Source: Asterochloris sp. CNOR1
Taxonomy: Eukaryota > Chlorophyta > Trebouxiophyceae > Trebouxiales > Trebouxiaceae
NCBI GenBank assembly: GCA_963969365.1
Contig: OZ017760.1
Location: 1,674,001-1,738,000, forward strand
DNA: 64,000 nucleotides
Direction: 5' to 3'
The stretch's first letter is position 1; every line of letters starts with the position of its first letter. The translations under genes were made by a program, and so were the position numbers. Below, in pieces: positions 1 to 64,000 of this stretch. The notes under the pieces were generated by a model that did no database searches, had not been told where the DNA came from, and saw only the letters and a list, made by a program, of their open reading frames with translations.

Positions 1-7
1 TCTGCAG

Positions 8-2209
8 GCACTCTGATTCAGATTCCTCCAGCAGCCCTTCACGGCCCTTGCTGACAGAGACCCCCTTTGAGAGTGTGGAGGCGTCCCTGACATCCGACTT
101 TGACTGGGACGCAGCAGTTGGCGAGGAGGCAGGACACCTACCCCGGCCGGGGCGTGGCAAGATGCCAACTCTGGAGCAGGACCAGCAGGTCAGCATGCTG
201 CAGAGCAATTTCAGGGCGTCCCTGATGCTGGCAGGGACTGAGCTTGGTGGAGCTACTTTGGCAGTGCACCCTGTTGACAATATCCTTTTGCTCAGAAGGT
301 TGGGCAGGTCATGCCATTACGTGGTTTTGGTACGTTGAGCCATGGGTTCATTGCCATCCATTGCTTGTGCTGCTGTAGGAGGTTGCCTCAGCCCTGGCAG
401 GCAAGGAGAATTGCGCGACAGCTGCGACACGCAGCCCACGCAGGAGCACAGACAGTAACAGGGGGCAGAAGCGTTCCTCTGCGGAGATGTCAGGGTCGGC
501 CTACGCCTCCTGCTACTGCAGCACTCGGCCATCCAGGGAATCTGGGGAGCTGGAGCAACGTGCGCCGAGTGTGGCAGGCGTCACCTCACGGCAGCTGTCC
601 CGGGCAGCCAGCCTGTGGGGCCCTGCTGTGGACGACCCCACCCCAGCAGAGGTCACGGCAGATGAGGCAGGCCGGGGCTGGCGCGGCATGCAGGCAGTTG
701 GCCTGTGGGGCCCATCAGCAGGCGATGAGGCAGCGTCAGCACCTGCAGCAGCTGACAAGCTCAGCAAGCAGCAGACGCCACCCAAGTTCGCTGATGCCTC
801 GACCACACCCAGCAAGGGCAGCGTAGCCAAGCCGCGAAGCCTGCTGACTGGCTGGCTGAGCCGGGCCAAGCAGAATCTGCTGGATCGCTTTGTGACCCCT
901 GCCCAGCCTGTGACGGTGTCCAGCTCCAAGGAGCAGGAGATCAACAGCAACGACAGCGAGAACCTGCCCTGCAAGGTGAGCTGGGTGCACTAGCTAGGGG
1001 CCACTTCAGGGCTGCTGGGCAGCCTTTTGCATAAGCTGGTGACAGCATCAACATGCGCTGCAAGTGAGCCGGCCCTTTGTTCTCTGCACACCTGGCTCTG
1101 GAGGGCTGCGTGCTAGCTGGAGGGTGCTTGTGCAGTATCTGGTCATGGGGAGTGAGAGCAGTGTGAAAAGGAGGTGGTTGCACAATCTGGCAAGGGCCTC
1201 TGCTGGCTGCCCAGGGCTTCAGGGTGGCTGCCAAACACCTGTGTATGGATGTGCATAGGTGCAGCTTGCTGCAATCCAAAGGCAGGCTGTGCAGCCCATT
1301 CCTGGATTGTCTGTGGCTGCTTGTGCTGGTGCGTGCTATCTGGTCCGTATCGTCCATCCCTGCATGTCTGCGTTGCATGTTGTAAAGGGCACAGCATACA
1401 TGCAGCAATTGGGCGCAGTATACATGCAGCAATTTTAGACTTTTACATGCCAGCTGCTTGTGCTGTTGCCAGGTGCCGCCTTGGCAAAGCAGTCACCGTT
1501 CCAACACTAGCATCATGTAATTGCAGGTCCAGAAGCGTTCGTCTTCAGATGGGCTGGCTGAGCCAATGCCACGCCGCCGTCATGCCATTGACTACGGGAG
1601 CATTGGTGCAGGTAGGAGATGAGCCTTCGCCCGCTGCCACAATGACACTGTCGTCATAGTTCTTGAGGGGAAAGCTGCGGCAGCATGCCAGCCAGCAGCC
1701 TGTTTCAGAGCATGTTGCCCGGCAGGGGCTGCATGGTCAGGTTGTGTGCTGCACATCCCCTGTCGCTGCTCTTCTTGCCCACCAGGCTCTGGCACCACCT
1801 TCTGCATGCAGCTCGAGCTGCTCTAGTGCCGTCAGGACAGGTTCTGCCTTGGCCTCATCTCAACCTGCCAACTGCAGCACATGCATGTTCCCTGGGGGTG
1901 CCATCACTGAGCACTTCCATTACACCTCAGCAGCTCTGTGTCCTAGACAGCTTCTGTGTCAGCCTCAGCAACAGTGTTCCAATTGCCAGTATGCTACTCC
2001 CTGCAGGTGTCTCGAACCCCTCTGTGTCCTCAGACAGCTGCCGCTCCAGCCTAGCCATGAGCAGCATTGATTGTTTTGCCGCACGGCGCGCAGCCAGGCG
2101 CTCCTTCATCATGCCCCAGATGGAGGAGAATGAGCCCAGCAGCCCTGTCACCTCCAGCCTCATCTATCAGTCCACAGGGGCTGACGCTCCGAGCTTCAAA
2201 GGTGTCTGA
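8..2209 (+). CDS. 3' part of an unidentified Ser/Arg-rich protein gene (5' end outside window)
   Basis: Four exons join in phase and end at a TGA: 8-188, 379-975, 1527-1611 and 2007-2209. The first begins after a TGCAG acceptor at the window edge, so the start lies upstream. The encoded C-terminal ~355 residues are rich in Ser, Pro, Ala and Arg, with an acidic patch (SDFDWDAA) and a repeated short motif (LWGPAVDD and LWGPSAGD, about 40 residues apart). An amphipathic stretch near the end of exon 2 reads GWLSRAKQNLLDRF, and the tail is basic (AARRAARRSF). I see no catalytic domain or membrane segment and recognise no family. It looks like a regulatory tail of a larger protein. The frame is well supported by four matching intron phases; the function is unknown. 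Confidence 0.65.
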
Positions 2210-2644
2210 CAATCTGAGTTTCCACAGCTTCAGGCGGCTGCCAAAGGGGGCTGGAGCGCCCCTCAGCGGCACTCAGCTTGCCGGGCAGCTGCGCAAGTTG
2301 GCAGCCCTGTCAACCCTGTATTCCCTTGTCCTGCCCCCAATTCGTGACCATGGGGAGACCCCAACATCCATTACTTTGTCAGGCTACAGGTCATGCCAAT
2401 TCTTTCAGCGGTCTGCTCTATGCAGCCATGTGTACCTGCAGTCTTCCTTGCGCCCATATCTTGTGGGCTTTGCCAGACAATGGCAAGACTTTTGGGTAGG
2501 CCGTCACAGCAATCACTTTGCCTTTCTCCTCAGGATTAACTTCAGGATCTTCTGCCTTTGCCCAATTCGTTGAGACATTTTGTGGTAAAGCTTTGGACTT
2601 CAAAAGTGGAAGCTTTGACTAGGTTAGTTGACCCGTCAGATCTC
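2210..2644. other. Intergenic interval between the upstream gene and SECA1
   Basis: About 435 bases separate the TGA at 2209 from the chosen SECA1 ATG, with both genes on the plus strand. It should hold the 3' UTR of the first gene and the promoter and 5' UTR of SECA1. No TGTAA-type poly(A) signal, TATA box or repeat stands out. An in-frame upstream ATG at 2558 would add 29 residues to SECA1, but the added sequence is not transit-peptide-like. Confidence 0.5.
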
Positions 2645-5600
2645 ATGCAACTTGCCGGCATGCAGGCCTTACGGCCCAAAACAAGCTGCCTTGCAGCACA
2701 CAGATCGCTTTGGCAACGTCCCCGTGCATCCCCTGTTTGTTCGCTGCACCAGCATGTCTGGACAGCACGCTCTAGGAGCAGTTACCACAAGCGAACCCTG
2801 CAGCGTGTAAGGACTTGGCGAGTTGCCCGGCATGGCACCTGTGGCCTGAAAGTCCAGGCAGGTTGGGGTGATTGGTTCAAGAAAGGGGACAACACAAGCG
2901 TGACCAGGAAGGAGTATCAGCCACAGGTGAGAAGAGCTTTGCATATCTGCAACAGTGCCAGCACAGCATGCTGGCAGCCAGCAGTGCACAGCTTCTGCTG
3001 CCAGAGTCTGACACTGCACGGTGCAGGGTGCAAGGGCGCTTGCCTCTCATGCTGGCCTATGCCAACACAGCATGCAAGTGGCATTGCACCTGGGGTAGCT
3101 CTGAGTAAGCATGGTCAACCTTGCAACCATGTCTGCACCTCTTTGCAGGTGGACAAAGTGAATGCCCTAGAGTCAGAGATGCGCTCTCTCTCTGATCAGC
3201 AGCTGACAGCAAAGACTGCAGAGCTTAAGGAGCGGGCTCAGGGCAAGGGCGAAAGCCTGGACAGCCTGCTCCCAGAGGCCTTTGCGGTGAGCGCCAGGCC
3301 TAGACTGCTGTACATAGAGCAGAGTACAGCCCCTCTTCAGCAGCAAAGCACTGTGGACTTGTATTTGCCATTGCCCAAATGGCTTCATTCAACGGTGAAA
3401 CAAACAGTGCTGGTGGCCGAGGCCTGGGGCCCCACAGCAACGCAGTGTGTCACTCCTGGCTCCAATGCAGACCACGCTTGACTGCACAGACACTGCCAAG
3501 GAGTGTGTGTGGAGCCTTCCCACCGCTGCTGAAGCCCATAAGGGGCCACAGCAGCCACCGCTTGCTCGATGCCCAGGGCAGGGCATTGGTCCTGCAGGCA
3601 GCAATCCCCCGGCTTGAGCCTGTCTTCTGCACATACGTGCCAGCAGGTTTATCTCAGCCACCCCCACACACCTATGACAAGACATGTATCAGGCGCCCGC
3701 CACCACCTGCTGCTTCCAGTTGGGGAGCCTGAAGCAAATAACGCATTGACTGGTGGCCTGCAGGTGGTGCGGGAAGCCTCCAGCCGCGTGTTGGGCCTGC
3801 GTCCCTTTGACGTCCAGTTGATTGGAGGCATGATCCTGCACAAGGGCGAGATTGCAGAGATGAGGACAGGCGAGGGCAAGACCCTGGTGGCTGTCCTGCC
3901 AGCCTACCTCAACGCCCTGGCTGGCGAGGGCGTGCATGTGAGTCACTGCTTGGGTGCCCCTCTACTGAGCAGGAATGTGGCATTCAGCCTTGGCATCTGG
4001 TGTGGCAAGGGTGTGCCTGTGAGCCCTGCACTGCCAAGGCTGTCCCCACCACATTGCGTGCTGCACTGGCAAGCTTCCAGCTCAAGTGAAAAGCCCCGGG
4101 ACAATTGCCAGATGAAAGCTGAGCAAATTCTGACACGGCAGTTGCCGGCTGCCCGCCGTACAGGAGCAGCTGCCTTGGGGTCTGGGTCTGCAGCACAGGT
4201 AACTAGATGCACACGCAGGCTGCGAGCAGTGCCCTGCCGCGAAGCGGACTGCTGCAGGGGTGAGGTTGGGCCAGCTCGGCTGTGACGCTGGGCCCTATCT
4301 GAAACTCTCTTGCTGCAGGTGGTCACGGTCAATGACTACCTTGCGCGACGTGACAGCGAGTGGGTGGGGCAGGTGCACAAGTTCCTGGGCCTCCAGGTTG
4401 GGCTCATCCAGCAGGGCATTTCGGTGGGTGCATTTACTTTTGTTGGCCTGAGCCCTCCACAGCCTGACTTGCATGGCATAGGCTTGCTCAGGCTTATGCA
4501 TCACATTTGATTTGCTGATGTGGCAGAAGTGCCATGACAGCAGGGCAGTCGGCAAAACAGGCTACCAGCTGTCCCACTTGATGTGCTTGAGCAGTGCTGT
4601 GCTGTGTATTTGATAGCAAAGCAGGAGTACAACAGTTGGCAGACGGTGCCTCATGCAGCTTGTCTGCGCTTCTGTGCTTGCCTGGGTCCCGCACCCCAAA
4701 AGGGGGTTAGCCTTCGCTGTAGGTCCTGCCTCTGCCTCAGCTGTCCTGGTTCAGCAGCACAGGCATCCAAGCAGGTGCGCTCTTGGTGCAGGAGGCAGAG
4801 CGCCGCGCTGCTTATGCTGCAGACGTGACATATGTGACCAACTCAGAGCTTGGGTTTGACTACCTGCGGGACAACCTGGCACAGGCAAGCATTGCAGGCA
4901 ATGCCTCTTGTACAGGTCCAGCTTCATTGCCTGTCTTGCATGCTCACAATGCTCAACAATTACGCCTGGCAGACATACTCAGCCAGCATGGCTGGAGAGA
5001 GCAAGCGACGACTTATTAAGAGCTGACAAAACTCTTGAGCTTGTGTTTCGCTGGTATCCTGTTATACTTCAGCAAGATGTAGATTGTCCTAGTGAGCTGC
5101 CATTTCCTGAAGTTGTCCACCTCTGCTGCAGCGAGGTGAGGACCTGGTGCTGCGCGACTTTAACTTCTGTGTGATCGATGAGGTGGATTCCATCCTCATC
5201 GATGAGGCCAGGACGCCACTCATCATCTCAGGCCCCTCTGACAAGTCATCGGACAGGTGGGCTCTTCTGAGCAGTGCATCCAGAACCCCTCTGGCATTCT
5301 GTCTGCTTCTGCTGAGAGAGGCCTTGCCACTCTTGTGGAGTGACATCCTTGCCCCTACTGTTCGCACGTGCTCTGCATGTAGGCCTTTTGTCACCTCTGC
5401 TCGACAGCCGTGTTGGGCGCCCTTGTAAGGTGGCTTGAGCTGTTTGCACTGCTGTCCATGCAGATACCAGAAGTGTGCTAAGCTGGCCGATGCCATGGAG
5501 AAGGGGCTCCACTACACTGTGGATGAGAAGCAGAAAAGCATTCTGCTGACAGAGGATGGCTATGAGACAGCAGAGGACATTCTTGGCGTGAGTGCCTTGC

Positions 5601-8600
5601 TGCATGAAGCCAGATTGCTGCGCTGAAGTGGCATGCTTCCCTCCTGCATGTGCTTGGCCAGCTACAGGAATGGGCGGGGGGGAGAGGTGGCTGACACAAG
5701 ATCGTCCAGTGGCTGCCCCAATTGCTGATTTCGCATGTGTTGCATCGCTATCTCATGCTGCAGACTTTCCTTCACCTGAGGCTCTTCCTGCCTGTCCTGC
5801 TCCCGTAAAGGCAGAGGAAAGGCAGGGAGGCAGCTGTCCATGCTAGATGACACTCAAGAGCAGGGCACATACAGAAATGATGCTGGGCTGGCAGCACAGC
5901 TGCAGAGCAGCACAGCCACCACCATCCCTGCAACTGAAGCATGGACACCTCTGGCCCTGGTGCTGTAGGTGACTGATCTGTATGACCCTCGGGAGCAGTG
6001 GGCCAGCTACCTGATCAATGCTGTCAAGGCCAAGGAGCTGCAGCTGCGCGATGTCAACTACATTGTGCGGGGAGAGGAGGTCATCATCGTTGACGAGTTC
6101 ACTGGCCGGACCATGCCTGGCAGGAGGTGAGGGAATCCTCCATGCACAGACACATTGTTGGTCCTCTACTGGGAGGGCCAGGTCAGGCTGGATGTCAATG
6201 TCAGTTCAGTGCCTGAAGAAAGCCACAAGCTCAGAGTGCAATTTGCCTGCTGGTGGTCTGGTCGCCAGATGTGAGCCCTTGAAGCAGCACCATCCAGGTC
6301 CATGCCTGGCAGGTGGTGAGTGCCATCTCAGTACAGGAATGCACCTGCCACAGCCCCTGCCTGCCAGTTGTCCTGAGCTGCTGGAGGTCTGATTGGCAAA
6401 TGTCAGAACTGCTGTGGTGCAGGTGGGGTGAGGGCCTGCATCAGGCAGTGGAAGCCAAGGAGGGCCTCCCAGTGCAGGACGAGACTGTCACCCTTGCATC
6501 CATCTCGTATCAGGTCAGCCTTCGCCTGAGCCAGCAGCTGATGGCTGCACACATTGCTGCATCAGCTTCTGCCAAGTGAGGCTGTGCTTGGACTGAGCAC
6601 CCATCTGCTGCGCTGACAGGAGCACACCAAAGTGGTGAAGGCTGTCAGTCTTGCCTATGTCAGGTTGCCCGTGCAATTGCCTGTGCCTGTGCCTGTGCTG
6701 GCTGTCGCTACTTGCACCTTGTGGCATCCTATGCCGCCAAATCTTATCTACCTGTTGTATCTCTGTCACCTGCAGAACTTCTTTCGCAGCTACCCAAAGC
6801 TAGCTGGCATGACTGGCACAGCTGAAACTGAATCCCAGGAGTTCCAGAGCATCTACAGGCTGCCTGTCACAGTCGTCCCCCCCAACAGGACAGTGGCGCG
6901 CACAGATCAGCCTGACGTGGTCTTCAGGAATGAGGCTGGTGAGCTGGAGGCACAGCGACATGGGCTGCTAGCAGTTGTGGCTGCGTCTTGGCCAGTGCCT
7001 GTCTGGCTGTTTCCATCACTGAGAATGGCAGCCATGCTCATCCGCATTGTGTCACCGCTGCCCATGCATGCGCTCTGAATAGATGTTGGACTGGAAAGCA
7101 GCGGTCATCGCCCGGGAGTCAGTCTGCTTGCCAACTCACTGCTTTAATTGCATGGTGGCAATCTGATATTGCAGCACACCACCTGCCAGGCCATTGAGCT
7201 GTGCTCTGCAGGCGGGTGCAAGGCCCTGTCTGGTGCCTGTGTTCCCATACAGCACACCACCAGGCTCCTGCTTTGGCTCACCAGGCTTGGTCTTGCAGGC
7301 AAGTGGAAGGCTGTACTGACGGAGATTGCTCGCATGGTCAAGGATGGCAGGCCCACTCTGGTGGGCACAACCAGCGTGGAGCGATCAGAGGCCCTTGCCA
7401 GACTGCTGGTTGAGGAGGGTATTGATTACCAGGTGAGAGACAGCAGCAGAGAGTGAGTGAATCCCATTGTCTCACCTGAGATGCGTGCAAGGTGGCTATT
7501 GGGAGTGGAAGCACCTGCTCTGCTGCCTGAGGACAGCCTCGCTTTTTGCATGTCTTGAGAAGGGGTGCCGCACCTGTGTGAAACCAAGTTTGGTGTAGCC
7601 TGGCAGCTTGAATGCTTTGAAAGCAGATAGGCTTGAAGTGTGAGACAGCAGTACAGAGGCCTCTTTAGGGGTGGGCATTGCAAATTGGCACCTTCTGCTT
7701 GCACGTTCAGGAACTGCTGAGAGGTACTCGCTGCAGGCCCTCCATGGACAGCAATGCTTTGATTCACCTAAGCGACCAGGTTCAGGGGCGCTCATCACCA
7801 TCAAGTTTGTAGCGAGCTACAATGTTGTCAGAAGTGCTGCTGCAACTGTTGCAGTGCACTTCCTCTGTAAGCCCTGAACCTGAGCAAAGCGGCTACTGCT
7901 GCTACAAGAGCTGCTTGATCCTCCATGTGTTTGCTGCCCTGCAGCTGCTGAATGCCAAGCCAGAGAATGTGGAGCGTGAGTCTGAGATTGTGGCACAAAG
8001 CGGCCGGGCTGGCCAGGTAACAATTGCCACCAACATGGCTGGCAGAGGGACAGACATTCTGCTGGGCGGCAACCCAGACTTCATGGCCAGGTGGGTTGTC
8101 AGCAAGCTGTCAGGTGCAATGCAAAGCTGGAGCACTGCACTCTGGGGCTTCAGAGCGCCCTCAATCCAAGATGCAGCACATGCTGCTGGACGTGTGCAGC
8201 CGCAGCGCATTTCAATGAAGTGTGCAGGACAGCTGCGGCATTTGCTTTGTTGTCAGCTCAAGTGCTACATTCCCTCAACCCTATGCTGGGTATGCATGCC
8301 CACTGCTTTGCCCATCTCTGGTTTGAAGGCCTGCCTCTGTAGGCTGAAGCTCCCCCAGGCAAGATCTTCACGCTGTGCCCAGACATCCATCAAGCACAGT
8401 CCTCAACATGTGGTGCAGGCTGAAGCTGCGAGAGATGCTCATGCCCCAAGTGGTGGACCAGACAGGGGACATGCGCAATGCCTTGGCCAAGCGCGGCCCA
8501 GGCCTCAAGTCCTGGAAAGTCAATCCTGCCCTGTTCCCTTGCGACCTCTCAGATGAAGCCATGAGCCTAGCCAAGGATGCTGGTGGGTTCTGCAATTGCG

Positions 8601-11600
8601 GCAACTCCGGCGGTCGCCACTGTCTTGTTGTCTTGCCGCACTTTCCTTCAAGTGCAGCCCTCAGATAAGCTTCTGGGGCTGGCCAAGCACACTGGCGAGC
8701 CGTTGAGACAGCTGCAAATCTGGGACCTGGTGCTGCTGGCCCCTGTCTCGGCACGCTCTGCATCAAGATTGGCAAGAGTTGCCTGGACCGTCATCATCGT
8801 CAGGGGCCTGGCCGAGGCCGTTGCTGCATGATAAGAGGGCTTACATGATCTGCACGGCTGATGTCAGTAGTCATCATAGTGCAGAGGTCTGCTGCTCTGT
8901 GTGTCTTTCGCTTGCAGCGCTGTGCGTTGAGCTGCAGCAGCTGCAGCACCTATGCATCCTGACAGGTGCTGTGTGGGGTGCTGTGCAGGGTGCTGTGCGT
9001 GGTGCTGACCTAGTGTGGTGGCAAGGGTGCAGGCAGCTCAACAAGGGCGGCTCATCACAGTCGGTGTGGATGCATTCTTGACATCACTGTGCTCAGAATG
9101 GTACATGGCTGACACTTGCCAGCCCACTGGCAGAGCTTTCGATGTTTCTGAGTAGCCTCCTGCTGCTTGCCTCTATGCAGAGCCCCTCCGCGCAAACCTT
9201 GTCTCATGCTGCTGCAGTTGAAGCCGCCACAGAGACCTGGGGGCAGCGGCAGCTGCCAGAGCTGGAAGCAGATGAGAGGCTGGCCTTTGCCTGCGAGAAG
9301 AGCCCCACCTCTGATCCCGTGCTCAATAAGCTCAGGGATGCCTTCAGAGTGAGGAGCTGTTCTGGGATGTTTGTTGTCCCTGCAGCCTGATGTCTTATTG
9401 CATGGAGGATAACATGACTGAGCATTCATGCATCGCTTGCATATGGTTGCGGAGTCAGACTTTGGGCATCTGCTAGTTTATGCCTGCACCCTGTACTGTT
9501 GTTTCAGAAGCTGCTGATAATGGGGCCAGACTCCCCCCTCTGCAGCTTGCCTGCTGACTTGTTGTGGGCCAGAGGGGTTTCATGCGGGGTAAAGAACTTC
9601 TTGGGCCATCCTTGAAAAGCCAGTGGCTAGTTCCCAAGCCAAACATCATGTTGAGAATGCTGCATGTGCATGCAGGCCATGGAAAGCTTGTATAAGACCG
9701 AGACAGATGAGGGGAAGAAGGCTGTCATTGCGGCTGGCGGCCTGCATGTCATTGGCACTGAGCGCCATGAGTCAAGGCGTATTGACAATCAGCTGAGAGG
9801 GCGCTCTGGCAGGTGGGCTTGATGGGGTCTTGCTTCTCTGCACGACCCTGGCTGGTACCAGCACCCAGGTTCAGACAGGCGGGCTGAGTCAGATCTTGCC
9901 TGTCTGCATTGCTCTGCCTGCACAGCTCAAACCAGGTGGCAAGGACTACAGCTGAGACAGCCCTCAGGTAGACGGGCTTGGCTGCGGCTGGCGGACTATG
10001 CAACATGGAGTGGCTGTTCAATCTGAACGTCTGACAGTGCAGTGCAATTTGGTGGTGCTGTGGCAGGCAATAAAAACATGTGTTACCTGTTGGCGGGCAG
10101 ACTGCAACAACTGCAGGGCTAAGATGTTGCAGGACGCAAGACCCCACCTGCTGCCCGTGCTGCTCAAAAGTTTAGACAGGCCGTGAGTGGCCCTGCGCAG
10201 GGGTCACTTGTTTGCCAAAGCGCCCATGTAGCAGGCATCACCCCTCCAGAAGCATTGCTTGGGCGTGTTTCTCACCTTGTCGAGTGTGCTTGACTGTGTG
10301 GGATGCAGACCAAGCAGCACTTTTGTCTCCCTGCCTCTGGAGGATACCCTGCTGTCATGCTTATAGGTCGGTCTGTGGAAGACTTCAACTGTTTGTTCTG
10401 CTGCAGGCAGGGAGACCCTGGCAGCACCCGTTACTTCCTGTCTCTGGGGGACAATCTGTTCAGAATCTTTGGGGGTGATCGCATCAAGGGTCTGATGTCC
10501 ACCTTTGGCGTGGCAGACCTGCCCATTGAGAGCAGGATGCTGACCAACGCCCTCGATGAGGCTCAGCGCAAGGTAGGAGGTTGTTCCCCATTGTCAGTGT
10601 CCATTGGAGCTCATCTTTGGTGGCCTAGCATGGGCTCACGATGTTTTGCCAGTTTCATGGGCTCCGCTGCCACACCACCCTCTCCGAGCATGGTCAGTTG
10701 ACCCCTTGTGCACACTGCAAGGGAGGCATTTGTGGGGGTGAATGCATCAATTGCTGTCCTGTCTTGGTCTACTGCTGTAATGGGCTGACCACAAGGAGGT
10801 GGAAGCTGCAGAAGCACTGTATGCAAGGTTATGTGCTGTCAGGCACATTCATTGACAGGGGTGTGACCTGAAGGCAGGTTCAGGCAAGCACAGAGCGATG
10901 GCTAGAAAGCATGATGAGGCTGCAGTCAGCAGCTGCTCTGTCAGCCTCAGCACCTGCAATGTCTGACCTGCTTGGCAGCTGATGCCCCCACGCCTCCTGC
11001 AGGCATTTCCTGCAACATCTGAGCAATATCTGACGGCGGCCATGTTCAATACCCTGCGCAACTAGTGTGCCCCCCTGGTCTTCCCCTATCTGCCTTCTGC
11101 GGGGGTCTGAACATCTTTGAGCATGCCCAACTACTGATCTTTGCGCCTGCCCTGCCCTGCAGGTCGAGAGTTATTTCTACGACATCCGCAAGCAGCTCTT
11201 TGAGTATGACCAGGTGCTCAACACCCAGCGTGACAAGGTGTATGGGGAGCGGCGCCTGGCTCTGCTGACCAAGGACATGTCCCGTCAGATGATTGAGTAC
11301 GCTCAGAGGACTGTCGATGACATCTTAGAGGTGGGTCCTGTCTGCATGACTTGTGCTGAGGCTCAGCTAATCATGATGGTTTGTCAGACGATGCAGGTGC
11401 GCAAAGGATTGTGGGGAATGTTCTCGAGGTCAGCTGTGACCCTGCCTGATATTTCTGTGCCTTGATATGCTTGTAGGCTCATGATGTGGTTTTGTGGGCA
11501 GCCAAGAGCTGGTGGTAGGCAGTTGAATGCTTTAATATTGCAACCTGAGCAAGAGCCAATTGTCACTGGCCTGAGGTTGGGATTCTGCCGACCCAGGCAT

Positions 11601-14217
11601 GCTGCCGTGCTGCCCCTGGCCTCGTGTCACGCCCGCCCTGCTGCTGCAATGCAGGCCTCAAGACCCCACACTTGCCGCCACCTCACACTGCACTGAGATA
11701 ACAACTTGCATTGTATTGCCTGCACGGCAGGTCCATGCTGGGTATTACAAGAGGGCTCTATGCTGAGCAAATTGGATTGCAGGCTGCTTCCTGCAGGTCC
11801 AAAACTGCCCCTCACATGGCCTTCTGGAATTACAGGGCCAATCCCTTTCTGTCTGCGCACTGCAGGCCAACATTGACCCTGCCCTGCCCCCCGAGGAGCG
11901 CAATCTGGAGTCCCTGTGCAACAAGATGAAGCAGTACTGCTACCTGCTCGCAGACCTGACCCCCGAGTTGCTGCAGCAGGAGTGTGGCAGCGACTATGAG
12001 GCCATGCGCAAGTATCTCAGGCAGCGCGGAGTTGACGCCTACTGGCAGAAGGTGAGGGGCTCTGCCGGATGTTGGGCTTGCAGCTTCCCTCATGCAGCGG
12101 GGATGGCTGCCTGTTGGCTGAGTGCCACGCTGCGTTCTGGTGCCTCCTTATCCTCGCATGCAAAGGGACCCTGGCAGGATTGAGCGCTGCAGGGGCTGCA
12201 GTGACGTTTTCATTCAGTATGACTGCCATGGGGTCCAACTGCGTGTTTGCCACTGTGCTAATCGGCTCGCTGCATGCCTTCTGGCAGGCACAGGGAGTCG
12301 CTTCAGGCCCTGCCACCTGTCGGCTTTGCAGCTTGCTCTGGCTGCATTGGGATGGGATGCCTGATGGTATGGGGCAGGGCCAGGAGGGGATGCATTTCCT
12401 GCACCGAGCTGGTGCAAGCCTGTTTCCAATAAGGACGCACTCTGCTCGGCGCGACCTTGCCCTGCACCGCCTTGCACACTTGGCTGCTGTTGAGCATGCT
12501 GCATTGCCTCCTTGGTGCAATGCTGCCCTGCTGCCCTGCTGCCTCTGCTCACTGCTGCCCTGCTGCCTCTGCTCACTGCTGCCACCCTGCATGGTCAGCA
12601 GCTGATCTTGATGCCTGGCACACTTTTAAACTGCCTATATGTTGGTTGAATCACCGAGCCAGGGGGGCTGTTGCAGGTCACACCCGCTGCATCATTAGTT
12701 TACAGTAATCTGCCACTCTAGTGGAGGAGATTGCCAAGCCTCTGTAGCCAAAGCTGGATTGAGCTTGGCTGCATGATTGCTCTGCCATGCCGTCTGCTTA
12801 CATCGGTTCACCATGCCTGTTGGTGGGGGGAATTGCTGAGCCACTGCAGCCCGAGCTGCGAGCTTGACAGACTATCCAGCTGGCTGCATGACTGCCTGTT
12901 AAGCTGTGCGCTCACACATTGCCTCACCCCTGCCTGCAGGTGGAGGAGGTTAACAGTGCAGAGCCGGGGCTGATGCAGGATGTGCAGCGCTACTTTGTCC
13001 TTACGCAGACAGACAACCTCTGGAAGGAGCACTTGCAGGCGATCAAGTTCCTGCAACAGGTGAGCACTTTTCTAATACTAACGTGACCAGCCTAGACTCA
13101 CGCCAGCCCAGCTTTGGTGTCTGGGGTTCAACTCCGGGCCCCAGTCAGGCCTGTAGCTAGGCGCAAGACCAGACGCCATCGCTCAGCATCTTCTGTGCCT
13201 GTCGCTGTGGCACTGGCCTCATCAGAGGGGTTGTTTCACCCCCCAGGCAGCAGGATGCTCGTGCAGGCTGTGGTGCTATGCAAGCACTGCAGCACTGGCC
13301 TTATGAGAGGGTGTACTTCGCTCCAGGCAGGAGGATGCTTGTGCAGGCTCTGGGGCTGTGCAGCTGTGCCCAGAGCGGTTTCACTGGTTCACCCCTGACT
13401 GCTGTATTCCCAACCCTGTGCTTTCATGTCAATATTGATTTGTTGTTGCCACCCTGCAGGCTCTGGGGCTGTGCAGCTGTGCCCAGAGGGGTCCCCTGTT
13501 TCAAACTCTGATCCCTGTTTCCCCAACCCTGTGCTTTAATGTCAACATTGATCTATTGTGCCACCCTGCAGGCTGTGGGGCTGCGCGGCTACGCTCAGAG
13601 GGACCCTCTGGTGGAGTACAAGCTGGAGGGTTATAACCTATTTCTGGACATGATGGCCCAGATTCGGCGTAACACCATATACAATGTGTACCAGTTTGAC
13701 CCCACCAAGGTAACATCTTGTCGCCCCCACCCCCACCCCCAGCCTGGGTGGTGGGCTGCAATGCCCTGCTGGTTCTTTGTGCTACAGCACAGCAGGCCCT
13801 GTGCATGTCGATCTCTGCTCCGTGCCTGAGCCCTACCACAATATGCCTCCCATGCTACACTCCCCACTCCGGCATTCGTTGTACCTGCTGTCTCAGACAG
13901 AAGACCCTCTCACTGTACCTGCATGCTGAGCAAGCAGGCGCTGCCTGCAGGTGCCAAAGCGCCAGCAGCAGCAGTCCTCCCAGGAGACGCAGGTTGAGCA
14001 GAAGAAGCAGCAGCTTTCGGCTGAGCAGCCAGAGGTCGAGGGACCTGCAGATGGCAGTGGTGCAGGGGATGAGACGCTTGAGCATGTCGCTCAAGAGGCA
14101 CAGAAGAACGGGGCAGCACACAATGGGACCAGCGCCCAGGGCAATGGAGCCTCCAACGGCAGCAAGAGAAAGGGCGGCAAGAAGCAGAAGGCAAAATCTG
14201 GCGTGCGCAAGCGCTGA
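2645..14217 (+). CDS. SECA1: Plastid protein-translocase ATPase SecA (SECA1 type), 21 exons
   Basis: SecA drives proteins through the thylakoid Sec channel by ATP hydrolysis. Exons: 2645-2926, 3149-3286, 3764-3937, 4319-4423, 4792-4884, 5132-5256, 5464-5587, 5969-6126, 6423-6513, 6776-6938, 7299-7432, 7945-8090, 8419-8582, 9218-9348, 9676-9812, 10407-10572, 11163-11330, 11866-12051, 12940-13059, 13572-13709, 13951-14217. They total 3210 nt (1069 aa) with every phase matching. The first ~70 residues are Arg/Ser/Ala-rich and acid-poor, as in a chloroplast transit peptide. Walker A GEGKT is at 176-180, Walker B DEVD at 280-283, NMAGRGTD at 559-566 and the [15 protein letters not shown] arginine-finger region near 711-725. 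The last exon is a Gln/Lys-rich tail ending KSGVRKR without the bacterial C-terminal zinc-binding cysteines. The intron after 4884 uses a GC donor. Identity is certain; the exact ATG is inferred. Confidence 0.98.
12525..12592. repeat. Short CTGCC/CTGCT tandem repeat in SECA1 intron 18
   Basis: A unit of about 26 bases containing CTGCTGCCCTGCTGCCTCTG is repeated about two and a half times inside the long intron between exons 18 and 19. It looks like simple slippage or unequal-exchange sequence with no coding role. Confidence 0.6.
12724..12905. repeat. Diverged ~103-base duplication in SECA1 intron 18
   Basis: Two similar blocks start near 12724 and 12827. Each has a GA(A/G)ATTGC..AGCC segment, then (A)GC..GAGCTTG and a shared GGCTGCATGA(T/C)TGC segment. 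The second ends about 35 bases before exon 19. Similarity is visible by eye but diverged. It belongs to the same class of intron-internal duplication as the array at 13207-13571. Confidence 0.45.
13207..13571 (+). repeat. Tandem pseudo-exon array in SECA1 intron 19
   Basis: The start of exon 20 (GCTGTGGGGCTGCGCGGCTA, from 13572) has two decayed copies upstream, at 13347 and 13460, each right after a GCAG acceptor. Spacing is 113 and then 112 bases. In the exon the codons read [13 protein letters not shown]; in the copies they read [10 protein letters not shown] and [13 protein letters not shown]. The pyrimidine-rich flank (CCAACCCTGTGCTTTAATGT-like) is copied too. An older 80-base unit, near 13212 and 13292, precedes it. 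The copies resemble exon 5' edges with acceptors but have lost the rest of the exon. Confidence 0.85.
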
Positions 14218-14672
14218 TGTGGTGGCAGACGGCCTGCTGCGGGCATCATTGGTGCAGAGGCAGCTCCCATTGCACAAATGTGATGACTTCCCATTTTCTC
14301 AGCCTCTGAGGCAACATTTCATTCCTTGATCCATGCTTTGGAAATGCATGTATGGACTGCAGTCCTGAAATGAAGTTTGAAAGTTCCTCATCACCGTAGG
14401 CTGTTGTGCGTCGCTTGATCTGATGGTATCAGCAGCGTAAGGGCCGCTGCAGCTCAGGCCACAGCTGCAGCATGACCTGGACCAGAATGCCACAGGAGCT
14501 GCAGCTGCAAGTGCTGGTGCTCCCAGAAGTGAATGCAGTATCTATCTCTGCTCATTGATGAAAGCCACTTAGCACCCGCCAACCGCTAACCTCCGAAAAG
14601 GTGTTGACTGGGTCCCTGGGGAGCGCAATCAATCCAACAGGCAGAATGCCCTCACAATCCATGATATGATGC
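14218..14672. other. Intergenic interval between SECA1 and the apyrase gene
   Basis: 455 bases between the SECA1 stop and the apyrase start codon, both on the plus strand. It should contain the SECA1 3' UTR and the apyrase promoter. I see no convincing ORF, repeat, TGTAA signal or RNA gene. Confidence 0.5.
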
Positions 14673-17600
14673 ATGCCTGGGAGAGCAGTCGATCTGTTGG
14701 ACAGGGCCAAGCCACATGCCTTCAAGGTCGGACCAGCTTCATGCTCAGCTGCAGAGTGCTGCCAGGTGCTGACCTGCATCCCTCTGAGGCAGGCACCCAA
14801 GGAGCCCTCATGCGGACGGGTGCAGAGCTTCATCCAGCAGAACACGCGCCATGTGCTTGTTGCCCTGGTGCTGCTGGTGAGCTAAAGGCCAGGCTGAATT
14901 GGTTGCCAATTGCAACAGATACCTTCAGCGTTGCCGCTGCGTGAGTGGCGCTCCCCGCACTCGTGCTGTTGATGACCCAAAGCAAGTTCTTTTGGACGCC
15001 ACATGCATCAGCAGAAATGCTAGCCCTCGTGTTTCCCTGCGGACCGTCCCTGGAGCAGTCAATGTACTTCACCTCTGCAGACCCTGCTGCTAAGCTTTAA
15101 CACGTGCATTGCGTCTCTGCAGATCCTGCTGCTGGCTTCGCTGGCGCTGAGCCTGCCCCGCTGGCTAGCCGCACCAGACTATGTGCTCATCATTGACGCT
15201 GGAAGCACAGGCACCCGCATGTGAGCCCCTGCCTTCTTACAGGTCGAGTCTCATTGACACAAGCACATGCACCCACCTGGCACACCTGCCTCTCCTTCCT
15301 GTCGCAAAGGGCACTACTTCAGGTGCAGCCCTTCCTCAAGCAAACAGCACTACATGCAAGGCTTGCCCCTCAAGCAGTCTCGTCGTGCCTCCTCTCATGC
15401 ATGGTACTGCGTCAGGGTGGCAGCCCCGGCCTGTACCAGTGCCTCCAAGCCGCTGCTGCCACCTCAGGCAAGTAGCTGTGCTGTACTTATAGTACGAGGC
15501 GTGATATCTGCAATTACCTAGCTTCTCTTGTCTCAACCTTTCCAGCCGTGCAGTGCTGCTCCCCTGCTGCAGCATTGCCATCTGCTGGCAGGACCGCGCA
15601 GGGCGCTTACCGCGGCTGACTCCTGTGAATAATCATGCTGCCAGCCACAAGGGTGAGACCCTGCAGTGCATCACATCAGCGATGGAGGATGGGACTGTGC
15701 GCTGCGCATGCTGCCCGGGGTGGCCTTCATGCTGCACACCACGCCTCCAGAGGCTGCCTGCAGCATGCTACTGCCAGGCCTGCCTCTGCGTCTGTACTCA
15801 GGAGTGGGCACCCAGAAGTTTTGTGAGTTGCCTGTGCAAACACAGATGAGACACGCAACGAGGCACATGCTATGCCTCCAGGCCTAGCAGGATGTAGTGA
15901 AGCAGGTCTCACAAAGCTGCTGGCCATCCTTCAGCTGCGCCGCCTGGTTGCTGCTGCCAGTTTATGGCTTACCGGGTGCCGTGGACACCATCTTCATATA
16001 ACAATACCAGCTGCTGCTGCAAGTTGCAGTGCAGCACTGTGCAGTGTATCAGGAGCGTTTTCAGCTGGATTTGCCTGTCCTGTCCTGTATTGCCCGAGCT
16101 GCTGCTGCTGCAGTGCCGCGGCGGGCAGCCGGGGACGTGCGGGCATATGAGCGTGTTGAGACGGAGCCAGGGCTGGACAAGTTCGTGGGCAATGCACAAG
16201 GTACACCACCGAAAGACTGCCTCAGCAACTGCTTGCAGTCACAACCTGCCAAAACACAACAGAGCCCTGTTTGCGTCCCTTTGTTGTGGATGCATGCATG
16301 CAGGCTGAACTGTTTTTGCAGACTGCCTGTCCTGCACACAGCTCCTGTCCTAGCATCTGCCGCCATCACTGCTTCCACCTCTGTACAGCATCAGGCAGTC
16401 GTGCAGCCAGCACTCATGCATCTGCTGCTGCCCTGCAGGGCTGCAGACCCATGCGCTGGGCCCCTTGTTGGACTGGGCTGCAGCAGTCGTGCCGGCGCGG
16501 CAGCACAGCAGGACCCCAATCTTCCTGCTGGGCACCGCTGGCCTGCGAAGACTGCCATACGAGCAGCAGCAGGAGCTGCTCGTCACAGCTGGTGATGTCC
16601 TGGCTGCAAGCCCCTTCAGGTGCCCACCACTCTGAACTGCCTGCCATGCAACCGCTGCCTGTAGCCTGACAGCCCAGGCCCCTGCCTGCAGGTTCAAGCC
16701 AGGTTGGGCCCGCACGATCACAGGGGCTGACGAGGGGGTTCATGGCTGGATTGCCCTCAATTACGTGACGGGGCACCTGGCCCCCCACCCCCTGACAGCC
16801 CCCAAGTCCACCGGCACTGCCAGTGCCAGCCAGTCAGCCCACAGCTCCTCCGGCATGGCGGTGACGGCAGCCATTGCTGGGACGGCGCCATTGCAGGCTG
16901 CAGACCTGGGGCTGGCCACTGTTGGAGCGCTGGACTTGGGGGGGTCGTCGCTGGAGGTCACCTTTGCCCTGAAGGCTGGGGAGAGCAGCCAAGCCACAGG
17001 TGGGCTTCCCAGGACGCTGCACTTGATAAGGATCAGTCACACCGTCAGACTTCAGCCTTCAGGCTCAGCCATGGCAGCCAACCCACAGGTGCACAGGCAG
17101 GGTTGCCGCGTAATCACTAAGAGCCAGCTGCTGGGCTCACTGGGGCTCAGCGTAACTGCAGCCACGCCACAGTTTGGGCCCCCTGAATGCCGAGCCCGCA
17201 AGCTCTGGAGTTGCTGAGGCTCAAGGAAGCAGCTGAGACACAGGCATAGGGAGCAGCTGCAATTCGCCCCTCAGCCTCATTGCTTCATGGGACATGTGTT
17301 GTCCTGTTGTTGCCATGCCATGTTGCAGGCTCGTGCCCAGCAGGAAAAAAACCCTTTTTGTCACTGCCTCTCTTCAACAGGGTCTTCTGCTGGCGCCACT
17401 GCAAGTCACTCCCCTGCTGCCTGCAGTCAATTTGACAGTCATGGGCGTCCAGTATGCCTTGTTTTCCCAGATGCACCACGGGTTTGGCTTGAACGACGCC
17501 TTTGACCGCTCTGTGGGCATCCTCCAGAGGAGGCAGCAACCCACAGCCAATGCAAGCGACACCATGCTTGACCACCAGGACATCACACCACCTCACAGCA

Positions 17601-20600
17601 CAGTATCCACCAGCCTCGAAACACTGCCCAGAAATCAGGCAGATCAGCATGAGCAGCTCAGCCTGACCAACACACCCACAGATTTTCATGCGGGGCTAGT
17701 GCCGGGCCCAGCTCTGTCCAACAGCACTGTGGGGGGGGCTGTCCCCACCCGCAGCGGCCGGAGCACTATGCTGCTGGGCCGCCATGGAGAGAGACGGCCA
17801 AACCGCAGGCTGGCAGAGGCTACTGCTGCTGCACTGGAGCATCCCTGCCTCAATGTTGGCTATGTCAGGACCTACACCAGGGCAGGGCAGGCGCCACCCC
17901 GCAACGTGACCCTCACTGGCAGGCAAGGCTGCTGTCGTGGTCTCCATTTGACCAGCCTTCATGGTTGCCTATCGGGGCATGCTGCCTGCTTGCTTCTGTG
18001 TTCTAGGTCACCTGGATGCCCTTCTTGCTTTTGTTTTCCGCCCTATCCCAGACTCAGCACGTTGGAGCTGGGTCGATCTTTGCAGCCAGCACAGCATCAG
18101 GACCTGCCAGACAACTTTTAGCCTAAACACCAAGGCTCCAATGTCCCTGTGTTACATTGTGCGACTGAAGTGCAGGCCGGACTGGGAAGCCTGCCGGGAC
18201 CTGGCAGGGGCAGTGGTGGGACAGCCGCAGGCACTCTGCCTGCAGCCGCCCTGTGGATTGGGGTCGCCCCAGCCAAACAGCAGCGACCCCTTCTACGCAC
18301 TCACAGGTGGGCGCGCCCTGCTGGCTCAGAAGCCCCAACATGCTGCAGCCCCCTGCCCTTCTGTTTGTATCCCTCTTGCTGTCCACCACTCTGTGCAGCC
18401 AGGTCTGCTGTTCCTGATGGTGTGATTACTCAACGCCACAACACATTCCTGCACAGCAATCTGCAGAGATTGCAGGCTGCCTGCAGTTTGGCCCACAATG
18501 GCAGCGCATGATGCAGATTTTCCAGCCTGTCATGATGCCTGCTTGAAGCCCTGTTGCTGCCTTTGACTACTGTACCAGGCCGTTGCCCGCAAGCTTCTGA
18601 ATTAGTTTCTACTGCCTGGGCCATCTCCAAGGCACACAGGACCATGTCTGGCAGCATGGCAGGCCCTTTCATCATGGTGCACAACCCGCAGCCGTAGCTC
18701 TCTGTGAGCATGGCAGCCCTGTTGCTGCAGGCTTTTATGTGGTCTACCACTTTCTGGGGCTGCCGTCCACAGCCAGCCTGGCCCAGCTACAGCAGGGTGG
18801 AGAGGATCTGTGCAGCACTCAGTGGGCCCACATTGCAGCCACACGGGGCCAGGAGATACATGTTGAGCAATACTGCTTCAGGTGAATGGCATATGCTGCT
18901 GCCGCCTGGTCTGCTTCCTGGTGGACAGGTCCCTATCGAGGCATCCAGGTCTCAGCACTGCCCTCAATAGGTGCTTTCTGTGGCCACAAAACAACAGTGC
19001 CTGCACTCCATCAACTTCCTGCCACCTGTTCACACCCTTCTGCCACAACACTGGGAGCCTGCAGGGTGCAACGCTGTATAGCCAGGGCCTAAGCATCCTG
19101 TGCTGTCCTGGTCGTCACATTCCGTGGGCCCTGCTGCATGTAGGGTGCACTACATCACCCAGCTGCTGAGGGAAGGTCTGCACCTGGAGGAGCCCCAGGT
19201 GCACATTGGCCGCGGCAATGAGGGCTGGACTCTGGGGGCAGCCCTGGCCGAGAACTCTAAGCTGAGGGACAGGGAGGGTGCAGGTCAGTTGCAGCAGGGG
19301 TTCAAGCTGTGTTGTAAGTGGAGGCTGCGGTGGTTGCAGCTGTGCTGTGGGGAGGGAGGCTAGCTGCGGTGGTCCCAGCTGTGCTGTGGGGAGGGAAGCT
19401 GGCTGCAGTGGTCCCAGCTGTGCTGTGGGGAGGGAGGCTGGCTGCGGGTGTCCAAGCCATGCTGTGGGTGGGAGCCTGCAAGGGTCCAAGCTGTGCTGTG
19501 GTGTGGGAGGCTGCGGGGGTGCAAGCTGTGCTGTGGGTGGGAGCCTGCGGTGGTCCAAGCTGTGCTGTGGTGTGGGAGGCTGCGGGGGTGCAAGCTGTGC
19601 TGTGGGTGGGAGGCTGGCTGCGGGGTCCAAGCTGTGCTGTGAGTGGGAGGCTACGGCGTGTGGGCCAGGCCTTGGGGCTCCCCCCAATGGCGTATGGCCA
19701 GAGGCTGCCTTGCACACTTTGTCAAGGTTCTATCCTGCTGTAGGGCATGGTTGGCCACCTCACGAGGGCGTCTCTGCCAGGCCGTTCTGTCAAATGCAGG
19801 TCACATCCATGATGGGGGATTGGTCAAGGAGCCGCCTGCAATCATGTGCTCCTTGACAAGCATGCAGCGTCGTGCAGCAGCACCACAGGCGCTGTAAGCA
19901 GCCCACCTGCACCTCCCTGCAGCAGCACTTCACACCAAGTGCACAAACAAGGCAATGCTTCTGAGCACATGGGTGGTGCTCTTTGCATGTTGCTGGCCCA
20001 GCCCAGCTCACTGAGTATCCACACACTGTCTGTCCATGCTGCAGGGCAAACAAGTGGCATGCAAGATTCTCGCCTGGCTGTCACGTTGCTGTGGGCTGTG
20101 GTCGCACTCCTGGTCGGTGCCCTAGCAGGTGTCTTGGTGTATTCTTATGGGCACAAGGTGGGCTCCAGAGCAGGCCAACTTGATTGCAGTTGCGGGACAT
20201 GCCTTGTGTCAGGGTGTGCAGAGGAGTTCCTGCAGGCTGTCAATCTGTGCAGGGATGATGCACCTCAGGCAGCAAGCCTGCGAGTGCCCTTGTGAGACTT
20301 GGGGTACCCCTGCAAGCTGCTGCCTGCCCCCTGTGTCTGACAGCTGTCCACACAAAGGTTTCATTTGCAGTACAACTTGCAGTACGCCCGCATGCTCATG
20401 TGGTGGCGGAACCCTGGCAGCAGCTCATCATGGTGGCCCCTGCAGAGTATGTTCACTTTGTGCACCGCCTGCCCACACAGTGCTGACCTCTCGCATGACA
20501 TCCCACACTGTGGGCCCCGTGGGATTGTTTGCCTATGCAGCGACTGACCCAGAAGAGCAGCATGTGGCCGCTGAATTGCGCGGAACCCCAAGCGATGTGC

Positions 20601-21253
20601 ACGCGTGGTTGCCTGCTTGCGCGACGTGGCCTCACATTGCAGGCTCGGCCACTGACGGGCCCTGCAGGACGCCTGCCTGCCAGGCTCACCAGCAGGTCCC
20701 CAAGCGCAGTGCACCCCTGCAGGTTGGGTGCCTGCGCAGGCGGTGGGAGGGGTCTGACAGTGGCCCCCTGGCGCCCAAGGATTTGGCCAAGGCTGTGCTC
20801 ATGGGGCGCCCTCCGAGCCGCCAGGAGCTTTCTGCGTCACATGCTGGTAGGCAGCAGCTTGCATGGGGGGCTGGCCCTGAATTTATTGACTGCCTGCGCA
20901 ACTTGTCGCCGACCAGTGGCGACACCTCGTGCACAGTCTCTCATGCTGGGCTGGCAGCCATGATGCGGAGCTGGCACCTTGTTCTGTCTGTCTCATGCAC
21001 ACAGCCAGCAGTGTGACTGCCAGTCTCCCTTGCGGTCGCAGGTCAGAGTGTCTTCAGCAGCGCAGCTTCCAACATCAAGGCTGCCACTTCAGCCCTGACC
21101 CAGCCGTTCTCGCCTGTCTCACCACGGCCAATGAGCATTTACAAGAATTTGCAGCATCCTGGCAGCAGACATCCTTCTGGTGCCCGGAAGCGCCAGGCCA
21201 GCACAGAGAATCTGAGTAGCCTGCCCTACCTTGAACAGGAGATACAGGCATAG
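14673..21253 (+). CDS. Membrane apyrase / nucleoside phosphatase (GDA1/CD39 family), 14 exons
   Basis: The family hydrolyses nucleoside tri- and/or diphosphates in the Golgi lumen or outside the cell. Exons: 14673-14876, 15123-15220, 15573-15652, 16114-16200, 16439-16619, 16692-16999, 17427-17922, 18176-18306, 18731-18881, 19144-19283, 20045-20157, 20371-20446, 20643-20846, 21042-21253; 2481 nt, 826 aa. All five apyrase conserved regions are present: DAGSTGTR (93-100), LLGTAGLRRLP (~187), GADEGVHGWIALNY (228-241), DLGGSS (298-303) and GFYVVYHF. A hydrophobic anchor lies at ~58-80 and a second membrane span at ~636-661, followed by a ~165-residue cytosolic Ser/Pro-rich tail. The architecture resembles plant APY5-7 types. 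A long insert after GFGLNDAFDRSV is Ser/Thr-rich and probably disordered. Exons 12 and 13 are the least certain because they are poorly conserved. The intron after 17922 uses a GC donor. Confidence 0.92.
19300..19660. repeat. G-rich minisatellite in apyrase intron 10
   Basis: About nine or ten tandem units share the core AGCTGTGCTGTGG followed by G-rich GGGAGG and GGCTG(C) segments. Units starting at 19338, 19377 and 19416 are 39 bases long. Later ones, near 19488, 19523, 19557, 19592 and 19629, are 34-37 bases. The array begins right after the exon 10 donor. The plus (sense) strand carries repeated runs of three or four G, so the nascent transcript could form G-quadruplexes. Confidence 0.9.
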
Positions 21254-22281
21254 TATTAAATAGCTTCAGACTCTTCAGCACCTGCAATTTGCATTGGCTA
21301 TGGAATGAGCCAACTGCCATACAAAAGGCCTGAGAGCCAAGACTGTTGACATGCATTTGGTGTAAGCAGTAGTGATGAATCAACACAAGCATGGCAATGC
21401 AAGATGTCCAACATGTCTGGGGCAGTATACACTCCCAGGGGTCCCATGATCTCAGGACCCTTGAGGCTGTGGGCTTTCCAAAACTCATGAGCCTGCCCAA
21501 GGGGAGCTCGCTAGGCAGCTGGACACTGTTTGAGGGAGGCGGCCATTGCAAACAAATACACGATGAAGAGTCTGACTCAGAGGCTGTGTGCTTGATTTCC
21601 ATCCTGCGTCAGCTGGTCCAAGCACGTCTTGACCACGTGGTGGCTGTCTGATGCCTGCAGTGGCATTGTTTTGGGACGGCAAGCAGCTGTAAAGGACGCA
21701 TGCTGGGCCTGCCAAGTCAGCCCATTTGTAGCTAGTATTCATGCAAAGGCAGATGCGGCACCACTGTGCAGCATGCAACATTGCTGCACACTGAGCTTGT
21801 TCAAAGCCTGAGGCCAGCCCACCTGTTGCTGATGGCATTGCCGCTGCCCTTGCATGTGGGCAAGGTGCCTACTTCTGTGGCCTCCCCGTGCAGCAGGCTG
21901 AGCTGGCACAGGCCTGATTCAGGGCAATAGCTGATGCTGACTGCCCAGCACACCATGAAGTCCTCGACCCACTCCAGCCATGCAGCTGACGGAATCATCT
22001 TCTGGGTGGTTGCCGAGAAAAGCCAGCTCTGCCGGCAGTGCCAAAAGTTGGCAAGTAACGGGCAAAAGTCAACCTGGAGCAGTCAATCCTGAATTCCCAT
22101 TGATCTCGAAAAGGGGCATTAATGATCTGGCAACATGCACATTGGTCCAAGGCATGCCAGCCTGTGCGAACTGGGGAGCATGAGGCTCTCTGGAAGCGGC
22201 ATGAAAGAGCAGGGCAGCGGAGTGCGCAGTGTGATGCAGTGCCTGCAATGCCAGTCTGGGGGGCCCAAGCTCTGATGGCTG
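21254..22281. other. Convergent 3' interval between the apyrase and the minus-strand membrane protein
   Basis: About 1 kb lies between two convergent stop codons. A TGTAA element at about 21359-21363, roughly 105 bases after the apyrase stop, matches the usual chlorophyte poly(A) signal. The remainder shows no supported exon on either strand; short open frames here lack flanking splice signals. Confidence 0.5.
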
Positions 22282-24466
22282 TCAGTCTTCCGCATAGGAC
22301 TTGCGTGTCCCTCTTGCCCTGCGCCGGCTGCCTCCCTGATCCTGCTGCTCTGGGCATTTGGCCAGATGAGCAGCAAACCTGCAGCTTGGAGACAGCAGCA
22401 ACACTCCTGAGCCCAGAAACACCACAAGAACCGGTACAAGCACGATAAATACTGGGGGCACACTTGTGGTGTGAGTAAGCTCAGTCTGACCTGCTGGAGA
22501 AGACTGAGGAGCCGCAGTACATGCAGGTGATGTGGCACCCAGGTGGGCTGGCGAAGCTCTGACCAAAAACATCGAGATGGGCCTGCAACAGGAACCAGGC
22601 TTGTGCTGAGCCAAGCGTGCTGGAAGGTAGCAGCAGCTGCTGATATAGCTCTAGATGAAGCGGCTGCAGCACTGAACAGGAGTTGGCAGTCAGCAAAACA
22701 GTCACCAATCAGATCCCTGCTGAAGATGTGCTGAGTGACAGTCATGGGCAGCTGCAGGTAGATTTCCAAGAGGCTGCAGGCACATGCAAGTCCAGCAGAA
22801 CGACAAGCTGTCTCCACCCCGTGCACATCCACTCACTGGCTGCGGCACAAAGTTGGGCAACTGCACCTCCATATCCTGCTCGCTGGTCTTCACAGCTCCC
22901 TGCAAGCAGACACCAAGAGCTGACAGGTGCATCCGGCGCATGACAGCAGCATGGCTGTCATGCTGTGTGGGCAGGCAGCTCACCCCACTGGCAAGGACTG
23001 CCCTCTGCACCTCCAAAGCAATGTTCAGCAGCACCTCTGCATGCACAATTGGCATCTGTCAGGGGCAGGCGTACCTTGACCTGTGCAGCTTTTTGCAGAA
23101 GATGCATGGAAGCAATGCATGGCCTGTAGGGGCTCACCGTCTAGAATGTAAGCATATGCAGCCACACTTTGAGACACCAATGATTGAGGACGCTGCAGGC
23201 CCTGCTGCAGCTGATTGATGCAGGCGATCTGCTGGTGTATGAGCTGCTGATCTTGGAGAATGCGATTAAGCTGCTTGCCTGCACTGCTGTTTGGCCCAGC
23301 ACTCATGCGCTCGTGGTGAACTATGGCATGCAATCTGACCTTCAACAATCCTATCTGAAGCTCATCGGGGGCAACGCTTCATGCCCTGTCTTTCATACAG
23401 ACAAGTCTGGTCATGCACAGCGTGGGGTCCGGCCTGCCTATGTGAGAGCGTTCTGCCCACTGTCTGCAGCTGTCAAAGCACTCTGCCCATTTCAGAGTGC
23501 TTCAGCAGTATGGCTGCAATCTGTGGCGCATGTGGATCAAGAGCTTCATGTACAGGACTCAGAGCAGCCTCTGCATATCAGCCTTTGCAACGGCAATGCC
23601 AGGCGAGCCTTCTGCCCCTTGCAAACAGCTCAACAGCTCTGTAGAAGCTCCTGGTGATAGCTGGCGAATGAGTCTCCAAGCCAGACGGTGCAGTGCCACC
23701 ACAGCTATCTTCCGGACTGCTGAGGGTGGCAGCAGCTGCAGGACAGCAAAGGGGTCACCCAGCCAACGGTCAGGCAGTCCAGAGCCAGCACGGCTGTACA
23801 GCTGTACAGCCAGTGTCTGGGATGCAGGCTGCTGGCAACAGGTGCTGGGCTCACCTTGCCTGCACCTGTAGCACAGCCTGGCTGCCCAGATGAAATTCGA
23901 AGATGTTGCTCTACACCTTGCATTCTGGGCTGTAGGCTTCAGGGCCGCCGCGCAGTCTGGTCATGGCAGCCAGAGATCTGCCATAGCGCACAAAAGCACC
24001 TGGCTGCACCATGGAGCCTGTGAGATTGAGCTTACTAAGTGGCTGCAGCATGGCAGTTGATGCCCCAGGCAGAGACCAGCTGTCGCCACCACAGACTCCT
24101 GCTGTAAGGTCTTTCTGCAATGTCTAGAATGGCAGGCCGATTCTCATTCAGATGGGTTATGGAGCTACTCTAGAGACAGCAAGCAAAATGATAACATGCC
24201 CCCATGGCAACATACTGATTTGGTGGCAGTAGACATTGATGTACAAGCTTCTGCCATGCCCTAAATCACTGACTTGACTAGATGTTCAAGGCACACAGAT
24301 CTAAGCTCACCATAATGTCAACCATTTCAAGAGGGTCAACCAACTTCCACTGCACATTGGAGCCTTCTTTGGCATACATGGGAGCTTGATCGGCTGCATC
24401 GGTCGGCATTTCACCGGGAGCCTCACGAGAAACATCGTTAGTTGCATCCGCGCCCCAGCATAGCAT
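22282..24466 (-). CDS. Unidentified secreted/type I membrane protein, multi-exon
   Basis: Minus-strand exons join in phase at 24466-24311, 24114-23917 and 23816 downward (low end unresolved near 23570), then at 23339-23138, 23036-22984 and 22899-22837. A last exon ends in a TGA at 22282-22284. The last exon encodes a clear membrane span (VPPVFIVLVPVLVVFLGSGV) after a Ser/Pro/Thr-rich stalk, then a basic tail (GSRRRARGTRKS). Upstream of the ATG at 24466 the same frame is open and hydrophobic (LPLALSVLFLTMLCWGADA), like a signal peptide, so the true start may lie further upstream. The middle is helical (AVRKIAVVALHRLAWRLI; LIHQQIACINQLQQG). No family is recognised. Two junctions, near 23.5 and 22.7 kb, are unresolved, so the full product is uncertain. 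Confidence 0.5.
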
Positions 24467-24757
24467 GGTCAAGAAAAGCACAGATAATGCCAGAGGCAAG
24501 GCAGGAGCAGGCAGGGGCACCAGCAGGATCTTGCGCAACAGCCAGCAGGCTGCACCAGCTGCTGCAGGCCAGGCCGTGCAGAAGCAGCCAAGCACCGTAA
24601 GCAGGCGGGGCACGGCCAGGAACCCAGCCACCAGCAGAACCTCGCTTGGGGGAAAGGCTGCAGGTTGGCGTGCCTTTGGCCCAACCCAAGAAAAACGCTC
24701 TCGCCAACCCACCTTGCAGGTGCTGACTGTCTCAGCTGACATGATGCCTCAGCAGGT

Positions 24758-24799
<42 letters not shown>

Positions 24800-26397
24800 G
24801 CCCCAGAGCAGGCTGGAGGAGGGCACAAGAACGTGGCAATGCCTCTGCCCCATGGCAGCGCTCTGGAACAGCTGGCAGCCATGAAGGGGCAGCTAGAGGC
24901 GCAGGTACGATGTGTTGCGGTGTGTACAAGGAAAGCAGTAGCACGAACATAGATCCAGAGGAATGGTGTTATCATCAGCAGCCCTGTGGAGCTAGGGAGC
25001 AGCTTTTCGGAAGGCAGCAGGTGGAGCAAGAGTTGAGAGCTGCATTAAGGGCTAAGGCAATGCTGGCTGGGCCTTGTGCCATTGCAACATTGCCACTCTC
25101 CATTTCGGGCTGTGCAGGAGCAGCAGCTGAGACCAGCAGGGTGTGGTCTGTGCAGCATGCATCGGGCACATGTGGCCTTCTGCTCTAAAGCAAGCCTCCC
25201 CCAACAGTCTCCCAAAAATATTCTGCCGGCCTGTACTCCACCATGACAGCCCTGGGGCAGCTCTGCCTAAGGTTGCTCCACCTTCTGAAGTGTAGTGCAG
25301 CCTTCAGCTATACTGCAGGTCCGCATTCAGGTTTCCTTCAGGGACGCAGGCAACCACTGACTGGGCTGCACCTTGCAACCCTCATCTGCTATAGCATATA
25401 TATGTGTCCCCAGCAGGTTGCTGGTATTGAGGAGCACCTGCAGCAGCTGCAAGAGGAGCATCTGCGCTCAGAGGAACAGCGTCACCTAGATGTTAAAAGA
25501 ACTGCAGCGGTGAGCTGCACCTTCCACGTGTGCTCGTCGCACCTGCAGCTGTAGTACAGAATTGCTGAAGCTGCCTGACAACACAACTGCAGCAGTGAGC
25601 TCTTGCAACAGCCCATTGGCTGTGCTGCAAGTGTGATTTGCCTCCTGCATCCCTGTGTGGCCAGGGCTGGGGGTGCTGAGGTAGGCTGGCTGATCTGCTG
25701 CTCCAGGTGTGTACATGCTCAGAACAGCAAAGTGACTGTCCGAACTGCAGTAGAGAGATATTCCTAGCATCGCTCGTGTACAGGCTGGACACAAGTCCGT
25801 GCCATGAAAATGCTGCTGGCCTGGCAGGCTTGTCATCTGCGCTGTGCGTGGTCTAAAGATTTCCTATCACTTGCCGGAAACCCCTTCCACTTGCCACCTG
25901 TTGTTGGTGCAGGCCCATGACAAAGAAGTCAGAGAAGCCTTCCAAGAGGCAACAGATCAACAGCAACTTGCAAGGGTGAGCCCTGCTGCATCTCAGCAGT
26001 TCATCTTCACTGCACGCACCTCAGTCCAGCTGGAGCACACAGTTCCACTCAGTTCCAGCTGCAGCACACAATTGGGAACCACCCAGCAATACAATGTGCC
26101 TCCCAATCCCCTGTCGCACTGCAGGAGGAGCTGCAGAAGGATGTGGCCAGGTTCACTGACATCCTTAGGGCTGAAGAGCGACACACAAAAGCACAGCAGG
26201 CCAAGCTTGAGAGGTGCACTGCATCTTGTGCTGCAAGGGAGGCAAGCTGCTTGAGCTGCCTCTGCATTGCAAGCCCTGTGCACAGCGTGACCCACTCAAC
26301 ACCACAATGGTGTCACTGCAGGGAGATCCAACAGATGTCAAGGACAGCCACAGCAGAATTGCAGCAGGCACTGAGCCAACACCTGGTATCTGCTTGA
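24465..26397 (+). CDS. Small coiled-coil protein of unknown function
   Basis: Exons in phase: 24465-24755, 24797-24904, 25417-25509, 25913-25975, 26125-26213 and 26322-26397 (TGA); about 239 aa. An additional exon near 25018 (frame VEQELRAALRAKAMLAG) is possible. The first exon is basic and Ala/Gly/Ser-rich, without obvious structure. The rest is a nearly continuous charged helix with heptad character (IEEHLQQLQEEHLRSEEQR; EELQKDVARFTDILRAEERH; EIQQMSRTATAELQQAL). This suggests a structural or centriole/cytoskeleton-type coiled coil, but nothing specific is recognised. The start codon overlaps the minus-strand gene's ATG. A later start at 24741 is possible and would remove most of exon 1. Confidence 0.6.
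24757..24798. repeat. (AGC)n microsatellite that forms a whole predicted intron
   Basis: About 13 AGC units follow a CAGCAG|GTGAGC donor. In the coiled-coil gene the frame requires removing 41 bases (24756-24796), which are almost entirely AGC repeats ending in CAG, or 56 bases if the acceptor is at 24811. Read through, the repeat would encode polyserine and then hit a stop about 100 bases later. Confidence 0.7.
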
Positions 26398-26805
26398 ACA
26401 AATAGAGTGTGTCAGAACATCAGCCGTTTCATGTTGACATCAGCACCGAGCAACTTCAAAGGTCAGGCTGAAACAGCAGCGATGAAGTGTGGCTGCTGCA
26501 TACTGGATGCAGTGCTAGTGAGGGCCAAAGGGGGGCCGGGAACAGGTAGAGGCATGGGCAAATATTCAAGTTCAATGCACCCTAAGTGCCATCAAGCCTG
26601 CTGCACAAGGTGCCTTGAGCATTGGGGCCTGCACTGTGCCAAGTTCTGGAGGCCAGGTCCAGTGCCTGGTGCAGAGGCATGCACAGATCTTTCAATGTGT
26701 CAGTTTCGGCATGTGCGACAGAGCGAAGGGGGCCACTGACTGGGCGGGATACATGAGGCACCTATTGCTAGTGTCAGGGCTTGTGAGATGGGTGAAGCAA
26801 TGCTA
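26398..26805. other. Convergent 3' interval
   Basis: About 408 bases between the stop of the coiled-coil gene and the stop of the giant minus-strand kinase gene. No supported exon, repeat or recognisable poly(A) element was found on either strand. Confidence 0.5.
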
Positions 26806-29800
26806 CTAGTGAGTGTCGCTCTCTGGATTGAGCCCATGCGCTATGGTGGCGAAGGGGCTTGCTGCCATCAGGGGGTCGAGCCCGACAGTGGCCGGCTGCT
26901 GTGGCTGCTGCCCAACTGTGGCAAATGGGCTTGCTGCTGTCAACGGGTCAAGCCTGGGCTGCTGCCCATCACTGTGTTGCACAGCAGCAAAAGGGCTTGC
27001 CGCTGTGATCGGATCCAGCTGGGTGCTGGGTGCCTGCTGTGGTGGCGGAGCAGCAGCTGCCTCCTGGCTGCCATGCTGTATTGCAGCAAAGGGGCTTGCC
27101 GCCGTGACAGAATCCAGTTGGGTGCTAGGTGCCTGCTGTGGTGGCGGGGCAGGAGCTGCCTCCTGGCTGCCATGCTGTATTGCAGCAAAGGGACTAGCCG
27201 CCATCAGAGGATCCAGCTGAGCGCTGGTGGCCTGCTGCGGTGCCTGCCTGGCAGCATCCGGCCCAGATGTAGGCCACCTGCCAGCACCGCTCTCCTGCCC
27301 CGAGCTGTGCCGGCTTTTTGAACGTGCCTGGCGCCCAGAAGGAGACTGGCTGCTGCCAGACTCAGCAGCAGGAGGGGCGGGGCCCCTGCGCCGGCCGGTG
27401 CCAGACCCCTCATGGGAACTCCCCGAGCCTCCTCCCTCACTGCTGCTGATGTGGGTGCTCTGCAGCCCCTTCAGCGCAATCTTGCGGCGCTCCTCAAAGC
27501 TCATGTTTGCAACTTCCTCCTGGCTGCGACCGTCATACTGCAGCAGGCAGAGCGCTCTGTTCAGCACCATGTTGTCTTTCTCAGGGCACATACCTTGAAG
27601 GTTGGCTTTGTCACTGAGTCCCGTCCAGAGGACGCGGTGCTGCAGGCTGGCAGAACAGCACCTGTGCTGCACGTAGGCGTGTAATGCAGTTGGGCCACAC
27701 ATAGGCAGCCAGGCCAAAGCTCATGTTTCAAACCTCTGCTGTGCTGCAGCAGTCAGCAACAGCTCTCTACATTGGCCTGGGCAAGGCCGGCAAGTTACAG
27801 CCTGAGGCTGGCTTCTGCAACAGCCATGTGAAAAGTGTTGAGCATCCGTTGCAATCTTTGGGCCTGGGCCCGGCTGCATGCTTATAATGGCTCTCTCGTG
27901 AGCTTCTCAGGCCAGGAGGCTGGCGGGCCACAAACACCACCATCAGGTGAGTATGGCCTGATGACCCTGCATTGATGCAGACCGTCTCTTGCCTGCTTGA
28001 CCCGGAGGCCTGAAGCAGACATCTCCTTGTTGCTGTTCTCAGTGGCGCCCACCTGAGCCCGTTGCCACCTCGGCAAGACCAAGCCCGCACTTGAGCAGAC
28101 CCTGGCTCACCTGCTCTGCCAGCTGAGCGGAAGCAGACAACCCCTCATCGCTGTCCTCTGTGATGAGCCCCAGGGCCTCTGCAGCCTGAGCTGCTTCAAG
28201 CCCTGATGCCGGGGGCTGCAGCCCGGCCATAGACATGTCGATGACAGCAGCGGCCTGCGCCAGCTCCGTGTTGGCAGCCCCGGTGCTGTTGACAGATATG
28301 GCTGCCCGCGCCTCTGCGCTGCTGTCAGACTGGATGGTGTCCAGCCTGGCATACCTCCTCCTGCAGGGGCACATCAGGACAGAGAACTCAGTGTGAGGGC
28401 CATTGCAGTGATCGGGGTGCAACCGGCCGCGTGATGCTGTCAAGCTGACGGTGTCCTGCCTGGCATGCCTCACTGCAGGGTGTCAGCAAACATGACTGGG
28501 AGGAGGCGTGGCAGGAATGACAACAAGCCGCTGGCAGTGGATGCAGACGTGTCACTAGTGTGCTGTGCTTTAGACCAGCCCCTGAGCAAGGCGGGGCGGC
28601 GAGACCCAAGCAGCGCATTTGCCAGCATGACTGCTGACTGCTGTGCTGAGGGTCGCACAGTCATTGCTGCAGACTAAGTTCATTGAAGACAGGACTGGCC
28701 CTTGCTGTGCTGATGCCATGAGCTTTCTGATGATCATCACATTCAGGCTCTCCCTTTAGAACATAAGCAGAGCAACCTCCTTCAGCTGCAAGGTCACCTC
28801 TGGGCCGCATCATCTTGACGCTTCTGACGCCGCTGTTGCTTCTGGGCAGCCTGAAGCGCTCGGAGGCGCTGCATGTGCTCCATCCGGGGCGGGGCAACCA
28901 CCTGCAGCGTCAGGAGATGCGATGAGGGCCTCCAGTGCACAGCAGGCAAACAATGGATGCGTCTGGGAACCTCAGCCACAAGGGAAGCAATGATGGACAG
29001 CAATGTAATTTGAGCAGCAGTCTGGGACGGTTCACAATCCTGCAGCAAGCCGCCTGTGAGAGCACTGCTCATGCAGTACACACCCTGGCAGCAGCTTTCT
29101 GCTGAGCCCGGGACTGATTACCCAGTAAGTTGGAGTAACAAGGCGGGCCAGGTGGGCAGCAGATTGCAATGCAGTGGATGCACTTGCTAGAATGTAGAGT
29201 CGTGTGAGCGCGTCTGCAACACAAGCAACGCACTTTTCGCCCTGTGCCCAGAAGTCCTCAGCCAGTGGGCCCTGCTCGCAGCCAGCAGAACCACAACCCT
29301 CACCTTCCCCTTAGCTATCTTCAGACACTGCCCACACCTGGAACTTACAGGCAACCCCTTTCACAGGCAGCCCCCCACCTGCTGCGTCTCCAGGTCGTGC
29401 TGCTGCTGCAGGGGCACTGGATCCTGCGGTGCTTGCAGGCGCTGCATCTGCTCAGAGCGGCTGCGGTGGGCCAGCATGACCGCCAGCTCCTCTTCATCAT
29501 AGTCGCAGGAGCCCACGCTGGCAGTGCTTGCTACTGACGCCATCTGCAGGTGGCGGCCTGCAGGCAGCGCTGGGCGGGTCAGCTCAGCATTCTATCATTA
29601 GTTTCGAAAGACTATGCGTATGGCCCAAAGTCCTATAACAGGTGGTCTCTGGCTGACAGCAAGGTCCAAAGTCTGCCCGCACTGGGGCCTGCACACAGCG
29701 CCCACTCATGTTGAGACAAGTAACTGCACATCCAGGCCCCGATTCGCACTGTCACCCAATCAAGACGCACTTCAAGCAGCGCAAGCCATTGCACGGGTGC

Positions 29801-32800
29801 CCTAGCAACATAGCCGCCATCACATCGCCACCTAAGCAGCGCTACAGGATGCCACTAGAAAGCACCTTGCATGGCATGCTCAGGGCACAGGAAGGGCTGC
29901 CTCTGTGCACATGCTCCCCTGTGGTAAGGTGGCCAGCATATTGTTGCAACCACAGACTACAAGCAGCCACCCAGGCCACCATCCTGTTTGGTCAGGGCCT
30001 CTCCTCATAGCAGGCATCTCCCAGGGCCGGACTGATGGTGAAATTGTGATCGATACTGCTCTCATGCAGGTAGCTGGAGAGCACATCATATCACCACCTT
30101 AGCAACAGCCTTGAGTCCTGCCCCCACACATTGCCTTACATGGGAGCAGTGCACCTGAGAGCCGGAGGCGTCCAGCAAACACACCGCATAACACTCTCAC
30201 ATGCAGCTGCGCCCCCGCCTACCAGACATGGCAAGGCCTGCACAGATGGCTTGCACCATGCTGCCGCCCCCTGCTGGGTCATTGCGATGTCCCCAAGCCC
30301 CACTGCACTGATGCAGTGGCAGATGTGCCACACAGTCTGCTTTCAGTTCCAGCAGCTGACCTGAGAATGAGCCCTGCCCAGCGAAGGGAGACGTCATGGC
30401 CGGCGGCTCAGCCCCCCCTGTCCCCGAGTTCCCTGCTTCGTCAGGGCTCATGGCCCCTGCTGTAGCAGCAGCGAGAGTCGATAGACTGTGCCGTTGCTGC
30501 CGCTGGTCCCCAGAGGATGATGACTCCTCCCCACTGCTCCGCGCCTGCGGCTGCTGCTGAATCTCAGCAAAGGGGCTTGCAGACGCCAGGTCACCACTGC
30601 GGCGCTGTGTCAGCTGCTGCGGGGCCTGCGGAGCTGGCTGACCAGCCACAAGGTCGCCGCTGCCAAAGCCTAGTGCCGGCTCGGCCTGCACGCCGCCAGT
30701 CGCTGGGTCGCTGCTTTCAAGGGCTGCCGTCCGCAGGGCAGTTGAACCCTGCGCAGGCTCTTGGGGCTGTGCCTGCGCAAAGCCGCTTGCAGAGGCCGCA
30801 TCCCTCTGTCCTGCTGGCTGCTGCTGGACCGCCGCAAAGCGGCTCAGCTCACGGCTGCTGCTCCTGGGCTGCTGCGGCGCCTGCTGAACCTGGGCAAAGG
30901 GGCTTGCAGCGGTGAGGTCCCCACCTGCAGCCCTGGCCTGAGGCTGCTGCTGCTGAACCTGGGCAAAGGGGCTCCTTTCGCTGCCCCTGCGAACTGGAGA
31001 GCCGCGTGCAACCGCCTGCTGAGACTGAGACGCTGGTAGAGGTGCAGCATCGCTGTCGCCGACCGCCTGCACCTGGGCAAAGGGGCTGGTCCAGGCTGTG
31101 TTGCTGCTGGTCTGCTGGGCAGACAGGCGCGAGGGGCCTGAGGCACGGGTGGCCATCGATGCCTGCAGCAGCACAGGCAAAGAGTCGTGAGGCATGTGTC
31201 ATCTGACCGCAATGGCTTGTCGGACACTACGGACACAGGAGACATGCAGCACCATGAGCATGACCAACCTGGCTGGGCAGACCCGTCAAGACGTGCCCCC
31301 TGTGTGAGGGCACACAAGCAGCTGATTGTGTCCCAGGTCTGCCGCCTCACAACAGCAGCTCACATACTCCTTGAAACTCTGCCCAGTCGCCTTGCTCCCA
31401 GCACTGTCCAGCTCTGCCTCCTCAATGCAATTGCATGGGCATAGGCCCCTCAAGCGGCCACAGACCGCAGTGCATGCAGCCACCTGGGACGCCGGTTGAA
31501 AGGAGCTCACGTACTCCTTGCCACCCTGCCCCAGCGCGTTGCTCGACTGGCACTGCCAGCAATAGCTGACCCTGTCCGCTGCAGGAGCTTGAGAGAGGGG
31601 CGGGCCCTGTGCACAACACAATGTGCCCACCTGGGACGCCGCCTCAAAGGGGCTCATGTACTCCCCGCCGCCTTGCCCTGCAGCTCTGCTCCCAGCACCC
31701 GCCAAAGCTGCCTCCTCCCCAGGCGCGGGCGCTCGCAGCGCTGATGACCCCATGCGCTCGGCAGTCGACCTCTCTGGCCCTGCCTCTGTCCAGCCATCTG
31801 GGGGCCCCTCGGGCAGCACTGGCCTGAAGCTGAACTGCCTGCTGCCCTGCTCCTCCAGGCTGGGGCCCCTGGAGGGACCCCTTGAGGGACCTGCTGCCCC
31901 AATGCTGGGCCCGACGGCGCTGGCAATGGAGGCCTGGCGGGACCCCGTGGTGCTGTGGGACCCTGAACGACTCATGCTGGTGGCTGCCACTCCCAGGGGC
32001 GGCGCAAAGGGCTGCTGGTGGGGTGGGGGCCGCTGGAAGCCTCCCATCTCCGCCGATGCCTGCAGGTGTGCGGGTGTGAAGGGTGGTAGCCGGTGCGACA
32101 GGCTCATGACCAGCTGCTGCCCCTCACTGCTGCAAAAATCTTTCCTGAACCCAGGGGCGACAGACACCATAGCATGCGCAGGCAACCCGGGACCTGAAGA
32201 GGCCCAGACATCGCTTTGATCGTCTGAGGACCCAGCAGACTTCTGGGTGCATGACTGGCTGGCAAGAAGCCAGTCTCCTGAACAGACAGCCTTGCACACT
32301 GTGCAACCCTGAGGCCCTGGCAGGCAGGAGCAGACGGTCTGCAGACAATGTCTCATGTATTCTTTTGCAGGCAGCACTGCAGGTGCCCTGCAGCAAAGTC
32401 AGCGGCAGCCAAGGTGCCTTGAGTGCTTGCCTGCCTGTGCTCCCCCGTCTGTGCATCCCCGGCCACTCCCCCGAACACAGGAGGCAGCTGTCCACCCTGG
32501 GCTGGGCTGCTGGCTGCGCTTGGCTGGCGCAGCGCAGGGCTGCCCTCCACAGTGCCTCCATGCAACGGGAGATGTCTAACAGGTTGTCCTCGATGCTCCT
32601 CGCTGCTCACCTGCATGGCCTGCTGGGGTGGCCCCGCGGACTGAGTGGCCAAAACGGTGGCACCTGCAGGGACCCACAAACATGGTCGTGCCCTTCGGTG
32701 TCCCGGCAGTAGGCCATCCCTACGTGGAGGCATGGAAGCGGCGCTTGCACCTGAAGAGGCATGCAGCAGGGCAGTGCTGCAAGCTGGGCTCCTTCCAGAG

Positions 32801-35800
32801 GTGCAGCAGAGATGGGCGCCTGTGACAGCCTGATCTGCTGGACAAGGCTGGCAAACAGGCCAACTGAACGAAACGAAGACAAACTGCTCTGGGCAGCAGA
32901 TGCAAGCATGCGAGATGTGATGGCCAGGCGCACACTGCACGGCAGTGCTGCAGAACAGCATGCATGTTGCCTTAACCGGCTTGTATATGGCAAGCCACTG
33001 CAAAGCTGGGGCCAACTTTGACTGAGGAGCCAACTAATGTGGGTTTGCAGTGTGGCCAGCTGCAGGCAGGCAGAGAAAAGCATCGCAGCCTCTTGCGGCC
33101 GCATGGTGGCGGGTCCCACCTGCAGGGGCACCTGCTGCTGTGGTTGTCCTGGCCGGCCAAGGCGCCTGTGGCTCCATGCCTGTCGCCAATGCAAAGGGGT
33201 TGACTATCTCTGACTCGCCTAGGGCAGTCACGGCAGCGGCTGCAGCTGGCAGCGCCTTGGGGCTGCCTGACTCATCTGCAGGTCAAACAGCAGCCATGAT
33301 CATGACATCTCGTGTGGTTGCCGTGAAGCCATGCATGAGCCAGTGCATCACCTGCCATCTGCTGGGCAAGCACCCTAGCCTGCTCATCAAACATGGAACC
33401 GAGGCCCTGCCCGCCCAACAGTAGGCCCAGCGCGCGCTTCAGCAGCAGCTGCCCTGATGACCAGCCCCCCTGGCAAGCAGGCTGCCACTCCTACAAACAT
33501 GACAGGTTTCACCTGACCGTCCCCGCTGCCACTGCCGCCCCTGGCGGTCCACCTGCCCCCACACAGTCTGAGGGGCGTCAGCCTGGGCCAGGGGGGAGGC
33601 CTGTACCCTCGCAGGGTTTGCAGGCAGCCCCAGCGCAGCAGCAGACAGCTCCTGGCTGCTGGCGGCCGACCCCTTGCGGCTCAAGGGCGACATGGGCTGG
33701 ATCGCGTGGGGCAACTCCCCTGACCGCGTGGTCGCACGGCGACGTGAGATGTGAGGCCCCAGCGGGGGCAGCTCCCCTGACCCATTCCCCGAGGCCTTGC
33801 GAGTCATGTGCAGGCCCGGTCCCGCCGGCTGGGGGACCGGCTGACTGCCGGGCGGACTGGAGGCCACCTGAGGAGGGGCTGAGGCTGCAGGCGAGGACAG
33901 AGGGGAAAAGGGGGAGCCCGGCAGCTGGCTGTGACTGCCGGCGGAGCCCTGTTGCCCCTGCCCTGACAGGAGGCTGTCAAAGTTGATGGCACCCACGAAG
34001 GTGTGACTTTGGGGGTGTGCTGGTGGCTGACCCTGGCCAGGACCCTGGAAGCCCTTCATGGCAGCAGATATTTCCTGTGGGTGTTGGTGCTGTGGCAGAG
34101 TCAATCAGCTGCGGTCATGTAGGGTGTGTGCTGTCCACACAGCAAGCCACAAGCTGTGCTCAACAAGCCCAAATAAGCAGCAGTCAATGAGACAGCAGAC
34201 GGTGCGGGCAGCAGAGGATAGTCTGAGGCGCGCAGTGGCAAGCAACAAGGGAGGCTTGTCTATAAGGTGGCCAGTGGGTGGCAGTGCCTGTCACGCTGCA
34301 CCTTGCAGCAGCAAGGGCTGCCGCAGGCACTCAGGGAGGTGTACCTGGAAGGGCCGCAGCAGCTCCGACATGTCGCTGGCTGTCAGGACCATGCTGCCAG
34401 CAGTGGTCCGACCGATCGAGGTAGCTCCCCCGAAGCTCATGCCGCCGCTGCTGGCCTCTGAGCCAGAGGCCAGCAGCTGCTGCCCCTGAGGCCCTGCTAG
34501 GGACGTTGACTTGAACAGATCCCTCTCCTGGAGATCCCTCTCTCCAGTCAGGCTGGGGCGCTGGTAGGCTGCAAGAAGGAGAACACCATCATCCATTCCA
34601 GCCACGCAAAGGCTGCAGCTGTGATAAGAGGGGCAGCACAACATCCTGCTTGCCTGGGACTGCAAGCTGATCAGACAGCCTTGCTGACAGGCAGCTGGCA
34701 ATCGAATTGATGTTGATGTATTTGGCTGACTACAATACATGCAGCATGCACACCAGAGCTGGGTTCGGGGAGCAAGAAGCACTGACAGGCAGCCATGTGC
34801 AGGCAGAAGTGCTGTCTGCAGTGTATGCCACGTCCACAGCGGTGGTCGAGCTGTGCAACAGCCAGCCAGCGCTCACTTTGCATGCGAACAGCCTCTGGCA
34901 GGGGAGTGCTGGTAAAGAAGGTTGTGCCTTCTGCGTAGTTCTCGATGGCACTGGGCACCTCAGTTGTCGCGCACGCAGTCGAGAGTCCTGCAGGCAGAGG
35001 CGGGAACACCTTAAGGCAGGAAGCTGTGACATTGTCCACAGTGCAGGTTTCAAATCTGACCCACAGGGCATTCACCACGGCACCCTCAGCCCATGTGTTG
35101 GGCTGAAGACAGGCAAAGTTGCAAGCACACTAGGGGCGACGGCCTGCCCTGCCTGAACGGGTGCCGCCTTACGATGAGGTCAGGCAGAGTGAGACCACCC
35201 TAGAGGAAGCTCCACGAGGCACAGGGGCAGATGACGGAGGGTGCCCAGATCCGGCATACCTTGTTGTGTGTGATGCGCGACTATTCGACAGCAGGCATGC
35301 TCACCTGCACCACGAGCCTGTGCCGCTGCCAGGGGTGAGGCAGACCGCACCACTGCCCCCCGCACGTGGTGCTCCCCTTCCGCAAAGGGGGAGTGCGGCC
35401 GCATGGTGCTGCCACCTGCAGCAGGAGGGACCCATATGCTTCAGGGGGCTGGCAGGGGCCTGCTGCAGTGCATGCGTTGCTGCCGCATTGCCACCTGGAG
35501 CCACGCAGGGTCCAGCGGGATGCCAGGGCTCAGCATTGTGCGCAGCAGACAGGGACACACATGGCTCACGGGGTTACAAGGAGCGACCAAGGGCTGGCAG
35601 GCACAGCCCAGGCGCACAGAGACCTCCACAGTTCAGGACTGCAGACAGGCACATAGACACAGGCCCGGCCCAGCCATGCTGATGACTCGCCATGTGACAC
35701 TGAAGCACCGGGAGCACAGGCAGGGCACTCAACTGACCGAGCAGCAGGTCACGCCGGCAGCCACTGGCAAGGTTTTACAAGGAATGCACAGGCAACACTG

Positions 35801-38800
35801 ACCAGTCCCTCCTACACGCACACCACATAAGGCCGCTGCTCTTGCCCATCCATCAGCTGGCTTGCCCCCATGCTCGCCAGTCTGTGGTGCAGATGTGTGC
35901 TATATCAAGCAGCTCCCCGTTGCAAGCAGAGCGATCTCTTACCTGTCAGCGTCTTCTGGAGGTCCCTCTGGTTGGCCGTCGCCCTCTCCAGCAGGCCCCT
36001 GAGAGATATGATCACATTCTCACAGGTGGGCCTCTCGCCGATGTCCTCGGACCAGCACTGCTCCATCAGCTGGAGGTACCCCTGCATGCCCCTGAACGTG
36101 CCTCCAGGCATGGCAGTCTCCTCGGGAATCTCTGGGCGAGCCTTCTTCTCGGCCAGCTGCACCATGATCTGCAAGCAGGCAGGCTTGAAACCTTGGGCAC
36201 ACAGCAGGCGTCAGTAGTAGGGATGGCCCCTGCCTTGTCAACTAGTAAGCAGCCTGCTTCTCAGCCAACTGCACAGGGTTCTGCAGGCAGTCAAGAAGGG
36301 GTCGGCGGGTAGATGCTGGAGTCAGCTGCGGCATTTGTAACGCCCTGCAGCAAAGCTTTCCTTGACGACAGCATGACTGGGCTGAAGGCAATAGCCCTGG
36401 GATCCTGCTGCTGCGCTCACTCCAATCTGGGGTCTACACGCGTCCAGACATATGCACAAGCTGTCTGATGTGGTGCTCCACCAACTTCAGCAGACCTTCA
36501 AGGCAATGGTTGTCAAGGCAACTTTCAGCACCCAGCCCTTGCTTGTATGCTTCTTGGTCAGTACATGTTTAGCCAAACTGACCTGGAACGTGTTGAACTC
36601 CTGCCAGGGCATCTGCCAGGTGATCATCTCCCACATGATCATGCCAAAGCTGTAGATGTCTGAGGCTTTGCTGTATGCCTGGCGCCCAATGACCTACAGA
36701 GGTTGCAACGAGAGCTTAGCACAGTAAGCACCGGCAAGGCATGTCAAAGGAGCGTGCCTGCAAACTGGGGACATAGCTGGTAACAGAGAGCTGGCTGTGA
36801 AGATGAGCTTTGCAGCATTATTGAGGACACAACCGTTATCAGCTGCAGCTTATTGTTGCCAAGCAGCAGCTGTGGTGATCCCCCACCAACAAGAGCTCGG
36901 CTCATGCGAGTCCACACTGCAGCGCCAATGCTGAGAGGCGGCACACAGGACTGAACATGCACTAAGCAGCAGGCCAAAGGCAGGCTCGCCACCAGGACAA
37001 AACACCTGGGGAAACCCGGCAAGATGAGATGTCCTGCAGACCGTGCCGATCGCACCTCTGGAGCCAGCCACCTTGGGTTGTTGGCTGTGATGCTGGACAG
37101 CACAGCACTGCCCTCCATCACACGGCTCAGGTTGAAATCGCCAACCTTGACCCTCCAGTGCTTGTCCACCAGGAGGTTGGGGGACTTGAGGTCACGGTGC
37201 AGAATGATGGGGGAGTGGTTGTGCAGCTGCAGGATGCCCTGCAGCGTCAGCACCAAGCCAAGCAGTCAGCATCGTTGTTGCCCTGGCGCTGTGTCAACAA
37301 AGGACGTGGGTGTGATAATGTGGCGTAGGTTGAAAGAGCAACTGGTGTGCAGCTGCAGCAGGCGTGGCAGTGAGCAAGTGGTGGTGCCCAAAAGCGAAAG
37401 TGCTGGAGACAGTATCATTGCGGGGCACTGAGGGTGCAGCAGCAACGGCAGCTTGGCAGCATGCAGGGAGCATGAAGGTCGGGCTCCTGCACCAGCACAG
37501 CCTTTGCTGAGTGCTGTGTTGGCATCATAGCATTGTTTTTGTGGAAGCGGCAGAACATCTTGGCAACGATGGGTGAGAGCACACTCAGGCCACTCAGGCC
37601 AGCTCAGCTCCCCACCCGGTCTCGTCAGGGTGACTGTCAGCCGTGGTCACCTTGCCTTGCTACAAGCAAAAGCCCTTGGCAGGGTCCAGCACCATATGTT
37701 CAGGCACATGAGCCAGTCTGACATCAGCATGGGGAGCAGCATGGACAGAACACTTGCCCTTCATACAGCAGCCCACCTTGGCAGCGTCCAGCAGCATGTT
37801 CAGGCGCTTGGGCCAGTCCAGCTGCTGCCCAAGGGCAGGCTTGGCACGCGCGCGCTTGAGGACATCGTACAGCGACCCCCGCGCGCAGAACTCAGAGACC
37901 ATGCACGGCGGCTCAAAGCACAGGCCCATGAAGAGCACCACGTTGGGGTGGCGAATGGAGGACATGATGGCAATCTGCAGTGTGTTGAGAGTTGTGAGAT
38001 CAGAGCTACGTACGCAGTCCAGCTTTGCATGGCCTAGGGATCAATGAAGGCTCAACAACGCACTGCAGTTGCAGCACATTGTCAAAACCTGCATGGCAGC
38101 AGAGGGCTCAAAGCAGGCCCTAAAACCACCACATGGGGTTAGCCAACAATAGACATGATGCCAGCCTGCATGGACAGCATTGACTAAGTGCAGTCTAGTT
38201 CTGGGATGCACAGGAGGCTGGTCAGACAGGTGCTATGCAGCAAGCTAGCACAATGTGGGCCACAACAAGTCATGCATTTTGGCTGAGCAAGCCACGCTGC
38301 GACTTTAAAGACTTGGAAGGATGCTCACCAAGCGAAGGCTTGTCAACATGGCTGAAGGGGAAGAGGCAGAGAGTTGGCGGTCAGGTTTCCTAGGCTATGG
38401 CTGGCTTTAGGGGCGAATGCAGCAAGGAGAGCACCAGCAAGGGTCCAGAGGGCAGCACCCACCTCACGAAACAAAATGCTAACGTGTTGCCCCAGATGGG
38501 ACCATGCCATAGACATTATTGTGACGCTGGAGCATGCAGGACCCACCTAGAGCTCAGCTGTCATCAGCCTCAGGTCTCCCGCTTTGAAGCCTCAAGGGAT
38601 TTGCAAGTGACTCCTTGAGCAGGCAGAAACCTACCTCTCGCTCAAATGTCCTCATGCTGAACTCATCCTGCGACTGAGCAGACCCCACAGCATGACCCTC
38701 GCTGAACCCTTGATCCAGCTGGGAGTCTGTGAGGACATCTCCCTCGTTCTTGGTGGTATACAGCCCCAGATTAGTGATGCTCGTCAGCACCTTCAGCAGC

Positions 38801-41800
38801 CAGGCTTCAGTTTGGCAAACAGGTGCAAGCATGAGTGCAGCAGCATGGCTGCTGCTGGGGGTCAGTGCAGCAAGGCAACTTAGAGCACCTACAAGGCTGA
38901 AGAGTTCTACCGCAAACTAACTGGACAAGATGACACAAATGAGCCTTGAACCGCATCGCCGCCAGTCATGGTTACAGTCCATTGACCACAGTCCATTGAC
39001 CACAGTATCACCTGCAAGTACAACAGGCAAGTCCACTCACCTTGACAGCAACGTCTGTCTCCTGCCACTTCCCCAAGTATACCTGCCCAATGGAGCCGTC
39101 CCCAATCTTCCTCTTCACCGCCAGGTCCTTGAACGAAATCACTGGGCACCCAATGCGCTCAGCAGCGATTGCCTATAGGGCAGACAGCAGGTGCTCAGGT
39201 CCATGCACGAATGCCAAAGGACGCAGTCATCAACAACTGCCCGCATGGCAGGCATGACCTGTGCTGTGGTGCAGTAGCCTCAAATAAGCACCACATGGTT
39301 GCCAAAGCATTCTGCACCTGGCCAGTAGGCCAGCTCTGTTTAGGAAGGCTTTGAGCCTACATGTTTGTTGCGCAGCATGCACCCAGTCCTGCCAGGAATG
39401 ACTGCCACAAAGCCAGGGATTGACAGATGCTGCTAGCGCCAATGTGCAGGTCTGTGTTGACCTTGTGCTCAGGTTGGTCCATGCACACTGCAGAGCTCTA
39501 CAGCAAAGTTGTGATCGACCTCTGCACTGCACTGGTGCCATTGGCAACACACCTGCAGCCCTGTCAGAGTCTTGCCAACTGGCTGGGCCTCAGCCCTGGC
39601 ATGTGCCTGTGCTGAGGCCTGCGCTGCTGTGGCCTGTGCTGCTGCTGCCTCCTCCTTCTTGACAACAGTAGCCGCAGCTGGCTTCTTGGGGCTGTCGTCG
39701 TCCTCACTCATGGCTGAGCTGGCCGATGTGGTCTGCAGGCAATGGGAAGGGATTGCCAGCTCAGCTGCAGAGCCTTAATTCATATCTCACACACATGGCA
39801 TGTTCAAGCCTGGTGTGCTGGATTGCAATACAGGCACAGCCAAGCCAAAGGGAGGGGAGTGGGGGGTGCAGGGGGCCAGCCATGCACAGGCGAGGAGCTT
39901 TCTACCAGACGACATCTGGCTACACAGACGTGGTACCCCTGGCTTGCAACTTGAGAGCAGCTTGCAACCTCAGAAGTGCAGGCTGGGGCCCGCAGACAGC
40001 CGCTGTGAGTTGCAGCTGGAAGTCAGGCTGAAGCAAGCAGTCACAAGCAGCCGAAAGGGCGAGCAGGCCAGCAGAGCCGGCATGAAGAGGCGGCAGCTGT
40101 CAGAAGCAGACAAGGTGCTGCACACTCAGCAATGCAAGTGCAGATGACCCTCACCATGCTCTTGGAGCGGATGAACTCCTGCTGACTGCGCGCCCTGCGC
40201 ATGCCTGCGCCCACCAGGGGCTGCTGCTTCTGGTGAAGCCTACCCTCCTGACTGTCAGTGAGGCCCACACCTGCCAGAGAGAGGTAAAAGCTCAGATGAA
40301 TGAGCGTATGCCGTGGCTTGCAAACAAGATCTGTGCGAGCTTGAACAGGAGCTCTACCCATGCAGCTGCTCCCTCCCCTGTGTCCAGCAGAATTGCCAGC
40401 TGCCGTCAGGTGAGCATGCAGCTGCTGTCGCCATAGCAGGTCACAGCAGGGCTGCATCCTCTGGGGTCGCCTGCCCGGCCTCACCTGTCTCCAACACGCC
40501 CGCAGGGTTTGCACTGATGGCAGCTGTCTGCTTGCCAGTGGCGGCTGCCCATCCGCCCAGACTGTCCCGGCTGGCTGATGAGTGGTGGCCCACGCTGGTG
40601 TGTGACTGGCGCCCCAGGCTGGCTCGACTGCGCAGACGCTCGCTGCCTGCACCCATGACTGCCGGGTCCAGCTCCATTGACGGCCCTGCCCCTTGCATGG
40701 AAGCTGCTGCAGACAGCAGTTGCAGCACTTTGTCAGAATGGAGGACAGATTGGAGTTGGGAGTGAGAGGTTGACATGATGGCAACCTCCAGCTCCATCAA
40801 GGGCCCAGCCCCGTTGCATGAAGGGCGCTGCTGGTAGCGATTCTGCATTGAAAGGGGTGGCTGTGACAGCAGCAACCAGATGCACTGAGGCTCCTCAGCC
40901 TTGCATGGTTGGCGCTGCAGGCATTCACAGACTGCATCCAGAGCTCCTCCAACACCATTCTGTCCTGACTTCGAACAGCAGTACAGGGCTCGCCCTTCCC
41001 CACAAAACAATCCATTGGGTTAGAAACAAACTTGCCGCCTCAGGAAGCGTGCCCACCAAACTACACCATCCCCTTGACGTTACAACAAGCACCTTCTGTC
41101 GGGTTTGCACACCTTCCAGAGGACAGCCTCTCCACAGATGTGACTAGTGACATGTGGCGCCTGCAGACATCTCCCCAACACGATGGCAGTCTCCAGCATG
41201 ACCCATACATCATAGCAGACTAGAATGAATAATCCAAGTCAACTCTGTGGAACTCACCTCCGGAGGATGGCCTCCCCAGCGAGCTTGCCAGCGACATGGA
41301 GCGCCCATGAACGTCGTCCTGGTGCTTCTGACCTGAGGGCGTCCGCTGGGCCGCCTGGGGGGTGTCCTTGTCAGAGGACGCGGGCACAGCTGCAGACAGG
41401 CGCTTGGCTTGCATCCAGGCAGCGAGTCCAGGCAGTATACCCTGAACTACAAGCCAGGCAGGCACGTGCCTCATAAGGGACACCCGCAACAGTAACAACA
41501 GGTGCAGGCCCCTCAAGCATGCATGGGACACACAGGGACCGGCTGCAGGGGCCTGCACATAGCTGCAGCCAGGCAATTGAGGGGATTCAGCAGCGCGCCG
41601 GCATGGAGCAGGAATCACACCTTCTGAGATGGCATTGGCGGTCTCAGAGCTCCTGCGGTGCTCATCGCTGCCCACGCTGCTGTCATCGGTCTGCCTTCGC
41701 GGGTGCAGGGTGGCCGCCGCGGCAGCCTCTGCCTGAGGATTGATCAGTGAGACCACCTCTGACATCACATTGGGGGCATCAGCAGCCGAAATGGTGCCAC

Positions 41801-44800
41801 CTGCAGGGCACAGCCTGGTTTGCATCTTGACATGACGGGTTTCCGTGACCTCACAATGAGAGACCCAGGAGGAGGTCCAGCAGCCATGCCATCAGAAGGG
41901 CATGAGGCGATCAGACATAGCAAACTCCCCAGCAAGCTGACCCCTGCTCAAAGCAAGCAACCACAGGTCACCAGTGTTAGAGGAAGTAGGCACCAGAAAC
42001 CCACAGGCACGAGGTTTCTGCCTGTAACTGCTTGGCATGCATCATTGGCAGCATCATCTGCCCCAGGCATCCCACCTGACTGCAGGCCCAAAGCAACAAT
42101 CTCAACCTGCTTGCTGTTGCCCCAGGAGCCATCTGGGCCAACAGTGCCCTATGTGACTGACTGCAATGCATAGAGGGCTAGCGGCACCTCCACTTCGCAC
42201 CTGAACCCAAGGCTACTTGTTCCCACCCGACAGCAGGAAACAGAGCTGAGCATGGACGGGACGCCTGGCTGCATGCCTCAGTGGTGCCCTACCTGACTGC
42301 AGGGCATTCAGCGCCGGCGACCCCACTTGCCCCTTGCTGTCCTGCTCCCGGGCCAGCTGCTCAGCCAGCTGCTGCAGGGCCTGCTTCACAGCCTCAGCTG
42401 AGGTGGGGGTGAAGTAGCGCTCGAGCAGCTGCAGCATGTGGAATCGGGGGCCTGTCTGGCGCTCCTGGGGCAGCTCATTTGCCCTGCACAGAGCAAAGAG
42501 GGGGGGGTTGCTGGTGAGCAGTGAATGCAGCTGCAGCATGTGGAAGCAGGGGCCTGTCTGCCGCTCCTGGGGCAGAGCAGTGAATGCAGCTGCAGCATGT
42601 GGAAGCAGGGGCCTGTCTGCCGCTCCTGGGGCAGCTCACTTGCCCTGCACAGAGCAAGGTAGGGGGAAGGGACCGGTGAGCACAGAGCGAAACTGCAGAA
42701 TGAGGAAGTGAAAGCACATTCAGCAGCTCTGGTGCAGTCAGCACTTCTGGTGCAGCTCGTCAGCCTCGCATGGAGGGATGGTGCCTGAGTTGGGGCTGAC
42801 ATATGCGGCGTATCAGCATGCGACCTCTGGCATGCAGGGTCTCTCTGGCCAGCATGCCACCTTGCACATACACACACACATGCGACGGCATGCAGCTGCA
42901 GCACTGAGGCCGGGTGAGAGAGCGCACACTCTGTCTGGGCTCCAGGCAGCTTGCCAGCTCTGCAGTACCAGTATGCAAACACTGCTGTGCCGGTCTATGA
43001 CCATGTGTAAGACTCTGGGGAACCCCGCGCTCAACAGGAGTAGCCATCCAGATGCTGACAGCATTTGACATCTAGCAGGGCTGGAGGCACTCAAGCTGCC
43101 ACTTGAGCACAGCAAGATCTCTCTCAGGGAGGTCACATGGCTGGCGGCAAGGCACCCACCTGTTGGGCAGCAGCAGTCCTGAGGTCTCTGCCAGCGCTCG
43201 TAGCTCTGCCACTGGCCACAGCATGATGCCGCCAAAGGTGCCCAGCGACACCAGGCCCACCTCGCCCCCTACGAGGTGCTGCAGGCCGCTCTTGTGGGCC
43301 TGCACCGCCAAGCCACAGCAGTCAGAACCAGCATCAACTGGGTGAGTACTTAGACGCCAAGAAACCTAGCAGAGTCAGGGCCACAGCCGAAGTCAACTGC
43401 TGCTCTGCCAGCACTCCAGGCTGAAAGGCCTGCTGAGCTGAGGCTGGGATGTAAGCACCATGGCTATAGCACAAAGTGCTGATGCCTCAGGATGAATTAG
43501 ATCCAGGCCAAGGCCAATCACCAGCAGCCTGTGCGGCCCGCACAACGATGAGCACAGCTCCTCACCTTGAAGCGGGCACTCTCCAAGCGCAGCAGCTGTG
43601 GCTCACGCGACTCCTGGGCAGTAACTGGGGGCAGCTGTGCTGGCTGGGGAAGGACATACATCACAATGGACCCATCCAGATGCCCTGTGCACACCAAGTT
43701 CATGTCCTCCAGAACCGTCATGGACCTGCAGCAGCGACCAGGTGTGGTGGGCAGACATTGTGCAGTCCACGCAGACCCCAACGCAGGCACGCTAGGCCTC
43801 CATGCAGGTGAACCACCGCATGACAGCTGCCTGCCTAAGATCCCCGGCAGTCAAAGTGACCTGTTGTTGAGACCTCATACGATGCAAGGCTGGTGCAGGA
43901 TGCTGGGCCTATTGAGACCTCCTGTGTCGTGTATGTGGGAGGCAACACTTGAAGCATGCCAATGGAGAATTAAAGGCGCAAAAAGGACTGTGCCCGTACC
44001 TGATGGTGTTGGCGCGCTCCCCAATGATGGCCAGCGGGCGCAGCTCCCCCAGGGACAAGTCCCAAAGCTGCAGCTGCCCGCTCTCGTGGGCAGTCAGAAG
44101 CTGCAGGGGCTGCCCCTGCCCCTCCTTGAAGGACAGGGGGGACACCCCTCCCGAGCTGCCCGCCCTCTCTGGCTGAGTGGCCACTGGAGCAGGGCTCATG
44201 TCCACCAAAGGGGCCACCAGACGCATGCACCTTGCGGCACCTGCAGAAAGGGGACAACACAGGGGGTCTTGGTACTTTTGATGGTGGCTGGGCAGGTTTT
44301 GTGTGCATTGTAAGGGACACCAGGCGTGTGCACCCCATGGTCACTGTGGCATGGCAAAGCAACTAGGGGCGTCAGTTATTCAGCAGGCGAGTAGCCTAGC
44401 TGCTGGCTTGCCTGGTAAGCAGTGGGCAGGCAGTGGTAGACGGGGTGCTGGTGCCACATGTGACTGCATGCAGGTAGACTTCTCCCAGGCACCGATTTGT
44501 GCTCTGAGATGGGCAGAGTTCGCAGAGCCAGCACCCATGCTGCAGCTGCCTGTCTGCAGCAGCATCTGCAGCTGCATGCATGCACCCCTGTAGCAGCAGG
44601 ACATTGAGCAGCTGGCACGCAGTGCGGTGGCTCACCCAGTCGCCCCACAGGATGGTCCGCCTGCAGGCGCCCGTCAGCTGACCACGCTCGAATGGTCACG
44701 TACTGCCCAATGCCGCCAGAGGTGATGATCATGCCAGCCTCTGCACCACATCAACTCCCCAGGTGTCATGCCAATGTCCCGGTATGGTGGCAGTGGCAGA

Positions 44801-47800
44801 AGTTCGCTTGCTGTTGGTCAAAAGTTTACAGGGGCTGCTGTCATACCAGATTACAGCTTCCAAGTGCTGCAAGGTCACGCAGTGCTGGTAGACGCTTGCA
44901 ACAGAGACAAGCAGGGCTGCTGCATGCAGCGGCACTGCTGAAGGTGGACCTGCTGCACAGACAAGCAGGGTTGCACTGTAGGTGGTGACAGCAGGCATGC
45001 TCACCTGCGACAATGGCCAGGACTGGGCCCACATGCGCATGGCATTTGCCGACGTTGCTGGTGGCCGAGGGGTACAGTGGGGGACCAGCACACATACTGT
45101 CTGAGCGCAGCCTCCCCATCGCCTGCTGGTTCTGCACTCACATCAGGACCACATCAGTCAGGGGGCAACAGGCTGTGGCAGCTGTACCTGCCAGTGTAAG
45201 TCCCAGTGCACATGACAGCTTCATGAAGGTGTCCGATGGGTTGCTGCGCGTGAGCATGGCACGGTGTCCCACTGTGCACCGGTGTGGGCAGCTTTGGGAT
45301 GGCCGCCACTGCACAGCTTTTTAGCTTTGCTGTAAGCACAGGCAGCAGGTGTCAACAAGACCCCAGCGCCGTGTCACTGTACATCCTTGTGGAGTCACTA
45401 AGAGCACCAGTAGGCAACCTGGAAAAGCACTAAAAGGTCAGTGATTTGTTGAGACAGCATCTGCGACGCCTGCAGCTCTGAGGGCAGCTGGGTGGTTCAC
45501 TGGCTGCCTGCCGTCACCTTGAGAGGCCACAGGCAGCAGCCCTGAGCAGCAATTCTTGCTCACCTGAAGCGCCTGCAGATCTGCAGGCAGCTGGGTGTTC
45601 ATCAGCTGCATGGATGACATCTGGGCCAGGTGGAGCTTGGCAGCCGGCGGCTGGCTGTACAGGACCCCATCCTGCGAGGCCACTGCGAGGGAGGCAGAGC
45701 GGCTCATGGCCGGGGAGATCGTGAGGCGCTGCTGGAAGTTGGCGCTGTCAAAGTCGGCTGGGCTGGCACCCAGGCGGCTGCCTGCAGCAGGTACATGTGC
45801 ATGAGTCAGATCCTGCATTGAGGGAGCATAACAGGTGTTCACGCAGCAGGCTCTGGCGGCCATGGCATCACACACAGCGCCAAGCCAGGCCGGGGGCGAC
45901 CGCATGCAGCAGCTGCCCAGAGGCCCCACTGGGCCTTCTGACTGCAGCGCGGCAGGCAGCTGCACTCACTAGCGCGGCTGTTCTTCCCGCTGGGCAGGAC
46001 ACTGAGGGGCTCTGAGCTGCTCTGCGCAGGGCTTGGCCTGAGGACGGCAGTGGCCTCCAGCGTGAACACCAGGGCGCCGCTGTCCATCTTGCTGCTCTTC
46101 AGCAGCAGCTGCTTGACGCTGCCCTTGTCGGAGCCGGCCCACACGCAGGTGCTGTCAGGGTCGCTGCTGAGCACCCTGCAGGACCAGCAGTGGTGCCTGA
46201 GGACCCAAAGGCTTTTGAGTGGGCCTAGATACTCTGCAGGAGAGGTGTCAGTAAAAATGCTGTCGGCAAGGGCAGCTGGGAGCCCGCCTCTACCCTGAGC
46301 AGTCTGCAGGCCAGGCAAAGGCTGCTGAAATCCCTGCAGGAGAGGTGCCAACTAAACCTGCTGCTGAGATGAAAGGGGTCAAGGCATGATCCGTTTCAGG
46401 AGGACAAGCTGCAGCCACACCGGCCAGCAATTTGCAATAAGGCCTGGCGTGACCCAGCAGCTCGAGAAACCAGACCACAGTTTCAAGGAGTGGCGACTCA
46501 TGCAGCAAGTGCGTTGTGCAGCGTGTTTTGTCAGTGGCTTCTGTGAGGTCTGCACCAGCTGCTGAGCCAGGTGCCGAGCTGCCCACGTCGCTTGCAGGCA
46601 GCACCCGCAAACCCTGAGCCCACCTGATGTCTGACTGGAACGCCCGCAGGGGTGCGCAGATGGGGCTGCGGGTGGCGGCGCTCCACACGCGCACAGAGCC
46701 GCCCTTGTACCCCATCCAGATGAAGCCGCTGGGGGAGACGTGCATGCACACCACCGCTGCGTCGCTGCGGTAGTCGGTCAGCTCCTGGGTGAAGCTTGTG
46801 GCCAGGTCATGCACAAACAGCTTGCCCTTGTACACTCCGGAGATGTACCACCAGACCTGCAGGGCCAGTGGTGGATGCCTGAGGCAGAATGTGGAAGGGG
46901 ACTGGACCACAAGTGGGGGGCAATGGTACATGCAACAGGGAGCACCCATCCTCAAGCATGGACCGCCATCGCATGCCCTGGTGCTTGCAGTGCTTCTTTT
47001 CAAACTAGAAAGGTGCCTTTCTGAGTCTAGAGCACCCAGGAAACATCGACATCATGAGGATGGGCAACAAGCATCTTGCCTGCTAAGAGGTGACTGCTCT
47101 GCCCAGCAGAGAGTGCCAAAGTGCGGTAGAACTGACCTGCCCCAGGCCGCCCATCTGGTCGCCGGTCTGCTCGTGGTTGATGTACAGCATCGCCTGCACC
47201 TTGTGGCAGTGGCACCCCCTGCGCAGGCGGCTGCTGCTCAGAAGGGCGCGCTGCGCGGCAGCTGGGGAGGCGCCAGCGTCGCTGCTGGGCGCGTCAATGG
47301 CTGCTTCCACCTTTCGATTGACGTGCAGCCTGCGCAGTGGCATCAGGCAACGAATCATTGACACATTCCAGGGGGTGACCTGATCTGAGGGCGGGTGTGT
47401 GAAAGTTCCTCCTATGTGGTGGACGGACGGTGCCAGCGCAGCATGAAGCTTCAGGTGATCATGCTGGTGCCACAGTCCCTGAAAAACTCGTGTAGCCCTC
47501 ACAGCCCTTCCTCTGCTGTGTCTTAGAGCAAGCCCTGCTCTCCAGTGCAGCGTTGGACTGACCGCGTGGCCCCAAAGCGCAGCGTGGGGTGGCTGCCCTG
47601 CGCCAGCTGCCAGGCGCTGTCGGTGAGCTCCTCCAGTTGCGCAGTGATCTGGTCAAACTTGGCCTCTGGCTGCGCCCGCCAGGAGGCTGCATAGCGCGCG
47701 ATGCGGGACTGGGAGCCATAGCTCTGCAGCACAAGAACGCCATCAGCGAGGCACCAAACAGAAACAAGCTTGGCTGTGCCTGTTCAGCGCCAAAAATAGC

Positions 47801-50800
47801 TGCGCAGTGCGTATTGCAGGACTGGGGATGCCCAGGTGTGCAACAAGGGAGGACTCAGGCGGTGAAGTGGTGAATAGCGAGCCTCCACAGCCAGGCCTGG
47901 GCGACCTCCTGCCCACCTCGTCTCTATACTGCTCCACCAGCTTGCGCCACATAGAGCAAAGAGTATGCTTCAAGCCAAGACAACAGGATGTCACCCTCAG
48001 TTGACATGCCAGCCAACAAAGCACCCAGTGTGCCGTGAGCACCCTTTGCCAGTGGAGCAGAAAAAGTGGCAGCGACGATCAAGTGCTGCACAACATTGCT
48101 ACTACGCACTCCAAGAGCTCGCAGGTAACACTGCACTGCCCCACAGCTTTGCCAATCTAGAAGCCACTGTGTCGAGGCACACGGCAGCTGCCTGCAGCTG
48201 GCAGTGCCCATTCCACAGTCCTTGGCGCTCGGCAGTGGCCACAACAAGTGCCATCGTGGGTTTGCAGCCAGTGCCATGCAAGCTGTGACAATGCTGTGGC
48301 CCGCCCTGCCAACTCAATCTTGGGCACTCTGGGGAGTCACCTGCACACGGGCGCCAGCCAGCTCGATGACTGCCGTCGCTGTTGTGCACAGCTTCTGCAG
48401 CTGCCTGCCCTTGCTGATGTCCAGATTCCCGCTGTACACAGCCTGCTCCAGAGCAAGCGCTGTCCCCAATGCGGTCCCCAGCACCTGCAGCAGGCATACA
48501 CCAAGGTCAGCCTCCTGTGCAGACCTGAAGCAGGCAATAACATGTGGCCCTTTGCACACAGCCTAGGTGCAGTCAGACAGGTAGCAGCCGCCTAGCCTGA
48601 GACTGGCACTGCAGGGCATTGCAGCAGGCCAGTCGCAGCTGAGGCTGCGCGTTGCGCTTGCACCGCAGCCCGCTCAATGCTGACAGCCTCTTCCCCATCT
48701 AAACAACACACAGCCCGCTCCAGGAAATGCCGAGCGCCAGACCCCAGCTGCTGGAGAGATCCCTGCCGCCACTGCTGGGCCCACCTGGCAGCATCTCTCC
48801 TTGTGCCGGCGATTAGACTTGATGGTTGTGCGCAGCTGGTTCACCGCCCGCTTGCAGTCCTGCACCCACTCCAGGTAGCGCTCCAGCAGCTGGGGGATGG
48901 GCACGTTCTCCAGAGATGCTGCAAGCAGGCAGGTCAGACCCTGTTGGTAGGGATCACGTTGGGACTACTTCAGGGACAGAGCCAGCAGCTGAGTTGGTAA
49001 GCAGCTATCTGGAGGGACTGCAGGGCAGAAGCGCAGACTGCCCAGCCGTGCAGCCACCAAACTGAATCTGCAAGCAGCAGCAGCGACGGTCCGGCATGGC
49101 AGCACACGTGCAGCAGCAACAGAAGGCCGCCCGTCACTCTATTGCACCTTTCACGACTTGCAGCTCTGTTGCAGCTCTCACGCAGGCTTGCAGCTGTCTT
49201 CCTGAGCCCTTTTAGATAATGAGCATGCAGGTGAGTCCCCGTGAAAAGATGATCTCCAAGGGACAGATCATCCACATCATGGCCTCATAGTTGCAACAGG
49301 ATGTGGCTCTGCACACTCAACACTGGCCAACTGCTGCATGCTGCTCCAGCGCTGCATCCACCTGCAAACGGAAGGATCTGACACAGGTGGGTAATAATGT
49401 TTGCTGCGCTGACTGTGCCTGACGTGAGACGTGGGTCCCGCCACATGTGCCCGCCTCTACACTTAAGATTCAGCAATGGCCAAGAAAGGCCAACCTGTCC
49501 ATTGGCCCCATGATCTGGGCCCACGCTGACATCAGGGCCATTCTGATTGCCATCCAGATACAATTGATGGCAGCACCTGAAACGCAGATCCTGAGCGCCG
49601 AGAGAACACCTCCTCCAGCCTCCAGCTCCCAATACCAATTGGGTCCTGCTGGTCAGCAGGGTGGCAACGGTAGCAGCAGCAGACCAGGCATGGAGCAGCA
49701 ACCTTAGTGCTGATGGACAGCACTGCCTGCAAACCAGGCCACCAGCTCTTGCAGCTGCCCAGATGAGGGAGCAGCACCAGGTGGCCGCCCCTAGACCTCA
49801 GCCTGTTGTGTCAGCACTGCAGCCTGCCATGCCGCCCCAGCCCTTCTGCTAGCAGGCGTCTTCCCCTCCCAATCCCAGCAAGTGCGAAGTTGACCCCCCC
49901 CCCCAGCCTCACATTGCCGCTCCGCTGCTGCCCTGTTCGTGGGTCCTGCTTGAGCAAAGAAGTCCCGGTGCCCACGGTCCGCTGCCTGCATCTGATCCCG
50001 CAGGGCTGGCTGGGCAGGGCTGCCCAAGATGTCCTGCAGGACATGGTCTGCTCAGTGTCTCAGCATGACAATCCAGCATGGTAGTGCCCACGCACAGGCG
50101 TGACAGCCAGGCAGCCAGTGTGCCTGCGGCAGATCTGATGCATGGGTGGCGACCCAGCAGAGGCAGCAACCCAGTTTTCAGGCGGGGCAGCTCACCACTT
50201 CGAGGATGGAGGTGTCAAAGGCTGGAGGTTTCTGTGGCCTCCGTTGAAAACACCAGCAGGCCATTGAGCGTCATTTAGTGGCGCCACTAGCTCGTGGAAG
50301 TGGTTGCCTGAAGGCCTGTGCAGGCAGAGAAACAGCCTTGAGCATGCAGCCATAGTGCCTTTGATCCCCCAACCATGGCCCACACTCAGCCCCCAAAGCC
50401 CAGCTTTAATGAAGTGAGGTGTGGCACCCACCTGTTCGGACTTGCTGGTCCGCCACCAAGGTCGCTGTCTTACCAGTGTGAGGCTGGGCCGGCAAGGGGC
50501 CAGGCGTATGCCCAGAGAAGCAGAGATCACGCTGCCAAGATGAGAGGCAGCTGTGGAGGAACCTGTCAGGGCCCTGCGGCCAGCTGCAGAGGACGGCCAG
50601 GGCCTGTATTCAGGGGCTGCCTGAAGAGGTCAGAAGGAAAGCTTCCATTTGCGTTGTAATTGCCAAATTTTGCGCCTGGGCTCCATGCACAGTTGGCAGG
50701 TGCATAGTACTCTGGCCTGCGATGACCCCTGACCTGAACTGCAAGACTTTGACGCAGGTCCTGTCATGATCTCTTTCACCAGCTGTGCCGTAAGGAGTCT

Positions 50801-53800
50801 GTGGGCTGCGGAGCGATCATGGGGGCCACGCGTGTTGCCTTGCTGTGCAACATGCATCACACGCAGCACTGGTTTCCCCCTGTCCCCTATATGGCTGGAA
50901 GGGCGGGTTTGGAGCCTGAGGGGACACAAAGCTGATTTTGGATGGACAGGCAGGCTTACATCGGGTTGCGCAGCAGGACATTCATGAACCGCATCCCATG
51001 GTGTCGGACTGCTAAAGATGAGCAGCACTCTTTGGCTTGGATGCCCCTGACCAGGATGCTCTATAAAGAGCAGCCCTGTGGTGTGGGGATGCGCTGGCTG
51101 CCTGGCTTCATTCCACTCGGATCAATGGCAGCTGTCTGAACTTGAATGCCACAGAGAAGAACGCTCAATGAAGAGCAGCCTGTGGTGCGGGGTTTCCCCT
51201 GAGTACCATTTGATGAGGAGCAGCCTGTGGTGTGCAGCTGCGCTAGCTGCCTGGCCACTCGGATCAACGGCAGCTGTCTTTGCTTAGATGCCCCTGAGCA
51301 GGCCAAAGCCTGCGGTGTGGAGCTTGAGGGCTGCCCAGCTGGGCCCCTCGCGCAGGGGTGCTGCTGCAGAGTTTGCCTGCAGCCCCCCCTGCGCCGCACG
51401 GCTCAGCGCCGTCGCCTAGCCGCCAGCACTGCGATGCAGGCAGCCCCTGCGACGGCTGCACACTCTGCTGGGTGCTGCCTGACGAATTGGCCTGCTGCAA
51501 AGAGGCAGCGCCTAAGCCCACCAAAGCCCCACCTGCAGGCAGAGGTGCAGCCGTGTCAGCCTAAAGCTCTGCTGCAGCACATGCATAGTGAGCCTATTAG
51601 CTGATGTCCCTACATGCAAGGGTCTTGCTCAACTTGCTGCCTGCCACACTTGCTGCCTGCTCCACTATCTAGCCTTGCCCTTCTGCATGCTGCGCCCTGT
51701 GTCAAAAGCGCCTGTTGGCATTGCCTAAGCCCAGGGACACAGTGCTCAGGCAATATGCAGCATGCTGCAGGTATCGATCTGCACGTTTGATCATCATTTA
51801 AGCTTACGGCGTCTGCATCCACTTGCATCCAACACACTAAGCAGCTGCACCGCATTACTTGCCTTACCAGGCTACTCACTTGACTTGCCAATTGACACGT
51901 GCACCAGGCGTCAAAGGCATCAACGAAGCTTTCCAGGCAGGCACCTCACTGTGTTGTAGTTCTGACATGTTGCTGGGAATGGCAGCCACGCTGCCTGTGC
52001 CCGACCTTGACCCCACTGTGCTCCACACAATGACCTCACCTGACCCTGGCTGCTCATGCCCTCCCTTGATCGGAGCATGCGCTGACCTATTCAAGGAAGC
52101 AGCAGAAGTCCACAGCTAGGCTTTGTGTACCTCCTGCTTCTCGATGTGGACCAGCTACACTGCTGGCTGTGCACCAGGCACTACCCTTGAGTAAGTCAGC
52201 GTGAGTGACGTGCCAATCTGCTCTGGCTCTGTGTCTGCACCCCTGGGATGGCTGGGCAACAAGCAACTACCCAGCCCCGTCCCAGCTGCTGCAATGCCCC
52301 CCTGCTCACCTGCTGGGCTGCCTGCGTCACTCCTTCCTGTGTGTCATCTTGGCAATTGCACAGGTCATTGAACCAGACTCACCAGTCACCCCAAGCCTTG
52401 CTCACCTGCTGATCTGAGAGCCCTCAGCCTTCCTCCGCTGTGTCAGAGCGGTACCTTGCACCAGGCATCTGGTGCACACTAGGAGAAAACTGTTCTGTAT
52501 TTTTGCACCCTCGCTCTGGCTTTTTGCCCACCTGCCCAGCTCGGGGTCTTCCTCGTGTGTCTGGGCTGCCTTGCCCCTGCTTCGGGCCTCTAGCTGTGGC
52601 TTTGTTTTGTGCCCGGCATGCCCACTCCATCTGCTCGTCTTCAACCCCTCAGCGGGGGTGCCAGCATCTGTCATCCCTTTCATGGGTGCCTTGGCTGTCG
52701 AGCTGCAGCTGGAGGCCTGCTCTATCGCCTGCTGCCTGGCAGCCTCCTCTGCCCGCCAGCGCTGGAGCTTGGCAGGGGCCTTCTGGGCGCCCTCGCTCAG
52801 GGGGCCCTGCCCCTCCAAGCCCTCGGTTGCCTGCTGTGCCTGGGCTGCAGCAGGCTGCCGCCCGTGTGCTGCACGACCTGCTGGCAGCTCTGCCATGGCT
52901 GCATCTGGCTGCTGCCTGTCCCCGGCAGGGGTAGGAGTAGCAGCGGCGCTGCCCTCGCGCTGAGCAGCCTCCTCTTCCCGGCAGCGCTGGCCCTCGGCAG
53001 TGGCCGGGTGGGCGCCGTCACTGAGCGGGGTCTGCTTCTCCAGGCCCTTGCCCTCCTTGGCTGCCTGCTGTGCCTTGGCTGCAGCTGGCTGCTGCCTGTC
53101 CCCAGCAGGGGTGGCCACAGCAGCGGCGTCAGCCTTGCGGTGAGCCGCCTTCCCTGGCTGGCCGGAATGGTGCTCGGGGGTGGCCATGTGGGCGCTCCCA
53201 CTCAGTGGGCCCTGCCCCCCTAGGCCCTTGGCCCGCGGCCTGCCCTCCTCGGCTGCCTGCTGTGCCTCAGCTACATTGAGCTGCTGCCCCTGCGCGGCAC
53301 CAGCGGCATCAGCAGCCAGCTCTGCCATGGCTGCAGCAGGCTGCGTCCCATCCACAGCAGGGCTGGGAGTAGCAGCAGCAGACCCAGGCTTGCACTGAGG
53401 CTGAGCTGCAGCAGGCAGCTGCCCTGCCTGGCCAGGCCTGGCGCCAGCTTCTGCAGGGGCCTGAGCCTGTGGCACCGCCTGCCTCTCTGTCTCAGCAGCA
53501 GCTGTGCTGACAGCTGCGACAGGCTGTGCCTGTGTTGGTGCCTGCCACCCATCCCCATCAGCTGTAACATCCACCTGAGCCTGCCCAGCTGTATCCTCAT
53601 GCCCCTCCTGGGCCGCCTCAGCAGCAGCAGTGGCCCCCGCTGCTGCAGAGTGCGATTCCTTGTGAGCACGTGCGGCAGCGGCAGCAGCCTCTGCCTCCTG
53701 GGCAGCCTTCAGGGCAGCAGCAGCCTTCTGCTTGCCCTCCTCGTTTCCCTGCAGCTTAGCCATGCGGGCCTCGGCCTGCTTGGCTGCTTTGGCCGCCTTC

Positions 53801-54822
53801 TTCTCCTTGGCCTTCCTCCTGCTGTCCTCAGGGTTGGGCCTCGCCTCTGCAGCCGCAGGCATTGCCTGCTGCCTGGGAGCCGCGGCTCTTGGCTGCTTGC
53901 ACGGCTCAGGGTTTGCCGAGGTGCAGCCTGCCACATCGCCCTGGGTGACAGGCTGCTGGGGAACCTCCCTGGCTGCCTGGACAGCAGGGTCTTGTGGGGG
54001 AACATCCCTGGCTGCCTGGACAGCAGGGTCTGCACCATGGCCGTTGCTGGACCTCCGGTCCTCAGCTGAGCTCTTTTGCTGCTCTGCCTTCTGCTGCTCG
54101 AGCAGCACCGAGCGGCGCTGCTTCTCATCAGCCAGCTTTAGCAGATCAGCTCGCTCGGCCTGGGCTGGCCTGCTGCGGCTGGCAGGTGCAGACTGGCGCT
54201 GGCCAGCTGTCTTGCCGTCTGTGGGCCTTGTCTTGGGGCCAGTGTGGCCCTTGCCCTGAGGCTTGGCACCATGGGGAGATTCCCCCCTGCCGCGGCCTGA
54301 TGCAGCAGCTGCTGCAGCAGAGTCGGCAGCAGGGCCACTGCATGCTCCCCCTGTGGGCCTGCTGTTCCCAGCATTGCGGCAGCTGCTGCCAGGGATAGGG
54401 CCCTGGGCCACAGTTGGGCGCCCATTGCAAGATTTGAACTTTGACGCACGGGCAGCCCGCCTGCCGCCGCGCTGAGAACGGCTTGAGGGCTCCTGCTCTT
54501 GAGAAGGCGGCGTGGGGCCGCTGCTCTCGGACTCAGGTGGGCCACAGTAGAATCCGGGACCACAACTGCTGAAGGCAGGTGTGGGCGCAGCGTCCGCGGG
54601 CAGACTACCAAGCTGCAGCCCGCTGAAGGAGCCTGCAGATGGAGGTACTTGGCCAGCTGCACCGCTCGGGGCGTGCAGGTTTGCAGCTGGGCTGGTGGCC
54701 TGCACCGAGGCAGCGTGCTGGGACGTCCTGCTGGCATTGCTGGAGCTCGATTTGGAGCGATGCAGGCTGAAGGGAGTGCCAGCAGTCCCCTCCCGGACTG
54801 CGGGCGTGCAAGGCTCAGACGC
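26806..54822 (-). CDS. Giant multidomain protein kinase: Ala/Pro-rich N-part, WD40-like propeller, Raf-like kinase, (S/N)PFA tail
   Basis: Minus-strand exons, in order: 54822-52406, 52086-51880, 51778-51614 and probably 51566-51533; unresolved to 50315; then 50315-50196, 50033-49913, 49645-49577, 49361-49322, 48918-48785, 48484-48341, 47967-47917, 47723-47563, 47329-47137, 46856-46624, 46175-45970, 45781-45564, 45131-45005, 44740-44636, 44240-44000, 43725-43566, 43299-43160, 42483-42293, 41800-41621, 41389-41258, 40706-40485, 40270-40155, 39732-39553, 39172-39041, 38790-38635, 37974-37777, 37238-37056, 36693-36583, 36168-35943, 34568-34345, 34074-33513, 33275-33120, 32663-32611, 32059-31631, 31162-30361, 29533-29379, 28901-28798, 28360-28111, 27537-26806. 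From 50315 on, phases match at every junction, giving about 2650 codons. The kinase has AVK lysine, HRDLKSPN and APE, so it should phosphorylate Ser/Thr (TKL group). The propeller suggests scaffolding. The 5' end and the 50.3-51.5 kb join are uncertain. A start at 39711 (MSEDDD) would split the gene, but the frame is open across it. Confidence 0.78.
26840..27235 (-). repeat. 33-residue (S/N)PFA repeat array in the last exon of the kinase gene
   Basis: Five copies of a unit with the core LDPxxAASPFAxI start near 26850, 26922, 26988, 27086 and 27185 on the plus strand. The last two are 99 bases apart (33 residues), the earlier ones 66-98 bases. More copies without the long spacer lie in exon 31162-30361 (SPFAQVQ three times, SRFAAVQ, SGFAQAQ, SPFAEIQ, SPFAGQG). 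Single copies occur in exons 33275-33120 (NPFALATG) and 32059-31631 (QPFAPPLG, SPFEAASQ). Confidence 0.85.
28300..28480 (-). repeat. Duplicated exon 5' edge in the kinase gene (exon 28360-28111)
   Basis: On the minus strand the start of exon 28360-28111, with its CTGCAG acceptor and TATGCCAGGCTGGACACCAT, has an upstream copy at about 28480-28428 (CATGCCAGGCAGGACACCGT, also preceded by CTGCAG). The spacing is about 114 bases. The copy keeps the acceptor but decays after about 50 bases. Confidence 0.75.
31333..31700 (-). repeat. Triplicated exon 3' edge in the kinase gene (exon 32059-31631)
   Basis: The end of exon 32059-31631, coding GQGGGEYMSPFEAASQ then GTGGGC, is followed in the intron by two decayed copies: GQGGKEYVSSFQPASQ then GTGGCT (about 31555-31483), and GQSFKEYVSCCCEAADL (about 31412-31333). 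Spacing is about 150 bases. The second copy keeps a usable-looking donor; the third has lost it. Confidence 0.85.
35943..39172 (-). other. Raf-like (TKL) kinase domain segment of the giant gene
   Basis: Six exons encode a full catalytic domain. The glycine loop is GDGSIGQVYLG and the β3 lysine lies in VAVK. The αC Glu is in FEREIAIMSS, then HPNVVLFMG, the catalytic loop HRDLKSPNLL, the metal motif GDFNLSRV, NNPRWLAPEV, SDIYSFGMIMWE and GERPTCENVI. The order and the HPNVVLFMG and HRDLKSPN signatures match plant Raf-like MAPKKKs. Two departures are visible: DFG is DFN, and about 40 residues (exon 38790-38635, with NEGDVLTDSQLDQ) are inserted between β3 and αC. The HRD aspartate and the DFN aspartate are both kept, so activity is plausible. 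Confidence 0.9.
42431..42690 (-). repeat. Duplicated exon 5' edge in the kinase gene (exon 42483-42293)
   Basis: The first ~60 bases of exon 42483-42293, coding ELPQERQTGPRFHMLQL, have two upstream copies on the minus strand. One, near 42690-42587, keeps the CTGTGCAGGGCAA acceptor region and reads ELPQERQTGPCFHMLQL. The other, 42586-42528, is 59 bases long and lacks the acceptor. The copies are nearly identical to the exon, so this duplication is recent. Confidence 0.9.
43160..46856 (-). other. WD40-like β-propeller segment of the giant gene
   Basis: Successive exons carry WD-repeat-like blades. Examples are FIWMGYKGGSVRVWSA, TCVWAGSDKGSVKQLLL, GMIITSGGIGQYVTIRAWSA, ESGQLQLWDLSLGEL, LVCTGHLDGSIVMYVL and LVSLGTFGGIMLWPV. 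Blade spacing is irregular, and one inter-blade insert (45781-45564) is about 70 residues long. Six or seven blades can be counted, enough for a propeller. The domain lies about 350-400 codons before the kinase and is joined to it by a Ser-rich linker. The fold call rests on pattern alone. Confidence 0.7.
51035..51330. repeat. Diverged tandem repeat in an unresolved part of the giant gene
   Basis: Blocks with GAGCAGCC(C)TGTGGTGTG, then GCGCT(G/A)GCTGCCTGG, CACTCGGATCAA(T/C)GGCAG and GATGCCCCTGA recur from 51035 to 51330. There are two full copies, about 150 bases apart, and at least one partial copy between them. No exon is assigned inside. It probably sits in an intron of the large minus-strand gene. 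Confidence 0.65.
52790..53290 (-). repeat. 60-residue Ala/Gln-rich protein repeats in the 2.4 kb exon
   Basis: Within exon 54822-52406 three related units each read roughly QAQQA.EGKGLE.Q.PLS.GAH, then an Arg/Glu-rich stretch, then TPAGDRQQPAAAKAQ. Two units are 180 bases (60 residues) apart, starting near 53221 and 53041 on the plus strand. The third begins near 52815. The rest of the exon is Ala/Pro/Ser-rich with a Lys/Ala helix (RRKAKEKKAAKAAKQAEARM). Confidence 0.75.
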
Positions 54823-55450
54823 CTGCAGGCAGCCACACTTACTGTTGTTGTGCAGATCACGAGAGGCAGTCGTCCTGTTCAGGGCCAGTGGCAGGACTGT
54901 GCATGGAGACACCAGGTTTCATGTGGCCCACAGACGGCCAGTGACACCAGCCTTCAGCCCGGCCAACTCAGATGGTGGCGCAACAAGAATAGACCTTGGG
55001 ACTCTGTGCCAAGCTGGGGACAGGGAGTTGTGCGCGAGCATGAGACAAGAAAGATGACAAGAGGAAAGGCCGCTCACAGGACATACTGTGCAGCAGGCCA
55101 CTGCCTGCCAGCACCTTCACCCTGCAGGATTGCTGCGCTGCAATTGGAATGGGACACCTGTCTGAAAGTGTGCACCTGTGGAACATGACTGGCTGCGGAT
55201 TCCCTCCTGCCGGGGTGCATGCTGCATTCGCTGACGGCAGCTGGGATGGCAGCATGCTGCGGAGCATTCTGCTGGCCTGGCCTGCAGCAAGGAAGTGATG
55301 GATGAGAGGCAATGATGTTGCTCTGCAGTCCCGAAGATAAGCGAGAAGGGTCACCCTGGCCAGACTAACAAGCAGCACCCCACCTCTCCCACCACTGACC
55401 CCACTTTGAAGCTGTGGAAGCCAGCTGAACCTTGGTGACATGCAAGTGCC
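54823..55450. other. Unresolved interval upstream of the Ala/Pro-rich exon
   Basis: The exon ending at 54822 starts in phase 0 after a CTGCAG acceptor and has no ATG of its own upstream in frame, so at least one further 5' exon must exist here or beyond. Open minus-strand frames occur around 55.0-55.4 kb, but I could not tie any to a start codon or matching donor. The true 5' end of the kinase gene is not known. Confidence 0.4.
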
Positions 55451-58400
55451 TCAAGTGTCACCCAGTGCAGGCCAGTATAGCAGTATAGCAAAGCTTTGCT
55501 TCCGCCAGCGTCTAAGTCTGGATGAAGAGCAAGGCCCTCTGTGCCACCCAGTACAGATCACGGCACAGTCTGCGCTGGGCTGAGTAGCGATGCCTGCCAT
55601 GCATTCCAACTTGTTGGCAAAGAAATACAGAGCAGTGCAGCATGAAAGGTCATCGATGCCCCCCAGCTTGTGCAGCAGAGAGCAGCATCTGCAGGAGGGC
55701 AGCAACGCAGGTGACCTCCCTTGCATGGCAGCTTGCAGCACAGAGGGAGATGCAGAGCACTGCAGCATCAGTGCCTGCCTCTCCCACAGCTGTTGCATCA
55801 GAGAGTTGCATCTGCAATGACTGCTGCCAGGTCTGATGCAGAGCAGGGTGGCGACACAACCCAGCCTTTTTCACGCTGCAATTAGCAGGAGTGCACCCGG
55901 CACCACAGGCGCCGATCAAAACCATTTACAGCAGCATGTGGCTGGGGGGCATAATGAAGGCACACCCGTCCCCAAGCAGGTGCAGCAGAACATTGTCCCC
56001 CCAATCTGCAATTGAGGCTCCACATGCAGCCTGCTGACTCACTTTTTGGCTGGCATGTACATGACCGACGTCACGTTGCGTTGGAAACCAGGGTGACGTA
56101 GGGCGTCGAGGGAATAGCAGGTGATGTCCTTATCATTCAGCACCTCCAGGTGGGTCTTGTGGATCAGCACCGCGATGTAATGCCCTGCAGCACAGTGGTC
56201 TCTGACTGCCGTTTGAAACTGGGCCACTGCTGTGCATTGCACATCCTGAGCTGCTGCCCCAGAAGCCCCAGCTGGGACCCCCTGCAGCTCATGGTGTTAC
56301 AATGATGGGGCCAACGCAGCGTCGACATGTGTCCCCTGAATCAGAAAAGGGTCCTATTGGCCTGCAGATGCGCAACACAGCTGTCATGTGGTGGTGTGGC
56401 AAGAGGGGCAACACAGCATCTGCACATATACCTCACAAATGGCACACCGCCTCCACATTTGGCTCCCTGCTGCAGGAGAGCTGCAGAACATGCACGATAC
56501 AGCTGTGGTGCAGCAGCAGGCGCCCAGCAATGGGAGGGGGCCATGTCCCAGGGATTAGGTGACATGGCAGCCTGCAGCACAGACACAGCTTGCCTGCAGC
56601 ACAGCAGCATGTGACCCACTCTACCTTATATCGCACCGTTGGCTGCCAAAGGCGAGCAGACACATTCAGCACCGTTCAGTGTCCCTCATAGAGTGCGAGT
56701 CCCCAGCAACCCAGCACATCTGTGTGGTGCAGCAGTGCCTTTCACAAGCCCCAACTGCAAGGGGTTACTGGCGCTCCAATCATTTGCTCATGGCAATGCA
56801 CGCGACGACAGTGAGGCTCATCACTTGGGGTTGTGGCCCAAACGCTGATGAATGCAGCATGAGGCACTCACTGCAGGGGGATGCAATCGGAGATGGCAAC
56901 AGAGACTTGAGAAGGAGTGAGATCACCACTGTGGAACGTATCCCTACGCTGAAGTGCTCCCCAAGGGTCATGCTGACAGGAGGTGCAGCTAATGACAGCA
57001 CAGATCTGGGAATCAAGGGCCTCACCGCTTGTTGTAGATTGAGCAAGGCTGATGATGGCAGCCCGGGCCTCCCACTCCAAGGGCATGTCAGGGGTGCGCT
57101 GGTCTGCCGGCAGGCACTCATCCAGGGACAGCAACCTCTCAAACGGCACAGCCCTGTCATCGCGTACCAATTTTTGGACCATGAAATTGTCCTGCACCAC
57201 AAGTAGCGCGATGAGGGAGCACAGACTGCACAACAGCTGCTGCATTGGCACAGTCCGTCAGCTATACTTGATGTATTCTCTACTACCCTCATCCTGCACA
57301 CTCAGAAGCTGTTGTGAGGTGCTGGTGTGTGGGACCTGTTCTCTTCTTGTGCCTGGCATCTTGCCTAGTAGACTTCTCCTGTACCAGCAGCACCATCTAA
57401 ATGTCCTCTCCCATGGTATGAGCAGCTGCTGCATGAGGCGAAGCCTCTGACTGCGCTCAATGACATTCATGTGAACGCAGTTGTTCCGCAGCACCACAAG
57501 CACCTGGGCCGCAGATATCAGATGTGCATCTGCATGGACAGCCTTGTCCCCGTGAGCAGATGCTTGATGGCTCGCCCTGCAGTAACGATAACCTGCGGGT
57601 GCTGTGCCAGGGTCAGCTATCAGAAGAAGCTGAGCTGCTCTGCACCAGACCCAGGCTGCTTTGCATGGGTCTGCAGCCACAGAGATGGAAAACCTGTGCC
57701 AGGCAGACAGGTTGCTTACCAGACAGGCTTAGGCATCCTCGTTAATGATGAGGCCCACTAAGTCGGCAGTGCTGTACAGCTTTATATGAAGGTGTGCCTC
57801 CCAAGCCATCAGGTGCAGCAGCTCTGCTCAAATGCAGGCAGTGCCTCATTTTGGTCCTCACAGAAGCTGCTGAGCTGTCATGGACCTTCCCGTCCACCCC
57901 CTCAGTCCAGCCACCACCAACAACAGTGTGCTTGTCAATGTAGCATGCAACGAGCCGCGACAACCCACAGCATGAGGCACGCCAGCTGGCAGCACATTGG
58001 AGAAAACCAGCGGCTGCACGCTGACACACTGCCTGCAGTAGCGTGCTGCAGACCCTGAAACATGCCCCAATATGTGCAGTGTTCAGCCTGCAGGTCTCTG
58101 CTGCAATGCTGATGCTGGGCTGTGTTGCCCCCTTGCTGCTTGTTTCGGTTGTCCACTGGACATGCAGGCACACAACCGTTGACCATACCACTTCAAATAG
58201 TGAGCGGCAGACACCAATGGCAGCACCTCGTGGTGAAGAAGAGACTTGACCGCGCCATCTGGCAGACTGGTACTCACCGCCCGTGGCACGTCCACTGGCA
58301 GCACCTCAGGGAAGCTCAGAGGCTGAGTGATGTCCCAGAGACCTGCTTCACATGGGCGGAGCCTTTGGTCATGCCGACAGCACGGACAGAAGTTGATGTC

Positions 58401-58586
58401 ATCCTTGGTCGCAAATTGGCAGTGAGGGCACACCAGGCGGCTACATCTGCAGGGCTTGCCGGTCTTGCTGTCCTCTGTGACTTTATCTGCAAAGCAGTCC
58501 TGCAGGGACAGACAGAGCGCCTGACAACAGGAGTCAGGGCTGTAGTACAGCTCGAGGCACAGCCAGTCAACTGTCCCTGTCGGCAG
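55451..58586 (-). CDS. Unresolved minus-strand coding segments with a Cys-rich (zinc-ribbon-like) exon
   Basis: Several minus-strand segments have coding character and consensus splice sites, but I could not assemble one frame. Segment 58586-58278 has paired cysteines (CRCSRLVCPHC and INFCPCCRHD), which suggests zinc binding. Others end near 57729 (STADLVGLIINEDA, then TAA), or lie at about 57.5 kb (ISAAQVLVVLRNNCVHMNV) and 57.19-57.03 kb (RAVPFERLLSLDECLPADQ). The last of these has a phase that fits the next exon near 56.2-56.04 kb, containing SGHYIAVLIHKT and LNDKDITCYSLD. The SGHYIAV signature resembles the His box of ubiquitin-specific proteases, but the catalytic Cys box is not visible. 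An open frame at 55798-55451 ends the series. It may be one gene or two, or even the 5' part of the giant gene. Confidence 0.3.
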
Positions 58587-59250
58587 CTGCTGGCTCAAGC
58601 AAGCGCACGGTCAGCGTGGCACATGCACGTGCAGCAGAAAGAGACATTGACTCGCAGAGGTGCAGGCCGTCAGCACAGTGTGACCGTGTTGAAGACCCCA
58701 TCACAACATTGGTTGCTGCAAGAGCACTGGCATCACAGCGTGAGAGTCCTGCGCACACCAGATGCCGGGGGTGGGCTGGCACTGCAGACTGAAGTACTGT
58801 GCACAACCCCTCAAGGCCAGCTGCAAGGCTGCCTGGTGCTGCAGCCCTCAGGCACACTAGCTAATGCTGGGCCATTGGCACCATCCTGTCAGTACCATGC
58901 CTTTTCGATGGTCCCTGAATGTAGCTGACACACTCTGCTTCTTTGACTCTGACAGGCCACTTGTCAGTTACACAGTCCCCTGTCAGTGTTTCTGCTTCCC
59001 ACCCTGTCCCTGTGGTCCCTGCATTCTGCCCACTTACCCTGCAGCACTTGAACATATGGGCTGGCTAGGCATCCACCCTCCATTAGGCGGAGAGATATGT
59101 TTGTCTGCCCATTAAGCTGAGGCACATGGCAGGCCAAGCCCACAGGGCATGCGCAGCCATGCCACAAATGCTGCATGCCCTGCACAGGTGCATCAGGGGC
59201 TGGGGCTGACCTGCCACCAGAGAATGCTAGGTTGCAGCCCCGGTGGTCAT

Positions 59251-60760
59251 TCAAGCAGCCTCCAGTAGCAGATTGCATAGCTTGTCCAGCAAAGCCATGA
59301 GTTTGGTGCATTCCTGACTCTATAAAATCTGCAGCATGCCCACTCACCCTGCCCGCACATCCAGGCATGCAGCCTGCACCCCAGGTATGTCTATGTCTGC
59401 AGGCTGCAGCCTGCCCACATGCCCCTGCCTGAAGCTATACAGGCATGCAGCCTGCCCCTTCACCTGGCCTCTAATCCTGTAAGACGTGCAGCCTGCCCAG
59501 GCGGCCTGACAGATGCAAATTCCTGGGCAACAGCACCCCAGATATGTATTCTGCATCCCCACTTACCTTGATTGCCACTGCAATGGATGCATAGCTCTTC
59601 TGCTGCAGGCGCAGCGACAGCCTCGGCTCGTCCTCTCCAGAGTCGTGCCCCCTCTTGCACCTTTTGGTACACTTAAGCATCAGGAAGCACTTTGGGGCAG
59701 CGTCCTTTGCCTGCAGGCAGTGGCGCGTCAGGGATGGGTGCTGCTGCTTGGGCATTGTGCAGCAGGAGATAGAGCTGAGTGGAGGTTTGGGTTCCCCTTG
59801 TGCAACGCTTGCTGGTGAGCCGATGCATCTTGTTAGGCTCTGCACAGGCACCCCGGGCAGGACTTCCAACTCCGCCTGGTGGGCAGCTCGACCTCAAGGG
59901 TGCAGCAATATGCTGGGACTGTCAAAACTGTGAGCACAGGAGAGCAGTCAGGAATGCACCTCTCCGCCAAGCTCCCGGCACTGCTGTGTGTTCTCTGACA
60001 CATGGGGATCACAGGGAGCACTGGGAGGCCCCTCTCAAATGCACAGGTTTCCAGATATCACCCACCAGCTTTCAGACGTGTATGTGCTCACAGCCAGACT
60101 CTGCCCTCAGACAGACTCTGCCCTCAGACAGACAGCATCGCCTGAATCAGCATTTGCAGCATGAACTCCTCCCACAGTCTACACCTTGCCGGGAACTTAG
60201 GCGAACACAACTTTGCCCGGGCACAGCCAGCAAGTCCAGAGGGACTCACCTCCTCCACCAGCTTGCCGACCAGGGCGTCCCTCATCTCCATCGCATCTGC
60301 CTGCTCCAGCCCCCTCCCGGGCACCCCCTTCAGAGAAGTTTTCTTGTCACCCACCATCAGGTCGATGAGGGCACCGCTGTCCACAACGCCTTGTGTGAAG
60401 ATGCTGCGGCCCAGCGTGCAGATGGCGGCGTGCCAGGGGCCGCGGGCAGGGCACCCTGGCTGTGTCAACTAGTCCTTGTAGCAGTGCAACAGCACCTGAA
60501 GCGCTGCATTTACACAGCACCTGCAGGGGTGAGTGGGTCTGTGAGCAGCAGCAGGTTTCAGGGAGCCTCAGCAGCAAATTGACCGCATGTACATGACATG
60601 CACTAGGTCGTGACAGGGCACCCTGCCAAGCTTGCCTTTCATCGGGGTTGGTCAGGCCGGCATGACACGGTCGCTGGTCAGAAGCTTCCTCAACATCGGT
60701 ATTCAGCTGGTCCCACAGCGTGCGGGCAGACGCAGACACCATCTGCCGCTTTCGGCCCAT
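59251..60760 (-). CDS. Small unidentified gene, divergent from caleosin
   Basis: The ATG at 60760 opens MGRKRQMVSASARTLWDQLN. Later exons are one ending at 60250 (donor GTGAGT; coding VVDSGALIDLMVGDKKTS and MRDALVGKLVEE), 59710-59567 (FLMLKCTKRCKRGHDSGE, ending AVAIK) and 59313-59251 (CTKLMALLDKLCNLLLEAA, then TGA). The last three boundaries are in phase 0. The junction between the first and second exons, and the second exon's acceptor, are not resolved. The protein would be about 190-230 residues, charged, partly helical and Lys/Arg-rich. No family is recognised. An ATG at 60793 in the same frame would add 11 residues. Confidence 0.4.
59341..59520. repeat. Short GCATGCAGCCTGC repeats in an intron of the small gene
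   Basis: The word CATGCAGCCTGC, or a one-base variant (TGCAGCCTGCCC), recurs at least four times in about 160 bases, two of the copies about 78 bases apart. On the minus strand this is GGGCAGGCTGCA. The repeats lie between exons 59710-59567 and 59313-59251. Confidence 0.55.
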
Positions 60761-60881
60761 GGTACCTGGCAGCGATGCTCTCACGCGATGCACAGACGAC
60801 TGAAGCGCATTGTGATGATGGTTTGAACTCTAATGTCTTCTTTCCTGCTTGGACTCTAAATCTCACTCTTGACAGCAGACC
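60761..60881. promoter_or_regulatory. Putative bidirectional promoter between caleosin and the small minus-strand gene
   Basis: Only 121 bases separate the two divergent ATGs (60760 minus, 60882 plus). Both 5' UTRs and any core promoter must fit here, unless transcription of one starts inside the other gene. No TATA box is evident. The interval is less GC-rich than its flanks. Inferred from spacing alone. Confidence 0.45.
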
Positions 60882-63800
60882 ATGACAACCTCCAAGCAGA
60901 ACGGAGCCTTTGGCGACGCAGAGAAGGCCGTTTGGGAAGTGAAAGAAGTCCCTGTGACGAGCCAAAGGCCCCCTCCATCTGATCTGGAAAAGTAAGTGGC
61001 TGAGCAACGTCGATTGAGCATCAGTGCCATCCAGACAGCCCATCTTGCTCGTTGATCCCTGCTGTGATGATTATGCATGGCATGATCACCAGCTATCAAG
61101 TCAGCTCTTGTGCTGCAGGGTCATCAAGAACCCAGGGGCCCCACGGGCAAACAATGCCATCAGCAGGGAGAAGCCATCAGGTGAATCCATTCACATTGCG
61201 CGCTTTCGTGCAGACCAGCCTGCTTGTGATGCCTTGGACTGTGTCTTGCATGCCTGCAAGCTTCTGTGTCATGCCTGCAGTCACTGCTGGCTGGGCACTG
61301 CAGCCAGGCAAGTAAGCTCTGACCCAACAGCTGTGCTGCAGGCGATGCCGGCAAGGTCCCACACAACAGGACTGTCATGCAGCAGCATGTAGATTACTGG
61401 GACTTTGACAATGATGGTGAGGGGCATTGCTGGCGCGATATCTTCTGACTGCGGCATTCATCCACACATTGCTGGCAGTGCACTGGGGCGATGCACAGCC
61501 ATGAGCAGGTTTCAGACGCAATCTGCCTGCACAAGAGCCTCCTTGGAACTTCACTGCAGGGATCATCTACCCGCTGGACACATTCAAGTGAGAGCCAGCA
61601 CCAGCACACCATGTGTACAGCAACCATGTTGGGCAAATCCTCCTCCAGCAGCCACTAAGTGAACACTGGCAGCTAAGGCAGGCGGCGTACCCTGATACCT
61701 GGCCCCAGAAGGAGGCTACTTGCTTGCCGATGCTGTCGACCCATCAAGTCAGCTGTTTTGCTGCGTGTGTGCAGGGGGTTCAGGCTGCAGGGAGCACCGG
61801 TGTGGATGGCAACATTCGCAGGTGTGACTGCCTGGCGGCAGCTTTGCTCCTGAGCAACCCGGCTCTGCCAAAGTGAAGTGCTGATTCCAGCCTTTGCCAT
61901 CTGCAGTGCCTTTCATTCATGGCAGCTTCTCCTATGCCACACAGCCAGGCTGGTGAGCACTGTACTGACATAAGATGTGCTGCATTCAAAACTCAAAGCT
62001 TACGCAGCAGGACGCCACTGCCTGCCATGCATGCAGCGCACCTCAACAGCTGCTCCAGGCAACAGGCCCCTGTGCTACCCTGTCTGTGCTTCAGGATGAC
62101 CAGCTGACAGAGCTTGCCGTCCCCGCTGTGCAGGTTGCCAGACCCCTTTTTCTCCATCCACACTGACAGGATCCACAAGGTGAGCCCAGCTGCATGAGCC
62201 AGTCCTGCAGACCTGATAGCTTGGGGCAACATGAGACAGCAGACAGGGCTAGGCTGCTTGTACAGCATTCGCAGGCAGCAGCGCTGCCCGCCTCAGAAAC
62301 CCTGACACACAACAATGGTGGCTGCACTTGCAAGCATATGGCCGAGTGCTGCCACCTGCTTGCCTGACGTGTTCTGGCTGCTGCGCGAGCACTGCAGCAG
62401 GACACTGCCACTGCAGAAAGCTGGTGGCCTCTGAGGAGGGTGAGCCTGCCTTGCCACTTAGTTAGACTGCAGAGGAGAGGCACCACGCTGAGCTATCATC
62501 GCCTCTTGATGCAGCGCTGAACAACAGAGCCTTCAGGGACAATGACTGACATGTTCAGCGCAACCCTGAGCTGCTCATGCCTGCTGCAGGTGCAAGCTCT
62601 TGCATCCTGCAGTTCAACGATGGCACCTACCTTGAAGCCACTATTGTGGTGCAGGGAAAGCATGGCATCAACTGTTGACACCATGTGACTACTGACATTG
62701 AGGGGAACGCCATATCAACAGCATCTTATGTCTTGCTACAGGAGCAACCTGTCTAGGCTGCCTGCCTGGCCAATCAGTGCTGGTCCCCAGTCCATGGCTG
62801 ACTTCAACGGTTGTGCTGCAGTGCAAGCACGGCAGCGATTCTGAGACCTATGACACGGAAGGGCGCTATGTGGTGGAGAAGTTCGAGGAGCTGTGGACCA
62901 AATATGCCAAGTGAGTGGCCTGGCCAGTATGCTTATTTCCGGCCAGCCTGCAGCCTGCACTCTATGCCACCAGAGCGCCCGCTGGTCGACACTCCTTGCT
63001 TGCAGACCTGGATGAGGCGCAGCCCAGGCTGGATTCAACTGCTCTACAGAGAGGCTGAGGGCCACAACAGGCCACACATGCTCACTGTCGCACGCACCAC
63101 TCCCATTCTGCTGGGGCGCGCATCGTGCCCCCATGCCTACCAGCAGGGGATGTTACTGCATGTGCTGCATCCTGTCCAGGCGTTTCAAGCTCAGGCAAGC
63201 GCCTTCTTCGCCCTGATGCTTTGACCAGTGTTGAGTCGCCGGGAGGCAGAGTGCAGCCCATGAAGACGCTCAAACGGCAGCTGACTGCCTCTGGGACCAA
63301 TTGCTGCCCGTCTTTGCTGTCTTTCTGTCTAGATATGGCACCCAAGCCCCGTTGTAAGCAGCTGAGGACAACTTGATCAGTGTCCCTGAGACTGACAGTC
63401 ACGTGAGCCTGCAGGCTGCCCCCTGAGATATTGCAGTCCCGTTCCTGAGGCTGACAGTCATGACCACAGTGCAGGGCAAGTACGACATGACCCTGGGGGA
63501 GCAGAGGACAGTGTCCCTGGGGCTGACAGGCATGCCTCCAATGCAGGGGCAAGGACTACATGTCCCTGGAGGAGCTGTGGAACATGACGGAGGGGAACCG
63601 CAACCTGTTGGATCCCACTGGCTGGACAGCTGAGAAGCTGGAGTGGCTGGCCACCATCTACCTGTATGGAGAGAAGCGGGTGAGGAGTAGAAAACTTGTC
63701 TGGAGACAGTGTGCTGCTTGTGTAAACAACATGCATCAGGTCTGCTTTTGCAGTGCACAGGGTGCATGACCAACAACTGCCTGCACGTGCAACATTTGTT

Positions 63801-63908
63801 AATATATGTGTAAACCTGATGATTGCGCGGGAGATGTGGGCGCTAGCCTGCTGTGGGCGTCATTCTGCTGTCCTGTCAAAATTACAGGCACGTGGCAGCC
63901 TGGACTGA
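60882..63908 (+). CDS. Caleosin (lipid-body EF-hand protein / peroxygenase family), 10 exons
   Basis: Caleosins sit on lipid droplets or the ER, bind calcium and haem, and many are peroxygenases. Exons: 60882-60991, 61119-61180, 61342-61416, 61560-61587, 61775-61821, 61907-61952, 62134-62179, 62822-62910, 63547-63679, 63888-63908; 218 aa. Phases match throughout. Residues 71-89 read QQHVDYWDFDNDGIIYPLD: a conserved His (73) and an EF-hand loop (78-89) with Asp instead of the usual Glu at position 12. A short hydrophobic part (PVWMATFAG..PFIHGSF) leads to a reduced proline-knot region (PGWLPDPFF). Then come HKCKHGSDSETYDTEGR with the second conserved His (141), and the C-terminal signature SLEELWNMTEGNRN. 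The last exon (ARGSLD) is tentative. A TGTAA at 63810 would favour an earlier end, for example an exon from 63754 or read-through to 63769. Confidence 0.94.
63387..63590 (+). repeat. Duplicated exon 5' edge before caleosin exon 9
   Basis: Exon 9 begins after GCAG at 63547 with GGGCAAGGACTACATGTCCC. A copy 72 bases upstream, at 63475 and also after GCAG, reads GGCAAGTACGACATGACCCT and continues GGGGGAGCAGAGGAC. It translates as GKYDMTLGEQRT against GKDYMSLEELWN in the exon. The preceding intron stretch (GTCCCTGRGRCTGACAG) is repeated three times, from about 63381. Confidence 0.8.
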
Positions 63909-64000
63909 CAGCCAAGGCAAGGCAGCTGTCTGTGCTGGGCTGGGATCGTCCAGGCAGGGTCAGGCGCTTCCTGCCTGATGTATCAGCCATGCTACTGGTT

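Follow-up and report, generated by a model that had tools for sequence, protein, structure and literature searches.

The window, a 64-kb stretch of contig C15, carries a SECA1 gene and a caleosin gene on the plus strand and, between them, a long run of minus-strand exons with protein kinase matches. Self-alignment here often pairs an exon edge, splice site included, with a second copy in the adjoining intron (Table 1). The earlier note had described this arrangement at five places, namely one exon of SECA1, three exons ascribed to a kinase and one exon of caleosin, and on re-alignment all five are present in the sequence, their best pairs lying 72–161 bp apart with 49–158 columns aligned, close to the size and spacing originally given. 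Five further boundary cases in the window were absent from that list: both edges of exon 37777–37974, the acceptor of 40485–40706, the donor side of 45564–45781 and a weak case at 5969–6126. The SECA1 exon first numbered 20 is exon 24/25 in our own model, and the caleosin exon first numbered 9 is the tenth of ten.

Table 1. Local duplications in the window and the exon edges that they involve (positions of the whole stretch).
Feature	Positions	Strand	Details
SECA1 array	13342–13610	+	113-bp units: intron end, acceptor and first ~40 bp of exon
SECA1 acceptors		+	functional 13571/13572; decoys 13459/13460 and 13346/13347 (two upstream copies)
SECA1 exon with 5' edge duplicated upstream	13572–13709	+	SecA_SW profile 159–199
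Acceptor edge of exon 42293–42483 and intronic copy	42425–42708	-	161-bp spacing; self-alignment
Donor edge of exon 31631–32059 and decayed downstream intronic copies	31341–31717	-	best pair at 147-bp spacing
Acceptor edge of exon 28111–28360 and one decayed copy	28320–28480	-	copy 28435–28480; period 115
Acceptor edge of caleosin exon 63547–63679 and copy	63441–63581	+	copy 63441–63508; 72-bp spacing; Caleosin Pfam match
Donor edge of kinase exon 37777–37974 copied into downstream intron	37674–37818	-	decoy 37674–37718; kinase Pfam match
Acceptor edge of kinase exon 37777–37974 copied into upstream intron	37910–38170	-	decoy 38105–38170; score 34, at threshold
Acceptor edge of exon 40485–40706 and copy	40667–40831	-	decoy 40787–40831; no Pfam match
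Donor-side end of exon 45564–45781 and intronic copy	45467–45612	-	copy 45467–45510; aligned part exon only; no Pfam match
Donor of SECA1 exon 5969–6126 and copy	6108–6320	+	24-bp copy 6297–6320, weak; exon is SecA_PP_bind
Exon-internal in-frame tandem repeat	26834–27247	-	99-bp (33-codon) units
Exon-internal in-frame duplication	30534–31087	-	period 324
Exon-internal in-frame tandem repeat	52739–53424	-	period 180
Intron-internal duplication, no boundary involved	51022–51302	.	period 150
Intron-internal duplication	55622–55816	.	period 125
Intron-internal duplication	59329–59458	.	period 75

The analysis covered the window and a 200-kb stretch of a second contig (C1:1000001–1200000), 264 kb in total, and genome-level statements rest on this sample, about 0.5% of the genome; the assembly comprises 56.4 Mb in 21 contigs. 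Spliceosomal introns, together with the SecA and caleosin genes, make a green alga the probable source. Exons are those predicted by an ab initio semi-Markov gene finder that was written for the purpose and trained on the sample itself. It learned a CAG/GTGAGC-like donor and a CCTGCAG/G-like acceptor (the slash marks the junction) and reproduces the coordinates of the three kinase-region exons named in the earlier note. Neighbouring minus-strand genes were merged into one 50-exon prediction from 26806 to 60509, which is expected to distort gene counts more than splice boundaries. The three named 'kinase' exons fall within this merged prediction, and a Pfam search of them (42293–42483, 31631–32059 and 28111–28360) returned no match at E≤0.01; the kinase matches are in three other exons of the same prediction (36583–36693, 37056–37238 and 37777–37974).

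Local duplications were sought with two separate scans, a gapped one (blastn-type scoring, score at least 34, periods 50–600 only) and an ungapped one (periods 10–600), with hits built of 1–6 bp units filtered out of the latter when period classes were compared. The gapped scan found 45 local direct matches in the window, where distant pairs predict 0.21, and 49 in the C1 stretch, where they predict 0.78, that is 94 against about 1 by chance, with two inverted local matches in each stretch. Grouped, the matches form 52 arrays, 17 of them in the window and 35 in C1. By extrapolation, should this sample be representative, the whole genome would hold about 11,000. Of the 52, 39 span a splice boundary or lie in an exon. 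A low-complexity array at 19291–19656 of the window was kept in this list of 52, in the shift test and in the decay simulation, and was left out of the 45-array and 40-array counts of boundary share and of the rates given below.

An artefact of composition or of the gene models, in which GC-rich sequence of the CTGCAG type meets falsely called exons, might account for some short pairs (24 bp at 6108 and at C1 129288, 20 bp at C1 79155 and 198851), and the gene finder was seemingly fooled by a few decoys. However, the chance level given above was measured in the same sequence, and the distant-pair and inverted-pair controls lead us to reject chance similarity from GC-rich composition. The source exons also look real in part: among 23 event exons run against Pfam (9 from the window and 14 from C1), 8 gave a match, one of them (Nic96) below its curated cut-off. 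These are four of the nine in the window (SecA_SW, SecA_PP_bind, protein kinase and caleosin) and four of the 14 in C1 (ribonucleotide reductase small chain, RNB, DEAD helicase and Nic96), and the 15 exons that gave no match are not thereby refuted. We consider it very unlikely that an artefact of this kind explains the pattern.

Part of an exon, a splice site and part of an intron are contained in 24 single-boundary aligned copies, 8 of them in the window. Counted per boundary, 24 of the 1050 predicted splice boundaries fall within an exon copy for which a second, purely intronic copy can be recognised nearby, in varied states of decay. That the duplications are recurrent and of mixed age, as proposed at the outset, is borne out in both stretches examined. 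The more decayed stretch of the SECA1 array starts at 13210. Both SECA1 decoys have several differences from the exon in common, which makes it probable that, once the first duplication had occurred, one decoy arose as a copy of the other. The decoy of exon 42293–42483 contains an exact tandem doubling of 59 bp (42516–42634). These shared differences and this exact doubling, read from the sequence, indicate that duplication recurs at the same place and appears to reach into recent time. The donor-side copies of exon 31631–32059 fall within 31341–31531.

A clean tandem structure does not hold for all pairs. The aligned length reaches at least 80% of the period in 13 of the 52 pairs and is less than half of it in 26, and only faint homology can be traced past the aligned part (mean z of 0.42 versus 0.03 in controls, P=0.01). 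Some pairs may be near-tandem templated copies, or sequence may have been lost since.

Which of the copies belongs to the protein can be judged where conserved domains cross the junction. In SECA1 the SecA_SW profile runs from 127 to 157 in the preceding exon (12940–13059), stopping at the end of that exon, and resumes at 159 at the start of exon 13572–13709. This continuity leaves no room for decoy sequence. In caleosin the profile passes from 103 to 107 across the junction of exon 63547–63679. In both genes the copy joined to the exon body is thus the one that fits the protein, and the intervening copies would lie outside the conserved protein.

The intronic copies do leave decoy splice sites, as had been claimed. 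AG or GT is retained in 19 of 23 aligned decoy sites, most decoys still have a position-weight score above the 5th percentile of real sites (11/13 acceptors, 6/10 donors), and in 9 of the 23 scored pairs (5 acceptors, 4 donors) the decoy scores at least as high as the functional site. The gene finder was apparently misled by decoys in several places. The related suggestion that the copies could seed new exons or introns finds no clear sign in the window, where the copy called as an exon, 31364–31525, which lies inside the copies of exon 31631–32059, is only weak (score 11.9 versus 49.0 for the source exon).

Could the intronic copies be working alternative exon edges, that is regulated decoy or poison sites kept by selection? 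Besides the retained dinucleotides and the scores in the range of real sites, the match at splice-consensus positions would fit such a role, with 113 of 124 decoy bases matching there versus 535 of 654 at exon codon positions 1 and 2. However, the gap narrows away from the alignment ends: beyond 10 bp from them the values are 0.853–0.898 for splice positions versus 0.80–0.84 for codon positions 1–2, which suggests that the seeming conservation of decoy splice bases stems from ascertainment at those ends. Of the 19 decoys with a retained dinucleotide, 17 are predicted to give a frameshift or a stop if used, which also speaks against working exon edges, although it is compatible with a poison site. 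Overall we regard this possibility as quite unlikely and do not claim selection either to keep or to remove decoys. Pairs in which both copies touch called exons were left out of this analysis of reading outcome, and likewise of those of codon position and alignment ends.

In the core of 28 exon/decoy pairs, identity at codon positions 1, 2 and 3 is 0.787, 0.849 and 0.761, with 70, 49 and 78 mismatches, respectively. Since identity is only mildly lower at codon position 3 and the mismatches are spread over the positions, we infer that the decoy probably does most of the changing.

Recurrence in the introns of unrelated genes might also be expected of dispersed elements, such as introners or other transposons inserting near splice sites. 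However, the aligned copies resemble their own neighbouring exon, and each of four arrays searched against the 56-Mb genome returned a single match (these counts are lower bounds), which is the ground on which we reject an introner or transposon origin. In addition, direct matches more than 10 kb apart at a score of at least 50 number zero in both stretches, and altogether dispersed elements are an extremely improbable source. At shorter distances, 2.4–10 kb, four direct matches of this score are found in C1. The direct orientation, the locality and the single genomic matches would fit the duplication of a tandem, repair-associated type that we propose.

The central claim of the earlier note was that the process is centred on exon-intron boundaries, on the argument that random tandem duplication would not often land there. 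In this genome the argument does not hold: exons and introns are so short (predicted medians of 128 bp for exons and 254 bp for introns, with an intron mean of 308, in the 264-kb sample) that a splice boundary falls inside a randomly placed unit of the observed lengths with a probability of 0.42–0.44 (0.424–0.437). Moreover, the boundary share climbs with unit length roughly as geometry predicts. For periods of 10–30, 30–50, 50–100, 100–200 and 200–600 in the ungapped scan, the boundary cases make up 2/8, 1/6, 5/12, 17/25 and 4/4 of boundary plus intron cases, and the random-unit expectation in the same five classes is 0.10, 0.22, 0.37, 0.55 and 0.83.

Inside exons the duplications bear a different mark. 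All exon-internal periods are divisible by three (4/4 gapped, 7/7 ungapped), as against 10/34 and 8/28 of the boundary periods and 4/11 and 12/26 of the intronic ones. This frame pattern is the signature of selection on exon-internal duplications. Exonic rates were corrected for frame, one unit in three being taken as tolerated. The rates per available site are then, for exon, boundary and intron, 90.8, 77.8 and 28.5 in the gapped scan (exon count only 4), 125.2, 60.3 and 37.8 in the ungapped scan at periods of at least 50 (exon count only 6), and 120.9, 82.0 and 58.7 at periods of at least 10 (exon count only 7). At the intronic rate, 1.3, 1.8 and 3.4 in-frame exonic cases would be expected versus the 4, 6 and 7 seen (P of 0.039, 0.011 and 0.058).

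The earlier note had held that equal frequency of such duplications everywhere would count against its idea. What is found lies in between, as boundaries are enriched over intron interiors but not over in-frame exon interiors, with the reservation that the exon counts (4, 6 and 7) are small. A boundary-specific mechanism predicts boundaries above both interiors, and the order seen, exon at least equal to boundary and boundary above intron, speaks for persistence of coding copies. The surplus lies with duplications that include a coding copy and not with boundaries as such, for which these small counts are support and not proof. Protein repeats favoured for their own sake might be another cause of the exonic excess. 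With the boundary share following unit length and the in-frame exonic rate at least as high as the boundary rate, the inference of a boundary-centred process is left unsupported.

An excess at boundaries over geometry nevertheless persists. In the gapped scan 34 of 45 arrays are at a boundary versus 23.7 expected (P=0.001), and in the ungapped scan 25 of 40 versus 21.2 (P=0.13). When only exons scoring at least 10 are used the excess is stronger, with the same 34 of 45 versus 19.8 (P printed as 0.000) and 25 of 40 versus 17.7 (P=0.012). A shift test gave 30 of 52 versus a mean of 20.0 (sd 3.2), with a fraction of 0.0018 of the shifts as high; this permutation ignores decay and selection and is not used alone. 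In a decay simulation with uniform birth, neutral decay and constrained exons, the expected boundary share rises up to 0.54–0.67 versus the observed 0.76–0.78, with P of 0.002–0.075 at a score of at least 34 and 0.025–0.126 at 40 or more. At a score of at least 50, where decay should matter less, 16 of 18 are at a boundary (P of 0.004–0.032 under the simulation). Decay alone, as modelled, does not fully account for the boundary excess, and what remains over geometry is compatible with a mild boundary or exon preference.

This residue, and in particular its persistence at high score, is what would favour breakage or copying aimed at the junctions, for example by splice-site sequence, R-loops or nucleosome edges. 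The ends of the copies can be read in the same direction. Of the 24 single-boundary copies, 11 stop aligning no more than 8 bp into the intron, and a single one stops that close to the splice site within the exon (P=0.006); the overall difference in length between the two sides has P=0.08. Such an asymmetry could be a breakpoint preference just inside the intron, and constraint on coding and splice-consensus bases would be expected to produce it too. Decay alone hardly explains why the 33-bp copy at C1 95882 (94% identity) ends abruptly just inside the intron, although a later deletion might. On the other side stand the dependence on period length and the rates in exons, which weaken any strong form of boundary targeting (again with small exonic counts), the variable extent of the copies on the intron side (1–119 bp) and on the exon side (1–99 bp), and the similar numbers of donors and acceptors (10 and 14). 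In our opinion a process aimed at junctions has a small but real chance of being right. If it were, exon-intron junctions would be mild hotspots in this lineage, with breakpoints that frequently fall a few bases into the intron, continually supplying splice-competent decoys, thousands of them should the sampled density hold.

The explanation that we hold to be probable is simpler, namely that ordinary small local direct duplications are hidden by splicing and filtered by selection, with no machinery aimed at boundaries. Small direct local duplications, mostly with a period of about 60–200 bp, would arise steadily in roughly random places, presumably by fill-in synthesis during the repair of staggered or paired breaks, with slippage or unequal exchange acting later on the copies already present. 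Within an exon, a copy that breaks the frame would be lost. An edge-straddling copy would be harmless if the spliceosome keeps the site on the copy joined to the exon body, since this turns the other copy into intron. That intronic copy would retain a splice-like site for a time and then decay, while the exon copy would be held by selection, and for this reason edge pairs should stay recognisable longer than purely intronic pairs. Both the actual splice-site use and the neutrality of the decoys are presumed in this scheme.

Exon duplication is a known phenomenon. Alternative tandem splice sites of the GYRGYR and NAGNAG types are mentioned in PMC2891723. The cases described here share with both the presence of competing splice sites close together, but they differ in their spacing of about 60–330 bp and in being partial exon copies, neither 3-bp tandem sites nor whole exons. 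Closer is the potato RdRp gene, for which a tandem duplication across an intron-exon boundary is described, carrying a putative branch site, polypyrimidine tract and acceptor and yielding a new intron that was detected in transcripts (Ma, Lan and Niu, 2016; PMC4974935). As in that account, a local duplication spans intron end, acceptor and exon start and the splicing signals are duplicated too; unlike in it, our copies, known from their sequence, apparently sit inside one existing intron.

The model of intron gain by tandem genomic duplication (Rogers, 1989; Gao and Lynch, 2009; Hellsten et al., 2011; as described in PMC4974935 and PMC3443670) likewise invokes small duplications internal to genes that supply splice sites, and the account in the review PMC3443670 calls tandem duplication a potentially prevalent source of splice sites or introns. 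In the model as described there, however, an exonic AGGT segment is duplicated and gives both intron ends, whereas the cases in the window duplicate one edge of an existing intron. Intron ends lying in two copies of an exonic AGGT segment were not found among the five cases first named, whose best pairs duplicate one functional end only; in the case of exon 31631–32059 the other boundary is that of the weakly scoring exon call. In C1, four weak pairs (117652, 44016, 188864 and 196664) touch both a donor and an acceptor but rest on low-scoring exons.

For the origin of the copies, small tandem duplications are described as repair products of breaks with 3' overhangs, involving CST, Pol alpha-primase and end joining (PMC8355091). 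Our copies resemble these in being direct, local and short, with no dispersed source, but the class as presented there concerns mammalian cells, induced breaks and lengths under 100 bp, and many periods here are longer. A literature search, in which subscription journals were thinly covered, returned no report of exon-edge duplicates of this kind in an alga. The kind of duplication is known, and what stands out in this genome is its density, with 52 arrays in 264 kb.

For annotation this carries a warning that gene finders may call decoys as exons. For the biology of the alga, the copies form a natural series of decoys at varied stages of decay, which bears on how the spliceosome picks between two similar sites, on how fast decoys decay and on how often such duplications become new exons or introns.

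Erosion of an intronic copy under neutrality, with the exon copy held by selection, is a poor reason for the short length of the exon-edge duplicate at C1 95882 (L011:5882-5914 and 5973-6005), which lies in the second, 200-kb sample (C1), taken from another contig of the assembly, since the alignment stops abruptly at 94% identity. The 33-bp copy, 91 bp apart from its counterpart, contains the exon end and 7 intron bases. By raw counts, with one stretch per contig, arrays of local direct duplications (period 50-600, score at least 34) are denser in the window, at 17 in 64 kb versus 35 in the 200 kb of C1:1000001-1200000. The C1 stretch also holds four direct matches (score at least 50) spaced 2.4-10 kb, which perhaps represent ordinary gene or segment duplication.

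In both stretches, the gene finder predicts weak exons within the duplicated copies, with scores of 5.9-11.9. Its exon at 19340-19447 of the window (score 10.2), inside a minisatellite of 35/69-bp units at 19297-19656, identified by TRF within a predicted gene, is probably spurious. A perfect (AGC)13 run (24759-24797) lies within predicted exon 24756-24904 of the window.

Weak exons called by the gene finder in duplicated copies
Stretch	Coordinates
Window	31364-31525
C1	44046-44100
C1	117791-117931
C1	124169-124255
C1	188886-188936
C1	196785-196808

False exons of the type tabulated may be present in standard annotation of the Asterochloris sp. CNOR1 genome.
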